A stretch of 64,000 nucleotides of DNA. Source: Mixta gaviniae. Lineage in GTDB: Bacteria; Pseudomonadota; Gammaproteobacteria; Enterobacterales; Enterobacteriaceae. Made by a program: the position numbers and the translations under genes. Where the stretch lies: NCBI RefSeq assembly GCF_002953195.1, contig NZ_CP026377.1, positions 4,030,001 to 4,094,000 on the forward strand, in the 5' to 3' direction. The notes beneath the pieces were generated by a model. The model made no database searches, was not told the origin of the DNA, and saw only the letters and a list, made by a program, of their open reading frames with translations. Shown here piece by piece: positions 1 through 64,000 of this stretch. Each line of letters begins with the position of its first letter. Position 1 is the stretch's first letter.

Positions 1-109
1 GTGCTGAATTCACTATCGGCGAAGGTGAGTTGATGGCTCATGATGTCCCTCTGGGATGCGCTCCGGATGAATATGATGATCTCATATCAGGAACTTGTTC
101 GCACCTTCC
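1..109 (-). mobile_element. 5' end of an IS5-type insertion sequence (cut by window edge)
   Basis: Read on the minus strand, positions 109 to 94 give GGAAGGTGCGAACAAG, which matches the terminal inverted repeat of IS5 as I remember it. About 70 bases further in, an ATG at 41-39 opens a frame starting [13 protein letters not shown], the beginning of an IS5 transposase (InsH type). Only 13 residues are in the window. The element abuts IS1 sequence directly at 109/110 and has replaced the last ~39 bp of IS1, so it inserted into or recombined with IS1. Confidence 0.8.
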
Positions 110-589
110 ATAATGCCCGATGACTTTGTCATGCAGCTCCACCGATTTTGAGAACGACAGCGACTTCCGTCCCAGCCGTGCCAGGTGCTGCCTCAGATTC
201 AGGTTATGCCGCTCAATTCGCTGCGTATATCGCTTGCTGATTACGTGCAGCTTTCCCTTCAGGCGGGATTCATACAGCGGCCAGCCATCCGTCATCCATA
301 TCACCACGTCAAAGGGTGACAGCAGGCTCATAAGACGCCCCAGCGTCGCCATAGTGCGTTCACCGAATACGTGCGCAACAACCGTCTTCCGGAGCCTGTC
401 ATACGCGTAAAACAGCCAGCGCTGGCGCGATTTAGCCCCGACGTATCCCCACTGTTCGTCCATTTCCGCGCAGACGATGACGTCACTGCCCGGCTGTATG
501 CGCGAGGTTACCGACTGCGGCCTGAGTTTTTTAAATGGCGGAAAATCGTGTTGAGGCCAACGCCCATAATGCGGGCGGTTGCCCGGCAT
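110..589 (-). pseudogene. insB: IS1 InsB transposase, C-terminus removed
   Basis: InsB begins at 589 ([16 protein letters not shown]) and matches IS1 InsB through the DDE-type catalytic domain up to ...HDKVIGHY. The normal last residues (LNIKHYQ) are absent because the IS5-type inverted repeat starts there. The frame then runs on into IS5 sequence. The missing part is only the C-terminal tail, but the second inverted repeat is also gone. Confidence 0.9.
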
Positions 590-783
590 CCAACGCCATT
601 CATGGCCATATCAATGATTTTCTGGTGCGTACCGGGTTGAGAAGCGGTGTAAGTGAACTGCAGTTGCCATGTTTTACGGCAGTGAGAGCAGAGATAGCGC
701 TGATGTCCGGCAGTGCTTTTGCCGTTACGCACCACCCCGTCAGTAGCTGAACAGGAGGGACAGCTGATAGAAACAGAAGCCAC
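508..783 (-). CDS. insA: IS1 InsA (DNA-binding protein / OrfA)
   Basis: A 91-residue protein typical of IS1 InsA. The N-terminal zinc-finger-like part has CPSC near residue 8 and CSHC near residue 32, followed by a helix-turn-helix region. InsA alone binds the IS1 ends and represses transposition; a -1 frameshift into insB makes the InsAB' transposase. The reading frame is intact, but the element is truncated at the other end and cannot move unaided. Confidence 0.92.
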
Positions 784-891
784 TGGAGCACCTCAAAAAC
801 ACCATCATACACTAAATCAGTAAGTTGGCAGCATCACCCGTTGGTCAGATGAATGCCATTCCCTTGACAGTTGAAAATTTATGAGAGAGTT

Positions 892-917
892 AAAAAAACG
901 CTCCCGGACGGGAGCGT
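892..917 (-). terminator. Rho-independent terminator downstream of pcoE
   Basis: Stem CGCTCCC (899-905) pairs with GGGAGCG (910-916) around a 4-base loop. On the minus strand it is followed by a run of seven T (A892-898 on the plus strand). It lies about 50 bases beyond the pcoE stop and should end pcoE transcription. Confidence 0.85.
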
Positions 918-967
918 AAGCCAGTGACTTCGGCGTCAAATGAGGGTCTAACAAGTGGAGCTGCGGG

Positions 968-1402
968 TTAATTCTGGGTGATCTGGCTGCGATGCTTTTC
1001 AGCCTGCTGCTGATGAATAACGGAAGATTGACCATTATTCGCCTTCTCATGCACAACAGCGGCTTTCTCATGCTCGTTCATTTCGGAAAATGATTTTGCT
1101 GTTTCGTTAGAAGCTGCTGGCTTGGATTTCATCATTTTTTTATGCATTTCAGCCATGTCCTGATGGGCAGCAGAATTGCCGTTTTGCATCATTTCATGGG
1201 ACATTGCGGCCTGATCGTGACCGCTCATATCCATCATTTTCATGCTCTCCCCCTGAACTGCACTTTTTTCAGCGGATGATTGCATCTGATGGGCAGGCGC
1301 CTGGGCATTATTTACCTGGTCATGCATGTTCATTGTCTCTGCAGCCCAGGCAGATGAAGCGACAGCCATCATGGCAATAAAGGATACAAGGATCTTTTTC
1401 AT
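968..1402 (-). CDS. pcoE: PcoE, periplasmic copper-binding protein
   Basis: PcoE is a periplasmic metal sponge thought to bind copper (or silver) before efflux takes over. The 144-residue product has a signal peptide (MKKILVSFIAMMAVASSAWA) and a mature part rich in Met and His (MNMHDQ, MKMMDMSGHDQ, HKKMMKS) with the NEHEKAAVVHE-type repeat shared with SilE. The ATG at 1402 is chosen because GGAG lies about 10 bases upstream; an in-frame start 11 codons earlier would precede the signal peptide. It has its own promoter region, separated from pcoS by about 215 bp, with a CusR-like palindrome at 1576-1589. Confidence 0.95.
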   Translation of the reverse strand: MKKILVSFIAMMAVASSAWAAETMNMHDQVNNAQAPAHQMQSSAEKSAVQGESMKMMDMSGHDQAAMSHEMMQNGNSAAHQDMAEMHKKMMKSKPAASNETAKSFSEMNEHEKAAVVHEKANNGQSSVIHQQQAEKHRSQITQN

Positions 1403-1575
1403 GGTTGGGTCTCCGGTGTTTTCATACCCGAACAATCAATGCTTATAACAGAGAAAGCATTTGATCTCAGGGCTGGTTGATCATCATGCTAGGAACCGGG
1501 CGATTGAATTATCACGCTGTCCTGATTTATGGCTGATTATAAAAAACCGCCTCTGTTTATCGCGTGACTGAACGA

Positions 1576-1589
1576 TGACATTTTTGTCA
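1576..1589. promoter_or_regulatory. Metal-response regulator box upstream of pcoE
   Basis: The perfect palindrome TGACA-TTTT-TGTCA lies between pcoS and pcoE, about 175 bp upstream of the pcoE start. It shares the TGACA/TGTCA arms of the sequences upstream of silC/silR (19324-19341) and silE (21573-21590) and resembles the CusR box. Inference: it is the target through which SilR, CusR or PcoR induces pcoE. In E. coli the pcoE promoter is known to respond to the chromosomal CusRS system. Confidence 0.65.
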
Positions 1590-1617
1590 CCTTCCGGGTT
1601 TCTCCTGAATAACGGTA

Positions 1618-3018
1618 TTAATCCATTAACAGACGCACACTGAACACAATTTCCCGCCCCTGCTGTTCTGCTGACAGCTCGCCGCCGTGAGCATGAATGA
1701 TCGACCTTGTAATTGATAATCCCAGCCCCGCGCCTTCCGTGTTGTAGAACCTTGATGAGTCTGCGCGATAGAACCGGTCAAACAAACGTTCCAGATTAGC
1801 GGGAACCTGGCCGGATATCGTATTCGTAATCATCACGTTCACACAGTCACTGTCACGCTCAAGGTGTATCGCTGTACAGGTGTTATCGGGAGAATACTTG
1901 ATTGCATTGGAAAGCAGGTTACTGAAAGCACGTCGGAGCATATCGCTGTCTCCGGCAACAACGCCCTCTCCTTCAACCGTGATTGTCTTTCCTGTTTCGT
2001 CTGCCAGGGGCTCGAACAACTCACGTAATTCATTCAGTTCGGCTGCCAGATCCACATCATGTTTATCCAGCCGCAGCAGACCATGCTCTGAACGTGCCAG
2101 AAAAAGCATGTCACTGGTCATTCGTGACAACCTTTTCAGTTCTTCCAGGTTAGCGAATAAAATTTCGCGGTAATGCGAAACATCCCTTTCCTTAGCCAGT
2201 GCAAACTGCGTCTGCATCATCAGATTACTGACTGGTGTGCGCAGCTCATGCGCGATGTCAGACGAGAAATCTGACAGTTTCCGGAATGCCCCCTCCAGGC
2301 GATCAAACATATTATTGAACTCCTGCATGGTCTCAGAGATTTCCGGCGGAGCCAGATCGGGATTTAGACGCTGATCCAGGCTGTGTACGGTCATGGAGGA
2401 AGCCAGACTGGTCATTTCCCGTAGCGGTTTCAGACCAATACGTGTGGTCAGCCAGCCCAGAAAAACAGAAATAAAGACCAGACCGATATTGAACCAGAAC
2501 AGCCAGGTACTGAGTTTGTCCATAAACAGGGTGTGATACCCAGTATCCGTGGCAACCGTAATGATGACATGTTTGCTTTTACCCTGTTCCGGCGTCACGG
2601 CAACCCGCCGCGAGATACTGCGGTACACGGTGTTATTTTCTTCCGTCTGGATCATATAGTCGAGAATATCACCCGACTTATTAAGCAGGACCGCTGGAAC
2701 AACAGAATTTTTGGCATAGAGTTCAACAATTTTTTCATTTTCCATGTTTTTTATAGAAATGAATAAGCCATTGTGCCCCACCATCGCATCGTTTATTTTT
2801 TCTGATAATGACTTAATATCCGTTTTGTTCCTGAACGTCTCTGTTTTAAGAAACTCTTCGGTGAGCTGAAGTTTACCTGTCAGAAAATCGCGGTCCTGAT
2901 TATCGAAATAGCCATTAAGGGTGCTAATCAGGATAAAACTTGATAACCACCATACCGTAAGCATCACCGCAGAAAAAATCAGGCTCAGGCGTGTGGTCAG
3001 GGAAATTTTGAACCTCAC
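1618..3018 (-). CDS. pcoS: PcoS, copper-sensing sensor histidine kinase
   Basis: Inner-membrane sensor kinase of the PcoRS two-component system; it senses periplasmic copper and phosphorylates PcoR. The 466 residues show an N-terminal membrane segment (about 12-34), a periplasmic sensor region, a second membrane segment (about 170-190), HAMP, the H-box [16 protein letters not shown] around residue 255, and ATP-binding N and G boxes ([18 protein letters not shown]). It overlaps the end of pcoR by 4 bp, so the two are translationally coupled. Length and motifs are those of the CusS/SilS/PcoS family. Confidence 0.96.
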
Positions 3019-3695
3019 TCTTCTCTGATCTCCAGGACATATCCGGCACCGCGAACGGTATGGATCAGTTTTGGCTCAAAGTCATCATCAATTTTACTTC
3101 TCAGACGTCTCACGGCGACATCAATCACATTCGTATCACTGTCAAAATTCATGTTCCAGACCAGGGACGAGATAAGACTCCTGGGTAACACTTCTCCGGT
3201 GCGTTGCAGCAGCAACTCAAGCAGAACGTATTCTTTACCGGTGAGATGGATCTTCTTCCCCGAACGGATCACGGTCCGGCGCACCATATCAACGGTCATA
3301 TCGGCGATGGTGCAGACTGTTGCGGCCTGCGAGCGTGCCCGGCGCAGTAGGGTTCTTACACGTGCAACCAGCTCCGTAAAATCAAAGGGCTTAATCAGGT
3401 AGTCATCTGCGCCAAGCTCCAGTCCTTTCACTTTGTCCCGCACGTTGTCCTTTGCGGTTAAAAACAGGACCGGTTCTTCGTGCCCGGACTCCCTCAGTGC
3501 GCTGATGATTTGCCACCCGTCGAGGAAAGGCAGCATCACGTCCAGTATTATCAAATCATACTGTCCCTTCGACGCGGCCCCGAGACCATCGCGGCCATTA
3601 TTAAAGAGATCGGCCTGATAGCCTTCCTCAACCAGTCCCTGCTGCAGGTAACGACCTGTTTTTTGTTCGTCTTCAACGATTAAAATACGCTGCAT
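3015..3695 (-). CDS. pcoR: PcoR, copper-responsive response regulator
   Basis: OmpR-family response regulator that activates the pco promoters when phosphorylated by PcoS. The receiver domain holds acidic residues E8/D9, the phospho-acceptor D52 (LDVMLP) and a conserved K in LIKPF. The C-terminal winged helix ends [13 protein letters not shown]. The start [10 protein letters not shown] at 3695 gives the usual 226 residues; a TTG two codons upstream is less likely. It lies just downstream of pcoD and overlaps pcoS by 4 bp. Confidence 0.96.
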
Positions 3696-3749
3696 GGTCA
3701 ACTCGCTGATATGAAAGTAAAAATCTCACGCATGAGCTTTGGCTGTCCC

Positions 3750-4679
3750 CTAGCTGACCTGAGACGGAGCAAGCATTCCGAGCCACGCTACGGCGCCCAG
3801 AATGATAATCGCAACAACGAATTCTGTCAGGATGCTGTTTCGCATCAGGGCAACGCTGCGATCATAATTCCCTTCCCTGACCATAACTTCAAGCCGGGGA
3901 CCCAGGTGAAACCGGTTTGCTGCAGCCAGAAGAAGCATCAGAACAAACAGAGCCGTCTTGGCAAGCAATATCCTCCCCCAGGAACTGTTGAATAAGGGAG
4001 TTAAGTTACCCTCAGCAATATACAGATAGTTGACCAGCGCACTCAGGATCAGGGCTACAACAATCACCGTTCCTGCCGTGGCAAATTTTGCCAGGGAGTC
4101 AGATATCACAATGACGCTCTGTGCATTATGCTCGTTTCTGCGCATCAGCAGGATAGCAAATGCAACCAGAGCACCTGTCCAGGCACCTGCAGCGCCGAGA
4201 TGGGTCAGATCGCTCAGTAAATGGAGATAGTAATGCAGACCGTCATGCATAACGGCGTGTCCTCCCCAGGCAAGTGTAGCCAGCGCCACGCCCCCACTCA
4301 TCGTCATCAGCAGGCAGGACAATACTCTCTTATTAGTGTAAAGGAACAAAGCACCGAGTGTGGTAAACAGGGCACAGAGCCTGACAATCCAGCTAATACC
4401 CACATCAGTTTCTTCTATCACCATCTCGATAACATGGATGGATAATTCTCTGAGGTCAGTTACTCCACTCATGGCATTAGATACCAGGAGCATATTAATG
4501 CCAGTAAGAATGATGCCTGTAACAACAGCAAAGGTTATAAACGACCTGAAATTAGTCAGGTTATAGGTTTCATGTCTGACACCGCTTATTCCATATATCT
4601 GAAAAAATGGCAATCCAAATATTACCATCAAATCCAGATAAAGAAGAAAACGAATAACAATCATAATCAGGTCGTTCAT
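3750..4679 (-). CDS. pcoD: PcoD, inner-membrane copper transport protein
   Basis: CopD/PcoD-family polytopic inner-membrane protein of 309 residues with about eight predicted hydrophobic helices. It works with the periplasmic protein PcoC and is thought to move copper across the inner membrane, possibly supplying PcoA. The intramembrane His/Met positions (for example in [13 protein letters not shown] and [13 protein letters not shown]) fit the family. It follows pcoC with only 4 bp between them, in the order pcoABCDRS. Confidence 0.94.
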
Positions 4680-4683
4680 AATA

Positions 4684-5064
4684 TTACTTCACTGTAAAGG
4701 TGTAATTACCGGTAATAGGGTGCGTATCTGAAGAAACCGCGCGCCAGTCAACACGATAAGTGCCAGCGGGTAAAGGCTCTCGCGGAATAATGACCATCGA
4801 TTTAGGGTCAGCGCCTGGCGCCACTTTTGCCGCGACCGGCATCGGAGAATGTGATGACATGCCTTTCATACCCGTCATCGTTAATTTTGCACCTGAGAAT
4901 TTCACGGTCAGATTTTCCGAGAAATTAAGCTGAATCTTTTCCGGGGCCGCTACGGCTGAATCAGCCTGTGGCACAGAGCTTTTTAATTCCGGATGGGCCA
5001 TAGCAGAGAAAGCAACGCCCATAACGAGGCCACCTGTAAGAATGGCTTTATTTAAAATCGACAT
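4684..5064 (-). CDS. pcoC: PcoC, periplasmic copper-binding protein
   Basis: CopC-family periplasmic copper carrier of 126 residues. A signal peptide ending AMA (about residue 23) leaves a mature N-terminus HPELKSS, whose His is the Cu(II) ligand of the family. The Met-rich loop [13 protein letters not shown] holds the Cu(I) site. A C-terminal His ([11 protein letters not shown]) completes the Cu(II) site. It sits between pcoB and pcoD and passes copper to PcoD and/or PcoA. Confidence 0.95.
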
Positions 5065-5103
5065 TTTATTTACCTGTTTAGTTGAGTGTTTTATATCAGT
5101 GCG

Positions 5104-6003
5104 TTAAAACCAGATTCTGGCTCCCGCCAGGAATACTACCTGATGGTCTTTCTCACCTTCTCTTTTCGCCATATCGGATGTTTTCCCGTAAAGTTGATTC
5201 CAGGAAACGCCTATATAGGGTGCAAACTCACGGCGTATTTCATAGCGCAGCCGGAGCCCCAGCTCTGTGTCAGTCAGTCCCCTGCCGCGACCCCGCGATT
5301 CATCATCCTGACTGTAGAAATTCACCTCATAGGATGGCTGGAGTATGAGCCGGTTAGTCAGTAAAACGTCGTATTCTCCTCCCAGACGAAGGGCTGCTTT
5401 TCCGCCATTACTGACAAAACCCGAAATTTCAGACTCAAAATTATAGAGTGCCAGCCCCTGAAAACCGACAGCAGCCCAGGTCCGGGCAGAAGCAGGTCTG
5501 AAATCCTGCCTGACACCCGCAACCAAATCCCACCATGGGCCAACCGCATGTCCCCAGAGTAACTGCGCTTCAGCCGCCTCCGTTTCCCCATTGCTTCGTT
5601 CACCTTCACTCTTTAGCCAAATCCGATCTGTGTCGCCTCCAATCCAGCTGTTAACACTCCAGCTGAAATTGTTGGTGTTATCCGACCGTTGCCATTCCAG
5701 TTGATCCAGCAGAACCAGATAATTAATCGCACTGTCGTGAATCGCATGCCCCTGTAAATTGCCGAATGCAGCCTTCCGGTCGGCATCGGTAACAGGCGGA
5801 ATTGGCGTTCTGCTCTCAGTTACAATGGGCTCCATTGACGTCATCTCAGTGAAATTCTCATCTGCTGGCATCTGCATGGCAGACATGTCGTGCCCGGCGT
5901 GGGGATCTGCAGAGACGGAGCCCGCCGCAATAGAAAGCTGTGAGGTAAACAAACCGGCGACCAGAACAGGTATGGCCTTCAAATTTCTCTTCATTCGCAT
6001 CAT
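5104..6003 (-). CDS. pcoB: PcoB, outer-membrane copper resistance protein
   Basis: Predicted outer-membrane beta-barrel of the CopB/PcoB family, which works with the multicopper oxidase PcoA. It has a signal peptide, a short Met/His region ([13 protein letters not shown]), then alternating beta-strand-like sequence ending in aromatic F (LAGARIWF), typical of outer-membrane proteins. The ATG at 6003 overlaps the pcoA stop as ATGA. A start three codons later (MKRNLKAIP, at 5994) gives the 296-residue form usually quoted. Confidence 0.94.
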
Positions 6004-7816
6004 TCCTCCACCCGGACTTCACGAAACATTCCCATTTCCATGTGATAGAGCAAATGGCAGTGATACGCCCAGCGGCCAAGCGCATCTGCTGTCACTCTGT
6101 AACTGCGTTTTGTACCAGGGGGAACATCTATTGTGTGTTTACGAACCATGAAATTACCGTTTTCATCTTCCAGATCGCTCCACATACCATGCAGGTGAAT
6201 GGGGTGAGTCATCATGGTATCGTTGATCAGCGTGATCCTGAGCCGCTCACCGTATTTCAGCAGCACCGGTGCGGCATCTGAAAACTTGATTCCGTTAAAT
6301 GACCAGGCAAACTTTTCCATGTGGCCGGTTAAATGCAGTTCTATGGTACGGCCAGGTTCACGTCCGTCAGGATCCTCAAAGCGGCTTTTCAAATCCGCGT
6401 ACGTGAGAACCTTTCTTCCGTTATTTCGAAGACCAATACCCGGATCATTTAATTTCGGAGAGACGCTCATCGCCTGCATATCAACCAGTGGGTTATCCGT
6501 TTCTGACGCAGGATGACTTTGCATACCCGGCATTCCGGCCATCCGGGAATGATCCATACCGGCCATGCTGCTGTGATCCATGGGCGCGGAGGATGTCCCG
6601 CTATCCGGAAGGTCAGCACCGTCCATAGACATCATCTCTCCGCTGTTATCCATGCCTCCCATCTGGCTGTGGTCCATTCCTGCCATATCATGTCCCATTC
6701 CCCCCATACCCATGTCTTCCATGGTCAACAGAGGACGGGGATCGAGGGGGGAACGGCAGCACTTAACCCCTCTCTCGTGGCCAGTGTCCCTCGAGCGTAA
6801 CCGGTCCTGTCCATGGATTGTGCGAAGATGGTATAGGCCTCACCCTGAGGCTCCACAATGACATCATAGGTTTCGGCAACGGCAATCCTGAATTCGTCAA
6901 CGGTAACCGGGTTTACATACTGGCCATCTGCAGCCACGACCGTCATTTTCAGCCCGGGGATACGGATATCGAAATAGGTCATTGCCGAGCCGTTGATAAA
7001 CCGTAAGCGTATCTTTTCACCGGGACGGAACAGTCCGGTCCAGTTTTTCAGCGGGGCCTGCCCGTTCATGAGATAGGTGTAGGTGTAGCCACTGACATCC
7101 GCGAGGTCAGTCGGATTCATTTTCATTTCAGCCCACATTTTCCGATCGGCAATGGTGGCTGACAGCCCCCTGGTATTCACGTCGCGGAAAAAAGAGCCAA
7201 CGGTTGGTTTATTGAAATTGTAGTAATCCGACTGTTTTTTTAATTTTTTCAGCAGGCTGTGAGGATTTTCATCGGTCCAGTCAGACAACATGACCACATG
7301 CTCACGATCGTAAGCAAACGGTTCTGGCTCCCTGGCATCGATGATAATGGCACCGTATACCCCCTCCTGTTCCTGCAGACCGGAATGGCTGTGGTACCAG
7401 TAAGTCCCGTTCTGCTTAACCTTAAAGGTGTAAACGTAGGTATCATCAGGCTCTATGCCCATAAAACTCAGCCCCGGAACACCATCCATATTGGCCGGAA
7501 GAATAATGCCGTGCCAGTGAATGGACGTCTGTTCATTAAGACGGTTTTTGACCTTCAGGGTAATGGTGTCACCTTCTTTCCAGCGAAGAACGGGCCCCGG
7601 CAGGCCTCCATTGATTGTTTTGGCCTGACGCTCACTGCCCGTGATATTGACGGCCGTTTCACCAATGGTCAGGTCAAACTGAGTACCCTGCAGGGATGCG
7701 GCAACTGGCAGGCTCAGACTGGAACGCGCATTGAAACTCCATACGCCAAGACTTCCGGCTACGCCAGAGAGGGTTAACCCCTTCAGGAAAGTTCGTCGAG
7801 ACGTTTTCAACAGCAT
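6000..7816 (-). CDS. pcoA: PcoA, periplasmic multicopper oxidase (one-base frameshift)
   Basis: CopA/PcoA-type multicopper oxidase that oxidises Cu(I) in the periplasm. A Tat signal (TSRRTFLKG) is followed by cupredoxin domains with copper-ligand motifs HWHG (about residue 100), WYHSHSG, HPIHLHG and [12 protein letters not shown], and by a Met/His-rich repeat region (GMDHSQMGG type). The frame breaks at 6746-6751: a run of six G (C on the coding strand) where seven would continue ...[22 protein letters not shown] as in known PcoA. One restored base gives 605 residues, the normal length. The start at 7816 is chosen because AAGGGA lies 6 bases upstream. First gene of pcoABCDRS. Confidence 0.93.
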
Positions 7817-7931
7817 GCGCATTCCCTTATTTAAAGTATGGTTACTGACAGAATTCGAGAACCGATTTAAATTAAATTACTGGTTCATCCACTACAATGA
7901 AATGAATCTAGCACACCTTAAGAAACAAATT

Positions 7932-7949
7932 CATTACAATCGTGTAATG
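7932..7949. promoter_or_regulatory. Copper-box palindrome in the pcoA promoter region
   Basis: Perfect inverted repeat CATTACA-ATCG-TGTAATG between pcoA (minus) and the PcoE-like gene (plus). Related half-sites (TGTATTACATTT) lie just to its right. Its arms differ from the TGACA/TGTCA boxes near the sil genes, so it fits the PcoR/CopR copper box rather than a CusR/SilR box. It lies 116-133 bp upstream of the pcoA start and about 100 bp upstream of the plus-strand gene, so it may serve both. Confidence 0.65.
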
Positions 7950-8049
7950 TACATAGCTGTATTACATTTACGTCATCTTCCCCACAGGTTGATTATTTTT
8001 ATATATGATCATAAGGACATCTTTTATGTACCTCAGAAGGTAATTACAC

Positions 8050-8499
8050 ATGAATATATTAATCACGACCACTGCGTTTACAGCTTTATTTTGTGGGGCA
8101 GCTTTTGCTCAGTCCAGTGATATTGCCCATGAAGCACATCGATTTGTTAATAATGCCTCAGCCGTCAGTCATGTGAATTCCTCGACGCATGAAAACTTAC
8201 CGGACAGGGTTAATAAAAACAACACGCCCTCATTCTCTGAAATGAATGAACATGAAAGGGCCATTGTTGCTCATTCATTTATGAACAACAGCGCGTCCTA
8301 TGCGCATCAGAAAATGATTGAGGAACATAAAAAAATGCTGTCCGGCAGTGATGCAAATTCAAAGACCTCGTCTTCTTCTTTTAACGAACTGAATGCCGGA
8401 GAAAAAGCCGCTCTCGTGCATGAGCAGGTCAATAATGCCGGTGCGGAAGCACATCAGACGCAGGCAAGAAAGCTTCGCGGGCTGTATTCGACCAGGTAA
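8050..8499 (+). CDS. PcoE/SilE-like periplasmic metal-binding protein
   Basis: A 149-residue secreted protein with signal peptide MNILITTTAFTALFCGAAFA. The mature part has two copies of the family repeat, FSEMNEHERAIVAHSFMNN and FNELNAGEKAALVHEQVNN, each followed by a His/Met segment (SYAHQKMIEEHKKM, AEAHQTQ). It is a third member of the PcoE/SilE group in this window but has fewer Met residues. It is divergent from pcoA across the copper-box region and has AGAAGG about 10 bases before the ATG. Inference: a periplasmic Cu/Ag chelator. Confidence 0.8.
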   Translation: MNILITTTAFTALFCGAAFAQSSDIAHEAHRFVNNASAVSHVNSSTHENLPDRVNKNNTPSFSEMNEHERAIVAHSFMNNSASYAHQKMIEEHKKMLSGSDANSKTSSSSFNELNAGEKAALVHEQVNNAGAEAHQTQARKLRGLYSTR

Positions 8500-8608
8500 C
8501 TGCAGGCGGGTTAGTGCTTAGCGTCAGGTGCGCAGCAGGGCTTTACTGACGGGTTACGTAGCAGGACATGAGCCCCATATTGCTCTGCCGTAACCTGTTT
8601 CAGTCCCG

Positions 8609-8695
8609 TTAATCATCACCGTCGGGCTGGTCATACAGTTCCCAGAGCTTCAGGAGCAAACGGGAAACAAGATATGTTACAAAAATGACGACCAT
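8609..8695 (-). CDS. Possible 28-residue small membrane protein
   Basis: An open frame MVVIFVTYLVSRLLLKLWEL... of 28 codons ends in an acidic tail (DQPDGDD). It has GGGAG about 8 bases before the ATG and one hydrophobic helix. It lies alone in the 288-bp gap between two plus-strand genes, on the opposite strand. Small single-helix peptides are easily missed, but a chance frame of this size is also possible. No family is recognised. Confidence 0.3.
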   Translation of the reverse strand: MVVIFVTYLVSRLLLKLWELYDQPDGDD

Positions 8696-8787
8696 CAACG
8701 GTGCTCCCGATTAACTGACAGATGACACGCCTCCTGAAAACCCCTAGCATACGCCGCAGTGTTCATGCTAACGGCGAATTCCAGTAA

Positions 8788-9525
8788 ATGTATTCTACCG
8801 ATGTCGTAAAAGAAAATGCCTACCTTTCAGCCACCCGCTCGGGGCTGGAATCGAACGAGATCGCTACTCTTCAGCGCTCCTTGCCTTCCCGGTTTAATCT
8901 GCGGCATTTGAAAAAAAATGAATCATTAAAACTCGTACTGCAAAAGAAAGCGGGAAAATCACGTGTCGTGGCCTATAAATTTACGTCCGGTTCATTTAAT
9001 TACACGGCGTATCGTATATCAGATAAAAAGTTCTATAACCTTTCCGATACTTCCGGGAAAGGCAGTCTCGATTATCCGTTACCGGCCACAGCAAGACTCA
9101 GTTCGCCTTTCAATCCTGCAAGACTTAACCCGGTATCGGGAAAAGTGAGTCCCCATAATGGCATTGATTATTCCATGCCCATGAACACGAAAATAGTCAG
9201 CGTCATCGACGGAAAAATCACCCGGGCCGAATACAACAGTACCATGGGATATTTTGTTGAAGTAACGGGAAAAGCCGGTGTTAAAACTCGCTATCTCCAC
9301 CTCAATAAAATACTCGTTACTAAAGGGGCCAGGGTTACCCGGGGAGACGCTATTGCGTTATCCGGTAACAGCGGACGTTCATCCGGTCCTCATCTGCATT
9401 ACGAGCTGGTCATCAATAACAATCCTGTTAACTCACTGGCGTTCCGGGCAGCGGCACCCGCTGATAACAAACTTGAACAGCATGCCTTTGCGCATGCCAG
9501 AGACTACGAACGATACCTGGACTGA
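8788..9525 (+). CDS. M23-family metalloendopeptidase of the pco/sil island
   Basis: A 245-residue protein with a C-terminal peptidase M23 (LytM) domain at about residues 115-225. The zinc-site motifs are HNGIDYSMP (H-x3-D) and the late GPHLHYEL (H-x-H). M23 enzymes cut peptidoglycan cross-bridges. Genes of this type sit between the pco and sil operons in enterobacterial copper/silver islands, where their role is unknown; envelope remodelling for the SilCBA complex is one guess. No signal peptide is visible, and a stop codon directly precedes the ATG, so the N-terminus may have been lost. Confidence 0.82.
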   Translation: MYSTDVVKENAYLSATRSGLESNEIATLQRSLPSRFNLRHLKKNESLKLVLQKKAGKSRVVAYKFTSGSFNYTAYRISDKKFYNLSDTSGKGSLDYPLPATARLSSPFNPARLNPVSGKVSPHNGIDYSMPMNTKIVSVIDGKITRAEYNSTMGYFVEVTGKAGVKTRYLHLNKILVTKGARVTRGDAIALSGNSGRSSGPHLHYELVINNNPVNSLAFRAAAPADNKLEQHAFAHARDYERYLD

Positions 9526-9527
9526 TA

Positions 9528-9550
9528 ACGGGGCCGCGACGCGGCCCCGT
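9528..9550. terminator. Strong hairpin between convergent genes
   Basis: ACGGGGCCGCG and CGCGGCCCCGT form a near-perfect GC-rich stem between the convergent peptidase gene and DUF2933 gene. On the plus strand a run of eight T follows about ten bases later, and that run overlaps the end of the DUF2933 gene. A role as terminator for the peptidase transcript is likely, though the T-run is not directly adjacent. Confidence 0.55.
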
Positions 9551-9558
9551 CTGCCGGA

Positions 9559-9756
9559 TTAATTTTTTTTATCGTTTTCACTTCCTTGATGTTGATGATC
9601 TCCATGCCCTCCGTGGCCGTGGAAAAGATGCATTAGCGGGCAGACCAGCAATAACAGATATGGCCAGTAACCTGCCACATGTGACCAGTGTTCGCGCAGG
9701 AGGGCAAATGCCGCGATCGCGGCGACAGCAATAAGCGCATAGGTGGTACTTTTCAT
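9559..9756 (-). CDS. DUF2933 small membrane protein
   Basis: A 65-residue protein with two hydrophobic segments (about 5-22 and 29-43) and a His-rich tail (HLFHGHGGHGDHQHQG). This is the pattern of DUF2933 proteins found beside Cu/Ag P-type ATPases. It lies directly downstream of silP (about 40 bp), so it is probably cotranscribed. The His cluster could bind the metal that SilP exports; this is inference. Confidence 0.8.
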   Translation of the reverse strand: MKSTTYALIAVAAIAAFALLREHWSHVAGYWPYLLLLVCPLMHLFHGHGGHGDHQHQGSENDKKN

Positions 9757-9796
9757 ACTGGACTCCTTCTGTTCGTAACAGCCCCTTCACTCAGTG

Positions 9797-12237
9797 TTAT
9801 TTCCCGAGCCTGACACTTTTCAGACGCAACGCATTCACAATGACGCTGACGGAGGAAAGAGCCATGGCCGCCGCCGCAATAACTGGCGACAGCAGTATTC
9901 CATACACAGGATAAAGCAGACCTGCAGCCACAGGCACGCCAAGTGCGTTGTAGATAAATGCAAAAAACAGATTCTGTCGGATATTTTTCATGGTGATTTC
10001 TGACAGATGACGGGCCCTGTTCAGTATCATCAAGTCGCCTTTGAGAAGGGTGACTCCGGCACTTTCAATTGCCACATCTGTACCCGTTCCCATGGCTATA
10101 CCCACGTCAGCCGCTGCCAGCGCCGGGGCATCATTCACACCGTCTCCGGCCATCGCAACCACATGGCCAGACGCTTTCAGTCGGGTTATCACTGCTTTTT
10201 TGCCATCCGGCAGAATCCCGGCTTCAACCTCATCTATTCCCAGTTTCCGTGCGACTGCTTCAGCGGTAAGCTGGTTATCCCCGGTGAGCATAACGATGCG
10301 GATCCCCGCCTGACGCAAAGCTTTAAGCGCATCCGGCGTGGTTGCTTTCACGGGATCCGAGATAGCTATCAGGCCTGCAAGGTGCCCGTCTGTGGCCACA
10401 TAGATAACGGTAGCGCCTTCCATCCGCAACGTATCCGCAACGGCCTTTTGATTATCAATAACGATACTGTTTTCCTGCATAGCCAGTTCATTACCAATAA
10501 CAACCCGTTGACCTTCGACATCGCCTGAGACACCTTTACCCGACGGCGCATTGAAATGAGTGACTGCGGGTATTGCGATCCCCTTTTCCTGTGCTGCTTT
10601 AACTACTGCCATACCCAGCGGATGCTGCGAGCCTTTTTCCACTGCGGCCGTTACACGCAAAAGAGATGTTTCCCCACCCGGATTGAGACTGATAATCCCT
10701 GTCACCGTCGGCGAACCTTCCGTGAGCGTGCCTGTTTTGTCGACAACCAGCGTGTCCACTTTTTCAAGACGCTCAAGGGCTTCGGCATTCTTGATTAACA
10801 CCCCGGCCTGGGCTCCTTTGCCCACCCCCACCATTATCGACATCGGCGTGGCCAGCCCCAGCGCGCAGGGACAGGCAATAATCAGGACCGACACAGCCGC
10901 AATGAGACCGTGCGCCATCCTGGGCTCGGGCCCCCAGACAGACCAGATCATGAAAGCAACAACCGCGATAAGTATCACCAGAGGAACAAACCAGCCTGAA
11001 ACGCTGTCAGCCATTCTCTGGATGGGGGCCCGCGAACGCTGTGCATCAGCGACCATCTGAACAATTCGTGAGAGCATCGTTTCATCACCGACTTTCTCTG
11101 CACGGATGATAAGACTACCTGTCTGATTAATGGTCCCCCGATGACAGGGTCACCCTCCGTTTTGGTAACAGGCATAGATTCCCCGGTCACCATCGATTCA
11201 TCAACGGTTGTTTTGCCTTCGACCACGATACCGTCGACCGGAATACTCTCTCCAGGTCTGATGCGGAGCTTATCGCCAGGCAGGACATCTTCCGCATTAA
11301 TATCCGTTTCATGACCGTCTTGATCCAGCCGCCTGGCGGTTTTGGGGGCAAGGTTAAGAAGCGCAGTAATGGCACCTGAGGTTTGTTCCCTTGCCCGCAA
11401 TTCAAGGACCTGTCCCAGCAGAACAAGCACCGTAATAACAGCTGCGGCTTCAAAATAAATGGCCACCAGGCCATCCATGTTTCTGAACGATGCAGGAAAC
11501 CAGGAGGGGAAGACGGTTGCAATGACGCTGTAAACCCAGGCTACGCCGGTCCCCATTGCAACAAGGGTAAACATATTCAGGGAGCGGTTACGTAACGACA
11601 TTCCGGCCCGGGCGAAGAATGGCCAGCCACACCACAAAACGACAGGAGAGGCCAGAAGTAACTGCAGCCATGTGTTGTACTGTGGCGGTACTGTATTCCT
11701 CAAAGCGGGAAACAGATGAGAACCCATTTCGAGTATCAGAACCGGAAACGCCAGCAACAACCCCAGCCAGAAGCGTCTTGTCATGTCGCGAAGTTCATCA
11801 CTCGTCCCCGTGGATGCCGTAGCTACGAGCGGCTCCAGTGCCATTCCACAGACAGGACAGCTTCCGGGACCACTACGGCGTATCTCCGGATGCATCGGAC
11901 ATGTCCACACACCTTCAGAAATCTCTTTCTCCGCCTGGCGGTGAGACTGTTTTATCTTATCAGGGCTGACTTCATGGTGGTCGTGGTGATGGTGATGTTC
12001 ACTGGCATCTTCGGTAAAATAATGATCGGGATGGGCTTTAAATTTGCTCTCACAGCTGGCGGAGCAGAAATAAAGCTGATGGTCCTGGTATCGAATGCTG
12101 CTGTGCGCCTTGTCAGGCAGGATGACCATCCCGCACACGGGATCTCTCACCTTATGCAATGCGTGACTCTCGTCCGGGGATGATGTCTGCTCAGAAGCAG
12201 TCTGGTTGTTATGTTCCACTGCATTGTCATTTTTCAC
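9797..12237 (-). CDS. silP: SilP, Cu(I)/Ag(I)-exporting P-type ATPase (one-base frameshift)
   Basis: P1B-type ATPase that pumps Ag(I)/Cu(I) from cytosol to periplasm. Order of parts: a YHS-like Cys motif (DPVCGMVI ... FCSASC), a His stretch ([10 protein letters not shown]), a heavy-metal-binding motif (WTCPMHPEI ... [10 protein letters not shown]), membrane helices, TGES, the CPC metal site ([13 protein letters not shown]), the phosphorylation site DKTGTLTEG and [10 protein letters not shown]. The frame breaks at 11135-11139, five C where six would continue [17 protein letters not shown]. One restored base gives 813 residues. The GTG at 12237 is chosen because GGAG lies 9-12 bases before it. 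Confidence 0.93.
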
Positions 12238-12364
12238 AGTAACTCTCCTTATGCATATCTGAAGCATTTTCTGTCTTCAGGATATGTCATGGATGCGATT
12301 ACCACGAATGCCGCCGGCATAAGAGTGCCTGCTGCCGGCGTCCCGTTATCAGCCGTTCCGCTGA

Positions 12365-12805
12365 CTATTCGATTCGCTGGAAGACTTTTTTACTGCCCTC
12401 CGGTGAGAATGCGATAACATCGTAAGCCTCTTTTCGGGCCCCCATCTCCATTCCCGGACTTCCTGCTGGCATACCGGGGGTGGCGAGACCGTATATACCC
12501 GAACCAGACTGCATGGCCTTATGTATCGTTGCCGCAGGCACATGGCCTTCAATGATCAAATTACCTACAACCGCGGTATGACAACTTCGTAGTCCAGCAG
12601 GAACAGCATGCTTTTCTTTCAGGGCTGACAGCGCCTGATCATTCATGACGTGAGTTCGCACTTCGAACCCGTCTTTTTCCATCGCTTTGCCCCACAGGGA
12701 ACAACAGCCACAGTTTTCAGATTTGTACATATCAATGACTTTTTCACTCGCCATTGCAGGCAGTGACAGGCCGAGAGCCAGGGCCATTAGAACCACTTTT
12801 TTCAT
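12365..12805 (-). CDS. DUF411 periplasmic metal-binding protein (SilG/CopG-like)
   Basis: A 146-residue secreted protein with signal peptide MKKVVLMALALGLSLPAMA. The DUF411 domain carries the thioredoxin-fold-like metal site KSENCGCCSLW near residue 30, plus GLRSCHT and a Met-rich segment (GMPAGSPGMEMG). DUF411 proteins accompany Cu/Ag efflux genes and bind copper or silver in the periplasm; this one is often called SilG or CopG. It lies between silA and silP. The ATG at 12805 has AGAGG 6 bases upstream. A palindromic operator candidate lies at 12833-12848. Confidence 0.85.
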   Translation of the reverse strand: MKKVVLMALALGLSLPAMASEKVIDMYKSENCGCCSLWGKAMEKDGFEVRTHVMNDQALSALKEKHAVPAGLRSCHTAVVGNLIIEGHVPAATIHKAMQSGSGIYGLATPGMPAGSPGMEMGARKEAYDVIAFSPEGSKKVFQRIE

Positions 12806-12832
12806 ACTCACCTCTGTATATTATCGATATAA

Positions 12833-12848
12833 ACCCTGACGTCAGGGT
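12833..12848. promoter_or_regulatory. 16-bp perfect palindrome upstream of the DUF411 gene
   Basis: ACCCTGACGTCAGGGT lies 28-43 bases before the DUF411 start. The arms (ACCCTG/CAGGGT) equal those of the MerR-type operator at 39030-39050, but without the 9-base spacer. This suggests a metal-responsive operator giving the DUF411-silP segment its own promoter. The regulator is not known. Confidence 0.5.
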
Positions 12849-12891
12849 GAATCAGTGCAGAAGGACGCCCACTGGGGGCGCCCTTTCAGGG

Positions 12892-15800
12892 TTATGACAC
12901 GCTTTTTTTATGTCTGCGCAGCCAGATTAATTTGTAGGCGGCAGGAATAATGAACAGGGACAGCAGCGGAGCCGTGATCATCCCACCAATCATTGGCGCA
13001 GCAATACGGCTCATGACTTCTGAACCTGCGCCGGTTCCCCAGAGTATTGGCAGCAGACCCGCAATGATCACCGCCACGGTCATGGCTTTCGGCCGGACAC
13101 GCAGTACGGCACCATGATAGAGGGCTTCATCAAGACCTTCCGGTGTGAACGTCTCTTTACGGGACAATTCCGGGTGCGCTTCAATGGCATGACGCAGATA
13201 CATCAGCATGACCACGCCAAACTCTGCTGCCACCCCGGCCAGGGCGATAAACCCGGTTCCGGTCGCCACTGACATATGGAAGCCCTGCCAGTACAGGAAC
13301 CATATTCCGCCAACCAGGGCGAACGGCAGGCTCATCAGGATCAGCAGGGCTTCGTCAACCCGGCGGAATGCCAGATACAACAGGATGAAAATGATCATCA
13401 CCGTCATCGGCACCATCAGCTTCAGTTTCTTGTTGGCATGCTCAAGCAGTTCAAACTGTCCGGAGAATGCCACACTGGTTCCCGGTCTCAGTTTCACTTT
13501 CTCGCTGATGGCCGTCTTAATGTCGTTAACCACCGACACCATGTCCCTGCCGCGGGCATCAACATAAATCCAGCTGGCTGGCCGGGCATTTTCGGTTTTC
13601 AGCATGGTTGGTCCAGAAACGACGTTAATATCCGCGACATCGCCCAGCGTGATCTGCTGCTTCATCGGGGTCAGGATCGGCATCTGTTTCAGCGCCTGCG
13701 GACTGTTCCGGTAATCCTGCGGGTAGCGAATGTTAATAGGGTACCGGGCCACCCCTTCAACCGTCTCACCCACCATAGCACCTCCGATTGCTGAAGAGAC
13801 GAACAGCTGGACATCACCTACCGTCATCCCGTAGCGGGAGGCTTTCTCCCGGTTGATATCGATATCGATGTAGCGCCCGCCCTCAAGTCGCTCAGCCAGG
13901 ACAGACACCACGCCAGGCACGGTTTTGGCTACCGCCTCGATACTCTGCGCCGTCGCGTCGATATCGGACAGAACAGTCCCGGACACTTTGATACCTATCG
14001 GGCTTTTGATCCCGGTTGAGAGCATATCAATACGGTTACGGATAGGCGGCACCCAGAGGTTTGCCAGACCCGGTAAACGGACTGTCCTGTCGAGTTCATC
14101 AATAATCTTGTCAATTGTCATGCCGGGACGCCACTGATCCTCAGGTTTGAGCTGGATCGTGGTTTCCACCATTTCGAGCGGCGCGGAATCCGTTGCGGTC
14201 TCTGCTTTACCGGTCTTGCCAAATACAGAAGCCACTTCAGGAACGCTTTTGATTAACTTGTCTGTTGTCTGCAGGAGCGCTGCAGCTTCTGCCGGAGAGA
14301 CGCCAGGCAAGGTCGACGGCATATACAGCAGATCGCCCTCGTTAATCTTCGGCAGAAATTCACCGCCCACCTGACTCAGTGGCCAGATAACCGTGAAAAT
14401 GGACAAGGCCGCAACCAGCAGGGTTGTTTTTGGCCAGTGGAGGACCCGCAGCAGCAAAGGATGATACGCTTTGATCAGCACCCGGTTCAGGGGGTTACTT
14501 GTCTCGGCAGGAATTTTCCCCCGGATCCAGAATCCCATCAGAATAGGAATGACGATGATGGCCAGTGCGGCCGCTCCCGCCATGGAGTACGTTTTCGTGA
14601 ATGCCAGCGGGCCAAACAGACGACCTTCCTGCCCTTCCAGGGTAAAGATAGGAATAAAGGACAGGGTGATGATCAGCAGGCTAATGAACAACGCGGGTCC
14701 CACTTCCACGGAGGCGTCGGTAATCACCTTCCAGCGGGTGGCGTTGTCAATCTGCTCACCCGGATGCTGATGATCCCACTCCTCAAGCCGTTTGTGCGCA
14801 TTTTCAATCATCACAATGGCGGCATCCACCATCGCACCGACGGCAATCGCTATCCCTCCCAGCGACATGATATTGGCGTTCAGTCCCTGGAAGTGCATGA
14901 CGATAAAGGCGATACACAGGCCAAGCGGCAGAGAGATAATCGCCACCAGGGCAGAACGTACGTGCCACAGGAACAGAGCACAGACGATGGCCACCACGAT
15001 AAACTCTTCCAGAAGTTTGGAACTGAGGTTATCAATCGCCCGGTCGATTAACTGGCTGCGATCGTAGGTGGTCACGATTTCAACGCCTTCCGGCAGGCTG
15101 GCCTTCAGCGTCTCCAGTTTATCCCTCACTGCCGTGATAACGTCGCGCGCATTTTTACCCGACCGCAGGATCACCACGCCGCCAGCGACTTCTCCCTGGC
15201 CGTTCAGCTCGGCAATACCACGCCTCATTTCGGGCCCGGTCTGCACGCGGGCAACATCCCGCAGATAAACCGGCACGCCGTTCTCACCTGTTTTCAGGAC
15301 GATGTTATTAAAATCATCAATGCTCTGAAGATAACCGCTGGCACGGACCATATACTCCGCTTCGGCCATTTCAACGGATGAGCCACCGGCCTCCTGGTTA
15401 GACGATTCAAGTGCCTGTTTCACTTCGGGCAGGCTGATACCGTACTGGGACAGTTTTACCGGATTGACCTGAATCTGGTACTGTTTCACCACGCCGCCAA
15501 CCGAAGCGACCTCAGCCACGTTCGGGATGGTTTTCAGCTCAAATTTCAGGAACCAGTCCTGCAGAGAGCGCAGTTCTGAAAGGTCGTGTTTTCCGTTGCG
15601 ATCGACAAGGGCATATTCAAATATCCAGCCCACTCCCGTGGCGTCCGGGCCGATTTCAGAGCTCACACCCGCAGGCAGTTTGCCCTGAACCTGATTCAGG
15701 TATTCCAGCACGCGCGAACGGGCCCAGTACAGATCGGTGCCGTCTTCAAAAATGACATACACATACGAATCACCGAACTGTGAAAAGCCACGCACGGTTT

Positions 15801-16038
15801 TTGCGCCAGGTACGGACAGCATGGTGGTGGTAAGCGGATAGGTGACCTGGTTTTCTACAATCTGCGGGGCCTGTCCGGGATAGCTGGTTTTAATAATGAC
15901 CTGCACATCTGACAGGTCAGGCAGCGCATCGACCGGCGTGTTAATTATCGTCCATGTGCCCCAGATGCTGAGAAACAGTGCGCCCATCATGACCAGGAAA
16001 CGGTTGGCGACAGAGCGCCGGATAATCCATTCAATCAT
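12892..16038 (-). CDS. silA: SilA, RND-family Ag(I)/Cu(I) efflux pump
   Basis: Heavy-metal-efflux RND transporter of 1048 residues, the proton-driven inner-membrane engine of the SilCBA envelope-spanning pump. It starts [20 protein letters not shown], has twelve predicted helices and two large periplasmic loops, and closely resembles CusA. The central helix with the essential acidic proton-relay residues ([24 protein letters not shown]) is present, as are the Met residues expected for a Cu/Ag relay. It follows silB by 10 bp in the silCFBA operon. Confidence 0.96.
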
Positions 16039-16048
16039 CGTCGTCTCC

Positions 16049-17341
16049 TCAGTGCCCTGAATGCATATTTACAGGCTGCTCAGACATTGCTGGCATACTG
16101 TTTTCTGTTTTTTCAGGGTGGCGCATACGTTCCAGCGCGCCCGTAATATTGGCTTCGGAGTCAATGAGGAACAGGCCACTGACCACCACGGTATCGCCTT
16201 CATTCAGGCCGGAGCCAATGCCGGACTGTTGCTGTGATTCATGCAGAACGTGGATCTGTTTCGGCACAAACTTGCCTTCATCATCAACAGTAATCACGCG
16301 CTGTTCTTTGCCGGTATCGATAACGGCCTGGCTTGGTATCAGCAGCATCTCCTGGCTCTTGGTATTCAGTTTCAGATAGGCATTCATGCCCGGCTTGAGA
16401 AACTCATCCTTATTAGAAACCTGGAGACGGACCTGAAGCGTACGGGTTGTCTGATCCACGCTGGGAAGAATGTTCCATTTTTCGACATGGAATGTTTTAT
16501 CCGGATAAGCCGGTACCGAAATTTCAAACTGCGACGTATCTTTCAGCAGATATGCGATAGATTCTGGCACTGCAGCGCTGATCCAGACCGGGTCCATCCC
16601 CTGAATCTGAGCCACTACTTTATCTTTCGAAATATTCATTCCGGTGCGCAGGTCAAACGCAGTAATGACACCATCAATAGGTGCTTTAATGGTAAAACGG
16701 GTCTGGATTGTGCGGGTTGAACGCAGCCTTTGAATATCCTCTTCCGGCATACCAGCTAGACGAAGTCGCTCCAGAACCCCTTTTATCTGGGTTGACGTAC
16801 CGCCTGTACCGGATAACAGCAGGAACTCACTTTGTGCCTCAACCCATTCAGGAATGGTGATATCGATAAGCGGAGTGCCTTTCTTCACATGATCGCCAAT
16901 CGTCAGGGGATACACTTTTTCGACGAAACCGTCAGAGCGCGCCTGCACAATGACAAACTGATACTCGTTGTAACTGACATTAGCCGGGATTGTCTGAGAA
17001 TAATTCAGCATTCCTCGCGTGACTTTTTGCGTTTTTAATCCCAGATTCTGAACCTGCGTTGGATCGATACGGATCCCGCCACTGCTTTTATCGCCGCTTT
17101 CATCAGCATATTTTGGCACCAGGTCCATATCCATAAAGGGAGATTTTCCGGGTTTATCAAATTTGGTATCCGGTTTCATCGGGTCATACCAGAAAAGTAC
17201 CTTTCGCTCCGGTGCCTTTTGTTCGGTTTGTACTGTTTTTTGTGATGAGTTTACATACTGCCAGGCAGTAACCGATATCAGCCCTCCTGCTATGAGGCTG
17301 CTGATAATTATTGCAGCATATTTTATCTTTAAAGAAGCCAT
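16049..17341 (-). CDS. silB: SilB, membrane-fusion protein of the silver/copper pump
   Basis: Periplasmic adaptor (MFP) of 430 residues linking SilA to the outer-membrane channel SilC. An N-terminal membrane anchor (about 7-28) precedes a metal-binding segment ([21 protein letters not shown]), then lipoyl-like, alpha-hairpin and beta-barrel domains. The C-terminus has a Met/His tail ([15 protein letters not shown]). By analogy with CusB it takes Ag(I)/Cu(I) from SilF and activates SilA. It lies between silF and silA. Confidence 0.95.
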
Positions 17342-17454
17342 ACAATTTCTCGCTGAAAAATCAAAACACCTGGCATATGCGCCCGATCATTCATTCACAG
17401 TAATCCCTTAATGAATGTTCAGGCGCACTGGATGTATTCGCTCCGGACTGATAA

Positions 17455-17808
17455 TCAGGATTGCGTAACGTTAATGCTTTTGAGTAAGGAGATATTGCCC
17501 TGCTGAATAAACGAGAAATCGACATGGTTGCCGGTTTTCAGGGCATTGATAGCGTCGTCTGCATTAACAAAAGTGAAGCGCATGGTCATTGCAGGCCAGC
17601 CCACAGCAGGGATTGCTTCGTGCGAAATGGTAATCTTTTTACTATTCATATCAATGTCTTTAACGACACCGGTGCCCTTGATAACCTGCTGTACCGAAGC
17701 ATCACTGGCAGCATTCATATCGCCATGCTGATGTGTTTCAGCATGAAGACCGGCAGAAAACATGACAGAGAAGGCACCAAATAAAACGGCTTTAAGTGAA
17801 TTACGCAT
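17455..17808 (-). CDS. silF: SilF, periplasmic Ag(I)/Cu(I) metallochaperone
   Basis: CusF-like small periplasmic protein of 117 residues that hands metal to SilB. It has a signal peptide (ends GLHAE), a His-rich start (THQHGDMN), and the CusF-type site with ISHEAIPAVGWPAMTMRF, where H, W, M and M form the metal and cation-pi site. Gene order silC-silF-silB-silA matches cusCFBA. About 110 bp separate it from silB. Confidence 0.95.
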   Translation of the reverse strand: MRNSLKAVLFGAFSVMFSAGLHAETHQHGDMNAASDASVQQVIKGTGVVKDIDMNSKKITISHEAIPAVGWPAMTMRFTFVNADDAINALKTGNHVDFSFIQQGNISLLKSINVTQS

Positions 17809-17836
17809 TTTTAATTTCCTGATTAATTAAATAAAT

Positions 17837-19221
17837 TTACTCTACCCAACCGCCACCCAGCGCGGTAAACAGATTAATTTCGTTAACCTGTCGGGAATAG
17901 GTAAGATCGAGAATGGTTTGCTGCGTAGCGAAGAGGGAACGTTCTGCATCCAGCACTTCGATGTAACTGACAGCACCACTTGCATATAATCCTCTGGCAC
18001 GCTGGAGAGTTATCTGAAGTGAATCAAGATAACGCTGCTGTGACTCAAGTTGCTGGCTAAGGCTGTCGCGCAGCGCAAGCGTGTCGGAAACATCCTTAAA
18101 GGCTGACTGAATTTTTTGTTCGTAATTAACCACCGATTGTTGCTGGCGAATTTCAGCCAGCTTCAGATTGGCTTTATTCCTGCCAGCATTAAAAATAGGA
18201 ATTTCAATTTTAGGGATAAAATTCCACATTCCACTTCCTGACGTAAACAGGCTTGACAGCTCCGTACTGCTTGCGGAAAGACCACTGGTCAGGGTAATGG
18301 AGGGGAAAAAGGCCGCTCGCGCTGCGCCAATATTGGCATCAGCCGCTTTCAGCTGATATTCCGCTTCCATAATATCCGGTCGCTGCAGCAAAATTTGTGA
18401 AGATAGATTTGGTGGCAATTTTACTGGTGCGATCTCCCCGCCTTTCATCCCTTTTTCTGACGGAAGTGCGCGGTACGTTCCCAGCACCAGTTGCAGGGCA
18501 TTGTTTGCCTGAGCCAGATCGCCTTCTCGTTTGGCTATTTCGGCGCGGGTACTTTCGATTTGTCCTCTCGCCTGTTCAAGTGCCAGAACGTTCGTACTCC
18601 CGGTCACGAGCTGTTGCTCAACGAAAGCATAGGACTGTTCATAATTTTTCAGCGTTTCCCGCGCAATACGGAGTTGTTCGTACGCCAGTTGCTGGCTGAA
18701 ATAGCTCTGTGAAACGTTGGAGACCAGCAGGATGTGTACGGCCCGACGGGCTTCTTCGCTGGCAAAGTAGTTCTGGCGGTCAGCATCACTCATGTTCTTA
18801 AGTTTGCCGAAAAAATCGAGCTCATAGCTGAGCTCCAGTCTCGCGTCGTACTCCTGTGTGGTCGGCTTGTCACCTTTCAGACCACCGCTGTATGTTATCC
18901 CGGATGAGGCATTCAGCTGGGGTAACGATCTGCATCCGTGACGTTGAACTGGGCTCGGGCCTCTTCAACCTTCAGGGCAGCCATTCTCAAATCACGGTTA
19001 TTAGTCAGAGCTTCACCGATCAACCGGGTAACCTGGGGATCGACAAAAAAGTTACGCCAGCCCGTATCCTGATAGCCATTTACCGCTGGCGTCAGGCTGT
19101 TATGGGACAGTGAAAACTGCTGGGGTACCGGTGCTGCGGGCCGCTGATATTCAGGCGCAAGCGACACGCAGCCTGCCAGGATGAATATCGTGCTAATGCT
19201 GAGTAATTTTAATTTGAACAT
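17837..19221 (-). CDS. silC: SilC, outer-membrane factor of the silver/copper pump (one-base frameshift)
   Basis: TolC/CusC-type outer-membrane channel lipoprotein. The start MFKLKLLSISTIFILAGC at 19221 has a lipobox (LAGC). Two outer-membrane efflux domains follow, with long alpha-helical stretches. The frame breaks at 18919-18922: four G (C on the coding strand) where five would continue VTDADRYP|QLNASSGITYSGG. With one base restored the product is 461 residues, the normal SilC length. It is the first gene of silCFBA, divergent from silRS across a CusR-like box. Confidence 0.93.
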
Positions 19222-19323
19222 AACGCTTCTCGTCCAGGCAGACCTGGTAAATGGTTCAAATGAAGTCCAGAGTATTGATAGGGGTACTTTACCTAACGCT
19301 CTCTGTTTGCCGAGTGACAGGAT

Positions 19324-19341
19324 AATGACAATGTTGTCATT
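19324..19341. promoter_or_regulatory. SilR/CusR box in the silC-silR intergenic region
   Basis: The perfect palindrome AATGACAA-TG-TTGTCATT lies between divergent silC and silR. It is essentially the known CusR box (AATGACAA, two bases, TTGTCATT), so phospho-SilR should activate silCFBA and probably silRS from here. Confidence 0.85.
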
Positions 19342-19410
19342 TTTGCTGTAATCCGTTGATAACGATCGTGGGCGCAATAGAATGACATTAGCAGCCAGCC
19401 GGGGAGCAAG

Positions 19411-20091
19411 ATGAAAATATTGATCGTCGAAGACGAAATTAAAACAGGTGAATATCTCAGCAAAGGGCTTACAGAGGCAGGGTTCGTAGTGGATCACGCT
19501 GATAATGGTCTTACCGGATATCATCTCGCCATGACAGCCGAGTATGATTTAGTCATTCTGGATATCATGCTACCTGATGTGAACGGCTGGGATATCATCC
19601 GCATGCTGCGCACTGCCGGAAAGGGTATGCCGGTCTTACTGCTGACAGCCCTCGGCACGATCGAACATAGGGTCAAAGGACTGGAACTGGGTGCGGACGA
19701 TTATCTGGTTAAACCCTTTGCGTTTGCCGAACTGCTCGCCCGGGTGAGAACCCTTCTGAGGCGGGGAAACACGATGATCACGGAAAGCCAGTTTAAGGTG
19801 GCTGACCTCTCGATTGATCTCGTATCCAGAAAAGTCAGTCGCGCCGGAAACCGCATTGTGCTCACCAGTAAAGAGTTCAGCCTGCTGGAATTCTTCATTC
19901 GCCATCAGGGAGAGGTTCTTCCCCGCTCCCTGATTGCCTCTCAGGTCTGGGACATGAATTTTGACAGCGACACTAATGCGATCGATGTCGCAGTAAAGCG
20001 ACTCCGCGCTAAAATAGACAACGATTACGAGACAAAGCTGATCCAGACAGTCCGGGGCGTGGGCTACATGCTGGAGGTCCCGGATGCATAG
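19411..20091 (+). CDS. silR: SilR, silver/copper response regulator
   Basis: OmpR-family response regulator of 226 residues. Receiver acidic pair E7/D8, phospho-acceptor D51 (ILDIMLP), conserved K in LVKPF, and a C-terminal winged helix ending [13 protein letters not shown]. It activates silE and silCFBA. It overlaps silS by 8 bp. It is close to PcoR and CusR, so cross-talk is plausible; the very similar TGACA boxes upstream of pcoE and silE support this. Confidence 0.95.
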
Positions 20092-21559
20092 CAAACCTTC
20101 CAGACGCCCTTTCTCACTCGCTCTGCGGCTGACCTTTTTTATCAGCCTGTCCACGATACTGGCTTTTATCGCCTTCACCTGGTTTATGCTGCATTCTGTT
20201 GAAAATCATTTTGCCGAGCAGGATGTCAGCGATCTTCAACAAATCAGCACCACACTGAACCGTATACTGCAGTCCCCGGTGGATCCGGATGATAAAAAAA
20301 TAAGCAAAATAAAGGAATCAATTGCCAGCTACCGCAACGTTGCCCTTTTGCTCCTCAATCCCAGGGGTGAAGTGCTCTTTAGCTCAGCTCAGGGGGCGGC
20401 ACTACGCCCGGCAGTGAATTCAGCAGATTTTAGCGAGCACAGCCGCGCACGGGATGTCTTTCTCTGGACGGTGGAGGATCCTGCGGGACCGATGGATACC
20501 GGGTCCGAAATGAAGATGGAAACATACAGGATTATCGCCTCCTCTGGTCAGGCGATATTTCAGGGCAAACAGCAGAACTATGTCATGCTGACTGGCCTAT
20601 CCATTAATTTCCATCTCCATTACCTCGATGCGCTGAAAAAGAACCTGATTGCGATTGCCGTCGTGATAAGCCTGTTGATTGTTCTGATCATTCGAATCGC
20701 TGTCCGTCAGGGGCACCTGCCCCTTCGTAATGTCAGCAATGCCATTAAAAACATCACCTCCGAGAATCTTGATGCGCGACTGGAACCGACACGCGTTCCC
20801 ATTGAGCTGGAGCAACTGGTTATCTCGTTCAATCATATGATTGGAAAGATTGAGGATGTCTTTACCCGCCAGGCCAATTTCTCTGCCGATATCGCGCATG
20901 AGATCAGAACGCCCATCACCAATCTGGTGACGCAGACTGAAATCGCACTGAGTCAGGATCGAACACAGAGGGAACTTGAGGATGTCCTCTATTCCAGTCT
21001 TGAAGAGTATAACCGGATGACCAAAATGGTCAGCGATATGCTGTTCCTGGCACAGGCAGATAATAATCAGCTGATACCTGACAGGGTCATGTTTGACCTC
21101 AGAGCGGAAGTCATGAAAGTCTTCGAGTTTTTCGAAGCCTGGGCCGAAGAACGCAATATCACGCTCAAATTTAACGGGATGCCCTGTCTGGTCGAGGGAG
21201 ATCCACAAATGTTTAGAAGAGCGATCAATAATCTGTTATCCAATGCCCTGCGTTATACCCCTGAGGGACAGGCAATCACCGTCTCAATAAGAAAACAGGG
21301 GAGCTTTTTTGACCTTGTGATTGAAAATCCGGGGAAACCAATCCCTGAAGAGCATTTATCAAGGCTGTTTGACCGTTTTTATCGGGTGGATCCGTCCAGA
21401 CAACGAAAAGGAGAAGGCAGCGGCATCGGTCTTGCGATTGTGAAGTCAATCGTGGAAGCACATCACGGAAGAGTGCATGTGGAATCGGATATACGCTCGA
21501 CACGTTTTATTTTATCCGTACCCAGACTGGAGAAAATGATTCCGGATCCCCAACACTGA
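20084..21559 (+). CDS. silS: SilS, silver/copper sensor histidine kinase
   Basis: Membrane sensor kinase of 491 residues that controls SilR. An N-terminal membrane segment (about 15-36), periplasmic sensor domain, second membrane segment (about 184-206), HAMP, H-box [15 protein letters not shown], and the ATPase boxes NLLSNALRY and EGSGIGLAI are visible. Its start overlaps the end of silR, so the two are coupled. The family is CusS/SilS. Confidence 0.95.
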
Positions 21560-21572
21560 GAATAAAGATTTA

Positions 21573-21590
21573 AATGACAAAGATGTCATT
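21573..21590. promoter_or_regulatory. SilR/CusR box upstream of silE
   Basis: Inverted repeat AATGACA-AAGA-TGTCATT lies 13 bases past the silS stop and about 220 bp before silE. The arms match the box at 19324-19341, with a wider centre. It probably gives silE its own silver-inducible promoter. Confidence 0.7.
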
Positions 21591-21808
21591 AGCCTGTCAT
21601 GCAGCAAACAGAAGCCATTCGATATAATTAGTGCAACTTATCAGGAAGGCTGGATTGCTTCATCAATACCCGGCGTCAGAGTACGCCAGGAATGAATATC
21701 CAGCCATCTCCCGGAGAAATAAGAACTGCCGAACCTGTTTAAGTTATGAAACTGAAAACACCGGTTGTACTTCCCCGGACATCATTAATTGAGAAATGGA
21801 GAGTTATC

Positions 21809-22240
21809 ATGAAAAATATCGTATTAGCATCTTTGCTGGGCTTTGGTTTAATTTCTTCGGCCTGGGCCACTGAAACCGTGAATATCCATGAGCGCGTCAA
21901 CAATGCACAGGCCCCTGCTCACCAGATGCAGTCTGCTGCGGCTCCTGTCGGGATCCAGGGGACTGCTCCCCGTATGACCGGTATGGACCAGCATGAACAG
22001 GCCATTATTGCTCATGAAACCATGACGAACGGATCGGCAGATGCGCACCAGAAAATGGTGGAAAGTCATCAGAAGATGATGGGAAATAACACAGTATCCA
22101 CGACCGTCCCTTCAACGTCTTACGCGGCGATGGATGAGCATGAAAGAGCAGCGGTTGCCCATGAATTCATGAATAACGGTCAGTCCGGCCCACATCAGGC
22201 CATGGCCGAAGCGCACCGCCGCATGATCAATGTAGGCTGA
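21809..22240 (+). CDS. silE: SilE, periplasmic silver-binding protein
   Basis: SilE is a disordered periplasmic protein that binds several Ag(I) ions through His and Met pairs. The 143 residues comprise a signal peptide (MKNIVLASLLGFGLISSAWA), then repeats such as MDQHEQAIIAHETMTNG and MDEHERAAVAHEFMNNG followed by HQKMVESHQKMM and HQAMAEAHRRM. The ATG at 21809 is chosen because the signal peptide starts there and GAGAG is just upstream. Similar in plan to pcoE. Confidence 0.95.
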   Translation: MKNIVLASLLGFGLISSAWATETVNIHERVNNAQAPAHQMQSAAAPVGIQGTAPRMTGMDQHEQAIIAHETMTNGSADAHQKMVESHQKMMGNNTVSTTVPSTSYAAMDEHERAAVAHEFMNNGQSGPHQAMAEAHRRMINVG

Positions 22241-22316
22241 ATGCGACTGTAGTATCCGTGCTTTTTACCCTTTCCTTGATAGATTATTCCTTAACCGGAT
22301 ATGTTGTGACATTTTT

Positions 22317-22338
22317 GCCCCCATCAGGGGGCTTTTTT
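22317..22338 (+). terminator. Rho-independent terminator after silE
   Basis: Stem GCCCCC/GGGGGC with loop ATCA is followed directly by six T. It lies about 75 bp past the silE stop and separates silE from the DUF305 gene. Confidence 0.85.
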
Positions 22339-22388
22339 ATATGACTCAGCTACAATTAACCGGTACCTACCTGAAAAGGATTTATTAA

Positions 22389-22739
22389 ATGAAAATCAAA
22401 AACACCCTTTTTGTTATATTAATGTTATCCCTGCCAGCAATTTCTGCCGAACATTCGGAAATGAAAATGTCAGATATGCACTCATCGGCATCGTCACAGG
22501 AATATATGGCTGGCATGAAAGACATGCATGAAAAAATGATGGCCGCCGTTAATGAGCCCGATCCCGATAAGGCCTTTGCAAAAGGTATGATCGCACACCA
22601 TGAAGGAGCAATAGCAATGGCTGAGACCGAGCTTAAATACGGAAAAGATCCCGAAATGAGAAAGCTTGCGCAGGACATCATTAAAGCTCAGAAAGGTGAA
22701 ATCGAGCAGATGAATAAATGGCTTGGCAGTCAAAAATAA
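22389..22739 (+). CDS. DUF305 (CopM-like) periplasmic metal-binding protein
   Basis: A 116-residue secreted protein with signal peptide (to about residue 20) and a DUF305 domain. The hallmark is a His/Met helix pattern: GMKDMHEKMMAAV, then MIAHHEGAIAMAETEL, ending QMNKWLGSQK. DUF305 proteins such as CopM bind Cu(I)/Ag(I) and occur beside sil/cus genes. It has its own terminator at both sides, so it is probably transcribed alone. A close, interrupted paralogue lies at 41796. Confidence 0.85.
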   Translation: MKIKNTLFVILMLSLPAISAEHSEMKMSDMHSSASSQEYMAGMKDMHEKMMAAVNEPDPDKAFAKGMIAHHEGAIAMAETELKYGKDPEMRKLAQDIIKAQKGEIEQMNKWLGSQK

Positions 22740-22816
22740 AGATTGCAAAAACGCCATGATAAGCGTAATTTTAAATCACTCCCGGGCACGGGATCCTGTT
22801 AAACGTTAAATAATTA

Positions 22817-22841
22817 AAACCCGATTAATTTCGGGTTTTTT
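22817..22841 (+). terminator. Rho-independent terminator after the DUF305 gene
   Basis: Stem AAACCCGA/TCGGGTTT with loop TTAATT runs into a T tract. It lies about 80 bp past the DUF305 stop and marks the end of the sil island. Confidence 0.85.
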
Positions 22842-22905
22842 ATATTCTATACTCCGGTCCTTTGCTGTGGACCGGAATATATGCAGCTGCGATTATTTTA
22901 ACACA

Positions 22906-23601
22906 TTATCTCGTCATGGAAATAATGTCGCTCAGGATCTCAATCAGTTCAATTCTTTCCTGCGTTCCGTCATGATAGGTTGATCTTGAGATTATTCTTT
23001 CCGCTGTCATCTGGGGCCAGAATTTATCAAGCACATTATCGGGTTTCATTCCCACAGCCCGGCCGATTATTTTTTTAGCGTCACAGGTGTCCGTAAACGT
23101 GACTGCTACACCGGTAATTTCTTCGATCAGATCCGGGCAGAGATAGTTCTCTATTTCACGTTTGCGCGTGGCGAAGAATACCTTACCGGCTTCCTCCACT
23201 TCTTTTTTACGTTTCTGAATGGACAGAACCTGTGCAGGGTCTCCCCCAATATCGGAGTCCAGAAATACGCACCAGGGAAGCCCCAGATCGTTGGCCAGAT
23301 TTAAGGTAACCCAGTGTTTGACGCTCCCGCATCCTCCTATGAGGACTGGCACAATTTTCACGTCCTCAAGAGAGGCTGGCAGCACACCTGATTGTTTAAA
23401 TGAACTGGCCGCATGCCTCAGGAAAGTGACATCCGACTTTCCTTCTACCAGAACAATGCCTTTAGCCCTTTCCATACCAGTCTCTGGCAACACCCCCAGG
23501 CTTTCAGTTGCTTCCTTCAGCACATCGTCATCCGGCATTTTTACAACGGGTTCACCTGTCTCATTTCTGGTGACATAACGTACTGAATCGCCACGGATAA
23601 T
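22906..23601 (-). pseudogene. C-terminal TOPRIM part of an OLD-like nuclease gene, cut by IS3 insertion
   Basis: The minus-strand frame stays open from the IS3 end at about 23601 (reading IIRGDSVRYVTRNETGEPVVK before the first Met at 23538). This shows a larger gene lost its 5' part. The visible 210+ residues hold a TOPRIM domain: the catalytic Glu motif VLVEGKSDVTFLRH and the acidic motif CVFLDSDIGGD. OLD-family proteins join an ABC-type ATPase to such a TOPRIM nuclease and often act in phage defence. The ATPase half is not in the window, so the fragment is presumably inactive. Confidence 0.7.
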
Positions 23602-24414
23602 CTAGACACTTCCGAGCCGTTGATAATACTGTTTTTCATATTCTGTCGGTGACATCTGTTCGCTAGAACCATGCCGACGCTTACTGTTATAAAACATTTC
23701 GATGTAATCAAAAATATCACTGCGGGCTTCTTCTCGCGTTCCGTAGATCTTTTTCTTTATCCGTTCACGTTTCAACAACTGGAAAAAACTTTCTGCAACC
23801 GCATTATCATGGCAGTTACCGCGACGGCTCATGCTACCCTCCAGGCCGTGTGATTTCAGGAACGACTGCCACTCATGGCTTGTGTACTGACTGCCCTGAT
23901 CCGAATGAACCAGCACCTGTTTTTCGGGATTACGCCGCCATACAGCCATCAGCAGTGCGTTCAGGACAATGTCCTTTGTCATCCGGGATTGCATGGACCA
24001 GCCGATAATTTTGCGTGAGAACAGATCAACAACAACGGCAAGATACAGCCAGCCTTCGTGGGTCCTGATGTAGGTTATGTCCGTTACCCAACGCTCATCA
24101 GGAGCATCCGGATTGAACTGTCGCTGGAGCCTGTTGGGTGACACGATACTGGCCTCGCCTTTACGTGCCCGCGGGCTTCGGTATCCGACCTGAGCCTTTA
24201 TTCCGACACGTTTCATCAGTCTCCAGACTCTGTTTACTCCGCACTGTTGCCCGCTGTCACGCAGATCCAGATGGATTTTGCGATAACCATAGACGCATCC
24301 CAATTCCAGCCAGAACTGTTTAATCTGTCCTGTCAGTCTCAGGTCTGCCTGATGGCGTTGTGAATGCGGCTGCTGAAGCCAGGCGTAAAAACCACTGGGA
24401 TGAACATCCAGCAC
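23602..24414 (-). CDS. IS3-family transposase OrfB (DDE catalytic part)
   Basis: A 270-residue DDE transposase (rve integrase core). Catalytic segments: VTDITYIRTHEGWLYLAVVVDL (first D), VLVHSDQGSQYTSHEW (second D) and the late NCHDNAVAESFFQLLKRE (E). The frame continues upstream into orfA by -1 frameshifting, which yields the active OrfAB fusion. Its stop codon TAG is formed at the very tip of the element, so the last bases come from or next to the flanking DNA. Confidence 0.9.
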   Translation of the reverse strand: MLDVHPSGFYAWLQQPHSQRHQADLRLTGQIKQFWLELGCVYGYRKIHLDLRDSGQQCGVNRVWRLMKRVGIKAQVGYRSPRARKGEASIVSPNRLQRQFNPDAPDERWVTDITYIRTHEGWLYLAVVVDLFSRKIIGWSMQSRMTKDIVLNALLMAVWRRNPEKQVLVHSDQGSQYTSHEWQSFLKSHGLEGSMSRRGNCHDNAVAESFFQLLKRERIKKKIYGTREEARSDIFDYIEMFYNSKRRHGSSEQMSPTEYEKQYYQRLGSV

Positions 24415-24470
24415 CCGACAGAGCAGGCGAACAGGCCAGCAACAGGAGTTGTCACGGATAAAGGCGTACC

Positions 24471-24755
24471 TCAGTCGGACAGCTTTGCGAAGTACGCCGC
24501 AGCTTTTTTTAATATGTCCCGTTCGTCGGTAACCCGTTTCAGCTCTTTCTGGAGACGGCGGATCTCGGCCTGAGCATCTGACTGTTCTTTATTAGTGGAA
24601 GAATCCGGACCGTACTTCTTTATCCAGGCATAAAGGCTGTGGGTGGTGATATCGAGACGTGTTGCAACGCTGGCAACAGAATAACCGCGATCAACAACCT
24701 GTTTGACTGCTTCAGTTTTAAACTCTTCGGGATAACGCTTACCGCTCATGGGCAC
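24471..24755 (-). CDS. IS3-family transposase OrfA (HTH protein)
   Basis: A 94-residue protein beginning MPMSGKRYPEEFKTEAVKQVV with a helix-turn-helix (VASVATRLDITTHSLYAWIKKYG) and a leucine-zipper-like C-terminus (IRRLQKELKRVTDERDIL). It binds the IS ends. The codon pair around seven A near its end (TTA AAA AAA GCT) is the programmed frameshift site into orfB, not a sequence error. Confidence 0.9.
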   Translation of the reverse strand: MPMSGKRYPEEFKTEAVKQVVDRGYSVASVATRLDITTHSLYAWIKKYGPDSSTNKEQSDAQAEIRRLQKELKRVTDERDILKKAAAYFAKLSD

Positions 24756-24816
24756 CTCTCTTTAAGCCATCTTAAATGACTCTGAGGTGTCTGTTAAACC
24801 CATGGCGATTCAATAT

Positions 24817-24987
24817 CCGTTTCCAGAGGTTAAACGGATTTACCACCCGAAGGTATCCTCTCTCAGGCTGCGAGGATTTTCCGGTCACCCGAAGGTGTTT
24901 CTCTCAGACCGGTAAAACGTTGGCTGGCAGTCACCCGAAGGCGCTCCTCTCAGACTGCCGGAGCATTAGCTGGTTGCATGTAGCAAC
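24817..24987 (-). ncRNA. Array A: tandem structured RNA repeats, STAXI-like
   Basis: Three ~46-bp units share a core that reads CTGAGAG...CC-TTCG-GG on the minus strand, i.e. a UUCG tetraloop hairpin, enclosed by variable but complementary arms. Examples are CCGGTC/GACCGG (24881-24886 with 24907-24912) and GGCAGTC/GACTGCC (24926-24932 with 24953-24959). A CCGTTT/AAACGG stem (24817/24837) and a GTTGC/GCAAC stem (24973/24987) flank the units. Tandem units with stable tetraloops near integrase genes are how the STAXI RNA motif of Enterobacterales is described. The rest of 24793-25153 holds only the recombinase promoter region. Confidence 0.55.
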
Positions 24988-25153
24988 AAGTAAGCCTGTC
25001 TATTTTCAGAGCAAATAGTGATTATGTCAACCTGGGTATCAAATGGGTATACCTATTAAATACTATCCAGTTTATTGGTAGAATATAAATAAGTTACCAC
25101 TTAAATGATACCGATTGGAATGTGACTATTTTAATGTTACTGCCGGAGGAACT

Positions 25154-25771
25154 TTGTTTATATTTGGATATCTTCGTGCTTCAACTCAGGAACAGGATGC
25201 ACTGCGTGCAAAATCGAGGCTCAAGGACTTTGCTCAACAACACAATCATCGCATTGCTGGCTGGTATGTTGAAAATGCTTCAGGCGCAGCATTGCACCGA
25301 CCGGAACTGATGAGACTGCTTCAGGATACAGAGCCAGGGGATGCGATACTTATAGAACAAGTAGATCGGCTTTCACGCCTGGATGATAATGGCTGGGAAT
25401 CTTTAAAAAAGATGATTAATGAGAAATCGCTTTCAATAATAAGCCTTGATTTGCCTACAAGTCACATTGCCCTGTCCACACCATCAGCTTATGACTTTAC
25501 TCATAGTATGCTCCGGGCAGTGAATAATATGATGCTGGACATGTTAGCTGCTATCGCCCGTAAAGATTATGAAGATCGTCGCAGAAGGCAGATGGAAGGA
25601 ATTACAGCCGCCAAGGAAAAAGGGAAATACAGGGGGAGGCTAGCAGATAAGGAAAAACATGAGTTAATTAGAACGCTTCGCAAGAAAAACGGAAAATCAA
25701 TAAATGAAACGGCAAGGCTCGCCGGCGTTTCACGCATGACAGTTATTCGAGCATGTAAAGATACGGATTGA
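25154..25771 (+). CDS. Serine recombinase (resolvase/invertase family)
   Basis: A site-specific serine recombinase of about 205 residues. The N-terminal catalytic domain starts LFIFGYLRASTQEQDA, where the S of RAST is the nucleophile. Supporting Arg motifs are HRPELMRLL and EQVDRLSRL. The C-terminal helix-turn-helix is KSINETARLAGVSRMTVIRA. The TTG at 25154 is chosen because GGAGGA precedes it and the fold starts there; the upstream frame has no RBS. It probably resolves plasmid or transposon cointegrates. It faces the integrase gene tail to tail. Confidence 0.85.
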   Translation: MFIFGYLRASTQEQDALRAKSRLKDFAQQHNHRIAGWYVENASGAALHRPELMRLLQDTEPGDAILIEQVDRLSRLDDNGWESLKKMINEKSLSIISLDLPTSHIALSTPSAYDFTHSMLRAVNNMMLDMLAAIARKDYEDRRRRQMEGITAAKEKGKYRGRLADKEKHELIRTLRKKNGKSINETARLAGVSRMTVIRACKDTD

Positions 25772-25839
25772 AATTTAGAAAAGCCACAGCCCTGAATGAG
25801 CTGTGGCGCTACGTCCTGAAAATTCAGTAAAGAAACAAC

Positions 25840-26763
25840 TTATTCTGTTTCACCGCGAAAATAAACTTGTTTAATATAACGACCACGGCCATCTCCATGC
25901 CCCAAATCCATCGATACTAATGCTTCAGCTTCGTCGCGGCTCATTCCATTTTTAATATGATGATTTACAGCATCACGTGAATAAGCGTAACGCAAACTAT
26001 GCGGGGCATTTTTACCATTCATCCCTGCCTCTCGTACAATATTTCGGTAACGATCTATTGCAGTATGCAGAGAAGGTTTATCAATCAGTTTTCCGTTATG
26101 TTCACTGACATAATGAATTGCCTTATCAAGAATTGATAAAACTTTTTCACGATTGAAAACTGTTGTTTCTCTCGGCCGCCCGCCTTTAGTCCCGAAAACA
26201 ACACGGACACGCTCATTATTGTTAATCAATGACTGCTTCCATGTTTTTAACGACTTTGCGGACTGCACGGTTTCTTCTGTTCTCAATCCAAGGTATCTTG
26301 AAAGTTGTACCGCGAGCGCAACACCTTCATCTTTTTTAAGCGCAAAATTCACAACCGCATTAAGTTTTTCATCTGTAATAGGAAGTTTAGTGCCATCCCG
26401 GTTAGCACCAGAAATTCCCAGGGCCTGATTACTCAGGCTGGTATGATTGGGATCGGCCAGTTTATTTCTTCCTGCTGATAATAAAACAGAGCGGATAGCA
26501 GACATCTCATTCTGTAACGTCCTGAGAGACAAACTGTCTGCCTTCCTGCTCTCAATATATTTTTCAATATGGGAAGTTTTGATATGTTTTACGTCCCTAA
26601 TCTGAATATTCAGTTCAGACAGACGTTCAGAAAAACGTTCTGCAATTCTTGAGCGGTCAGCCACAGTTTTATAACTTCCCCTTCCCTGACGAGCAAGTGT
26701 GACAAGTTGTTTGCACAGCTGTTTACTGAATCTGGACATTCCTATATCTCCACAGGGATACAC
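25840..26763 (-). CDS. Tyrosine recombinase / integrase
   Basis: A 307-residue phage-type integrase. An N-terminal SAM-like core-binding domain (to about 110) is followed by the catalytic domain: Arg in YLGLRTEETVQ, Lys in VFGTKGGR, HSLRY (H-x-x-R), the late His in DLGHGDGRG, and the nucleophile Tyr in YIKQVYF. All five catalytic positions are present. It lies between the two STAXI-like arrays. Inference: it maintains or integrates the backbone element. It is unrelated to the two recombinases at 42-45 kb beyond the common fold. Confidence 0.88.
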   Translation of the reverse strand: MYPCGDIGMSRFSKQLCKQLVTLARQGRGSYKTVADRSRIAERFSERLSELNIQIRDVKHIKTSHIEKYIESRKADSLSLRTLQNEMSAIRSVLLSAGRNKLADPNHTSLSNQALGISGANRDGTKLPITDEKLNAVVNFALKKDEGVALAVQLSRYLGLRTEETVQSAKSLKTWKQSLINNNERVRVVFGTKGGRPRETTVFNREKVLSILDKAIHYVSEHNGKLIDKPSLHTAIDRYRNIVREAGMNGKNAPHSLRYAYSRDAVNHHIKNGMSRDEAEALVSMDLGHGDGRGRYIKQVYFRGETE

Positions 26764-27387
26764 GTCCCTCGGCTTGTAAATAAGCGGACGGATCTGTACC
26801 CCAGTAATTCATCCCCGACGACACGGTTGCTTTTGCGCTTCCTGCGTCTCAACTGGTATCTGTGCATCGGGGCGGCGAATTGTTGAGTTCTTGCGAGGCA
26901 CCCCAGATCTCTGATCTGTTTGCTGCTTATGCAGAGCTGACTTACGTCAAGCTGCCTCCAACACTACTGTTCGTAGTGTCGCCATCGATACCGAGTCGAT
27001 TTCCTCCTTACTGATAATTGAACGTTCAGACGGCCTTCCGTCGTGCTTACGTTGATGTAAAAGTGAGTTTAATACCGTACTAACACGGACTACATGTTGG
27101 TCAGATGGTAGTAAAACGTTGAAAACCACGTCGTACGTGGGTTGAGACGTTATGCGCTGCGCGCGTCACTTGGTAGTGTCTTCGCCACTTCACAAGTGAC
27201 GCCGCGCAGCTTCGTGCTCCTAATGCAACTCCGTAAGCGGCCAAATGTGCCAAATGGCCTTATCCGTCGATGCAAAAGTCGTACGAAACTCAGGGCGTAT
27301 CCCTGGCAAGAATCATAACGTAGTGAAAGATCAGAGCCTGATTCAGCTCCTTTAATGACAATTCAACATCAGGAAGATGTGAATCAT
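26764..27387. other. Non-coding, highly structured stretch upstream of the integrase
   Basis: No convincing gene is present in these 620 bp. Three strong hairpins are visible: ACACTAC-TGTTC-GTAGTGT (26961-26979), CCACGT-CGT-ACGTGG (27126-27140), and a long imperfect palindrome with arms at 27156-27172 (GCTGCGCGCGTCACTTG) and 27193-27210. That third palindrome has one bulged C and a nested AGTG/CACT stem. The promoter of the integrase must lie at the left part. Origins, single-strand recombination sites and ncRNA all look like this, and I cannot choose between them. Confidence 0.5.
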
Positions 27388-27648
27388 TGAGGCGTTAGCC
27401 GGCCAGTTTTTGGTCGGTGACCTTATCCACATTAGTGGCCCCCGTTTTCAAAGGTTAAACGGGTTTACCGCCATAAGGCGTCCCTCTCAGGTATGTGGGA
27501 CATTAGCTGGCAGTCACCCGAAGGCGCTTCTCTCAGACCGCTGAAGCATTGGCTGGTAACCGCCCGAAGGCACCCCTCTCAGGTTACAGGGGTTTTGGAT
27601 GGTCGCCGTAGCGACTTCTAATGCACTGGTGATGTTAGCAACGCCTCA
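27388..27648 (-). ncRNA. Array B: tandem structured RNA repeats, STAXI-like, with closing stem
   Basis: This is a second, diverged copy of array A, about 2.6 kb away and in the same orientation. Core units again read CTGAGAG...CCTTCGGG on the minus strand, with one unit changed to CGCC-TTAT-GGCG. Arms covary with array A: GTAACC/GGTTAC (27556-27561 with 27582-27587), TACC/GGTA, CCCGTTT/AAACGGG (27441-27463) and GTCGC/GCGAC (27602-27615). A 9-bp outer helix TGAGGCGTT/AACGCCTCA (27388-27396 with 27640-27648) and a CCGGCC/GGTCGG stem are seen only here. It lies just downstream of the gene at 27671. Confidence 0.55.
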
Positions 27649-27670
27649 GATGATCGTCAACTTTCTTATA

Positions 27671-28369
27671 TTATTCATTGTTAGGGTCTGCATATATCAC
27701 CATTCCAACAGACATTAGATCCTCAACGTCATTAGCAAGAAAAGGTATAAAAGATTTGCTTTGAATTTTTTCTACTATACCTTGCCCAACGACTATAGGT
27801 ACGTATTGATAGCCAGGAAAAATATCATTTGGCTTACCTACCAGCACACCTCCAGTATATTCATGGCAATCAGGAAATACATTTGAAAGAGTACTCAGAT
27901 ATGAAATATCAATCAAATGACCAGTATCTGTTGTATACCAGGCATGAAGATTTAGAGCAGGCGTCTCAGAAAAATCTTCGGGCTGAAATCCCTTGTTGGA
28001 CCATTTTTCAAATTCATCATATGTGGGATTATAAAGCCATTTATCTCCCTTCCATAATTGACCGACTGTCGTCCAAATTTTACAGCCAAGTGCGGATTCA
28101 AAATATGGCTGAAGGAAATGACACCACTTGAGACATTGCCCTGCTGAAAAAGAGAAGCTATCCACTTCTGCTTCATGACACACTTTTGCCATCATATTAT
28201 GATAATCCAATTCACCATCCTTCAAATCCGTTATTGAACCTTCATTAAAGCCCAGCCCTTTTGTAAATTTTAATGCATGCTCAAAGTTGGCTCTGTAATC
28301 CAGAGTTTCGTCACACTCTATAATTCGGCCTTTATATTTATTATGGAAATAGGACAAGAGATTAAACAC
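27671..28369 (-). CDS. Hypothetical protein, 232 residues
   Basis: No family is recognised. The product is soluble, acidic and rich in aromatic residues (WCHFLQPYFESALGCKIWTTVGQLWKG), with no signal peptide or membrane helix. The composition is AT-rich compared with the sil and tra genes, suggesting separate transfer. It ends 22 bp before structured array B and follows the lipoprotein gene at 28430 by about 60 bp on the same strand, so the two may be an operon. Aromatic-rich acidic proteins of this size are common among immunity proteins, but nothing here proves that. Confidence 0.6.
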   Translation of the reverse strand: MFNLLSYFHNKYKGRIIECDETLDYRANFEHALKFTKGLGFNEGSITDLKDGELDYHNMMAKVCHEAEVDSFSFSAGQCLKWCHFLQPYFESALGCKIWTTVGQLWKGDKWLYNPTYDEFEKWSNKGFQPEDFSETPALNLHAWYTTDTGHLIDISYLSTLSNVFPDCHEYTGGVLVGKPNDIFPGYQYVPIVVGQGIVEKIQSKSFIPFLANDVEDLMSVGMVIYADPNNE

Positions 28370-28429
28370 ACTTACTCCTTATAGATTTATGAGTGCGGAT
28401 ATAGCAATATCCACACCCTTAATAATTAG

Positions 28430-28975
28430 TTACTTCCCTTCAGCTACATTCTTAATATTTTGCATTAAATCCTGCAAGCCGCTACTTGCGAGTCTTTGCT
28501 TTGAAGAAGAACTGTACGTTATATGAATACGACTACCTGACCCATTTTTTTCTAGCTCAATAGTTAGGTGATCATCATAGTCGCCCCAATCTGAGCCCAT
28601 TTTATAATAACTTCCAGTCATCGCATCCCATTCCTGATTACTATCGGTAATTGCGCTGGCAGTCCATTCGCCATCGTTATTTTTTTCTCTAATTGATCTC
28701 AGTTCATCATTAGAGATAAACTTAAACTTCCTTTTAATTCTTGCTGCTGCAGTATCAACATCTACTGGTACAGTATAACTTTTAGAGGTCGATTCTTTTT
28801 TTTCTGAAGGAGATACTTTCATACGCTGCTCATCATTTCCTGAGGAGTTACCTCTCAGGGAATTCATTATTCCTGAGGCACCATCACTGATTTTCTGGTT
28901 TGTAGTTGCTATATCATTCATACTACAAGCTGTTACGAGAACAGGTAGTATTAAAATAGTATATAGACCCTTCAT
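28430..28975 (-). CDS. Putative lipoprotein, 181 residues
   Basis: N-terminus MKGLYTILILPVLVTACSMND carries a signal peptide and a lipobox (LVTAC), so it should be a membrane-anchored lipoprotein. A Ser/Lys-rich linker (about 45-65) leads to a compact C-terminal domain with YYKMGSDWGDYDDHLTIEL and RIHITYSSSSKQRL. Its function is not recognised. It lies downstream of the broken umuC on the same strand, within the ancestral backbone rather than the inserted island. Confidence 0.65.
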   Translation of the reverse strand: MKGLYTILILPVLVTACSMNDIATTNQKISDGASGIMNSLRGNSSGNDEQRMKVSPSEKKESTSKSYTVPVDVDTAAARIKRKFKFISNDELRSIREKNNDGEWTASAITDSNQEWDAMTGSYYKMGSDWGDYDDHLTIELEKNGSGSRIHITYSSSSKQRLASSGLQDLMQNIKNVAEGK

Positions 28976-29127
28976 ATTCCTTTTTTCTCCCTATTTTTAC
29001 CGTGAAAATAACAGCTTTAGTACGACTTACTATTCCGTCACATTGTAACAGACTGTAAAACCCTGCCGTATTGTATAATGAAAGTCAATGATGAGGTATA
29101 CCAAATGGCTGGGCGTAAAAAGGAAGC

Positions 29128-30170
29128 TCACTTCACTTTAATTATATCACTTAGCTTAGTCGTGAAGGCGGGGGAAAGCCTTTCTCTGCGCATCTTCCAG
29201 CCCATAGATGCATCTTTAATACCTTGCCCTGCAAACCAAACAGAGCCTTTGCCTGAATGGTTAATGCTGTCTATTAATGTCATCAGCTCTTCGCTGTTAC
29301 GATGAGGCTGAAAGTCATCAAAAAGGGTCAATTGAGATACGGCAGCGCTTCGGAAATCAGTGAGCATCACGCCAGCACGATGATAACGGTGCCCTGGTAC
29401 AAATATCGTATCAAATGCCTTTATAGCCGCGTTAATGATATCCCGTGAATCCTGAGCGGGTACAGCAAGCTCTGTTACCGCCTGATTCTTATAAAACACC
29501 TCATTTTCTGAGAAAGGGCTGGTACTGATGAAAACTGCTACCCGTTTACAAAATTGATGCTCTGCACGGAGTTTTTCTGCTGCACGTTCAGCATGAGCGC
29601 AAATGGCCTGATGCAGGCTGACTTCGTCCGACGGTTTTTCTCCAAAAGATCGGGAGCATATGATTTGTTCTTTTGGGGCAGTAAATTCTTCTAAACCGAG
29701 GCAAGGAATACCGTTCAGCTCTCTGACCGTGCGCTCAACAACTACTGAGAACTGTTTACGAATGAATGAAGGCGACAGCTCAGCCAGCTGAAGTGCATTG
29801 TTAATGCCCATAAACTGTAATTTTTTACCCAGCCGCCGTCCTATACCCCAGACCTCCTCAACTGGTACTAAAGCCATTAACTTACGCTGACGCTGTCTGT
29901 CACTGAGATCTACCACACCTCGCGTTGCGGGCCAGCGCTTACTTGCATACTGAGCCAGTTTGGCGAGCGTTTTTGTAGGGCCTATTCCCACTCCCACAGT
30001 CAGATGTGTTCTTCGCTTAATCTGATCACGTATCTGATGGCCAAACACCTCAAGCGATAACAGATTACGCATACCCGTAAGATCACAAAAAGCTTCATCG
30101 ATACTGTAAATTTCCACACGCGGAGTCAGTAACTGCAAAATAGTCATCACTCTGTCTGACATATCAGCAT
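29128..30170 (-). pseudogene. umuC: umuC, 3' part (split by the 15.2-kb island)
   Basis: This part encodes the Y-family polymerase from the palm onwards: MSDRVMTILQLLTPRVEIYSIDEAF (catalytic SIDE motif), then HhH, little-finger and C-terminal domains (KMRRERLSPAFTTKLSDI). About 77 N-terminal residues are missing, and the frame is open only to about 30170, where unrelated sequence begins. The missing piece is at 45414-45641. Joined, the two give about 424 codons, the normal UmuC length, so this was one gene before insertion. Confidence 0.93.
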
Positions 30171-30171
30171 T

Positions 30172-30186
30172 TATGTGGAATACAAT
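30172..30186 (+). repeat. Left terminal inverted repeat of the inserted island
   Basis: TATGTGGAATACAAT starts one base inside the umuC junction. It matches TAAATGGAATGCAAC at the right end (45391-45405, inverted) at 11 of 15 positions. Core-type recombinase binding site is the likely role. Confidence 0.5.
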
Positions 30187-30211
30187 TTCAACAGCTTAAT
30201 TAGTAACCGAC

Positions 30212-31495
30212 TCAAAGCACGCGCGCTTTAGGTATGTCAGACCAGCGCGTGGTCCAAGCAGGGCTTAGCATTTCACGTTTCATTTTCCATTCGGTATTAA
30301 TGCCCTGGCCCGCAAACCATACATTTCCCATTCCGGACTGGTTGATATCATCCAGTACCTTCATCAGCTGTGCGCTATTGGCCCGCGGCTGGTTATCTTC
30401 AAACAGATTGAGCTGGCTTACACCGTTTGGAGTGAAGTTATCAAGCATGATACCTGCTTTCATGTACCTTCGACCCTCAAGCCAGATACGGTCAAGTGAT
30501 CGCATCGCAGATTCAATAATGTCACGCGTGTCCTGTGTTGGCAGCGTCAGTTTCTCACCAGCGCTGTTCCCGTAAAAAACCTCACCGTTTGCGTGTGGCG
30601 ACGTCCGGATAAACACACCGATGTTGCGACAGTACTGACGTTCCCCGCGCAGTTTTTCCGCTGCGCGCGCAGCGTACTGACACAGCGCCTGCTGCATAGC
30701 GACTTTTGAGGTAATTCGCTCGCCGAAGCTGCGGCTACAGACAATCTGCTGTTTTGCCGGTGGCAGCTCTTCGAGCGGAATACATGATTCACCGTTCAGC
30801 TCGCGTACGGTGCGCTCCAGCACCACGGAAAAGTTATCGCGAATGAACTTCGGACGCGCGCGTGATAGCTGCAGAGCAGTTTCGATGCCCATAAGGTTGA
30901 GTCGTTTACCGATACGCCGTCCCACGCCCCATATTTCCTCAACGGGCTGGTTAGCCAGCAGGGTTTCAGTACGTTTCGGATTACCTGGCGTAAGCGCCAG
31001 TACGCCGCGAAACTGCTTCCACTCCTTGCCCGCCCACTGGGCCGATTTTGCCAGTGTTTTGGTCGGCCCCATGCCGATACCGACGGTGAGACCCGTTGTG
31101 GTAAAGACATGCGCACGCAGGCGACGGCCAAAAGTTTCGAAGTTCTCACAGCCGTCAATACCGGTGAGATCCAGAAACATCTCATCAATGCTGTACTGCT
31201 CGACGCGTGGCGTTATCTCTTCAAGCGCGGTCATTACTCTCTGGCTGAGGCTGTGATAAAGCGCGTAATTGGAGCTGAACACGTGCACCTTTTCCGGATA
31301 ATCCTGTGTTTTTACCTCAAACCATGGCGCACCCATTTTGATGCCAAGCGCTTTTGCGCCAGCGGAGCGTGCAATGACGCATCCGTCGTTGTTGCTGAGC
31401 ACTAGCACAGGTCTGCCACGCAGGTCCGGGCGGAACAGCGTCTCGCAGCTGGCATAGAATGAATTAACGTCAGCCAGGCCGAACATGGACATCAT
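30212..31495 (-). CDS. umuC: UmuC, error-prone DNA polymerase V catalytic subunit (intact copy)
   Basis: Full-length Y-family translesion polymerase of 427 residues. Catalytic motifs are LADVNSFYASCETLFRP (first Asp) and VEQYSIDEMFLDLTG (SIDE), followed by thumb, little-finger and C-terminal regions. With UmuD' it bypasses DNA damage during the SOS response. It lies 32 bp downstream of umuD. The start may be the first Met at 31495 or MFGLADVNS three codons later. It belongs to the inserted island, ends about 40 bp from the island's left end, and may replace the umuC that the insertion destroyed. Confidence 0.93.
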   Translation of the reverse strand: MMSMFGLADVNSFYASCETLFRPDLRGRPVLVLSNNDGCVIARSAGAKALGIKMGAPWFEVKTQDYPEKVHVFSSNYALYHSLSQRVMTALEEITPRVEQYSIDEMFLDLTGIDGCENFETFGRRLRAHVFTTTGLTVGIGMGPTKTLAKSAQWAGKEWKQFRGVLALTPGNPKRTETLLANQPVEEIWGVGRRIGKRLNLMGIETALQLSRARPKFIRDNFSVVLERTVRELNGESCIPLEELPPAKQQIVCSRSFGERITSKVAMQQALCQYAARAAEKLRGERQYCRNIGVFIRTSPHANGEVFYGNSAGEKLTLPTQDTRDIIESAMRSLDRIWLEGRRYMKAGIMLDNFTPNGVSQLNLFEDNQPRANSAQLMKVLDDINQSGMGNVWFAGQGINTEWKMKREMLSPAWTTRWSDIPKARVL

Positions 31496-31527
31496 GATCT
31501 CCGCCGTGTGTAGATAACCCGCACATA

Positions 31528-31968
31528 TCAGTTTCTCCGGCGCGGAGTGTGCACGAAGTGCGCCACTACGCCGAAAATTTCCAGGGTATCCGGGTCTGGG
31601 ATAATAACAGGATAGGCGGGATTCATCGGCTGCAATACCGGCCCTTTCTGGGTAATAAGAAGGCGCTTGACCGTAAATTCGCCGTACAGTACAGCGATAA
31701 CCACGTCGCCGTGCTCAGGCCTGAGTGCCCGATCGACTATCAGCAGATCGCCGTCGTAAAGTCCTATATCCTGCATGCTGTTGCCCTGTGCGCGCAGGAA
31801 AAAGGTGCTTGCCCTGTGGGCTATTAGATATTCGTTTAAGTCGAGTTCCTGCTCCGCATAGTCCTGGCAAGGAGAGGGAAAACCGCAGGGTACGCGTTCC
31901 AGGAAAAGGGGCCTGTAGCTGGGCGGCGGATTATCCGCCGGGTGCATCAACTCAAAGGCGTGAAACAT
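31528..31968 (-). CDS. umuD: UmuD, SOS mutagenesis protein (self-cleaving)
   Basis: A 146-residue S24-type protein. The cleavage site is Cys-Gly in VPCGFPSPCQDY, the nucleophile Ser is in GNSMQDIGLYDGDLL, and the catalytic Lys is in EFTVKRLL. RecA-stimulated cleavage would yield UmuD', the Pol V partner. The ATG at 31968 is chosen because a LexA box lies 20-40 bp upstream; the longer frame would run through that operator. Confidence 0.93.
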   Translation of the reverse strand: MFHAFELMHPADNPPPSYRPLFLERVPCGFPSPCQDYAEQELDLNEYLIAHRASTFFLRAQGNSMQDIGLYDGDLLIVDRALRPEHGDVVIAVLYGEFTVKRLLITQKGPVLQPMNPAYPVIIPDPDTLEIFGVVAHFVHTPRRRN

Positions 31969-31988
31969 AGCAAAAATCCCTGTCAAAA

Positions 31989-32008
31989 TGCTGTACGTAT
32001 TTACAGTA
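31989..32008 (-). promoter_or_regulatory. LexA (SOS) box of the intact umuDC
   Basis: TGCTGTACGTATTTACAGTA fits the LexA consensus CTGT-N8-ACAG, 21 bases before the umuD start. This operon should be repressed by LexA and induced by DNA damage. Confidence 0.85.
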
Positions 32009-32161
32009 GTATTGTCTGACTTTACGGACGAAGCAAGAAGCGTGGGGCGACACAAATATCATTAAAATAATGGACTATTGATTTATTTGAATTTATAGCG
32101 GAACGACAGCTCGTAAAACAAGCAGCTATCAGGACTTTCTGTGTCAGGGCATGTTAAAAAT

Positions 32162-33061
32162 TTATTTTGATTCAGGAAAGATCTTACTTAGTCTGTTCAG
32201 TACTTCACTTATGCCCCTGCTGACAATCCGATCCTCCCGCATCACTGTCCCCAGAGTCCGGTGAAGCGATGGCGTTACTGAGTAAAGACTGAGACCCTGC
32301 CTTTCTTCATGACTTGCAACGGACATACGGGGAACGATGCTGTAACCCAGGCCGGAACGAACCATCCTTTTAATGGCTTCAATACTGCCAAGCTCCATAA
32401 CCGGGCTGACAGTATGCCCTGCATCGCTGAACCATCCGTCAATCAGATCGCGTGTGGCACTTCCGGGTTCAAATACAATCAGCGGCAGTGGCAAAAGGGT
32501 ATCAGGAGACAGCGGTTTTGCACTCTGCTCCGAGGTGTCCTTTTCCATGATTACAACAAACTCATCCGTACCCAGCGGGCTGACACTCAGGCATTTACCG
32601 GCTGCCGGCAGCGTTACCAGACCAATATCTATACGGTTTTCCTCCACTCCCCGTACAATATCTGAAGTATTGCCTGTGCGTACATCCACCTTCAGCAGGG
32701 GATGGGTCTGTCGAAGTTGCTGCAGTAAGTGAGGTAGCAGATGGATACAGGCTGTTGCGCCTGTGCCGACAGTAACGGTGCCGGTTATTTCGTCTGAATG
32801 CAGGGAAACCGCTTCAACCGCTCCGCTTACCACCGCATCAATTTTCATGCAGTGTTCAGCGAGAGTCAAACCGGCAGTCGTTGGTCTTACTCCCCGGCTG
32901 GTTCGCTCAATAAGCCTGACCTTAAGCGTCTGCTCCAGCTGTCTTATCTGCAGGCTCACTGCCGGTTGCGACAAGCCAAGTACTTCTGCCGCCCCCGAGA
33001 AACTGCCCCGGCTGATGACCAGCCTGAAGGTAGCCAGATGATCGAGGTTCAGTGTTGCCAT
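32162..33061 (-). CDS. LysR-family transcriptional regulator
   Basis: A 299-residue LysR-type regulator. The N-terminal winged helix (FSGAAEVLGLSQPAVSLQIRQLEQTL) is followed by a periplasmic-binding-protein-like sensor domain (about 90-295). It is divergent from the GNAT/MFS pair, with a 98-bp shared intergenic region. By the usual LysR rule it probably activates that pair in response to a small ligand. The ligand is unknown; the surrounding ars genes make an organoarsenical or amino-acid analogue a reasonable guess. Confidence 0.85.
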   Translation of the reverse strand: MATLNLDHLATFRLVISRGSFSGAAEVLGLSQPAVSLQIRQLEQTLKVRLIERTSRGVRPTTAGLTLAEHCMKIDAVVSGAVEAVSLHSDEITGTVTVGTGATACIHLLPHLLQQLRQTHPLLKVDVRTGNTSDIVRGVEENRIDIGLVTLPAAGKCLSVSPLGTDEFVVIMEKDTSEQSAKPLSPDTLLPLPLIVFEPGSATRDLIDGWFSDAGHTVSPVMELGSIEAIKRMVRSGLGYSIVPRMSVASHEERQGLSLYSVTPSLHRTLGTVMREDRIVSRGISEVLNRLSKIFPESK

Positions 33062-33159
33062 GCCAAAGTTTTCCTCATAACGCTGATAAGCCCTGCTGCC
33101 TGTCTGAAATGATTCATCCGGGTTAGTCTCTGTTTCTGATCTGAAAGGGAGCTGTACTG

Positions 33160-33687
33160 ATGGAAATAACCGAAGCAGATGAACGACATATTCCCGCTAT
33201 ACAACAGATTTATGCTTATCACGTATTACACGGCACCGCCACTTTTGAAACCGAACCGCCGGGTGAGGCTGAAATGGCAGCCCGGCTGAAAAAGGTACAT
33301 GCAGCAGGACTGCCCTGGTTGGTGGCGGTTGACGGAGGAATTGTTCGAGGATACTGCTATTTGTCTCTATACCGGGAACGGTGCGCCTATCGCTTTACTC
33401 TGGAAGACTCTGTATATGTTGATGCCACGTATCAGGGGCGGGGCATTGGAAAAATGCTGCTATCCCGTGCAGTAGGATGGGCAGAAGCCCGTGGTTTTCG
33501 GCAACTTGTAGCGGTGGTGGGGAACAGTGAAAATACTGCCTCCCTTGCTCTTCACCGCGCTGCAGGCTTCAGCATCACTGGCACCCTCAGGTCTGTAGGA
33601 TTCAAGCATGGGCGCTGGCTCGATACGGTTATCCTGCAGCGTACGCTCGGGCATGGCGACGCTACGCTTCCGGAAAGTACAGAATGA
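33160..33687 (+). CDS. GNAT N-acetyltransferase, phosphinothricin/arsinothricin type (Pat/ArsN1-like)
   Basis: A 175-residue acetyltransferase of the Pat/Bar group. The acetyl-CoA pyrophosphate loop is QGRGIGKMLL (R/Q-x-x-G-x-G/A), preceded by VYVDATY. The start MEITEADERHIPAIQQIYAYHV and the end GRWLDTVILQRTL are family hallmarks. Enzymes of this group acetylate phosphinothricin, methionine sulfoximine or, in the ArsN1 branch found in ars operons, the arsenical antibiotic arsinothricin. Location beside an MFS exporter and arsR-arsH favours ArsN1, but sequence alone cannot fix the substrate. Its stop overlaps the MFS start. Confidence 0.8.
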   Translation: MEITEADERHIPAIQQIYAYHVLHGTATFETEPPGEAEMAARLKKVHAAGLPWLVAVDGGIVRGYCYLSLYRERCAYRFTLEDSVYVDATYQGRGIGKMLLSRAVGWAEARGFRQLVAVVGNSENTASLALHRAAGFSITGTLRSVGFKHGRWLDTVILQRTLGHGDATLPESTE

Positions 33688-34916
33688 CACAAGGATATCT
33701 GACAGGCCGCACCATTTTCTGCATCGGCATGACGCAGCTTATCAACTGGGGTATTACGTTCTACATGCCGGGTGTCTTCGGAGCCGCCATCATGGCGGAA
33801 ACAGGCTGGTCTTCCGGTGAGACATTCTCCGGCCTGAGCGTTGCCATGCTCGTTATGGGGCTGGTTTCACCGCTTATCGGTCCCGTAATGGCCCGTACCG
33901 GTGGACGCACCCTGATGATGGCGGGAACTTTGGCTATAACCATCGGGTGTTTTCTGATGGCGTTTACCTATTCAACATTAGCGTGGGATGCCGTCTGGAT
34001 CCTGACAGGCGCGGGCATGCGGCTTGCTCTGTATGACGCCGCTTTTGCCATGCTTGTGGAAACCGCAGGCGCAGAGGCTCGCAAGGCAATCTCTCTGGTC
34101 ACCCTGCTGGGCGGTCTCGCGTCGGCCGCTTTCTGGCCTGCTGGCGCAGCGCTTCTTCACGTCACCGACTGGCGGCATGCCGTCATCATTTATGGCTGTG
34201 CGGGCCTGCTGAGCCTGTTTTTTTTAACTGCCGTTCCGGCAGGCAGTCGGGTAAAACTTCCCGTAACAGGGCGATCCGGCCATTCGGCTGACGCAACAGC
34301 AACATCAGAGGACACAAAAGCACTCATCAGCGGCCTGTGGTATGCCACTCTGATAGCGTTGATAAGCTTTGTCTCCACCGGCGTGTCCACACATTTTCCC
34401 CGGATACTGGCCTCTTATGGCGTGCCTGCTCTGGCTGGCATGCTGTGGGGAGTGGGGCAGTTAGGTGCCCGTCTGCTGGGTGTAGTTTCAGGTGCACGAA
34501 TCTCCGCGATACGCCTGAACCTTATAACCGGTATCCTGCTTCCCCTCTGTTTTCTGACCGGCCTTGCAGGCAGCATTACTCCTGTGGCTACAGCCTTTTT
34601 CGTTCTGGGCTATGGGGCCGTAAACGGACTGAATACGATCGTGAAGGCCGTACTTCCTCTTGTGCTGTTTGATCCGCAGCAGTACGCCCGCAAAACAGGA
34701 ATACTGATGTCGCCGGCATTTTTTCTCGCGGCACTGGCTCCGTCTGCGTATGCCATACTGCTGGAGCGCTACGGTATACCCGGCACGCTGCTTTTTTCCT
34801 TCATCCTGACCCTGATCATTACGGCGATTTCTGTGGTCCTCTGGCAGCGTCATTCTGGCTCTGTTGTGCAGAACCGGGACCATGGAGCATCTACCCTTCA
34901 CGAAAAAAATGTTTGA
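33684..34916 (+). CDS. MFS transporter linked to the GNAT enzyme
   Basis: A 410-residue major facilitator protein with about twelve membrane helices. The loop between helices 2 and 3 (GPVMARTGGRTLMMAG) fits the MFS signature. It does not look like ArsB or ArsJ. Its ATG overlaps the acetyltransferase stop by 4 bp, so the two are coupled. It may export the acetylated product or the parent toxin. The mid-loop (about 190-220) is cytoplasmic and charged. The substrate is unknown. Confidence 0.82.
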   Translation: MTQGYLTGRTIFCIGMTQLINWGITFYMPGVFGAAIMAETGWSSGETFSGLSVAMLVMGLVSPLIGPVMARTGGRTLMMAGTLAITIGCFLMAFTYSTLAWDAVWILTGAGMRLALYDAAFAMLVETAGAEARKAISLVTLLGGLASAAFWPAGAALLHVTDWRHAVIIYGCAGLLSLFFLTAVPAGSRVKLPVTGRSGHSADATATSEDTKALISGLWYATLIALISFVSTGVSTHFPRILASYGVPALAGMLWGVGQLGARLLGVVSGARISAIRLNLITGILLPLCFLTGLAGSITPVATAFFVLGYGAVNGLNTIVKAVLPLVLFDPQQYARKTGILMSPAFFLAALAPSAYAILLERYGIPGTLLFSFILTLIITAISVVLWQRHSGSVVQNRDHGASTLHEKNV

Positions 34917-34964
34917 CGGCTTCCATATTTCTATTATTCTGGAAATATAGTTAAAGGAGGCCGC

Positions 34965-35300
34965 ATGGATTTACACACCGCAGCAAACGCACTTCGAGAA
35001 CTGGGCCACCCGACACGTCTCCGCATATACCGGGAGCTGGTCAGGGCTGGTCATGAAGGCCTGCCGGTTGGCGAACTGCAGAAGCACCTTGAGATTCCTG
35101 CCTCCACGCTCAGCCATCATCTTTCAGCGCTGATGTCCGCTGGACTCATAAGCCAGGAACGGCAGAGTCGTACCTTGTTCTGCAGACCTTGCTATGCGCA
35201 GCTTGAGCAGCTGATGGCTTTTCTCACTGAAGAGTGCTGCGCCGGTGGCAGTAGCTGCAGCCTGTCTACCGAGATTTCCCATAAAGAGACTCCATTGTGA
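34965..35300 (+). CDS. arsR: ArsR-family repressor, C-terminal cysteine type
   Basis: A 111-residue ArsR/SmtB winged-helix repressor (DNA-recognition helix around [16 protein letters not shown]). It lacks the CVC motif of classical ArsR. Instead it has Cys91, Cys92 and Cys98 ([10 protein letters not shown]) near the C-terminus, the spacing of the AfArsR-type As(III) site. It has AAAGGAGG just upstream of its ATG and overlaps arsH by 4 bp. It probably controls arsH and perhaps the GNAT/MFS genes. Confidence 0.88.
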
Positions 35301-36019
35301 ATAACGTGAATGATGCCCTGAACAATATCGATCTGACACTCCTGGATACGCCCCTTTCGGAAGAGAAATTAAAGGCCGAAGAGGTGGCGCATCCGCCCCG
35401 CATACTGATGCTCTACGGTTCGCTTCGGGAGCGCTCTTACAGCCGACTCACCACGGAAGAGGCCGCACGGCTGCTGACGGCCATGGGCGCGGAGGTGAAG
35501 TTATTCAATCCGTCCGGCCTGCCGCTGCCGGATGATGTACCTGAGACGCATCCGAAGGTCGCAGAGCTGCGCCAGCTAGTGCTCTGGTCTGAAGGGATGG
35601 TCTGGTGCTCTCCTGAGCGTCACGGTGCCATGACCGGCATCATGAAGACGCAGATTGACTGGATACCGCTGACGTCCGGGGCGGTCCGGCCCTCGCAGGG
35701 GAAAACCCTTGCTGTCATGCAGGTCAGCGGAGGCTCACAGTCTTTCAACGCCGTAAACCAGATGCGTATTCTTGGGCGCTGGATGCGGATGATCACTATC
35801 CCGAACCAGTCATCCGTTGCAAAAGCCTGGGCCGAGTTTGATGAGGACGGCCGCATGAAGCCTTCTCCGTATTATGACCGCATAGTGGACGTCATGGAGG
35901 AACTGATGAAGTTCACCCTGCTGACGCGCGGTCGTAGTGGTTATCTCACCGACCGCTACAGCGAAAGGAAGGAGAGTGCTGCGCAGCTCTCTGAGCGGGT
36001 AAACCAGCGCAGCATATAA
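35297..36019 (+). CDS. arsH: ArsH, NADPH-dependent FMN oxidoreductase
   Basis: A 240-residue flavodoxin-like protein. The FMN-binding loop [14 protein letters not shown] (about 40-52) and the segment [17 protein letters not shown] are ArsH hallmarks. ArsH oxidises trivalent organoarsenicals such as methylarsenite to less toxic pentavalent forms. It is coupled to the upstream arsR. It converges on arsC, separated by a two-way terminator. Confidence 0.95.
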
Positions 36020-36044
36020 AAAAGCCGGCATCTGCCGGCTTTTT
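36018..36044. terminator. Bidirectional terminator between arsH and arsC
   Basis: GCCGGCA-TC-TGCCGGC is flanked by A6 on the left and T5 on the right, so it works on both strands between the convergent arsH and arsC genes. Confidence 0.9.
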
Positions 36045-36075
36045 CACATTTTCCCTGTCACAGCCAAGGGAAACA

Positions 36076-36504
36076 TCAGTGGCTGACGCGATTCCCTTGC
36101 TCATCAATGACTGCTTCGCCGTCCTCTTTGGTAAACGCTCCCTTCTGCGGGTCCGGCAGTATGCCCAGAACCACTTCGGAGGGGCGGCAGAGCTTCGTTC
36201 CCAGCGGCGTCACCACCACCGGACGATTAATGAGGATCGGATGAGCCAGCATCGCATCGAGCAGTTCTTCATCGCTGAACCGGTCTTCAGCCAGGCCGAG
36301 CTGCTCGTAGGGATCGGTATTTTTACGCAGCAGGGCACGCACGCTAATGTCCATGTCCGTAATCAGCTTTTTCAGCTCGTCGCGCGACGGCGGTGTTTCC
36401 AGATACAGAATCACCGTGGGCTCGGTGCCGCTGTTGCGGATAAGCGCCAGGGTATTGCGGGACGTCCCGCAGGCCGGATTGTGATAAATGGTAATGTCAG
36501 TCAT
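36076..36504 (-). CDS. arsC: ArsC, glutaredoxin-dependent arsenate reductase
   Basis: A 142-residue arsenate reductase of the plasmid R773 type. The catalytic Cys12 is in HNPACGTSR, and the anion-binding Arg residues fall in LINRPVVV and TKLCRPSE. It reduces arsenate to arsenite with glutathione and glutaredoxin, giving the substrate for ArsB. The ATG at 36504 is chosen over an upstream start because the fold begins MTDITIYHNP. It is the last gene of arsRBC. Confidence 0.96.
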   Translation of the reverse strand: MTDITIYHNPACGTSRNTLALIRNSGTEPTVILYLETPPSRDELKKLITDMDISVRALLRKNTDPYEQLGLAEDRFSDEELLDAMLAHPILINRPVVVTPLGTKLCRPSEVVLGILPDPQKGAFTKEDGEAVIDEQGNRVSH

Positions 36505-36553
36505 GAGCGTTACTCCATAAAGGCGCTGCACAGGCACAGCTCCGGGGTTAAGG

Positions 36554-37837
36554 TTAAACAGACAGGCGCAGGGCCAGCGCAGCCAGCGTCACAAACAGTA
36601 CCGGCAGGGTCATCACGATGCCCACGCGGAAGTAGTAGCCCCAGCTGACGGTTATGTTTTTCTGTGCCAGGACGTGCAGCCACAGCAGGGTAGCGAGGCT
36701 ACCGATAGGGGTGATTTTCGGACCGAGGTCGCAGCCGATGATGTTGGCGTAAATCATCGCCTCCTTCACCACGCCCTGAGCGGTGCTGCCGTCAATGGAG
36801 AGCGCGCCAACCAGCACGGTAGGCATGTTGTTCATGACTGATGAAAGCGCCGCCGTCAGAAAGCCGGTGCCGAGCGTTGCGCCCCAGACGCCATGCTCGG
36901 CAAACCGGTTCAGGGCGGCAGAAAGGTAATCAGTTAGCCCGGCATTGCGTAGTCCGTATACCACCAGGTACATGCCCAGCGAGAAGATAACGATCTGCCA
37001 GGGCGCACCTTTCAGTACCTTTCCGGTATCAATCACATTGCCTTTCCGGGCTACCAGCCAGAGAATAAACGCCGCCACCGCGGCCACAAGGCTGACCGGC
37101 ACGCCGAGTGGTTCGAGGGCAAAGAAGCCGATCAGCAGCAGGATGAGAACAATCCAGCCGGTTTTAAAGGTACGCGCATCGCGAATGGCCTCACGCGGCG
37201 CCTTCAGCTTCGCCAGGTCGTAAGTGTCCGGGATGTCCCTGCGGAAAAACAGGTGCAGCATCACCAGCGTGGCGGCCACGGACGCGATATTCACCGGCAC
37301 CATCACCGAGGCATACTCGCTGAAACCCAGTTTAAAGAAGTCTGCCGTGACGATGTTGACCAGGTTTGACACGATGAGCGGCAGGCTGGAGGTATCGGCG
37401 ATAAACCCGGCCGCCATCACAAACGCCAGCGTGGCCCCGGGGCTGAAGCCCAGCGCCAGCAGCATGGCGATAACGATCGGCGTCAGAATTAGCGCGGCTC
37501 CGTCATTGGCAAACAGCGCCGCCACTGCCGCACCCAGCAGAACGATATACGTGAACAGCAGCCGGCCCCTGCCGCCTCCCCAGCGGGAAACGTGCAGCGC
37601 GGCCCATTCAAAAAAGCCGGACTCATCGAGCAGCAGGCTGATAATGATGACCGCAATAAACGTGGCCGTGGCGTTCCAGACAATCTGCCAGACCACCGGA
37701 ATATCCCCGATTTGTACTACGCCGGTCAGCAGCGCCAGCGCGGCGCCGATAACGGCACTCCAGCCAATACTGAGTCCTTTCGGCTGCCAGATAACCAGTA
37801 CCAGCGTCAGAATAAAAATCGCACCCGCCAGAAACAT
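36554..37837 (-). CDS. arsB: ArsB, arsenite/antimonite efflux permease
   Basis: Inner-membrane arsenite/antimonite:H+ antiporter of 427 residues with about twelve helices (starts [19 protein letters not shown]). Sequence and length are those of enterobacterial ArsB. It works alone or with an ArsA ATPase; no arsA or arsD is present here. It lies between arsR and arsC on the same strand. Confidence 0.96.
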
Positions 37838-37933
37838 ACCCTCTCCTTCTTAATTATAACTGCCCGTTGAAGCGGGCTGCTAACTGTACCCTGTAAATAT
37901 ATGCGTTTAATCGAATGTGTTTAGATAAAATTT

Positions 37934-38287
37934 TTACATGCAGACAGCTTTGCCGTTGGTGGTTGCGTTATCACGCTCAGCCTGCTGACTGAGATGAAGA
38001 ATTTCATCCCGCTGACACAGATATGCCTGCTCAATGACCGCTGCTGCCCACGCAGGCATGTGTGGCGATAACCGGTAATGGATCCACTTGCCGTCGCGCC
38101 TGTCGATAAGCAGTCCACTCTCTCTGAGCAGGGCCAGGTGCCGCGATATTTTTGGCTGTGTTTCTTTCAGGATAGATACAAGCTCGCAGACGCAAAGCTC
38201 CCCTTTTTCGCGCAACAACAGCACCAGGCTGAGCCGGGTTTCGTCAGAAAGATTCTTAAAAAGTTGCAGGGGCAGCAGTGACGGCAT
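37934..38287 (-). CDS. arsR: ArsR, arsenite-responsive repressor (CVC type)
   Basis: A 117-residue ArsR of the E. coli/R773 type. The As(III) site is ELCVCEL (C-V-C) at the start of the recognition region, followed by QPKISRHLALLRESGLL. It represses arsRBC until arsenite or antimonite binds. The ATG at 38287 (MPSLLPLQLF) is chosen because GGAG lies 7 bases upstream; the longer frame has no support. It is first in the operon, followed by arsB after about 100 bp. Confidence 0.95.
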   Translation of the reverse strand: MPSLLPLQLFKNLSDETRLSLVLLLREKGELCVCELVSILKETQPKISRHLALLRESGLLIDRRDGKWIHYRLSPHMPAWAAAVIEQAYLCQRDEILHLSQQAERDNATTNGKAVCM

Positions 38288-38549
38288 AATTTCTCCTTCG
38301 TGGCGGACAGCAACAAGTCTCGTCTGCTGCAGACGAAAGGTCAACTTTATATTTATAAATTCATATATGTTTTGACGTGCTTACAGGCTTTTCAGTACAG
38401 CTTAATGAGGGAATAGCGGTTAAACGATATCACACAGATTTTAACGGCAGCACACTTTCAGCTGCCTTAATGGTCGGGCATGACGAAGTAACATCACAAA
38501 AAAAGCCTGTTTCTTTAGTGAACCGTTCTACTTATGGCAGAAAGCAGCA

Positions 38550-39008
38550 TCAGTAAGAGTGGCTTCCGGCCAGATGACCTGCAGTGATAACCGGCACGAT
38601 ATCCTCAGGCTCTTCTGCCTGCTCCAGTTCGCGCAGAATACCGCAGTCCCGTGTTGCCCGGTTGGCATTGCAGTGGCTGTGGAGCTCAAATAGTTGTTTT
38701 TCCAGCATATTTAGTTCACGAATACGGGCCTGAACGTGGTTCAGATGTTCATTTATCAGGGCATTAACCGTACCGCAGTCTGCGTCTGGCTGGCTGCGCG
38801 CCTGCAGCAACACCCGGATTTCTTCATGGGTCATATCGAGCGCCCGGCAGCGCCGGATAAACATAAGCCTTTCGAGATGTGCGCTATCGTAATGGCGGTA
38901 GTTATTAGTCTGGTCCCGCAATGCGGCCTGCAGAAGCCCCTCTCGCTCATAATAACGTACCGTCTCTACAGGACATCCCGCCTGGCGGGCCAGTTCACCA
39001 ATTTTCAT
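38550..39008 (-). CDS. MerR-family metal regulator (CadR/PbrR-like)
   Basis: A 152-residue MerR-type activator. The N-terminal winged helix (MKIGELARQAGCPVETVRYYEREGLL) is followed by a dimer helix and metal-site cysteines in DADCGTV (about residue 76), HSHCNAN and RDCGIL. The Cys pattern and the CNANRATRDCGIL loop match CadR/PbrR regulators of Cd(II)/Pb(II). It is divergent from the ATPase gene and should twist the 19-bp-spaced promoter at 39027-39057. A His/Ser tail (AGHLAGSHSY) may add ligands. Confidence 0.88.
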   Translation of the reverse strand: MKIGELARQAGCPVETVRYYEREGLLQAALRDQTNNYRHYDSAHLERLMFIRRCRALDMTHEEIRVLLQARSQPDADCGTVNALINEHLNHVQARIRELNMLEKQLFELHSHCNANRATRDCGILRELEQAEEPEDIVPVITAGHLAGSHSY

Positions 39009-39026
39009 ATCACACCTCTTCTGAGC

Positions 39027-39057
39027 TTGACCCTGTAGTTACATCAGGGTCTTTAAT
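39027..39057 (+). promoter_or_regulatory. MerR-type promoter of the metal ATPase gene
   Basis: -35 TTGACC (39027-39032) and -10 TTTAAT (39052-39057) are separated by 19 bases, the long spacer typical of MerR-controlled promoters. The spacer carries the inverted arms ACCCTG (39030-39035) and CAGGGT (39045-39050), the operator for the divergent CadR/PbrR-like protein. Confidence 0.85.
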
Positions 39058-39087
39058 GCCAGTATACGTTATGAACGGGATAAAAAA

Positions 39088-41718
39088 ATGAGTGACTGCT
39101 GCAGTAATAAAAAATGTGGATCAGCCGCAACCGGAGAGGAGGCGTCTGTTAAAAATACCGCCACTGCCCCGACTGAGGCTTCAGGGAAAATGCCACCAAA
39201 AACGACTCAGACCACACCGGCCTGTTGCAGCACCGGGAGCTGCTGCTCAACGGACGGCCTGAGCCAGATGTCCGAACCGGTTGCAGAGCTTCCCCGCAAC
39301 GATGACGTTCAGACGCGTCTGCGCATCATGCAGATGGACTGCCCGACGGAGGAGACGCTCCTCCGAAAAAAACTGGCAAAATTACCTGCCGTCAGCAATC
39401 TTGAATTCAATCTGATACAGAGGGTGCTTACCGTGACCCATACACCGCAGGCGCTGGAACCGGTTCTGCAGGCGGTGCGCTCGCTGGGTTTTGACCCGGA
39501 ACCGATTGATAAAGCAATGCAGCCTGAAGGCAGCTGCTGCTCAGGCCGTGAGGCGGAAAATACCGGCGGTTCCTGCTGCTCGCCTGCCCCTGTCACATTC
39601 GGTGAGCTGCAGACGCAGCAGGTGACCGCTGACGGGGTGCGTACCAGTATCAGGATCATGCAGATGGACTGCCCGGTTGAAGAGGGCATGATCCGTAAAA
39701 AGCTGGACGGCATGTCAGCCGTCAAGGAACTGGATTTCAATCTTATGCAGCGTGTACTGACGGTGGTTCACGCACCGGATACGCTGGAGCCGGTTCTGGC
39801 CGCCATTCGTTCTCTGGGCTTTGAACCTGAACTTCCTGACAGTAATGGCCGGCACGCGGTCACTGAGGAAAAGAAAAAACACTGGTGGCCGCTCGCGCTT
39901 GCCGGTGTGGCGGCAATCGCCGCCGAAGCCATGCACTGGGCGGGCATGCCGGAATGGCTGGAAGCGGCTCTTGCTCTGGCTGCCGTTGCGGCCTGTGGCC
40001 TGTCCACGTACAAAAAAGGCTGGATTGCTCTTCGGAACGGCAACCTGAATATCAACGCCCTGATGAGTATTGCCGTCACCGGGGCGCTGGCGCTCGGACA
40101 GTGGCCTGAAGCCGCCATGGTAATGGTGCTGTTCACGATTGCGGAACTGATTGAAGCGAAATCTCTTGATCGCGCCCGCAATGCCATCGGCTCTCTGATG
40201 AAGCTGACGCCTGAAACGGCCACGGTTCAGCAACCGGACGGCTCCTGGAAAGAAACTGAGGCCAGGTCTGTATCCCTTAACAGCGTGGTCAGGGTAAAAC
40301 CGGGCGAGCGTATCGCTCTCGACGGCACGGTGGTCCGGGGCAGGACCGCCATTAATCAGGCACCTATTACCGGCGAAAGTCTGCCGGTGGATAAAGGGGA
40401 AGGTGACCCGGTCTTCGCCGGGACGGTCAACGGCTCCGGTGGCTTTGAGTACCGTGTAACGGCCGCTGCCGGAAATACCACGCTGGCGCGTATCATTCAT
40501 GCCGTGGAGGAAGCGCAGGGGGCAAAAGCCCCTACGCAGCGCTTTGTTGATCGCTTTGCACAAATTTATACCCCTGTGGTGTTTGCTATTGCCGTCGCAG
40601 TTGCCGTTCTCCCACCGCTGATTGCAGGTGAAAGCTGGCAGGAGTGGATTTACAAGGCGCTGGTGATGCTGGTTATCGCCTGCCCCTGTGCGCTGGTCAT
40701 TTCCACGCCAGTGACCATTGTCAGTGGCCTGACGGCAGCAGCCCGCCGGGGGATATTGATCAAGGGCGGCGTTTATCTTGAAGAAGGCCGAAAGCTGAAG
40801 TGGCTGGCGCTCGACAAGACCGGCACCCTGACGCACGGTAAGCCGGTACAGACGGATGCGATTATCTATACCGGGGTGGCAGAAGATGAGGGGCGCAGTC
40901 TGGCTGTGAGCCTGGCAGGTTACTCCGATCATCCGGTTTCGCAGGCTGTATCGGCGGCATCAGATGGCATTCAGCGTTATGAAGTGGAAAACTTTGAGGC
41001 TCTGCCAGGCCGCGGCGTGCGCGGCGTCATCAACGGTCAAACCTACAGTCTGGGCAATCTGAGGCTGGCTGAAGAAACGGTGCGCTGTCCGGAAGCGGTC
41101 AGGGCTGCACTAACGGAACTGGAGACCGGGGGTAAAACGGTCATCATGCTCTGTGACACTCATCAGGTGCTAGGGCTGTTTGCGGTGGCTGATACGGTGA
41201 AGGAAAGCAGCCGCGAGGCGATAAGTCAGTTGCATAGTCTGGGTGTTAAAACGCTCATGCTGACCGGAGACAATGCGCACACTGCGCAGGCCATTGCCGG
41301 TCAGGTTGGTATCGATGAGGCGCGGGGGGATCAACTGCCGGAAGATAAACTGCGTGCTGTAGAAACATTTACGGCGCAGGGCACGACCGGCATGGTGGGC
41401 GACGGCATCAATGATGCACCGGCGCTGGCCCGCGCCGATATCGGCTTTGCCATGGGTGCAATGGGCACGGATACCGCCATCGAGACTGCCGATGTGGCCC
41501 TCATGGATGATGATTTGCGTAAAATTCCGGCTTTTGTCCGACTCTCCCGGCAGACGTATAACATTCTGGTTCAGAATATCGTTATGGCTATTGGGATCAA
41601 GGCAGTGTTCCTGGCCCTGACCATTGCAGGTATGGGGACCATGTGGATGGCCGTATTCGCGGATGTGGGGGCAAGCCTGCTTGTCGTGGCAAACGGTCTG
41701 CGCCTGTTGCGTAAGTAA
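39088..41718 (+). CDS. Cd/Zn/Pb-exporting P-type ATPase (CadA/PbrA-like)
   Basis: P1B-type ATPase of 876 residues. It has a Cys-rich N-terminus (SDCCSNKKCGS, CCSTGSCCST) and two heavy-metal-associated domains with the unusual metal loop MDCPTEE (about 88) and MDCPVEE (about 193). Eight helices include the CPC site (VIACPCALVIS). Next come DKTGTLTHG, the His-Pro motif SDHPVSQAV and GDGINDAPALARAD. It exports Cd(II), Zn(II) and/or Pb(II). The DCPxEE loops put it with CadA/PbrA of Pseudomonas-type clusters rather than E. coli ZntA. Confidence 0.9.
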   Translation: MSDCCSNKKCGSAATGEEASVKNTATAPTEASGKMPPKTTQTTPACCSTGSCCSTDGLSQMSEPVAELPRNDDVQTRLRIMQMDCPTEETLLRKKLAKLPAVSNLEFNLIQRVLTVTHTPQALEPVLQAVRSLGFDPEPIDKAMQPEGSCCSGREAENTGGSCCSPAPVTFGELQTQQVTADGVRTSIRIMQMDCPVEEGMIRKKLDGMSAVKELDFNLMQRVLTVVHAPDTLEPVLAAIRSLGFEPELPDSNGRHAVTEEKKKHWWPLALAGVAAIAAEAMHWAGMPEWLEAALALAAVAACGLSTYKKGWIALRNGNLNINALMSIAVTGALALGQWPEAAMVMVLFTIAELIEAKSLDRARNAIGSLMKLTPETATVQQPDGSWKETEARSVSLNSVVRVKPGERIALDGTVVRGRTAINQAPITGESLPVDKGEGDPVFAGTVNGSGGFEYRVTAAAGNTTLARIIHAVEEAQGAKAPTQRFVDRFAQIYTPVVFAIAVAVAVLPPLIAGESWQEWIYKALVMLVIACPCALVISTPVTIVSGLTAAARRGILIKGGVYLEEGRKLKWLALDKTGTLTHGKPVQTDAIIYTGVAEDEGRSLAVSLAGYSDHPVSQAVSAASDGIQRYEVENFEALPGRGVRGVINGQTYSLGNLRLAEETVRCPEAVRAALTELETGGKTVIMLCDTHQVLGLFAVADTVKESSREAISQLHSLGVKTLMLTGDNAHTAQAIAGQVGIDEARGDQLPEDKLRAVETFTAQGTTGMVGDGINDAPALARADIGFAMGAMGTDTAIETADVALMDDDLRKIPAFVRLSRQTYNILVQNIVMAIGIKAVFLALTIAGMGTMWMAVFADVGASLLVVANGLRLLRK

Positions 41719-41795
41719 CCTGTCTGGCTGCTCTTCCGGTAAAGACAGGCACCTGAAAATAGCCGCTAATCTGCACTCCGATAAAGGAAGAGAGT

Positions 41796-42137
41796 ATGAA
41801 ACCGCGTAACATGATTTTATTGCTGATGCTCGCAGTCGTGTTTCCGGCAACGGCTGCGCAGGCAGTACACGGAAACCATGCCGGAATGTCACCGTCTTCT
41901 GAGGCCTATATGGACGGCATGAATAATATGCACGAAGGAATGATAAAGGCCGTACAGGACCCGGATGCAGACAGGGCATTTGCCAGGAGCATGATTGAAC
42001 ATCACAAAGGAGCCATTGCCATGGCCGAAACGGAACTCCGTTATGGTAAATCACCGGCAATGCGGAAGATGGCTGAAAGCATTATCAGCGCCTAGAAAGA
42101 AGAAATACGGCAGATGGAAGTATGGCTCAGTAAATAA
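41796..42137 (+). pseudogene. DUF305 metal-binding protein, cut by an amber codon
   Basis: The frame starts with a signal peptide (MKPRNMILLLMLAVVFPATAAQA) and DUF305 motifs GMNNMHEGMIKAV and MIEHHKGAIAMAETEL. It stops at TAG (42093-42095) after ESIISA. The same frame then continues KEEIRQMEVWLSK to TAA at 42135-42137, matching the end of the paralogue at 22389 (AQKGEIEQMNKWLGSQK). One CAG-to-TAG change explains it. The 99-residue product may still bind metal, or the gene may be read through in a suppressor strain. Confidence 0.85.
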
Positions 42138-42159
42138 GCTCTTTTTTATTACTTTCGTT

Positions 42160-42187
42160 ACGGCGTAGCAGCTCCTTACTACGCCGT
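42160..42187. terminator. Hairpin between the DUF305 gene and the recombinase genes
   Basis: ACGGCGTAG (42160-42168) pairs with CTACGCCGT (42179-42187). It lies between convergent genes. No T-run follows directly on the plus strand; a T-rich run occurs on the minus side about 10 bases away. Terminator role is likely but not certain. Confidence 0.5.
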
Positions 42188-42224
42188 CCTTCACACACAT
42201 AAAGTGAATTCCGGTCAGGGCCTG

Positions 42225-44354
42225 CTACAGAATACGTGGGATATCTGTTTTCATAAGAGCGGCGTTCAGTTTTTCCACATCACCTTCTATTACTTCTTTC
42301 TCATCGGGCGTCAGTGGCACTTCTTCAAGATAATGTTTTACCGATGCCTTACTTTCCAGTAACAGTCCTCTTGCACTTCTCTTTGGCAGATTAAAATCAC
42401 ATCCGATGCATGCCATACGGTGCGGGCAACTGCTCCAGAAGGGATTAGTACAGAAAGAGTCGCCCAGATCATAATATGTCGCAGGTCCCGTGAGGCTGGT
42501 TGCTGCGGGGTCATGATCAATCAGCACGCTTATCATGTGCGCTACCCGGTCAGCTTTAACAAAAGAGGCAGCAAGCTGCGTCGGGCGTATTCGAATATAA
42601 TGCATGGTGGATTGCGGCGAAGAGTGTCCTGACCACTGCATCAGCTCGTATAAAGACATGCCCTGAGGAACACTGGCCAGGGCAGTTACGGCCGATGCGC
42701 GTCCCCTGTGGCTGGTAATGGGGCCCCGGCTGTCTTCCTCAGGCACTCCTGCCCGGGCACAGAGAACCGGAATAACGGTGCGGTTTATTATGTCTCTTCC
42801 CACCGGTTTGCCCCGGTACTGAAACAGAAAACGGACTTTTTCACCGGTGCGTTCATCCGTCAGAGCTGCCTGTTCTTCTGGTCGTTCTGCCAGCCAGATA
42901 TCGACATACTTTTTCACCACTGCAGAAACCGGCTTAACAAAGGCTTTAGATGTCTTGCCGGCCGGCACGTTCAGATAGCAAAGAGTCCCGGCAGGAATGG
43001 TACTGCCGTCGTCCCGGTTAATATCTTCCGATTGTGGAATGATGCAGCCAGCGGTCAGGCGCATCAGCTCATTCTGACGCAGCCCTGCATGCGTCCAGAT
43101 GACTGCCATAGCCTGCAGCATAGAGAGGGGGTAGTGAATTTCACTGAGCAAATCTTCCTGACGCAGATTCAGGCTTGCCCAGACCAGTTTCAGCCATACA
43201 GGATCATCAATAACACGCGGATTGACGCCCTGACGAAAGAGCGGTGTATCAGGTGTGGAGAGATGGCGGGCCGGACTGAATTTCAGACGTCCCCATTCCC
43301 AGAGTTCGTAGTCAAACATAAAACGACGAACGGCATACACGAAACCGGCACGGGAATTTGGCAGCATGGGCTCTCCGGAACGTGGAGAGCGGCGCACCCC
43401 ACGTTCTGTACCCAGTGAAAGTTCATCAACCTTCATTCTTCCGATTGCAGCAATGAAGCTGGCGCAGATCTCCATTGTCCAGTCGGACGGCGAGCGAATT
43501 TCCGGATGCTCGCGGGCGAGCCACAGACCGCAGCGGAGGATAAAGCTGTACTGGCTCTCTCTGGACCGGGGCCGAAGCACCGACGTTTCTCTCCAGCGCC
43601 GGCACCACGTTACCCACTCTGTGGCAATATTTTCTGTGGGTTTTTCGTGCCACTCACGGTAATTGCGCATACGTACGGCACTTTTGAGGATGCCCATTGC
43701 GGCCAGCGCATGTGAAACTCTGCCTACTGTTCGTGCGATTCCCCGATCGTGATAATTCTGCGCGCGCCACAGGAGTTCAGTTGTGAAGCTTTCAAGCTCA
43801 GGATTATTGTTCATCATCATCAGTATGCCCAGCAGGGCTGACAGGGCGTTTTTCTGGTTCTGTCGTTTGTATCCCAGCGAGACAAGCGTATCAGTCAGCC
43901 GGTTGAGTTCCTGAATGAAAATGTCCCGGCCATAGATGGCACAGGCGTACAACGACGGAGCACCATGATGCGGCAGGTCGAACGGTGAGGGAAACGGGCC
44001 AAGATGGAAGGCAAATGCCGCAATAAGGGGCCTGCCGGAACGGTGCTGCAGGCACAACGTCAGCCACTTTTCCGAATCCCACAGCCAGCAGGGTTTCCTT
44101 GTCCGGTGTATTTCCGCCAGCACGACAGGAATGATAATCCTGACGAGTCTGTCACTCGTACCGCTGCGGGCGGCAATATCCTGAAGTGGCCGCAGTAAAG
44201 ATGACAGCGGACCTTGCTTGCTCAAAGCAGAGATACGTTTGTGCCCTGTGCTTAATGCCTCAAGCTCTTCAATGCTTAACACATTATTCAGCTGATAATC
44301 TGAACGCCTGAAGGGGACATAAATTTTATGAATTCCTGTTTCTGCTTTCATCAC
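42225..44354 (-). CDS. Large tyrosine recombinase with C-terminal Cys motif (TnpB-of-Tn554-like)
   Basis: A 709-residue recombinase. The catalytic part (about 400-620) shows Arg in THAGLRQNELMRL, H-x-x-R in TSHRGRASAVTA, and the late His plus the Tyr nucleophile in WSGHSSPQSTMHYIRIRP. After it comes a Cys cluster CTNPFWSSCPHRMACIGCDF (about 650-670), a zinc-ribbon-like feature also found in TnpB of Tn554-type elements. It overlaps the upstream recombinase by 4 bp, so both are made together. It sits at the right end of the island and presumably acts in its insertion and excision. Confidence 0.82.
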   Translation of the reverse strand: MMKAETGIHKIYVPFRRSDYQLNNVLSIEELEALSTGHKRISALSKQGPLSSLLRPLQDIAARSGTSDRLVRIIIPVVLAEIHRTRKPCWLWDSEKWLTLCLQHRSGRPLIAAFAFHLGPFPSPFDLPHHGAPSLYACAIYGRDIFIQELNRLTDTLVSLGYKRQNQKNALSALLGILMMMNNNPELESFTTELLWRAQNYHDRGIARTVGRVSHALAAMGILKSAVRMRNYREWHEKPTENIATEWVTWCRRWRETSVLRPRSRESQYSFILRCGLWLAREHPEIRSPSDWTMEICASFIAAIGRMKVDELSLGTERGVRRSPRSGEPMLPNSRAGFVYAVRRFMFDYELWEWGRLKFSPARHLSTPDTPLFRQGVNPRVIDDPVWLKLVWASLNLRQEDLLSEIHYPLSMLQAMAVIWTHAGLRQNELMRLTAGCIIPQSEDINRDDGSTIPAGTLCYLNVPAGKTSKAFVKPVSAVVKKYVDIWLAERPEEQAALTDERTGEKVRFLFQYRGKPVGRDIINRTVIPVLCARAGVPEEDSRGPITSHRGRASAVTALASVPQGMSLYELMQWSGHSSPQSTMHYIRIRPTQLAASFVKADRVAHMISVLIDHDPAATSLTGPATYYDLGDSFCTNPFWSSCPHRMACIGCDFNLPKRSARGLLLESKASVKHYLEEVPLTPDEKEVIEGDVEKLNAALMKTDIPRIL

Positions 44355-45340
44355 ACGGCTCCCGCCTGAAAGATAAGCCCTGCAATCTTACGGTCGGTTT
44401 CAGCGACGGCAGCAGCCATGCGGGCAGCCATATCCGTTCCCGACAGATGAATATAAATTTGTGTTGTACGTGGGTCCCTGTGCCCTGCATAAGTAGCCAG
44501 TTCATGCAGTTTCCATCCGGCCCGTGCCAGATGCGTCAGCCGGAGGTGACGAAAAGTATGCGTGGTGATGTCTGGCTGATCAGTCTCTGCCGCCCATTTC
44601 CGTACGGTTTTACTCCAGCTCCAGAAAGAGAGAGGAGCGCCGTAATTACGGTCAGAGACGGAACGGAACAAAGCACCGCCTGACCAGCCTTCCAGCCGTA
44701 GCTTTTGAAAATGGTTTGCCAGTACCGGCGCAACGTCGGCGCTATAGCAGACCATTCTTTCCCGTCTGTTTTTCGTCGTTTCTGCCCGGATGCGTATCAG
44801 GCGATGAGCCAGGTCAATGTCCTCAAGCCTCAGAGCCGTCACTTCAGTACGTCGGAGCGCCCCATAATAAGCCAGAGCAAGCATCAGTCGGTCACGCAGA
44901 GGCGCTGCAGAAACGTGTTTCAGGAACCTGAGCCACTCCCCGTCATCGGGAATAACGGGGAGTCGGTTGATACGTGGGATCAGGCCGCGTCCGGTATAAA
45001 TGGCACCAGGCAAACCCGAACGGGGTAACGGGTTGAGACTGCAAATATCCTGATAAACCAGAAAGTCATACCAGAGACGAAGAGCTGAAAGGCGCAACTG
45101 GAGCGTGGCGCTTGCAACGGACGACGGCATATCAGGGAGCTGAGGTCGGATATATCCTGCAATGTCTTCAAAGGAAGCTCTTTCAGGAGCAATGTCGTGT
45201 ATTTCACAGAAGGCAAAAAAATGCGTCAGGGCACTTCGATAGGCTTTAATAGTTGCGCTGGCTCTTCCTAAATTCGAAAGAATTGTAAGCCACTGCTCAG
45301 TCAGCAGAAGAGCAGATGCGGAATGCATGGAAGTGTTCAC
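44351..45340 (-). CDS. Tyrosine recombinase (XerC-like, partner of the 709-residue enzyme)
   Basis: A 329-residue tyrosine recombinase with an N-terminal SAM-like domain (about 10-110). Catalytic residues are Arg in YYGALRRTEVTALR, Lys in ETTKNRRER, H-x-x-R in HTFRHLRLTHLA, and the late His and Tyr in YAGHRDPRTTQIYIHL. All are present. It is first of the two-gene recombinase operon, reading away from the right end of the island, with about 70 bp to that end. Two-recombinase operons resemble tnpAB of Tn554, or part of GInt/RIT-type sets; no third recombinase is visible. Confidence 0.85.
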   Translation of the reverse strand: MNTSMHSASALLLTEQWLTILSNLGRASATIKAYRSALTHFFAFCEIHDIAPERASFEDIAGYIRPQLPDMPSSVASATLQLRLSALRLWYDFLVYQDICSLNPLPRSGLPGAIYTGRGLIPRINRLPVIPDDGEWLRFLKHVSAAPLRDRLMLALAYYGALRRTEVTALRLEDIDLAHRLIRIRAETTKNRRERMVCYSADVAPVLANHFQKLRLEGWSGGALFRSVSDRNYGAPLSFWSWSKTVRKWAAETDQPDITTHTFRHLRLTHLARAGWKLHELATYAGHRDPRTTQIYIHLSGTDMAARMAAAVAETDRKIAGLIFQAGAV

Positions 45341-45390
45341 GGCCTTCCCCTTTCAGTTCATAACAACTGATTAAAGTTTATACCGAAGAT

Positions 45391-45405
45391 GTTGCATTCC
45401 ATTTA
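45391..45405 (-). repeat. Right terminal inverted repeat of the inserted island
   Basis: On the minus strand TAAATGGAATGCAAC lies 6-8 bases inside the umuC junction. It pairs with the left-end repeat at 30172-30186 (11 of 15 identical). Confidence 0.5.
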
Positions 45406-45413
45406 ACTTACTA

Positions 45414-45641
45414 TAAGCTGTAATTACTTGAAAATGCTACAACACCCTTTTTCTCAGCCTCACGACCAACCTTGAACCAGGGATCGCCCATTTTTAACCC
45501 AAGTGATTTTGCTGCTGAGGAACGGGCTATTATGCAGCCATCGTTATTAGACAGCACCACCACAGGTTTGCCACGGAGATCTGGTCTGAAAACTGTCTCG
45601 CAGGAAGCGTAAAATGAGTTAACATCGACTAGGGCGAACAC
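45414..45641 (-). pseudogene. umuC: umuC, 5' part (split by the 15.2-kb island)
   Basis: Residues 1-75 of a UmuC protein: MFALVDVNSFYASCETVFRP (first catalytic Asp) to VVAFSSNYSL. A TAG stop follows at once, created by island sequence. The expected continuation (Y-A-D-M-S-D-R-V-M) is found at 30170 and leftward. The gene starts right after the umuD stop. The product would lack the palm SIDE motif and cannot be a polymerase. Confidence 0.93.
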
Positions 45642-45643
45642 TG

Positions 45644-46159
45644 CTAAGCGCCCCTAAACTTGAATGAATGCACAAGATGGCGTACCACACCGAAGACAAC
45701 GGTTTCGATGTCGTCAGTCAGGGGTATAGCTGAATATGCGGGATTAGCTGGCAACAGGGCTGGAGAAGGCAACAACTGCAGTCGTTTACAGGTAAACTCT
45801 CCATTTACAGCTGCAATGACAATATCACCGTGCTTGGCCTCACGAATACATTCAACTATTAATAAATCTCCATCTCTGATACCGGCGTTACGCATCGAAT
45901 CCCCTTCTGCTCGCACCAGGTAAGTACTTTCTGGATAGCGGATACAAAGGTCATCCAGGGAAAGACGCTTTTCAACATAATCCTGAGCGGGAGAAGGGAA
46001 ACCACATGAAACCCCATCGCCAAACAAAGGAACACATGCCAGTGATGGATTGCTACCTGTAAGTCTGGCTATCGCCGCCATCATCAAAACCGGTGTGTTT
46101 GCTGAATTTTTCTGCGAACTTTTATCCCAACACATCGTCTGTTCTAAAGGAATTGGCAT
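45644..46159 (-). CDS. umuD: UmuD-like SOS protein of the backbone operon
   Basis: A 171-residue S24-family protein, longer at the N-terminus than E. coli UmuD. Cleavage site Cys-Gly is in VSCGFPSPAQDY, nucleophile Ser in GDSMRNAGIRDGDLL, and catalytic Lys in EFTCKRLQ. The start at 46159 lies about 20 bp from a LexA box. The frame is intact, but its umuC partner is split by the island, so UmuD' from here would have to work with the island's UmuC. Confidence 0.9.
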   Translation of the reverse strand: MPIPLEQTMCWDKSSQKNSANTPVLMMAAIARLTGSNPSLACVPLFGDGVSCGFPSPAQDYVEKRLSLDDLCIRYPESTYLVRAEGDSMRNAGIRDGDLLIVECIREAKHGDIVIAAVNGEFTCKRLQLLPSPALLPANPAYSAIPLTDDIETVVFGVVRHLVHSFKFRGA

Positions 46160-46179
46160 AACTCGCCCCCCTCAAATTA

Positions 46180-46199
46180 TACTGTTTATAAATACAGTA
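46180..46199 (-). promoter_or_regulatory. LexA (SOS) box of the backbone umuD
   Basis: TACTGTTTATAAATACAGTA is a near-perfect LexA operator (CTGT-N8-ACAG with extended symmetry), 21 bases before the umuD start. Confidence 0.9.
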
Positions 46200-46364
46200 T
46201 AATAATGCATTTTCAACGATGACAAGCTGTAACTATTTGGAAAAAAGTAACCTGATGAGTTTTAAAGAATTAATTAGTGTTCTCAGTCAGGTATCATGGA
46301 TGTTCGTAATTGCACAAAAATTCCGCTATAGTCCCTTTAGAATTCACGTAATTCGGAGGGGGTG

Positions 46365-46733
46365 ATGTATCAGTCTCAAGAGAAACGCGCCTGGAATCGT
46401 GGCGTCCGTTTTGCGGGTATATGGAAACGAGCCAGAACTACTCTATTAAACTGGGATAAACGGTGTGTGTCGTGGGCGGCTACTCATCGTCTACCGTCTT
46501 GGTGTGGGCATATCCCAATGATACCCATTGCATGTTTTGTAATCCTCACTTTTGGATCATTGTTTCTCATTAGTGCCGTGCTCTCACCTCATAGAAAACA
46601 TCTCTCCGAAAGTGAAAATGCACCATGTGAGAACTTTATGGAAGAGCAGCCAGGTTATGGAAAATATCGTGATGGCCAGCATGGATGGGGATGGTACGAC
46701 GCTGCAGGGCGTATGGTTAACGAGGATGAGTAA
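46365..46733 (+). CDS. Hypothetical single-pass membrane protein
   Basis: A 122-residue protein with a basic N-terminus (about 1-50), one hydrophobic helix (IPMIPIACFVILTFGSLFLISAVL, about 51-74) and a Gly/Tyr/Trp-rich acidic tail (QPGYGKYRDGQHGWGWYDAAGRM). It has GGAGGG just upstream of the ATG at 46365. It lies alone on the plus strand between umuD and the conjugation genes and is AT-richer than those. No family is recognised. Confidence 0.6.
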   Translation: MYQSQEKRAWNRGVRFAGIWKRARTTLLNWDKRCVSWAATHRLPSWCGHIPMIPIACFVILTFGSLFLISAVLSPHRKHLSESENAPCENFMEEQPGYGKYRDGQHGWGWYDAAGRMVNEDE

Positions 46734-46767
46734 GGGCTCCCCCTTACTCATTTGTGACAATTTACGC

Positions 46768-48288
46768 TTACTTCATAGCTTTATTTGCAACAGCATTAGC
46801 TCCAGCCTCTCCCAACTTACCTCCAGAGCTTTCAGCTTTTGCTGTTCCTTGCTGATATGCTGAGCTTAAAGCATTCCCGATGGTAACTCCTGCCCATGAT
46901 AATGCCCCTAACCAAACAGCAGGAAGTACCAGAAACATAGTGCCCATAACCAGATTCATAATAAGGTCATCTGAGCTGTTCTGCAGTCCCGCCATATTGA
47001 ACCGACTGTGTGTATCCGAACTGTACAACGCGGTTAACAGCCAGCTGTCGAGCCAGCGCGCCAGTTCCCACCAGAATGTCAGGAAGTTAAGAGCAAACAT
47101 CACAAAGGTCAGCGTAATAACGGTTTTGAATTCGTAGGCCGCAAATGCCAGGATCAGCGGCAGCATGACATATATTGCCATCAGCAGGATGGCCTGCACC
47201 ATTGGCAGCGCCTGTCGCATCGCATCGAACGCCGGGAACGCGGCCAGACTGCCGAGGGCCGTACCGCCAATGGAGGCCACGCGCGCCGCGGCATTATCCA
47301 GGGTAAAATCGGCATTGCCGCCATAGCCGGCATACACGTGACCATTCTGTGAGACAGTCAGGCTTTCCGGGCTTACCAGACGACGGATGACGGCTTCCTG
47401 ATAGTCACTGTCGTTAAAGCCTGACATTTTCATTGCGGCCGAGATACGCAGCCACATATCGGGGTCGGCCTGATCTTTCACCCGCGCTTTCAGTCCTGTG
47501 TCCGTACTGCTCCACCACTCGCTGCAGGTGGGATAGCCTCCTCTTCCGGTATTGGGCCGGCCACTGTCCCGGCTGTCAGACCATGGGAACGCAGCCCGGG
47601 GCAGTTTGGACTGCAACGAAGGATAGTACCGGCTCAGGAATGTACTGCTGCCAATCCATTCGATATCACGCAGCGTAGTTTTGTCCTTTGTCTGGCCCTG
47701 ATCCTGTTGCTTCCACAGATACAGCGCAACCGAATAGCAGTCGTTGGTGAAGTCCTGCAGTTCCTGCGCCAGCGCTTTGTTGTCGATACGCGTATGCTGC
47801 ACTTCAAAGCGGATCTGCCGCATGTCAGGGCGGCAGGGAATGGTCGCCACGGCCGCCTGGGTTACCCCTTTCGAGAGTTTATGAATCAGCACCCACCACA
47901 CCGGTGCTGCGGCCGTCTGGTCGTTGAGACTGGTGACCACGCCGGCATACCCGCTTTCATCCGGCGCTTTTGGCGTCCACACACCACAGCTCTTTGCCCG
48001 GGTTGTGTCGTACTGCATCGTACTGAGGCTGACATTAATCAGCGGTACGCAGCAGGCAATCATCACCAGGAATCCGGCATACAGCGCGTTCTCGATACGA
48101 GGCAGCGACAGCATCCCCTTGTTGCCTTCATCCTCCCCCTCTTCACGGACTTTGAGCCAGATCCCCACCACCTTAAACGCCAGCGGCAGGACAAAAAGCC
48201 CGGTGCTCAGCAGGACATTCCACAGGCCGTTATTGATCACCCAGCCGAGCAGCGTGAGAAAATACTCAAGATAGCTGTTTGTTGTCAT
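46768..48288 (-). CDS. traG: TraG-N-like conjugative transfer membrane protein
   Basis: A 506-residue polytopic protein with a TraG N-terminal-type domain. Hydrophobic helices lie near residues 10-45, 70-90, and four between about 360 and 460. A periplasmic section in between holds Cys residues (KSCGVW, PTCSEWW). In genomic-island T4SSs this protein closes the cluster and is needed for mating-pair formation, perhaps with a role in stabilisation or exclusion. It is the last gene of the leftward tra operon; a Gly/Ser/Ala tail ends it. Confidence 0.85.
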   Translation of the reverse strand: MTTNSYLEYFLTLLGWVINNGLWNVLLSTGLFVLPLAFKVVGIWLKVREEGEDEGNKGMLSLPRIENALYAGFLVMIACCVPLINVSLSTMQYDTTRAKSCGVWTPKAPDESGYAGVVTSLNDQTAAAPVWWVLIHKLSKGVTQAAVATIPCRPDMRQIRFEVQHTRIDNKALAQELQDFTNDCYSVALYLWKQQDQGQTKDKTTLRDIEWIGSSTFLSRYYPSLQSKLPRAAFPWSDSRDSGRPNTGRGGYPTCSEWWSSTDTGLKARVKDQADPDMWLRISAAMKMSGFNDSDYQEAVIRRLVSPESLTVSQNGHVYAGYGGNADFTLDNAAARVASIGGTALGSLAAFPAFDAMRQALPMVQAILLMAIYVMLPLILAFAAYEFKTVITLTFVMFALNFLTFWWELARWLDSWLLTALYSSDTHSRFNMAGLQNSSDDLIMNLVMGTMFLVLPAVWLGALSWAGVTIGNALSSAYQQGTAKAESSGGKLGEAGANAVANKAMK

Positions 48289-48290
48289 CG

Positions 48291-48629
48291 TCAGGCTCCC
48301 GGACCGGTAAACATCGCGTACTCACACAACGCGATAAAAAGCACACTGACCACACTGATGCGCAGCAGCGGCCGCCGGTATGCCTCCCGAAAACCCGGCG
48401 CATGCCGGATTTTCCAGAGGCCCCAGGCAACAAGCGCATACAGCGCCAGTCGCCACATCAGCCAGCCGTAACGCGTCGACTGCATCCAGCTCCGGAATGC
48501 AGCAGCTTCAGTCGGATGTTTCATGGCGGTGTCAGCCATCATCAGTGAGACCACCATGAACAGCGCCATACAGGCGAGGAAGAAGCCGGCACGGGTCAAG
48601 ACTTTCCTGACAGTCGTTTTATTACGCAT
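48291..48629 (-). CDS. Small conjugation-associated membrane protein
   Basis: A 112-residue protein with predicted helices near residues 13-33, 58-75 and 89-108. The start at 48629 (MRNKTTVRKVLTRAG) is chosen because the frame before it overlaps the upstream gene's end. It lies 2 bp from traG on the same strand. Equivalent small membrane genes occur here in related ICEs, but I cannot name the family. Confidence 0.6.
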   Translation of the reverse strand: MRNKTTVRKVLTRAGFFLACMALFMVVSLMMADTAMKHPTEAAAFRSWMQSTRYGWLMWRLALYALVAWGLWKIRHAPGFREAYRRPLLRISVVSVLFIALCEYAMFTGPGA

Positions 48630-48639
48630 CCTTATTCCC

Positions 48640-50114
48640 TCATTCAGCCGACTGCGGCGCTGCCATCTGGTTGAAGCGACTGTCGGTATTGTCATCGGAC
48701 TGGGTCTGCGGGTTGGTTTCGACGCGCTGATTCTCCCTGTCGATAATGGTCAGCACAGAATTACGTGACAGTTCGCGCTTCATCTCCATCTCGTTTTTCA
48801 GCGCCGCGATTTCCCGATCCAGCGCCTCAATGCGCTGGCCGGCGGTATCAATGGCCTTTGGCTGGGCAGCGGCATTCGGCTCCGACATACCGGTAACCAT
48901 CATGCGACGCATCAGCAGCGCCGTTTCCACCGTGTCAGACATGGCCAGTTCGCCTGCAAGGCGGGCGGTTAGGGCCGCGTTATCCGGATCACGCTGCAGG
49001 GCTTTAATCACGCCGGCCGTCACCGGCAGTCCGCCAGTTTTCAGCTTCGCCAGATTCGCGGCCGTGGGCTTTTCCGTACCGTTGACGAGCCTGACCAGCT
49101 GCTCAGCGTTGGCTTTGGTTGCCTCTTCCAGCAGTGGGGCAAAACCGGTGCCGGCAACGGTCGTACCGGGCTGGTCATCCGCATCACCGCTGGTACATTC
49201 ACTCGCGTTGGCACAGGTGCGCATCGAGCGATCGCCCAGCACCTTCACGGTCATGGCCGCCGCCTCTTCCGCGCTGCCGAATTTAGAGCATGCGCCACCG
49301 TTACAGCTGCTTTCGCCCACGGTCGAATCAGACGTGACGGGCAGACCGTTCATCATGTTGTAGCCGGCAGCGACAAGGTCATGGGTGACACGTATCGCGG
49401 GCTGCCCCGCCCCCCACGTTTTTGGCCGCCAACCCAGTTACTACCTGACGCGCCGCTGGCCTTGCGACCTGCGTCATCAACACGAACTGCGTCAGCATCA
49501 CCGCTGTTTACGATGGATTTGTACTCATCCATCATGGCCTGCTGCGTCCAGTTACTGCTGTCGCTGAAGTCCATCATTTTTTTCGCCATGTTCTGGCAGT
49601 TGAGTTGCGCCTTGTCGAATGACACATTGGCCTGAAGCACGCCGTTGGTGAGCATGTCATACAGACCGGGGTTAGCCCGCTGAATGACCATCGCCGGCAG
49701 ACTGGCCACCGCGCCGGTGGCCCCCTGAATCACGTCGCCCATCAGGTTTTTAAAGCCTGATGTGACGCCGTTGAGCTGGTTGCCGACTGTGGTTTTCAGA
49801 TCAAAATTGCCGCACATCAGGTCACTGCTCCAGCCGGTATTCAGCCCCAGCTTCTGCATATTGCCGCGCGTGGCCGGCTGGGAAATGACCGAGCCGCCGC
49901 CGAGGGTGTAGAACAGTTTGTCCGACACCGCACCATCGACGGACTTGCCGTAACCGATGGCGCTGTTGTTCACCTGCGGCAGGGACATGCCCAGGATGGT
50001 ATTGTCATCATCGGCCGCGTGCGCGCCCGGGAGGACAGTCAGCAGTGAGCCGGTCAGCAGCAGGCTTAAGCGAACGGCTGAAAATGAAGGTGTTTTTTTC
50101 ACGGTTTTCCTCAT
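48640..50114 (-). CDS. Integrating conjugative element protein, PFL_4711 family (one-base frameshift)
   Basis: Periplasmic T4SS protein of the TIGR03755 family, thought to be the TraH-like assembly factor. A signal peptide ends AHAAD. The N-terminal part has FDLKTTVGNQLNG and NCQNMAKKMMDF; the C-terminal part has SSCNGGACSKFGSAEEAA and ends in a coiled-coil-like segment (IEALDREIAALKNEMEM). The frame breaks at 49420-49425, six C where seven would continue VGGQKRGG|AGQPAIRVTHDLVAAGYNMM. One base restored gives 491 residues. It overlaps the PFL_4710-type gene. Confidence 0.85.
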
Positions 50115-51106
50115 CAGATATCAGTGCTGCCCAAAAATTTCTGCCCGCGCTTTTTGCAGCAGCTGTAGGGCTGCCAGAACGCAAAGGCTTCATTGTTATC
50201 GCTCGCGGCGGTATAGCTCCCGTCCGGGAAGACGGCACATGACTGAGTCATGTGGGGAGCCAGCCGCTGCCATTTGTGATTGCGCGTGCCGGTGTTTTCC
50301 GTGACTTCGCCCGGTGGCCAGTACCCGTCATGATGGCTGCCCTGGAGCACCTGATAAACATGGGGCTGCCCGGCGCGGGTGATAATGTCTGCCACACGCT
50401 GCGCCACCACGGCAGAGGCTTTGTCATCATCGGTCTGGCTGATAAACCCCGAACGGGGATAGATGTTGCCCCACATATTGGCTGCTGCCTGACTGCCGAT
50501 TTCCCGCTGGCCGGGCACAAGCGCTTCCGGATACAGGGACTCCGGTACGCCCGTGCGCCAGGCCGCCGAATCCAGCGTACTCAGGAAGTAAGGCATTAAC
50601 GGGGTGGCTGCGGTATCACAGGAATAGCCCGGAATACTGCCGCCAATCAGGGAGGTGGCCGGGTGGCCAATCGCATCGGCATACTTGAAACGCACGGCGG
50701 ACTTGCGCTGGCCGGGATTTTTCATGTCTGCCGGATTGGCTCCTCCGGCAGAAACACCGGAAAGCCCGCTGGTCACGGCACTTTCCAGCCCGCCGGCGGT
50801 CTGGCTGACAAACGCCATTTCCTGCCACGGGTTGCCGCCCGGCGCGACATAGGTCGAAACGACTGCCTGAGGAATGAAGTGGGTGACTTTGACCGACGTG
50901 CGCACCTTGCAGCCAAAGGGGGTGCAGAACAGCCAGTAACAGATGCCACTGACACGCCAGCTGATACAGTTTTGCGATACGGCGCTGGCAATAATCTGCG
51001 CCGTGTTAAGTGCTGCAACAGCTGCCGGCGCGGTTGCCGTACCCAGTACCGTGGCAACCGCCAGCGAGCACACTGTGGTTCTGATGCGGGAAGGTTTTGT
51101 ATTCAC
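50114..51106 (-). CDS. Integrating conjugative element protein, PFL_4710 family
   Basis: A 330-residue secreted TraU-like T4SS protein (TIGR03756). It starts at GTG 51106 (VNTKPSRIRTTVCSLAVATVL), with a signal sequence ending AAVAAL. Many Cys are conserved: QNCISW, GICYWLFCTPFGCKV, SYSCDT and YSCCKKRGQKF. The GTG overlaps the TGA of the preceding gene once that gene's frameshift is corrected. The frame extends further upstream, but that part is antisense-like readthrough of the preceding gene. Confidence 0.85.
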   Translation of the reverse strand: MNTKPSRIRTTVCSLAVATVLGTATAPAAVAALNTAQIIASAVSQNCISWRVSGICYWLFCTPFGCKVRTSVKVTHFIPQAVVSTYVAPGGNPWQEMAFVSQTAGGLESAVTSGLSGVSAGGANPADMKNPGQRKSAVRFKYADAIGHPATSLIGGSIPGYSCDTAATPLMPYFLSTLDSAAWRTGVPESLYPEALVPGQREIGSQAAANMWGNIYPRSGFISQTDDDKASAVVAQRVADIITRAGQPHVYQVLQGSHHDGYWPPGEVTENTGTRNHKWQRLAPHMTQSCAVFPDGSYTAASDNNEAFAFWQPYSCCKKRGQKFLGSTDI

Positions 51107-51500
51107 TGACCACCCCCCGGTTACGCAGGGAAGTGGCCACGTCAACATCCGTGGTGCCGTACACCACATCGCGGTCATCAAACACCACGGCCGGCACTTT
51201 TTTAATGCCCAGTTCCCAGGCCCGGACCACCTGGCGATAGGAATCATTCAGCTGCAGCTGTTTTTGTTGCCAGGCAGATGATGCCATAACCTGCCTGACC
51301 TGTGCTTCGGCCTGCTGCGGGTCTGCAGGCAGTTCCCCGAACATCTCGGCCTGCAGTTGGTCAGGACCATCAAGAAGTACCACCGGCACGTCCGGCGGCA
51401 GATTTGCCGGCAGATGCTGACTGTCGGTGAAGACGACCGTGCCGGCCAGTACGGATGCCGGCAGCAGAGCCGGCAGGAAAACAAGTGAGGTCAGTTTCAT
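51103..51500 (-). CDS. Integrating conjugative element protein, PFL_4709 family (frameshift near end)
   Basis: A small periplasmic protein (TIGR03757) with signal peptide MKLTSLVFLPALLPASVLAG and a TrbC/thioredoxin-like domain ending GIKKVPAVVFDDRDVVYGTTDVDVA. The uncorrected frame runs on into the next gene. A run of six C at 51113-51118 should be seven; then the end is ...LRNRGGGQ-stop, with TGA overlapping the GTG of the next gene. Corrected length is 132 residues, normal for the family. Confidence 0.82.
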
Positions 51501-51722
51501 GAATCGGGGCTCCGTCAGACTGAATCGCCTGACAGCGTGCCCGTGGCCGTTCAAAAAAGCCGCATTAAATTCTATACCCGAACAAAAAAATTAATCAGCG
51601 AATCTGTAGCTTTTGCAGTAGGAAATGATCACAACCATTTAGCTAATGATATAACTACAGACGGTTAAACCCGGCATAAAGTACTAATCTGTAATCATTC
51701 AACTAAATTGCCAGAGGTGATG

Positions 51723-52382
51723 ATGAATATCAGGTATCTGTATGGAAAGGAGAAGATTCTTGGCCCCGTTATCCGCGACGAAGCTCCGATACGACTGTGT
51801 GACCTGACGCATTATTCACGCATGGAAAACGAAAAAATGCGCGATAATGAAATGGAAAAAATTTTCACTCCGGATCGTTATCAAGTTGCTATAAAAATTA
51901 ATGGGCGCACCCTTAACCCTGACGATATGACTGCAGATCCCATGTTTACGCTATCGCCTCGTCATTGTTATTGTATATGTTTGAGTAATCGGCAAGATGA
52001 GCCAGAACTCTATGCTGCTTTTAAAGCTGATATCTGCATCGCATTCGACGTTGATCTCCTCCAAGAAAGACTTTCTCTTTTAGACCACAGATTCCCGGGT
52101 ACTGAAATTAAAGGGAAAGATGTGATCTATTATCATCCAGGAACGGCACCAGACAGCTTCACTCCTGAAGAACTTGTTTTTTTTAAACCAAATATATTTT
52201 CTCATGAAGCAGAGTATAGGATTGCGCTATTTTATCCTCTAAACAAAACAGGGTTTGCATACGAGGGAGGAGTTTTACCTTTCAAAATGGAAGGTGAATC
52301 AATGTTCATGGATATTTCCCATCAGCAAAAAGGATTTATAAGTGAATGCGTTAAGAAGGTTATGCGAAGGAAATCTTCTTGA
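51723..52382 (+). CDS. Hypothetical cargo protein inside the tra operon
   Basis: A 219-residue soluble protein (MNIRYLYGKEKILGP...) on the strand opposite to all surrounding transfer genes and much AT-richer than they are. Start 51723 has AGAGG 5-6 bases upstream. Motifs CYCICLSNRQDEPELYAAFKADICIAFD and FSHEAEYRIALFYPL are loosely like DUF2971-type proteins, but I do not claim membership. Single genes lodged between T4SS genes are often cargo such as defence or entry-exclusion factors. Confidence 0.65.
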   Translation: MNIRYLYGKEKILGPVIRDEAPIRLCDLTHYSRMENEKMRDNEMEKIFTPDRYQVAIKINGRTLNPDDMTADPMFTLSPRHCYCICLSNRQDEPELYAAFKADICIAFDVDLLQERLSLLDHRFPGTEIKGKDVIYYHPGTAPDSFTPEELVFFKPNIFSHEAEYRIALFYPLNKTGFAYEGGVLPFKMEGESMFMDISHQQKGFISECVKKVMRRKSS

Positions 52383-52494
52383 CCTCGTAGTCAATTTTAT
52401 GACGTTACTTAGCAAAAAACCGGCCCTGAGGGCCGGTATGCAATATTGTTATTTTCTTTTTGTAATCATGCCCCTGGTGAAGGCAAGTCTGTAG

Positions 52495-52872
52495 TTATAC
52501 GTCAAGCCCGTTAATCCACAGCATCAGATACACCAGGTCAGCCGAATCCGGCACCGTGATATACCAGCGCGGATGCGCATACTCCTCTTCCTGCGGCCAG
52601 CTCGTCTGTCCCGTCACGGTGATAAGAATATTCACCGCCTGCTTCAGCTTTCCCTCAAGATAGATGGCCACGCTGCTGCTGAGTCCCACCCGGTGCGGGT
52701 GACACGTCATTTTGACCGGCCCGGTCAGGCGCTGCCTGAGCATCGCCCGCAGCCTCACCAGATGCTGATGTGTCGCCGGGAGCACGCCGGGCTCCCCCTG
52801 AGGCGACAGGGTGAAAAGCGCACCGCCACTGTGCTCATGAATGGCGGGTTCAGGGTACTTCAGTGTCATCAT
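52495..52872 (-). CDS. Conjugation-region hypothetical protein
   Basis: A 125-residue soluble protein with no signal or membrane segment. Its ATG at 52872 overlaps the stop of traC (corrected frame) by 4 bp, showing translational coupling to the transfer operon. The sequence has an alpha/beta look (VGLSSSVAIYLEGKLKQAVNILITVTG, YITVPDSADLVYLMLWINGL). No named family is recognised. It is the last gene before the cargo gene at 51723. Confidence 0.65.
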   Translation of the reverse strand: MMTLKYPEPAIHEHSGGALFTLSPQGEPGVLPATHQHLVRLRAMLRQRLTGPVKMTCHPHRVGLSSSVAIYLEGKLKQAVNILITVTGQTSWPQEEEYAHPRWYITVPDSADLVYLMLWINGLDV

Positions 52873-55726
52873 ACCGTGGCAGGCTCCTGTTGTTTATCCG
52901 TCAGACCGCGCAGACGGTCCAGATTCTGCGCGACGCGTTTTGCCGCCTCGAGTTCGCTGCAGTGAAATTCATTCATCAGCGCCCGGCGTTCGGCTTTCTC
53001 TTCTTTTTCCGTCATGCCCAGTGCCAGGAAGAGACTGGGCGGCACGGCACGAAACAGCGCTTCGATCCGTTTCGCCAGCACCACGCCTTCCGTATAACAC
53101 CCCGACAGTTTACTGGCGGAAAGCAGCACCGATTCCTGCTCCGGCGTGAGCGCGCGGAAACGGCTGATATCTTTGACCTCCTCCGGGGCATGGTCAGACA
53201 AATCCACCATTCCGCCATGTTCAGCATTTTTTCGGCAATATCCGGGTAGTCTTTAAGGTTCTGGGTGGCCAGCCACAGCCAGGCACCGAGCTTACGCCAC
53301 ATCTTGACCACCTTCGTCATGTAGGGCGACAGCAGCGGGTTGACCGTCACGATATGCGCCTCATCCACCGTGAAGACAATATCCCGGCCCAGGAACTGGT
53401 CACGCTCCGCGATGTTGTTGATCATGTTGGTCATCGAGACCATGGTCAGGGCCATCTGCGCCTCGTAACCCTCACGCGCCAGATGCCCCAGGTCGACCAG
53501 CGTCACGTCCGCTTCCGGCCACAGCTCCCCTTCGCGGTTGAACAGCTCCGCTTCAAAGCTCCCGGCCTGAGTGAACATGCCCAGGGATTCCGCCATTTCC
53601 GCCGCTTTCGCCTTGCGCTGAGCATTGCGGACATTGATGACGCCCTCATCGTTGTCAGAGGCAATGTCGTACAGCGCCTTCTGCAGGTCAGACGGCAGCA
53701 TCTGCCGCCCTTCCTTATACGTGGCATGTGCCGCCATCAGCAGCGCCTCACGTATCATCGCCCTGTCGGCACGCTTAAGGTCAGCCTCTTCTTTCGGGTC
53801 GCCGCCGGTGATCATCATGCGCGCGGAGATTTCCATTTCACCGAGAACGTCACGCTTGTCATCCTCGCCATCGTCGTCCGTGTCGATATCAGGCAGGTCG
53901 CTCTCATCCACGGCCTGGGCGGCCAGGCCTTCTTCCACCAGTTTGTGAGCATCAGCAAACGGCGGCAGACTGACGCCGCTTCCGGGTTTGACGCTGATTT
54001 TATTCACCGTCAGCCCGAGGCTGTCAAAGAAGTCGGCCAGCAGGCCGAACGAGTTGCCGGCCTCCGCAATAAACAGCCGCGGACGATGGACGGCCATCAG
54101 CTGGGAGAGCGCGGCACACAGCGTGGCCGACTTGCCCGCCCCGGTCGGGCCGAACAACAGCAGATGCGCGTTCTGGGTGCGGTCGAGCTTGTTGAGCGGA
54201 TCGAATGTAAGGGTATCCCCGCCGCGGTTGAAAAAGCTGAAGCCGGGATGCCCCGTGCCGGTTTCCCGCCCGGTTACCGGCAAAAGTCCTGCCAGGTGCT
54301 GAACCCATGTCAGACGGGTATACCAGTGTTTTTTGTCGCTGTCCGGGTTAAAGCACATCGGCAGCGCCCGCAGCCAGCTGTTCAGCGGACCTTCTTCAAA
54401 CTCCGGCCGTACCGGCTGCAGACCGGCCCCTAGCAATACGGTGGACAGCTCCAGCCGCTTGCGCTTCAGGCTGGTCATGTCGTCGCCGCGCAGCAGGAAG
54501 GTGATCCCCGCCCGGTACAGCTTGTGCCGGTTGCCCAGATACTCTTTGACCGTCTTCACATCCTGGCGGACGCGGCCCGACTCGGTATTCTCACCGACCG
54601 CATTTTTCGACAGCCGGTTAAACTGCTCTTCAAGCCGGTCCTGGGGCTGTACCACCACGGTCATGCACACCATGGTCCCTTCCGGAAACATATCCATCAG
54701 GGCATTAATTTTCTTTTCACCCCGGCTTTTCTCGCCGGTCAGGGTGCCCGGCTCCGGCGGTGTACGCAGTTTTTCCACCGCCACCGCGCAGTGCGGCTTG
54801 TTGTCAATCCACCACACGCCGTTTTCCGGGTCTGAAACCGGCGGCGTGAACCACAGGGTTTCGGCAAAATCATTGCTGACCGGCACGGTGCCTTCAGGTG
54901 TCTCGCGCGGGTCTGCGTAAGCAGCCTGCCGATAGAGCGTGGTTTTCTCCACCCAGTCCGGTGACGGATTGAACAGCCGCAGCAGCCAGCCATGCACCTG
55001 CAGGCCGTTCTGCCGGGTGCAGCGGATCCCCGCCCCGCCCAGGGCATTAACGACCCGGTCACACACCTGATTGAGCATCGCCACCGGCGGCATCGGATCC
55101 CGGCTTTTACCAAGCCAGCGATAAACAACCATCCGGGTGCGGCGCTGCTGCCCGCGCCACGGCTGGCCGGTAATCAGCGAGTCAGTAAAAAGTCCCTCAG
55201 GCCGGGAGATACTGCGGATATGGCGCTCCATTTCACCCAGCCAGGCGTCGGTAAACGCCGTGCGCTGTGCATGTGGTTTGACATACCCGCGCAGCCTGTC
55301 CAGGTACGCGTCAGTGTCGTCCTCGTCCTGGCAGAAGAACTGCACGACCCAGGGATTCACGTCATGTTCATCAAAGCTGTCCTGAAGTGCATCCTCAACC
55401 GAGTCCCGGATCTGCTCCAGGCGCTCTTCGGTTCGCCCTTCGGTCGCCACCGGTGTCACATCATAAACGGCCCCCACCGACACGCCGTCATCAAGCAGGA
55501 GACACTGCTCTTCATCGAGAAATTCTGCCCAGGGCAAAAAGTCAATGATGGACGGATTGGCGTGATAAACCTTCTCCTCATCCTGGCGCGTCATTTTCCC
55601 GGGGCGCTTCAGAGGTTGCCGGCCCTTCACGGCCGCGGTCAGGGTTTCATCTGCCTGAACGGACTGGCCGTCATCAACCGGCGTCTGCCGGTCGGTGGAT
55701 TTATTACGCGTAAACAGTGAAAGCAT
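52869..55726 (-). CDS. traC: TraC/VirB4-like T4SS ATPase, PFL_4706 family (one-base frameshift)
   Basis: Conjugation ATPase (TIGR03744) that powers pilus assembly and substrate transfer. Walker A is LLLFGPTGAGKSATL (about residue 515) and Walker B is DIVFTVDEAHIV (about 780). An acidic insert DLPDIDTDDDGEDD lies between them. The frame breaks at 53185-53188, four G (C on the coding strand) where five would continue EWWICLTMP|PEEVKDISRF. One base restored gives 952 residues. It overlaps the lipoprotein gene upstream by 1 bp. Confidence 0.92.
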
Positions 55727-56136
55727 TACAGGGCCTCCGTGCGCTCGCCAGGCATGGCATACTGCGTCTGGCTGTAGAACGGGAACACAGTGCTGTAACC
55801 CGGCACCGGCGTGTTACCGTCTGCCAGATGGGGATACAGGTACATCACCATGTCGGGGTTGGGCAGCCGGGGAAACTGCTGGGTGATTTCGCTTTCCTGA
55901 GTACGGCTGTAGCTGCGGTCGGCCTGCGCGTCCGCCTGCGTTTCGCTGCCCGTCAGCGGGCGTCGCAGCGTGTCGCGGGCCGCCGCAGACTGGCGGGAAG
56001 TACTGCCGCCACCGTCCGCCCCGTTCCACAGTTCAAGCATGGTGTTATCGCCCGCCGGCAGCATTTCCTCTTTGGAGGTTGAGCAGCCGCTGAGCATTAC
56101 ACAGCTCAGGGCCAGAATGAAAACCGTTCTGTACAT
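55726..56136 (-). CDS. Conjugative transfer region lipoprotein (TIGR03751 type)
   Basis: A 136-residue lipoprotein: MYRTVFILALSCVMLSGCSTSKEE with lipobox LSGC. The mature part contains NTMLELWNGADGGG and PRLPNPDMVMYLYPHLADGNTPVPGYSTVFPFY, the pattern of TIGR03751 lipoproteins, which occupy a VirB7/TraV-like place in the T4SS core. The start at 56136 is chosen for the signal peptide. It overlaps traC by 1 bp. Confidence 0.85.
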   Translation of the reverse strand: MYRTVFILALSCVMLSGCSTSKEEMLPAGDNTMLELWNGADGGGSTSRQSAAARDTLRRPLTGSETQADAQADRSYSRTQESEITQQFPRLPNPDMVMYLYPHLADGNTPVPGYSTVFPFYSQTQYAMPGERTEAL

Positions 56137-56531
56137 TACCGGTATCTCCTTTGTGAGGCGGCCGGATCGTAACCGCCGCAGATAAAAACGAACGCACTGA
56201 CATTCAGCAGGTGCCCCAGCTCCCGTAATGTCATACGCGGGCAGTAAAGCCGGCGCGGGATTTTCGGGCTGCGCCACGAAACGGCACACTCCCGGGCACT
56301 GAGCGGCAGGGAGAACCTGCCGATATCCAGTAAAAGCTGGCCATTGCGCCAGCGCAGTAAAGGTGCGCCGGCAGGCAACAGCGCGACGGGTCGCAGCAAC
56401 AGAACCGCAGAAGACGCAGGGATCACGTCAATATGCCAGCCTGCCCCGTCGCTGAACATCCAGCACACGGATGAAAGAGGGAAAAACGTTATCTGTCCCG
56501 CCATGGCCGTGTACTCAGTCCAGTCCGCCAT
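56136..56531 (-). CDS. Small conjugation-associated protein, unrecognised
   Basis: A protein of about 131 residues between the TraB-like gene and the lipoprotein gene, with overlapping ends on both sides. It contains a hydrophobic stretch (AVLLLRPVALLPAGAPLLRW) and the segment PRRLYCPRMTLRELGHLLNVSAFVF. The exact start is uncertain: ATG 56531 (used here) overlaps the previous gene by 17 bp, and ATG 56504 does not. Its tight packing in the operon argues it is real. Confidence 0.55.
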   Translation of the reverse strand: MADWTEYTAMAGQITFFPLSSVCWMFSDGAGWHIDVIPASSAVLLLRPVALLPAGAPLLRWRNGQLLLDIGRFSLPLSARECAVSWRSPKIPRRLYCPRMTLRELGHLLNVSAFVFICGGYDPAASQRRYR

Positions 56532-58013
56532 TGTCACTGACGCCACCCGGCAGGGTGAAGTCGTAGCGCACCTTACGGCCCTTATCTTCATAATCAATGG
56601 CCAGCTGACGGGTGATATGCACGGCGAGACGGGCACCGGGCGGCACATAAATGGCATCAAACGTCATCCCGTAACGCTGTTTGATCCAGTCGGTGGTTTC
56701 AGACATGCCGCCGGAAATGGCTTTCCCCAGCGCCGCCTGTCCGGCGTCGCCGGTCATGGTGGCGGAAATGCCATTCACGTTGTTCTGCGTCGTGTACTGC
56801 CCCTGGCTCATCGCTTCACCCGCCGCACCGGCAGCCGACAGGCCAAAGATGGTGGGCAGGTAGGTGGAGGCGTTGGACTTACGTTCGCCGCCAATGCACG
56901 GGATCCCGTTTTCATCCGAAATCCAACCGATACCGCCACTGGTGCCGGTATCCTGTTTAGCCTGAGCGTTATTATTTTGCCCGCCGGCGTTGTTACTGGT
57001 GTCGGGTCTGGGGAGGGTGCGCACCGTACCGTCGGAAAAAACAAAGGTGACGCTGTTAACCTGCCCGCGCACGCAGGACAGCGTCCAGTCGCCGCTGGCC
57101 GTCCCCGAAACAATCGCCCCTTCGACGTCCGGTAACTCGATGCCGTTCGCCGTCAGGTTATCCTTACCGATAAGCACCTTGAACGGATAAGGATCGGTCA
57201 CGGTGCCGTTGATGGGCACCCGGCCAAGCAGTGCCGTCATGGCGCGGCTGCCGACCAGCGTGGAATTTTCCGGCAGCGTGTAAACCGGCTCGGCGCTCTC
57301 TTCCGCCCCTTTTTCATTCGTCCGTCCCTTCACTTTCTGCTCATAGGCGGCTTTCTGGCGGGTCAGCTCATTTTCCCCCAGAAAAGAGGTCGGGAACTGA
57401 GGTGAGGCTTTGCCGCTGGCCGCATCCCGCGGATCCGTCTCTTTCTGGTCCGTCGGCGCGACCCACATCATGCCGTCACTGCCCTGAGAAGCGCTCCCCC
57501 GGTGCTGCTGCCCATGCCGTCCAGTCCCAGCCCCAGCGGGATATCGCTGTCCGCCGTTTTTTTCTCGCTGTCAGGCTTTTTGAGTTTGTCAGTCAGCTCC
57601 TGGATTTTCGCCGTCAGGCTCAGTTGTTCGTTCTGAAGCTGAGCCTGCCGCTTGTCGTACTGCTCGCGCAGGCCATTAACGGCCTCATTCACCTGTCCTG
57701 AAACGTCCTGATTGCGCCGGCGCAACCGTTCGTTTTCTTTCACCAAATCCGCGTTCTGCTTATCCAGCGTTTTCTGGCGGTCACGCACATCGTTCAGCCG
57801 GCCGATGAGCGTGCGCAGGGTGTCCTCCGGCGTGTCGCCTTCCACCCCCAGCGCCTTCAGTTCATCCGGCGAGAGGTTTTTCAGGGAGCCGCTTTGTTTT
57901 GCCTGAGGTTGTTCTGCCGGTTCGTTTTTGCAGCTTTTGAGCCCCACGGCCAGCCCGGCAATCACCACGGCCGGCACGATAAACTTCACCAGGGCATTAG
58001 ATTTAATCTGCAT
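56515..58013 (-). CDS. TraB-like T4SS core protein, PFL_4705 family (one-base frameshift)
   Basis: Inner-membrane-anchored core protein (TIGR03752, TraB/VirB10-like). N-terminus MQIKSNALVKFIVPAVVIAGL is a membrane anchor. Next come a long coiled coil (about 60-150, RLNDVRDRQKTLDKQNADLVKENE) and a C-terminal TraB/VirB10-type beta domain with LPENSTLVGSRAMTALLGRVP. The frame breaks at 57496-57500: five C where six would continue GMGSSTGG|SASQGSDGMMWVAP. One base restored gives 499 residues. Confidence 0.88.
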
Positions 58014-58956
58014 GGCGGGCCTCCTGTTTTACCGTGCGGGTCGCTTTACGCAGTGCAGACGGCTCAGCAATGAATGCGCTCTCCGGACGACCGGCGGTCA
58101 CCACATACACCGTGGTGGTGTCTTCAGGCGTGCCGGCCGGACCGACCCAGCGGTGCTGGAAGGTGGCGGACACAAACTGTCCCTGCAGCGAGCGTGGATC
58201 CAGAACGACCTTACGGCTGCCGGTGTTCGTGAGCCTGAGTGCCACCACGCTGCGGTTTGCCACACCCCAGCCAGCCAGCGGCGTGACCGTTAATGGTTCA
58301 GAGGGATACAGCGTGCTGACACGTCGGGGCAGATGAGGATTGACCGGATGAATACCCGGGACCGCCTCGACCGTACGTGCCGGAGCATAAAGGCTCTGAG
58401 CGGCATATCGGGTCAGCAGCACCGGGATGGGGGCGCTGTAGCGGATTTTTTTACGCTTTGCCTGAGTACCATCATCGCTGCCGGTGGGAGCAGATGAGCC
58501 TGATCCGGAAGCAGCCCGGTCTGCACCACCTGGCTGACCGGCCGCATCGCCGGCGTGACTCAGCGTGCTGACATCACCGCTGTAGACCAGCCGCACCGGC
58601 TCAGTCGGCCCTTTTTCACCGGCGGCGATATCAAACAGCAGAACCTCGCCGCTTTCCACATCCTGCAGCTGCACCCGCGTCTGCGGAAAGGCGCTGTCGG
58701 CTTTCAGGTAGACGGCTCCCCCGGTGCTCTGCACCCGGAGTTTACCGTTAAGCGCCGGCGGAAAACCGACGCGGACGTTTTTGTCCACAAAGACCACCCG
58801 CTCCTGCCCCACCTTCAGGGGGATCTGCAGCGGAATACGCTCCCATTTCATCAGCTCATCTGCGCCGGCAGGACGTGATACCAGCATTGCCAGGGGCAGC
58901 AGGGCGAAGGACAGCGCCATCAGCCCGGCGCGGTAGTGGGGGTTTTTACTCATCAC
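58003..58956 (-). CDS. Integrating conjugative element protein, PFL_4704 family (TraK-like)
   Basis: A 317-residue secreted protein (TIGR03749) with signal peptide ending RPAGADE. It is a mostly-beta protein: WERIPLQIPLKVGQERVVFVDKNVRVGFP at the N-terminus and PLTVTPLAGWGVANRSVVALRLTNTGSRKVVLDPRSLQG near the C-terminus. Its place in the operon and its beta-rich make-up parallel TraK/VirB9 of other T4SSs. It overlaps the TraB-like gene by 11 bp and the next upstream gene by 4 bp. Confidence 0.85.
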   Translation of the reverse strand: MMSKNPHYRAGLMALSFALLPLAMLVSRPAGADELMKWERIPLQIPLKVGQERVVFVDKNVRVGFPPALNGKLRVQSTGGAVYLKADSAFPQTRVQLQDVESGEVLLFDIAAGEKGPTEPVRLVYSGDVSTLSHAGDAAGQPGGADRAASGSGSSAPTGSDDGTQAKRKKIRYSAPIPVLLTRYAAQSLYAPARTVEAVPGIHPVNPHLPRRVSTLYPSEPLTVTPLAGWGVANRSVVALRLTNTGSRKVVLDPRSLQGQFVSATFQHRWVGPAGTPEDTTTVYVVTAGRPESAFIAEPSALRKATRTVKQEARHAD

Positions 58957-59612
58957 TGAAACACTCCTGACTTCTCCGGTTTAGGTGCAGGCGGTGCCGC
59001 CTCCAGACGCTGGGGCACACCGGCATAACAGTCCAGCGCCAGCCCGAACGGGTTGCGCTCCGCATCACCTTCCCAGCGCACCACTTTAAGCGGGTAACGT
59101 ACCAGGGCGCGTTTGACCGGCTCGGCATGGAAATATTCGTCGGCCACCACGTCCAGGCGGGCAATCCAGTGATCGCGATCCTGTACGGTCACGCTCTGTG
59201 ACTGGTAACCGCGACCAGGCACTTCATACACCACGCGCACGCGGTCGGTGAGCTCCCCGGCGTCACCGCGTTTCTTTGCATCCGCTTTCAGGAAATCCTG
59301 ACAGGACGGCGTCAGATACGGCGACAGCGCATTGATTTTGGCGGAATAATCCACCTCGCCGTTTTTCGGCCAGGCATTGAGCTGCTGAAAAATGTAGAAC
59401 GCAAAGGAGTAGACCGTCGGGGGCGGCACTTCCCACCAGGGCCGCGTGCTGCCGGTACGTAAATCCGGCGGGTTATGCACGGTCAGCTTGCTGGGTGCCA
59501 GCATCCAGCCTGCACAGGTGAATAAAAGGAAAAAGGCAAGCACGGCGCAGGCGATGCGCAGCGTCTGAATATGCTGGTCGCGGTCTTTTACCGCATGGCG
59601 AAAACGGCTCAT
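58953..59612 (-). CDS. Integrating conjugative element protein, PFL_4703 family (TraE-like)
   Basis: A 219-residue protein (TIGR03746) with one N-terminal membrane helix (LRIACAVLAFFLLFTCAGWML, about 19-39) and a periplasmic domain resembling VirB8/TraE (PPTVYSFAFYIFQQLNAWPKNGEVDYSAKI...). A Pro-rich tail (APPAPKPEKSG) ends it. It overlaps genes on both sides by 4 bp. Confidence 0.85.
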   Translation of the reverse strand: MSRFRHAVKDRDQHIQTLRIACAVLAFFLLFTCAGWMLAPSKLTVHNPPDLRTGSTRPWWEVPPPTVYSFAFYIFQQLNAWPKNGEVDYSAKINALSPYLTPSCQDFLKADAKKRGDAGELTDRVRVVYEVPGRGYQSQSVTVQDRDHWIARLDVVADEYFHAEPVKRALVRYPLKVVRWEGDAERNPFGLALDCYAGVPQRLEAAPPAPKPEKSGVFQ

Positions 59613-59965
59613 GAGGCTCTCCTGTTACGTTTCACTGACCAGCCCCGGGCATCCACAATCAGTTTCGGATTGCCCATCCCCAGCCGGCGTTTTTTCGTCT
59701 CCAGTCGCTGCCAGAGCCAGTTCTCGGGCTTACCGCGCTTGAGCCTGGCCATCCAGCGGCCGCCGAACCAGACGAGCAGCAGCGGCATGACCAGCAGGCC
59801 GGTGGGAACGACAACCCAGCCGGCAAGCGGGATAAACGGCAGTGACAGGAGCAGACCCGCACCCGCGCCGGCAAGGGCTGCCAGCCCCATCTCATGGGTG
59901 GTAAACCCGCGAAATACCACGGGCTCACTGTTGAGACGGTCAGGTAAAAAACGAATGGTCTGCAT
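59609..59965 (-). CDS. Conjugative transfer region protein, TIGR03750 family (TraL-like)
   Basis: A 118-residue membrane protein with two hydrophobic hairpin helices (about 29-65) and a basic C-terminus (WLWQRLETKKRRLGMGNPKLIVDARGWSVKRNRR). Its N-terminus (LPDRLNSEPVVFRGFTTHEM) is typical of TraL/VirB3-like proteins of island T4SSs. It is coupled to the next gene by a 4-bp overlap. Confidence 0.85.
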   Translation of the reverse strand: MQTIRFLPDRLNSEPVVFRGFTTHEMGLAALAGAGAGLLLSLPFIPLAGWVVVPTGLLVMPLLLVWFGGRWMARLKRGKPENWLWQRLETKKRRLGMGNPKLIVDARGWSVKRNRRAS

Positions 59966-59977
59966 CGTCGCAGGCTC

Positions 59978-60373
59978 CTACAACAGAATGTCGGCAGACT
60001 TGCCGAGCAGCCAGATAACGGCAACCAGCAGCACCACACCCACCACCACAATGGCCCCGAATTTGGTCCAGGTGGCTTTCTCATTGCGGACTTCGGTGAA
60101 GGTGTGCAGGGCGGCAATGGCAACGTTGATAAAGGCAACGGCCGCCACGACCAGCCCCCCGATAACAATGCCGTCCTGCAGGTAGCCCTTGATTTGTCCG
60201 GACAGCCCGCTTCCGCCTCCGGATTCAGGCGCTTCAACGCTTGGCAAGTCCGCAAAGGCCGGTTTGCAGGTGAGCCAGCCCAGGAGGGCAAGCGTACCGG
60301 CGCGGGTCAGCGTACGACTGGCGAGACGGCGCAGGCGGGCAACAACAGACTCAGAATGGTGCATGGAATTCAT
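59978..60373 (-). CDS. Integrating conjugative element membrane protein, PFL_4702 family
   Basis: A 131-residue protein (TIGR03745) with a signal-like first helix (ending KPAFADL) and two further helices (IVIGGLVVAAVAFINVAIAAL, FGAIVVVGVVLLVAVIWLLG). This pattern of a cleaved leader with two helices resembles a pilin-like (VirB2/TraA) subunit. It lies 12 bp upstream of the TraL-like gene. Confidence 0.83.
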   Translation of the reverse strand: MNSMHHSESVVARLRRLASRTLTRAGTLALLGWLTCKPAFADLPSVEAPESGGGSGLSGQIKGYLQDGIVIGGLVVAAVAFINVAIAALHTFTEVRNEKATWTKFGAIVVVGVVLLVAVIWLLGKSADILL

Positions 60374-60399
60374 CTCCTGACTTAACGTTCATAATCGGG

Positions 60400-60642
60400 T
60401 TAACTGGCAAACATCCAGATACACACAAGCAACAGCAGCACGGTGCGGACGGCAAAACGCCCCAGGGCCGCGTCCCGCACTTTGGTGTTACTCCAGCCGG
60501 TCCAGACATCCGACAGCGCCCACGCGGCCCATAAAAAAAGAAATGCCAGCAGTGCCCCGATGCAGAGCAGATGAAGGATGTTCACATCAAGACTGCCGGA
60601 GCCGGCTTTAAACGCGTTCGTTTGTTCGGATGTCATGGGCAT
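60400..60642 (-). CDS. Integrating conjugative element protein, PFL_4701 family
   Basis: An 80-residue small membrane protein (TIGR03758) with two helices (ILHLLCIGALLAFLFLWAAWALS, FAVRTVLLLLVCIWMFA) joined by WTGWSNTKVRD. It lies between the RAQPRD gene (1-bp overlap) and the pilin-like gene. Confidence 0.82.
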   Translation of the reverse strand: MPMTSEQTNAFKAGSGSLDVNILHLLCIGALLAFLFLWAAWALSDVWTGWSNTKVRDAALGRFAVRTVLLLLVCIWMFAS

Positions 60643-60995
60643 CAGGGCCGCTCCCGCCGGTAATTACCGGCCACATAAGACGGGTCACGCGGTTGCGCGC
60701 GGGAGGGCTCCAGATAGCGGTCAATGCCGCTGCGGATGGTGTTGAGATCGGATGTGGCCTGACGGTAATCAAAGAAAAAGCGGCCACGGTCAGCCGGGTC
60801 GGCCTGTGCAGCCGCCACGCGGGCCCGTTCAAGCGACGCCTGAACCTGGTCCAGCTGACGCTGAACAGACGCAAGCTCGTCTTTCTCGGATGCCTGTGCA
60901 GCAGCTGATGCCAGAAAGGTCAGCAATACCAGGCCAGTGATGCCCGGGACACGACGGTTGCGCCGCATGGCCGGACGATTTGAGTTCATACGCAC
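60642..60995 (-). CDS. RAQPRD-family integrative conjugative element protein
   Basis: A 117-residue secreted protein that holds the family-naming motif RAQPRDP near residue 99. A basic start and hydrophobic core (GITGLVLLTFLASAAAQA) form the signal peptide. The mature part is a helical coiled-coil segment (LASVQRQLDQVQASLERARVAAAQ). RAQPRD proteins (TIGR01690) mark genomic-island T4SSs. It is the first gene of this leftward sub-block after a gap of about 620 bp that holds the FxLYD gene. Confidence 0.88.
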   Translation of the reverse strand: MRMNSNRPAMRRNRRVPGITGLVLLTFLASAAAQASEKDELASVQRQLDQVQASLERARVAAAQADPADRGRFFFDYRQATSDLNTIRSGIDRYLEPSRAQPRDPSYVAGNYRRERP

Positions 60996-61167
60996 CTCCA
61001 GAAGGATTAAGGGGTGCGGACAGGATGCGGAAGAGGGAGCGTCGGGTCAGCGATAAACCCTAAACAGGAATTTCAAAATTAATTGCAGGTCAGTGCCGGT
61101 GGCAGGTTTAGCTGTAAATAAAGGTTCATTGTGATATTAAGAAAACTCAACGGTAAACAGAGGGAAA

Positions 61168-61521
61168 ATGAAAATGATGAAGACTGTTCTGAAGGCCACG
61201 TTAATCACTGCACTGATTACCGGCCCTGTTCTTGCGGCCGACGGTACTGGCAAAGTCCAACTTTCAGACCTGCATTTCGCCACAGCAGCAAATGGTTTGC
61301 AGCAAATTGAAGGCACGGGAACAAACGTGTCAGGTGGGCCTGTGAAGACTGTAATTGTCAAATTCAACTTGCTTCAGAATGGGGCAGTAATAGGAAATAC
61401 GGCAGCGATGGCTGAAAATCTGGAGCCGGGTCAGCAATGGAAGCTACAGGCACCCTACGACAGCATAACCAACAAGCCAGACAGCTTCAAAGTGACAGAA
61501 CTGACGGTATTTAATAACTGA
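61168..61521 (+). CDS. FxLYD-like secreted protein, inserted cargo
   Basis: A 117-residue protein with signal peptide MKMMKTVLKATLITALITGPVLA and a small Ig-like domain of the FxLYD type (GLQQIEGTGTNVSGGPVKTVIVKFNLLQNGAVIG). It lies on the opposite strand between two T4SS gene groups and has GAGGGAAA before the ATG. FxLYD proteins are extracytoplasmic with unknown function. In this position, modification of mating or entry exclusion is possible but unproven. Confidence 0.7.
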   Translation: MKMMKTVLKATLITALITGPVLAADGTGKVQLSDLHFATAANGLQQIEGTGTNVSGGPVKTVIVKFNLLQNGAVIGNTAAMAENLEPGQQWKLQAPYDSITNKPDSFKVTELTVFNN

Positions 61522-61611
61522 CACTGACGCGCCAGTAACAGTGGTTTCATGGCTTGTCTGCTGACGGCAGGCGCGCAAAACAAGTTTTGCACGCCTCCGT
61601 CCAGCCCTGAT

Positions 61612-62370
61612 TTAAAGATACTTCTTGAATGAGGCAGTGGTCACGGTCACGGCGATACCCAACAGGACAGCCGCCGGCAACAACAGCAGATTGGGGTAGA
61701 CTGCAGTGGGCCAGGAAAGGTACAGCATGGCGGGCACCACGGCTGCCGGTTTGACCAGTTTCTTGGCATGGTGATAGACAAAAGAACTTTCATACCCCGC
61801 CCCGTAACGCCGCAGATCACGCCGCCCCAGCCCCTCAACCAGGGCCACCACCACGACCAGCACAAACAGCGGGACGGACAGCACCAGGATGGTGACGCGT
61901 ACCAGTGTGATAATGCTTATCCATACCGTGGCCAGCAGGTATTCACGCAGGTAGCCGGCAAGCCAGCCGCTCCAGCTGTTGATTTCCCGCGTGACTGCAT
62001 TGTCACTGTGCATCTGGTGCGCATACTGCTGCCGGACCCAGTCAAGGAAGCCACTGTCCACAAAGGCCCACTGATACGCGGTGCTAACCCAGCGCACAAC
62101 CGTCACCGATGGCTCAGACAGCAGCAGGCTGCGGGTGAACTCTGTGGACAGCCACCCCAGCTCGGTGTTCATGACCGCTTCACTGTGCGCCGCCCCGGCT
62201 TCCGGCCAGAAGAAGGCGATGCCGATATATTCAATCAGCAGGCTCAGCAGCAGCGAGGACAGCACCACGCCCACCAGGGCCCATGGCCAGCCCCAGAGCA
62301 GATTATACAGAATGCCGTGCTTGCGTTCCGGCAGCGTCTGCTGCTGTGGGGGACGTTTTACCTCAGCCAT
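61612..62370 (-). CDS. Integrating conjugative element membrane protein, PFL_4697 family
   Basis: A 252-residue polytopic membrane protein (TIGR03747) with helices near 30-55, 145-180 and 205-245. It follows traD with an 8-bp overlap and accompanies it in SPI-7/PFGI-1-type elements. The motif GLGRRDLRRYGAGYESSFVYHHAK is characteristic. Its role is probably to assist the coupling protein; this is inference. Confidence 0.85.
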   Translation of the reverse strand: MAEVKRPPQQQTLPERKHGILYNLLWGWPWALVGVVLSSLLLSLLIEYIGIAFFWPEAGAAHSEAVMNTELGWLSTEFTRSLLLSEPSVTVVRWVSTAYQWAFVDSGFLDWVRQQYAHQMHSDNAVTREINSWSGWLAGYLREYLLATVWISIITLVRVTILVLSVPLFVLVVVVALVEGLGRRDLRRYGAGYESSFVYHHAKKLVKPAAVVPAMLYLSWPTAVYPNLLLLPAAVLLGIAVTVTTASFKKYL

Positions 62371-64000
62371 TCGCCCCTCCTGTGACCGGCACGTTCAGGG
62401 CCGGGCCGTCCCGCCACCAGGATTCGCCGCTGTGATAGCTGCGCCGCATCTCCTCCGCTATTTTCTCAATACTTTCCGGCATCAGCACATCATCAGCATC
62501 CCCGGCAGGCAGCGGCATGCGGATTTTCCACAGTTGCCCTCCTTCCAGCAGGGCAAACGCCTGCCCTTTTGGTAGCGTCACGATATCGGCCGGCTCCAGT
62601 AGTGGGACTTTTACCGTCCCGACGCGGTCCTGGGTGCTTGAGGTGAAGTCCTGGTCTGCATTGACATCCGCCGTGTCCTGGTGCCCGGAGACCAGCGTTT
62701 TGGTGTAAATCTCCACCTGCGGCAGCTGCGTGGTCAGCAACTCGGCGGTGCGGTTCTCCCTGACGCGCAGCATAATCAGGTTGTTAAAGTTACCCTGTAC
62801 CTGGGCCGTCTTGGCCGCATTCCCGATGCGTGCCTCAATATCAGAAGACGTCTGGGTATAGGCCGTCACCTGCATGCCGGCACCGCCCCCTTTGTTGATG
62901 AGAGGAATAAACTCATACCCCATCAGCTCGTTAAACTCATCGCAGTGCAGGTTAATCAGGGACTTCCCTTCTTTCCCGCCCGGCAGGCCCGCATTGATAC
63001 CGTGTTTATAAATGTGCCCGGCCACACTCACCAGATCGGCGAACATGGAGTTACCGACCGCGCTCGCCACTTCACTGTCACTGAGCGCATCGAGCCCCAC
63101 ATACACCACGGCTTTTTTACGGATGATCTGTTCCCAGTCAAAAATCGGCCGCGTGTCGTCAATGTCCTGATAATCCGGCGACAGCAGCTCGGCGGTCTTG
63201 CCGGTGGTCAGTTTTTCCAGCAGCGGCAGCAGCGACGCCACGATTTTGTCAAAGTAAGTACGGTCATAACGTACCGCTGACCGCAGCCCGTCAAGGATGG
63301 GATCATAGAGTTTTTTACCCTCTTCTGAACTCAGGGCAACCTCAATGGCCCAGATACGTAAGGCATCCGGCTGACCCTGCATGTTACGGGGCACGTCGTC
63401 CTCTCCCAGCACCTGCTGATTATTCTCAATCTGCGTCTGCAGAGCCGGCAGCTGCGCCTGGATGATTTTTTCCGCATAGCGGATATAGAGATCGGCGATA
63501 TTGTTCACGTAGCGCATGATCAGCGTGTAGTCAGGGCGCTCACCCAGGGCGACCAGCGCACGGGCGATGATGTTGACGAACCGCCAGGCAAATTCGCGAA
63601 ATGCCGCGCTGTTCCCCTCACCCGACAGCTGACCGGCCACGCGGGACGCCACCTCTGACACGCGACCAAAACGCCCGACGGCATTATAACGGGCTGAAAT
63701 TTCAGGCCAGCCAAGATGAAAAATATACAGCTTGTCCCCGCGTCCGGCCCGGTGGGCCTCTGCCCAGACGCGTTTCATCAGGTCTGCGTCGCCTTTCGGA
63801 TCAAACACGATGGTGACTTCACCCCGCCGGATATCCTGGGTGACCAGCAGCTCTGCCAGCCGGGTCTTCCCGACGCGCGTGGTGCCGTACACCACCGTAT
63901 GGCCAACGCGCTCCCCCAGAGCCAGGGTGACGTCTTTTTCGTCGGGCTCGATGCCGTGCAGCGCCGGATTGCCGCCCACCGGTGGTAATGGCCGCACCGG
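62363..64000 (-). CDS. traD: TraD-type coupling ATPase, partial (N-terminus beyond window)
   Basis: Type IV coupling protein of the SXT/ICE TraD family (TIGR03743), which brings relaxosome DNA to the secretion channel. Visible are Walker A VVYGTTRVGKTRLAELL, Walker B INLHCDEFNELMG, and the conserved TAYTQTSSDIEARIGNAAKTAQVQGN. The first Met in view (63997) is internal; the membrane-anchored N-terminal part lies to the right of the window. 545 residues are seen. Confidence 0.92.
   Translation of the reverse strand, partial: PVRPLPPVGGNPALHGIEPDEKDVTLALGERVGHTVVYGTTRVGKTRLAELLVTQDIRRGEVTIVFDPKGDADLMKRVWAEAHRAGRGDKLYIFHLGWPEISARYNAVGRFGRVSEVASRVAGQLSGEGNSAAFREFAWRFVNIIARALVALGERPDYTLIMRYVNNIADLYIRYAEKIIQAQLPALQTQIENNQQVLGEDDVPRNMQGQPDALRIWAIEVALSSEEGKKLYDPILDGLRSAVRYDRTYFDKIVASLLPLLEKLTTGKTAELLSPDYQDIDDTRPIFDWEQIIRKKAVVYVGLDALSDSEVASAVGNSMFADLVSVAGHIYKHGINAGLPGGKEGKSLINLHCDEFNELMGYEFIPLINKGGGAGMQVTAYTQTSSDIEARIGNAAKTAQVQGNFNNLIMLRVRENRTAELLTTQLPQVEIYTKTLVSGHQDTADVNADQDFTSSTQDRVGTVKVPLLEPADIVTLPKGQAFALLEGGQLWKIRMPLPAGDADDVLMPESIEKIAEEMRRSYHSGESWWRDGPALNVPVTGGANG

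Follow-up and report, generated by a model that had tools for sequence, protein, structure and literature searches.

Islands with two integrase genes have already been described inside umuC in Pantoea ananatis ICEs, on Erwinia plasmids, and in Klebsiella and Proteus (PMC4458695, PMC5971314, PMC8547460, PMC10654056; all papers are cited here from excerpts). The umuDC island of P. ananatis ICEPan, Erwinia plasmids and P. vagans carries two XerC/XerD-like recombinases beside the umuC 5′ fragment and has spread recently between genera, and its SOS-driven dissemination was proposed earlier (PMC4458695, PMC5971314). The tmexCD–toprJ int–int units of Klebsiella, Proteus and Aeromonas, about 15 kb long, have two integrase genes and use relatively conserved sites in umuC-like genes (PMC8547460, PMC10654056, PMC9769766). 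The rulB integron-like elements of Pseudomonas have a LexA box upstream of a cut umuC-like gene that is followed by recombinase genes; the pWW0 element has three recombinase ORFs and a GAT repeat, and its insertion point lies 123 bp into rulB (PMC4542609). Tn554-related elements and SEs combine one ordinary and one long tyrosine recombinase with imperfect inverted ends and no target duplication, and some Tn554-related elements lack TnpC (PMC3414803, PMC10214605).

Here we analysed 64,000 nucleotides of the Mixta gaviniae genome (the window), in which a 15,242-bp island interrupts the umuC gene of a surrounding ICE. Junction letters and comparison with an empty site defined the boundaries, with a 1-bp ambiguity at an A:

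30170–45411, no strand: whole inserted island (junction letters, empty-site comparison, 99.97% identity of 30167–45417 to plasmid pC309-p2)
45412–45641, minus: 5′ part of the interrupted ICE umuC (the target), through codon 79 and the first two bases (TA) of codon 80
29128–30169, minus: 3′ piece of the target umuC, starting with the third base of codon 80
45644–46159, minus: target umuD (Peptidase_S24)
30171–30185, plus: distal inverted repeat, TTATGTGGAATACAA (junction letters)
45392–45406, minus (reads 45406–45392): recombinase-side inverted repeat, TTAAATGGAATGCAA (junction letters)

Searched separately, the two umuC pieces matched NCBIfam PRK03609 (UmuC) at model positions 1–76 and 80–422. 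A tblastn query with a second UmuC, carried by the island itself, placed residues 2–79 at 45414–45647 and residues 77–425 at 29131–30180, both on the minus strand, and the cut falls within the Tyr80 codon (numbered on the carried UmuC). These searches bear out the positions of the two pieces given in a preliminary description of this DNA, and its island limits (30171 and 45411) were correct to 1 bp; the inverted repeats that it reported inside both junctions are real, though imperfect (12 of 15 positions identical by eye).

Two recombinase genes follow the recombinase-side junction:

44351–45340, minus: IntA, a tyrosine recombinase of 329 aa, encoded by the gene next to the cut umuC
42225–44354, minus: IntB, a large tyrosine recombinase of 709 aa

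They overlap, as the preliminary description had it, and do so by 4 bp. IntA could be aligned with XerD across the active site, and R425, K466, H548, R551, H576 and Y585 of IntB, which we take to be its catalytic residues, were invariant in an alignment of seven sequences; both proteins look catalytically complete. IntB fell into no NCBIfam family, and its profile gave no hits among PDB sequences up to E 0.1. Searching 198 genomes of the family with IntB gave five matches, including the genome itself and one weak match (E 4.1e-4), and the recombinase region had no near match in an E. coli collection of 20,395 records.

The two adjacent tyrosine recombinases next to a umuC 5′ fragment are shared with the umuDC island and the int–int units, the latter likened by description. 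The cargo differs from both (drug efflux in the int–int units), and IntB is about 70% identical in an Erwinia sp. HDF1-3R relative, whose nested element has the same kind of cargo as the umuDC island (eno, phosphoglycerate mutase, crcB, uspA-like). No carried umuDC is seen there, and the paper's own numbering gives position 88 (PMC4458695, PMC5971314). A comparable umuC island in Enterobacterales, as first suggested, is thus supported but is not new there; that islands with two integrases favour umuC has likewise been published. The suggested likeness to rulB elements holds for the cut umuC-like gene, the recombinases behind it and the upstream LexA box, but the window island differs from the pWW0 type in its position after codon 79, the absence of such a repeat and its two recombinases (PMC4542609). 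One typical and one long recombinase (329 and 709 aa), imperfect inverted ends and the lack of a target duplication recall Tn554-related elements and SEs as described (PMC3414803, PMC10214605); beside the pair we found no third gene that could be a TnpC partner. Other classes were rejected. GInt (ginABCD) has three integrases and a small protein, against two integrases here, followed by a DUF305 gene on the other strand; RIT has three adjacent tyrosine recombinases, against two. The intA–tfp–intB–srap order of SEs is missing, IntA and IntB overlap directly, and no 6-bp donor-flank footprint is seen, the distal end continuing straight into the target umuC. IntA scored 69.9 for integron integrase, where the cut-off is 265. 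Neither a relaxase nor transfer genes are annotated within the identical copy on pC309-p2, and the island is not itself classed as an ICE or IME; the transfer genes are part of the surrounding ICE.

Between IntB and the distal end, annotation of the identical copy and family matches predict a cargo of the arsenic and cadmium resistance type:

39088–42095, plus: heavy-metal P-type ATPase and DUF305 protein (annotation of the copy, family match)
38550–39008, minus: CadR (annotation of the copy)
36076–38344, minus: ArsC, arsenic transporter and ArsR-type regulator (annotation of the copy)
34965–36019, plus: ArsR-type regulator and ArsH (annotation of the copy)
33160–34916, plus: GNAT acetyltransferase and MFS transporter, ArsK-like but below the family cut-off (annotation of the copy, family match)
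32162–33061, minus: LysR regulator (annotation of the copy)

Just inside the distal end lies an intact second umuD–umuC with its own LexA box, which the preliminary description had missed:

30212–31495, minus: intact umuC carried by the island, encoding 427 aa, with its stop codon 41 bp from the distal end
31528–31968, minus: carried umuD; its start follows the annotation of the identical copy on pC309-p2 (mechanical ORF to 32055)
31989–32008, minus: LexA-like box preceding the carried umuD, matching 16 of 20 consensus positions
46180–46199, minus: LexA-like box preceding the target umuD, matching 18 of 20 consensus positions

The window contains 50 CTG-N10-CAG sites, and only the two at the umuD genes reach at least 13 of 20 matches; a sigma-70-like promoter (46225–46196) overlaps the box of the target umuD. 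The literature searched, which covers the field incompletely, gave no report of a carried umuDC.

Among relatives, a carried umuC was found at 10 of the 32 distal ends that were read, at most 65 bp from the end, in the target's orientation and next to unrelated cargoes; plasmid loci were picked by similarity, and this fraction is not a population frequency. On the tree, carried UmuC proteins group in one or two clades, with the target UmuC proteins scattered (two label changes for 11 carried UmuC rows, compared with 10.0 in shuffles). On three replicons or contigs (Erwinia NZ_CP155072.1 and two P. eucrina contigs) the carried umuC is itself interrupted by a second element, at the same codon as the target, and the nested elements of the two P. 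eucrina contigs differ in their ends and thus entered separately. The carried umuC therefore appears to be used in turn by related islands as a landing site. The Erwinia case lacks the C-terminal part of the carried umuC and the distal end of the first element, which simple nesting does not explain.

The strongest competing explanation is that the carried umuDC is ordinary cargo, of the kind often borne by plasmids and ICEs for UV tolerance, and that its place at the distal end is an accident of one ancestor's pick-up. We regard this as a serious possibility, although we lean against it. The other 22 of the 32 distal ends lack a carried umuC, which is thus unnecessary for movement, and what looks like replacement may be cargo carried incidentally. 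A further intact umuC (58% identical) lies elsewhere in the window genome, so that loss of Pol V would not be expected even without the carried copy, and umuC matches are common on plasmids (3,839 records for one umuC piece). Against an accident, the same place and orientation recur in IntB lineages that are about 35% different and bear unrelated cargo (arsenic and cadmium; nickel in L086; CBASS-like in L036), and the carried UmuC proteins include two separate clades.

The insertion itself is more than chance. Window positions 30167–45417 recur with 99.97% identity over 15,251 bp in E. hormaechei plasmid pC309-p2, where a different umuC is split, and copies at least 99.8% identical occupy four different umuC genes (the window, pC309-p2, Escherichia sp. 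ESNIH1 and Erwinia sp. HDF1-3R). We collected relatives by an IntB search that made no use of umuC, plus hand-picked plasmid hits, and counted a right end as readable when it had at least 36 nt of flank. After N-Y-x-L codons we found 49 of the 54 readable recombinase-side ends (43 distinct flanks), 48 of them in umuC or rulB genes (L049 and L067 counted as umuC) and one in a TonB-receptor-like gene. This conserved umuC site, as in the umuDC island and int–int units, answers the check proposed at the outset, whether related recombinases cut umuC at the same codon. The remaining five of the 54 lie outside umuC and lack the core, in part the situation named at the outset as refuting the proposal. 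The sixth non-umuC end, in P. antarctica (L075), shares the core (GNYAL/TAG) within its TonB-receptor-like ORF, and for this reason the recombinases appear to recognise a sequence rather than a gene. Left out of the count were Acetobacter L039 (IntB 42%), with recombinases upstream of an intact umuDC and no umuC piece before them; Klebsiella L038 (IntB 36%), with only umuC stretch 4–54 in opposite orientation; L030, fetched without its recombinase; L052 and L084, with no readable right end; and L043, L069 and L070, too close to a contig end. Pseudomonas members of the family also sit at codon 79/80 (for example L037, L072 and L076), and in the P. aeruginosa plasmid gene of L037 different elements cut this site and the rulB-type site.

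An empty site was found on plasmid pECL_A, which reads CTT-TA-TGCC without interruption and is 100% identical to pC309-p2 on both sides; the occupied site in pC309-p2 reads CTTTA/GTAAG...CACATAAA/TGCC. The island has no 3-bp repeat at its junctions. An uninterrupted copy thus exists for the umuC occupied in pC309-p2 but was not found for that of the window's own ICE: the flanks 45411–46400 and 28300–30166 matched no plasmid, and the 5′ flank matched 25 of 99 relatives, including its own genome, the others weakly (best 88% over 39 bp) and none as an empty site. The single-gene case for the window therefore rests on analogy. Together, the shared codon, the empty site and the four umuC hosts support the original proposal of a site-specific island that uses umuC as its attachment gene.

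These junctions also bear on how the island moves. It might move like Tn554 or strand-biased SEs, which it recalls in its one ordinary and one long recombinase: by copy-out, taking along a 6-bp footprint of the site last occupied. We consider this unlikely compared with conservative excision and integration: no footprint is visible, the recombinase-side end is nearly constant across relatives (GTAAG or TTAAG), the distal end runs directly into the target umuC, and no Tfp, Srap or TnpC gene accompanies the IntA–IntB pair. That the umuC pieces are remnants of two genes joined by homologous recombination is very improbable, even though some relatives have rearranged umuDC regions on their plasmids (the Duffyella pEM02 stack, Erwinia HDF1-3R), given that the pieces meet at consecutive codons and that pECL_A and pC309-p2 show the same gene empty and occupied.

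The reading that we prefer as a whole, with a probability of roughly 75%, is that the island belongs to a widespread site-specific family moved by the IntA–IntB pair; its mobility and gene expression we infer from the sequence. The pair would recognise DNA encoding the conserved umuC motif F-S-S-N-Y-x-L-Y and insert cleanly inside the Tyr80 codon, with no target duplication; the two inverted ends would together form a site that recombines with the one in umuC, as the junctions suggest for both site and product. Insertion brings IntA to 71 bp and IntB to about 1.1 kb behind the cut, downstream of the target's LexA-controlled umuD promoter and in the same direction, and DNA damage would therefore probably induce the recombinases by read-through, as others have proposed before. 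The carried SOS-controlled umuD–umuC would substitute for the Pol V operon broken by the island, and its umuC would be a new target in which further elements would stack. More tentatively, with the odds close to even but slightly against, the element may import its own target: it would break umuC, supply an SOS-controlled umuDC of its own lineage and make that copy the preferred next site, so that arrays accrete without cost to Pol V. This would combine restoration of the target gene with a self-carried attachment site. Elements that target tRNA genes are known to restore their target gene in other ways.

Plasmids and ICEs often carry Pol V genes, and a single codon of these genes admits islands for metal resistance, fluoride tolerance, restriction–modification or CBASS-like functions. 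Should the islands also supply the landing site for the next arrival, this would explain the pile-up of unrelated cargoes at plasmid umuDC; and if the recombinases are driven by SOS read-through, DNA damage would couple mutagenesis to the movement of cargo.

The window lies in the only contig (4.53 Mb) of its source genome, where genes for ICE transfer are present (TraG_N, TIGR03755, TIGR03756, TraC TIGR03744, TraD TIGR03754, TIGR03749 and TIGR03752). The umuC of the ICE umuDC operon is interrupted by an island of 15,242 bp (30170-45411). The 5' piece of this target umuC ends with codon 79 and the TA of the Tyr80 codon, and the 3' piece picks up at its third base (numbered as in the UmuC that the island itself carries). 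The sequence is TA/GTAAGTTAAATGGAATGCAAC at the recombinase-side (right) end and TTGTATTCCACATAAA/T at the distal end, with an inverted repeat inside them (TTATGTGGAATACAA and TTAAATGGAATGCAA, 12/15 identical). A preliminary description had proposed that an island split one umuC, and the pieces meeting within the Tyr80 codon, the repeat and two recombinases bear this out. Partial breakage of the ICE transfer region is possible, since the TIGR03755 gene is found as two adjacent ORFs (48640-50114) that match its model at 193-418 and 1-177. To the left of the cut umuC, at a distance of ~8-17 kb (12892-21559), are genes for CusA/CusB-like copper-silver efflux and for a Cu/Ag sensor kinase.

From the recombinase-side end, the island encodes IntA, IntB, a DUF305 protein, a heavy-metal P-type ATPase, CadR, arsenic genes, an MFS transporter, a GNAT protein, a LysR regulator, UmuD and UmuC; cargo names were taken from the annotation of an identical copy on the Enterobacter hormaechei plasmid pC309-p2.

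Island recombinases and carried umuC.
IntA: 329 aa; XerD-like, best PDB match 1a0p (E 8e-12)
IntB: 709 aa; Phage_integrase domain at residues 405-590
Carried umuC: 427 aa; domains IMS, IMS_HHH, IMS_C and DUF4113

Both recombinases have apparent catalytic residues, and the carried umuD and umuC are both intact. The alignment of carried UmuD to its E. coli counterpart (8gmt; E 2e-37) takes in VPCGFPSP at the cleavage region, GNSM, and TVKRL at the lysine region (TVAKL in the 8gmt chain).

Window positions 30167-45417 are 99.97% identical to pC309-p2, in which another umuC is the host. Kluyvera georgiana (L042) and Chimaeribacter arupi (L044) match over 22,124 bp at 99.97-99.98%; since this identity runs into the ICE flank, to 54348, they have the ICE together with its island in common with the window. 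The match to Escherichia sp. ESNIH1 (99.95%) ends at 45428, in a third host umuC, and Erwinia sp. HDF1-3R has the island at 99.8% identity in a fourth; in Superficieibacter electus the match runs to the contig end. The strongest sign of recent movement in these data is that almost the same DNA occupies four different target genes. An uninterrupted umuC exists in pECL_A (NC_014107.1): the two pieces of the pC309-p2 target, searched apart, were both 100% identical to its neighbouring stretches 48364-49403 and 49408-50060. The empty site reads GAACTT-TA-TGCC, and the occupied gene GAACTTTA/GTAAG at one end and CACATAAA/TGCC at the other, with no target duplication or footprint in this comparison. 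In AP022521.1 (L086) the same gene is occupied by a different element, with a carried umuC and nickel resistance genes (8215-11037).

An IntB alignment scan of genome contigs gave 43 loci, which together with 14 others (13 plasmid loci picked by hand, plus the window) provided 57 right ends, 54 of them with at least 36 nt of flank. N-Y-x-L precedes 49 of these 54; because several ends have a host allele or record in common (for example, the window, L042 and L044; L029 and L045), we also counted distinct flanks (43 of the 49). Of the 49, 48 are in umuC/rulB genes, whose hosts range from Enterobacterales to Pseudomonas and include one Sphingomonadales MAG. The remaining one is in P. antarctica (L075 4089-4484), where an ORF that we read from its sequence as TonB-receptor-like ends in GNYAL/TAG with the same N-Y-A-L core. 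The other five of the 54 lie elsewhere, without the motif (L027 copy 2, L028, L065, L068 and L079). On the P. aeruginosa plasmid AR439 (L037), a umuC-like gene has two cuts: one near codon 37, where the gap contains recombinase and mercury genes, and one at codon 80/81, made by the IntA-IntB family (2976-13902 and 13768-19768). Two kinds of recombinase element thus occupy two sites. Other umuC-inserted relatives carry CBASS-like genes (nucleotidyltransferase, ThiF, Mov34 and SAVED; L036 17275-21587) or a type II restriction-modification pair (L035 17249-19930). Duffyella plasmid pEM02 (L027 4037, L028 9011) has three recombinase pairs in ~45 kb, and a similar flanking stretch, not umuC, at its outer distal and outer recombinase-side ends (TTTATAAACTGGAAAA).

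A carried umuC lies within 65 bp of the distal end, oriented as the target, in 10 of 32 distal ends read beside umuC (window, L027, L029, L030, L031, L032, L054, L057, L060 and L086; pC309-p2 was left out as the same element), and is absent from 22. It is disrupted by IS1 in L029 and by a nested element in L054 and L057; L086 has no annotated umuD beside it. L036, outside the 32, also has one, and 19 plasmid records contain at least 80% of a query comprising the distal end and the end of carried umuC. A 45-row tree of UmuC C-parts required 2 label changes for the carried rows (11), against a shuffled mean of 10.0, and 6 for the target rows (24). Carried rows formed two well-supported clades, one of 8 and one of 3, within a set of 17 rows whose other 6 are targets. 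The carried gene is thus a lineage resident in the elements, with one or two origins, rather than a copy taken from each new target. Between L031 (umuD 9327-9776) and the window (umuD 31528-31968), carried umuC is ~95% identical but umuD only ~52%, the pattern that a swap of umuD beside a conserved umuC would leave.

Second elements also lie within the carried gene. In Erwinia NZ_CP155072.1, carried umuC keeps 100% identity through codon 79, after which a second recombinase pair (IntB 71%, IntA 69%) starts with the same end motif. On its far side this second element adjoins the outer target's C-part, which is 52% identical to carried UmuC; both the C-part of the carried gene and the distal end of the first element are therefore lost. 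In P. eucrina Russ and LMG 5346, on one contig each, the target N-part and recombinase 1 are followed by the carried N-part (92%) and recombinase 2, and then by the carried C-part (94 and 91%) and the target C-part (84 and 85%). Their nested-element ends are unlike, so the two elements entered separately. Russ also has a truncated target N-part, next to a distant (38%) recombinase, and one stop in its target C-part.

Two-recombinase umuC islands are already known, from Pantoea and Erwinia since 2015 (available text of PMC4458695) and with tmexCD units since 2021 (available text of PMC8547460). In a Pantoea ars study, the ars clusters have a UmuC gene on their upstream side and cadR and a P-type ATPase downstream (consulted part of PMC5360009), probably this As/Cd umuC island, unrecognised. 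A text search covering part of the papers on umuC insertion found no report of an element-carried umuDC or of nesting in it.

The comparisons show clean insertion at a fixed codon, with conserved ends, and a circular form would join the ends as TTCCACATAA-AGTAAG-TTAARTGGAA. Each umuD has a LexA box (18/20 and 16/20 matches to a consensus LexA box), and no terminator-like site was found between the target umuD promoter and IntA (0, against 2.1 in shuffles). SOS read-through probably drives IntA and IntB; SOS-driven expression or dissemination has been proposed for related islands (available text of PMC4458695 and PMC4542609). The carried umuDC may be functional, both replacing the operon that insertion breaks and offering a landing pad. 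The 22 distal ends, of 32 read, that lack umuDC speak against replacement. The window genome contains another intact umuC, so the cell need not be rescued by the island; any benefit of a replacement would be gained by the island itself or by the mobile replicon.
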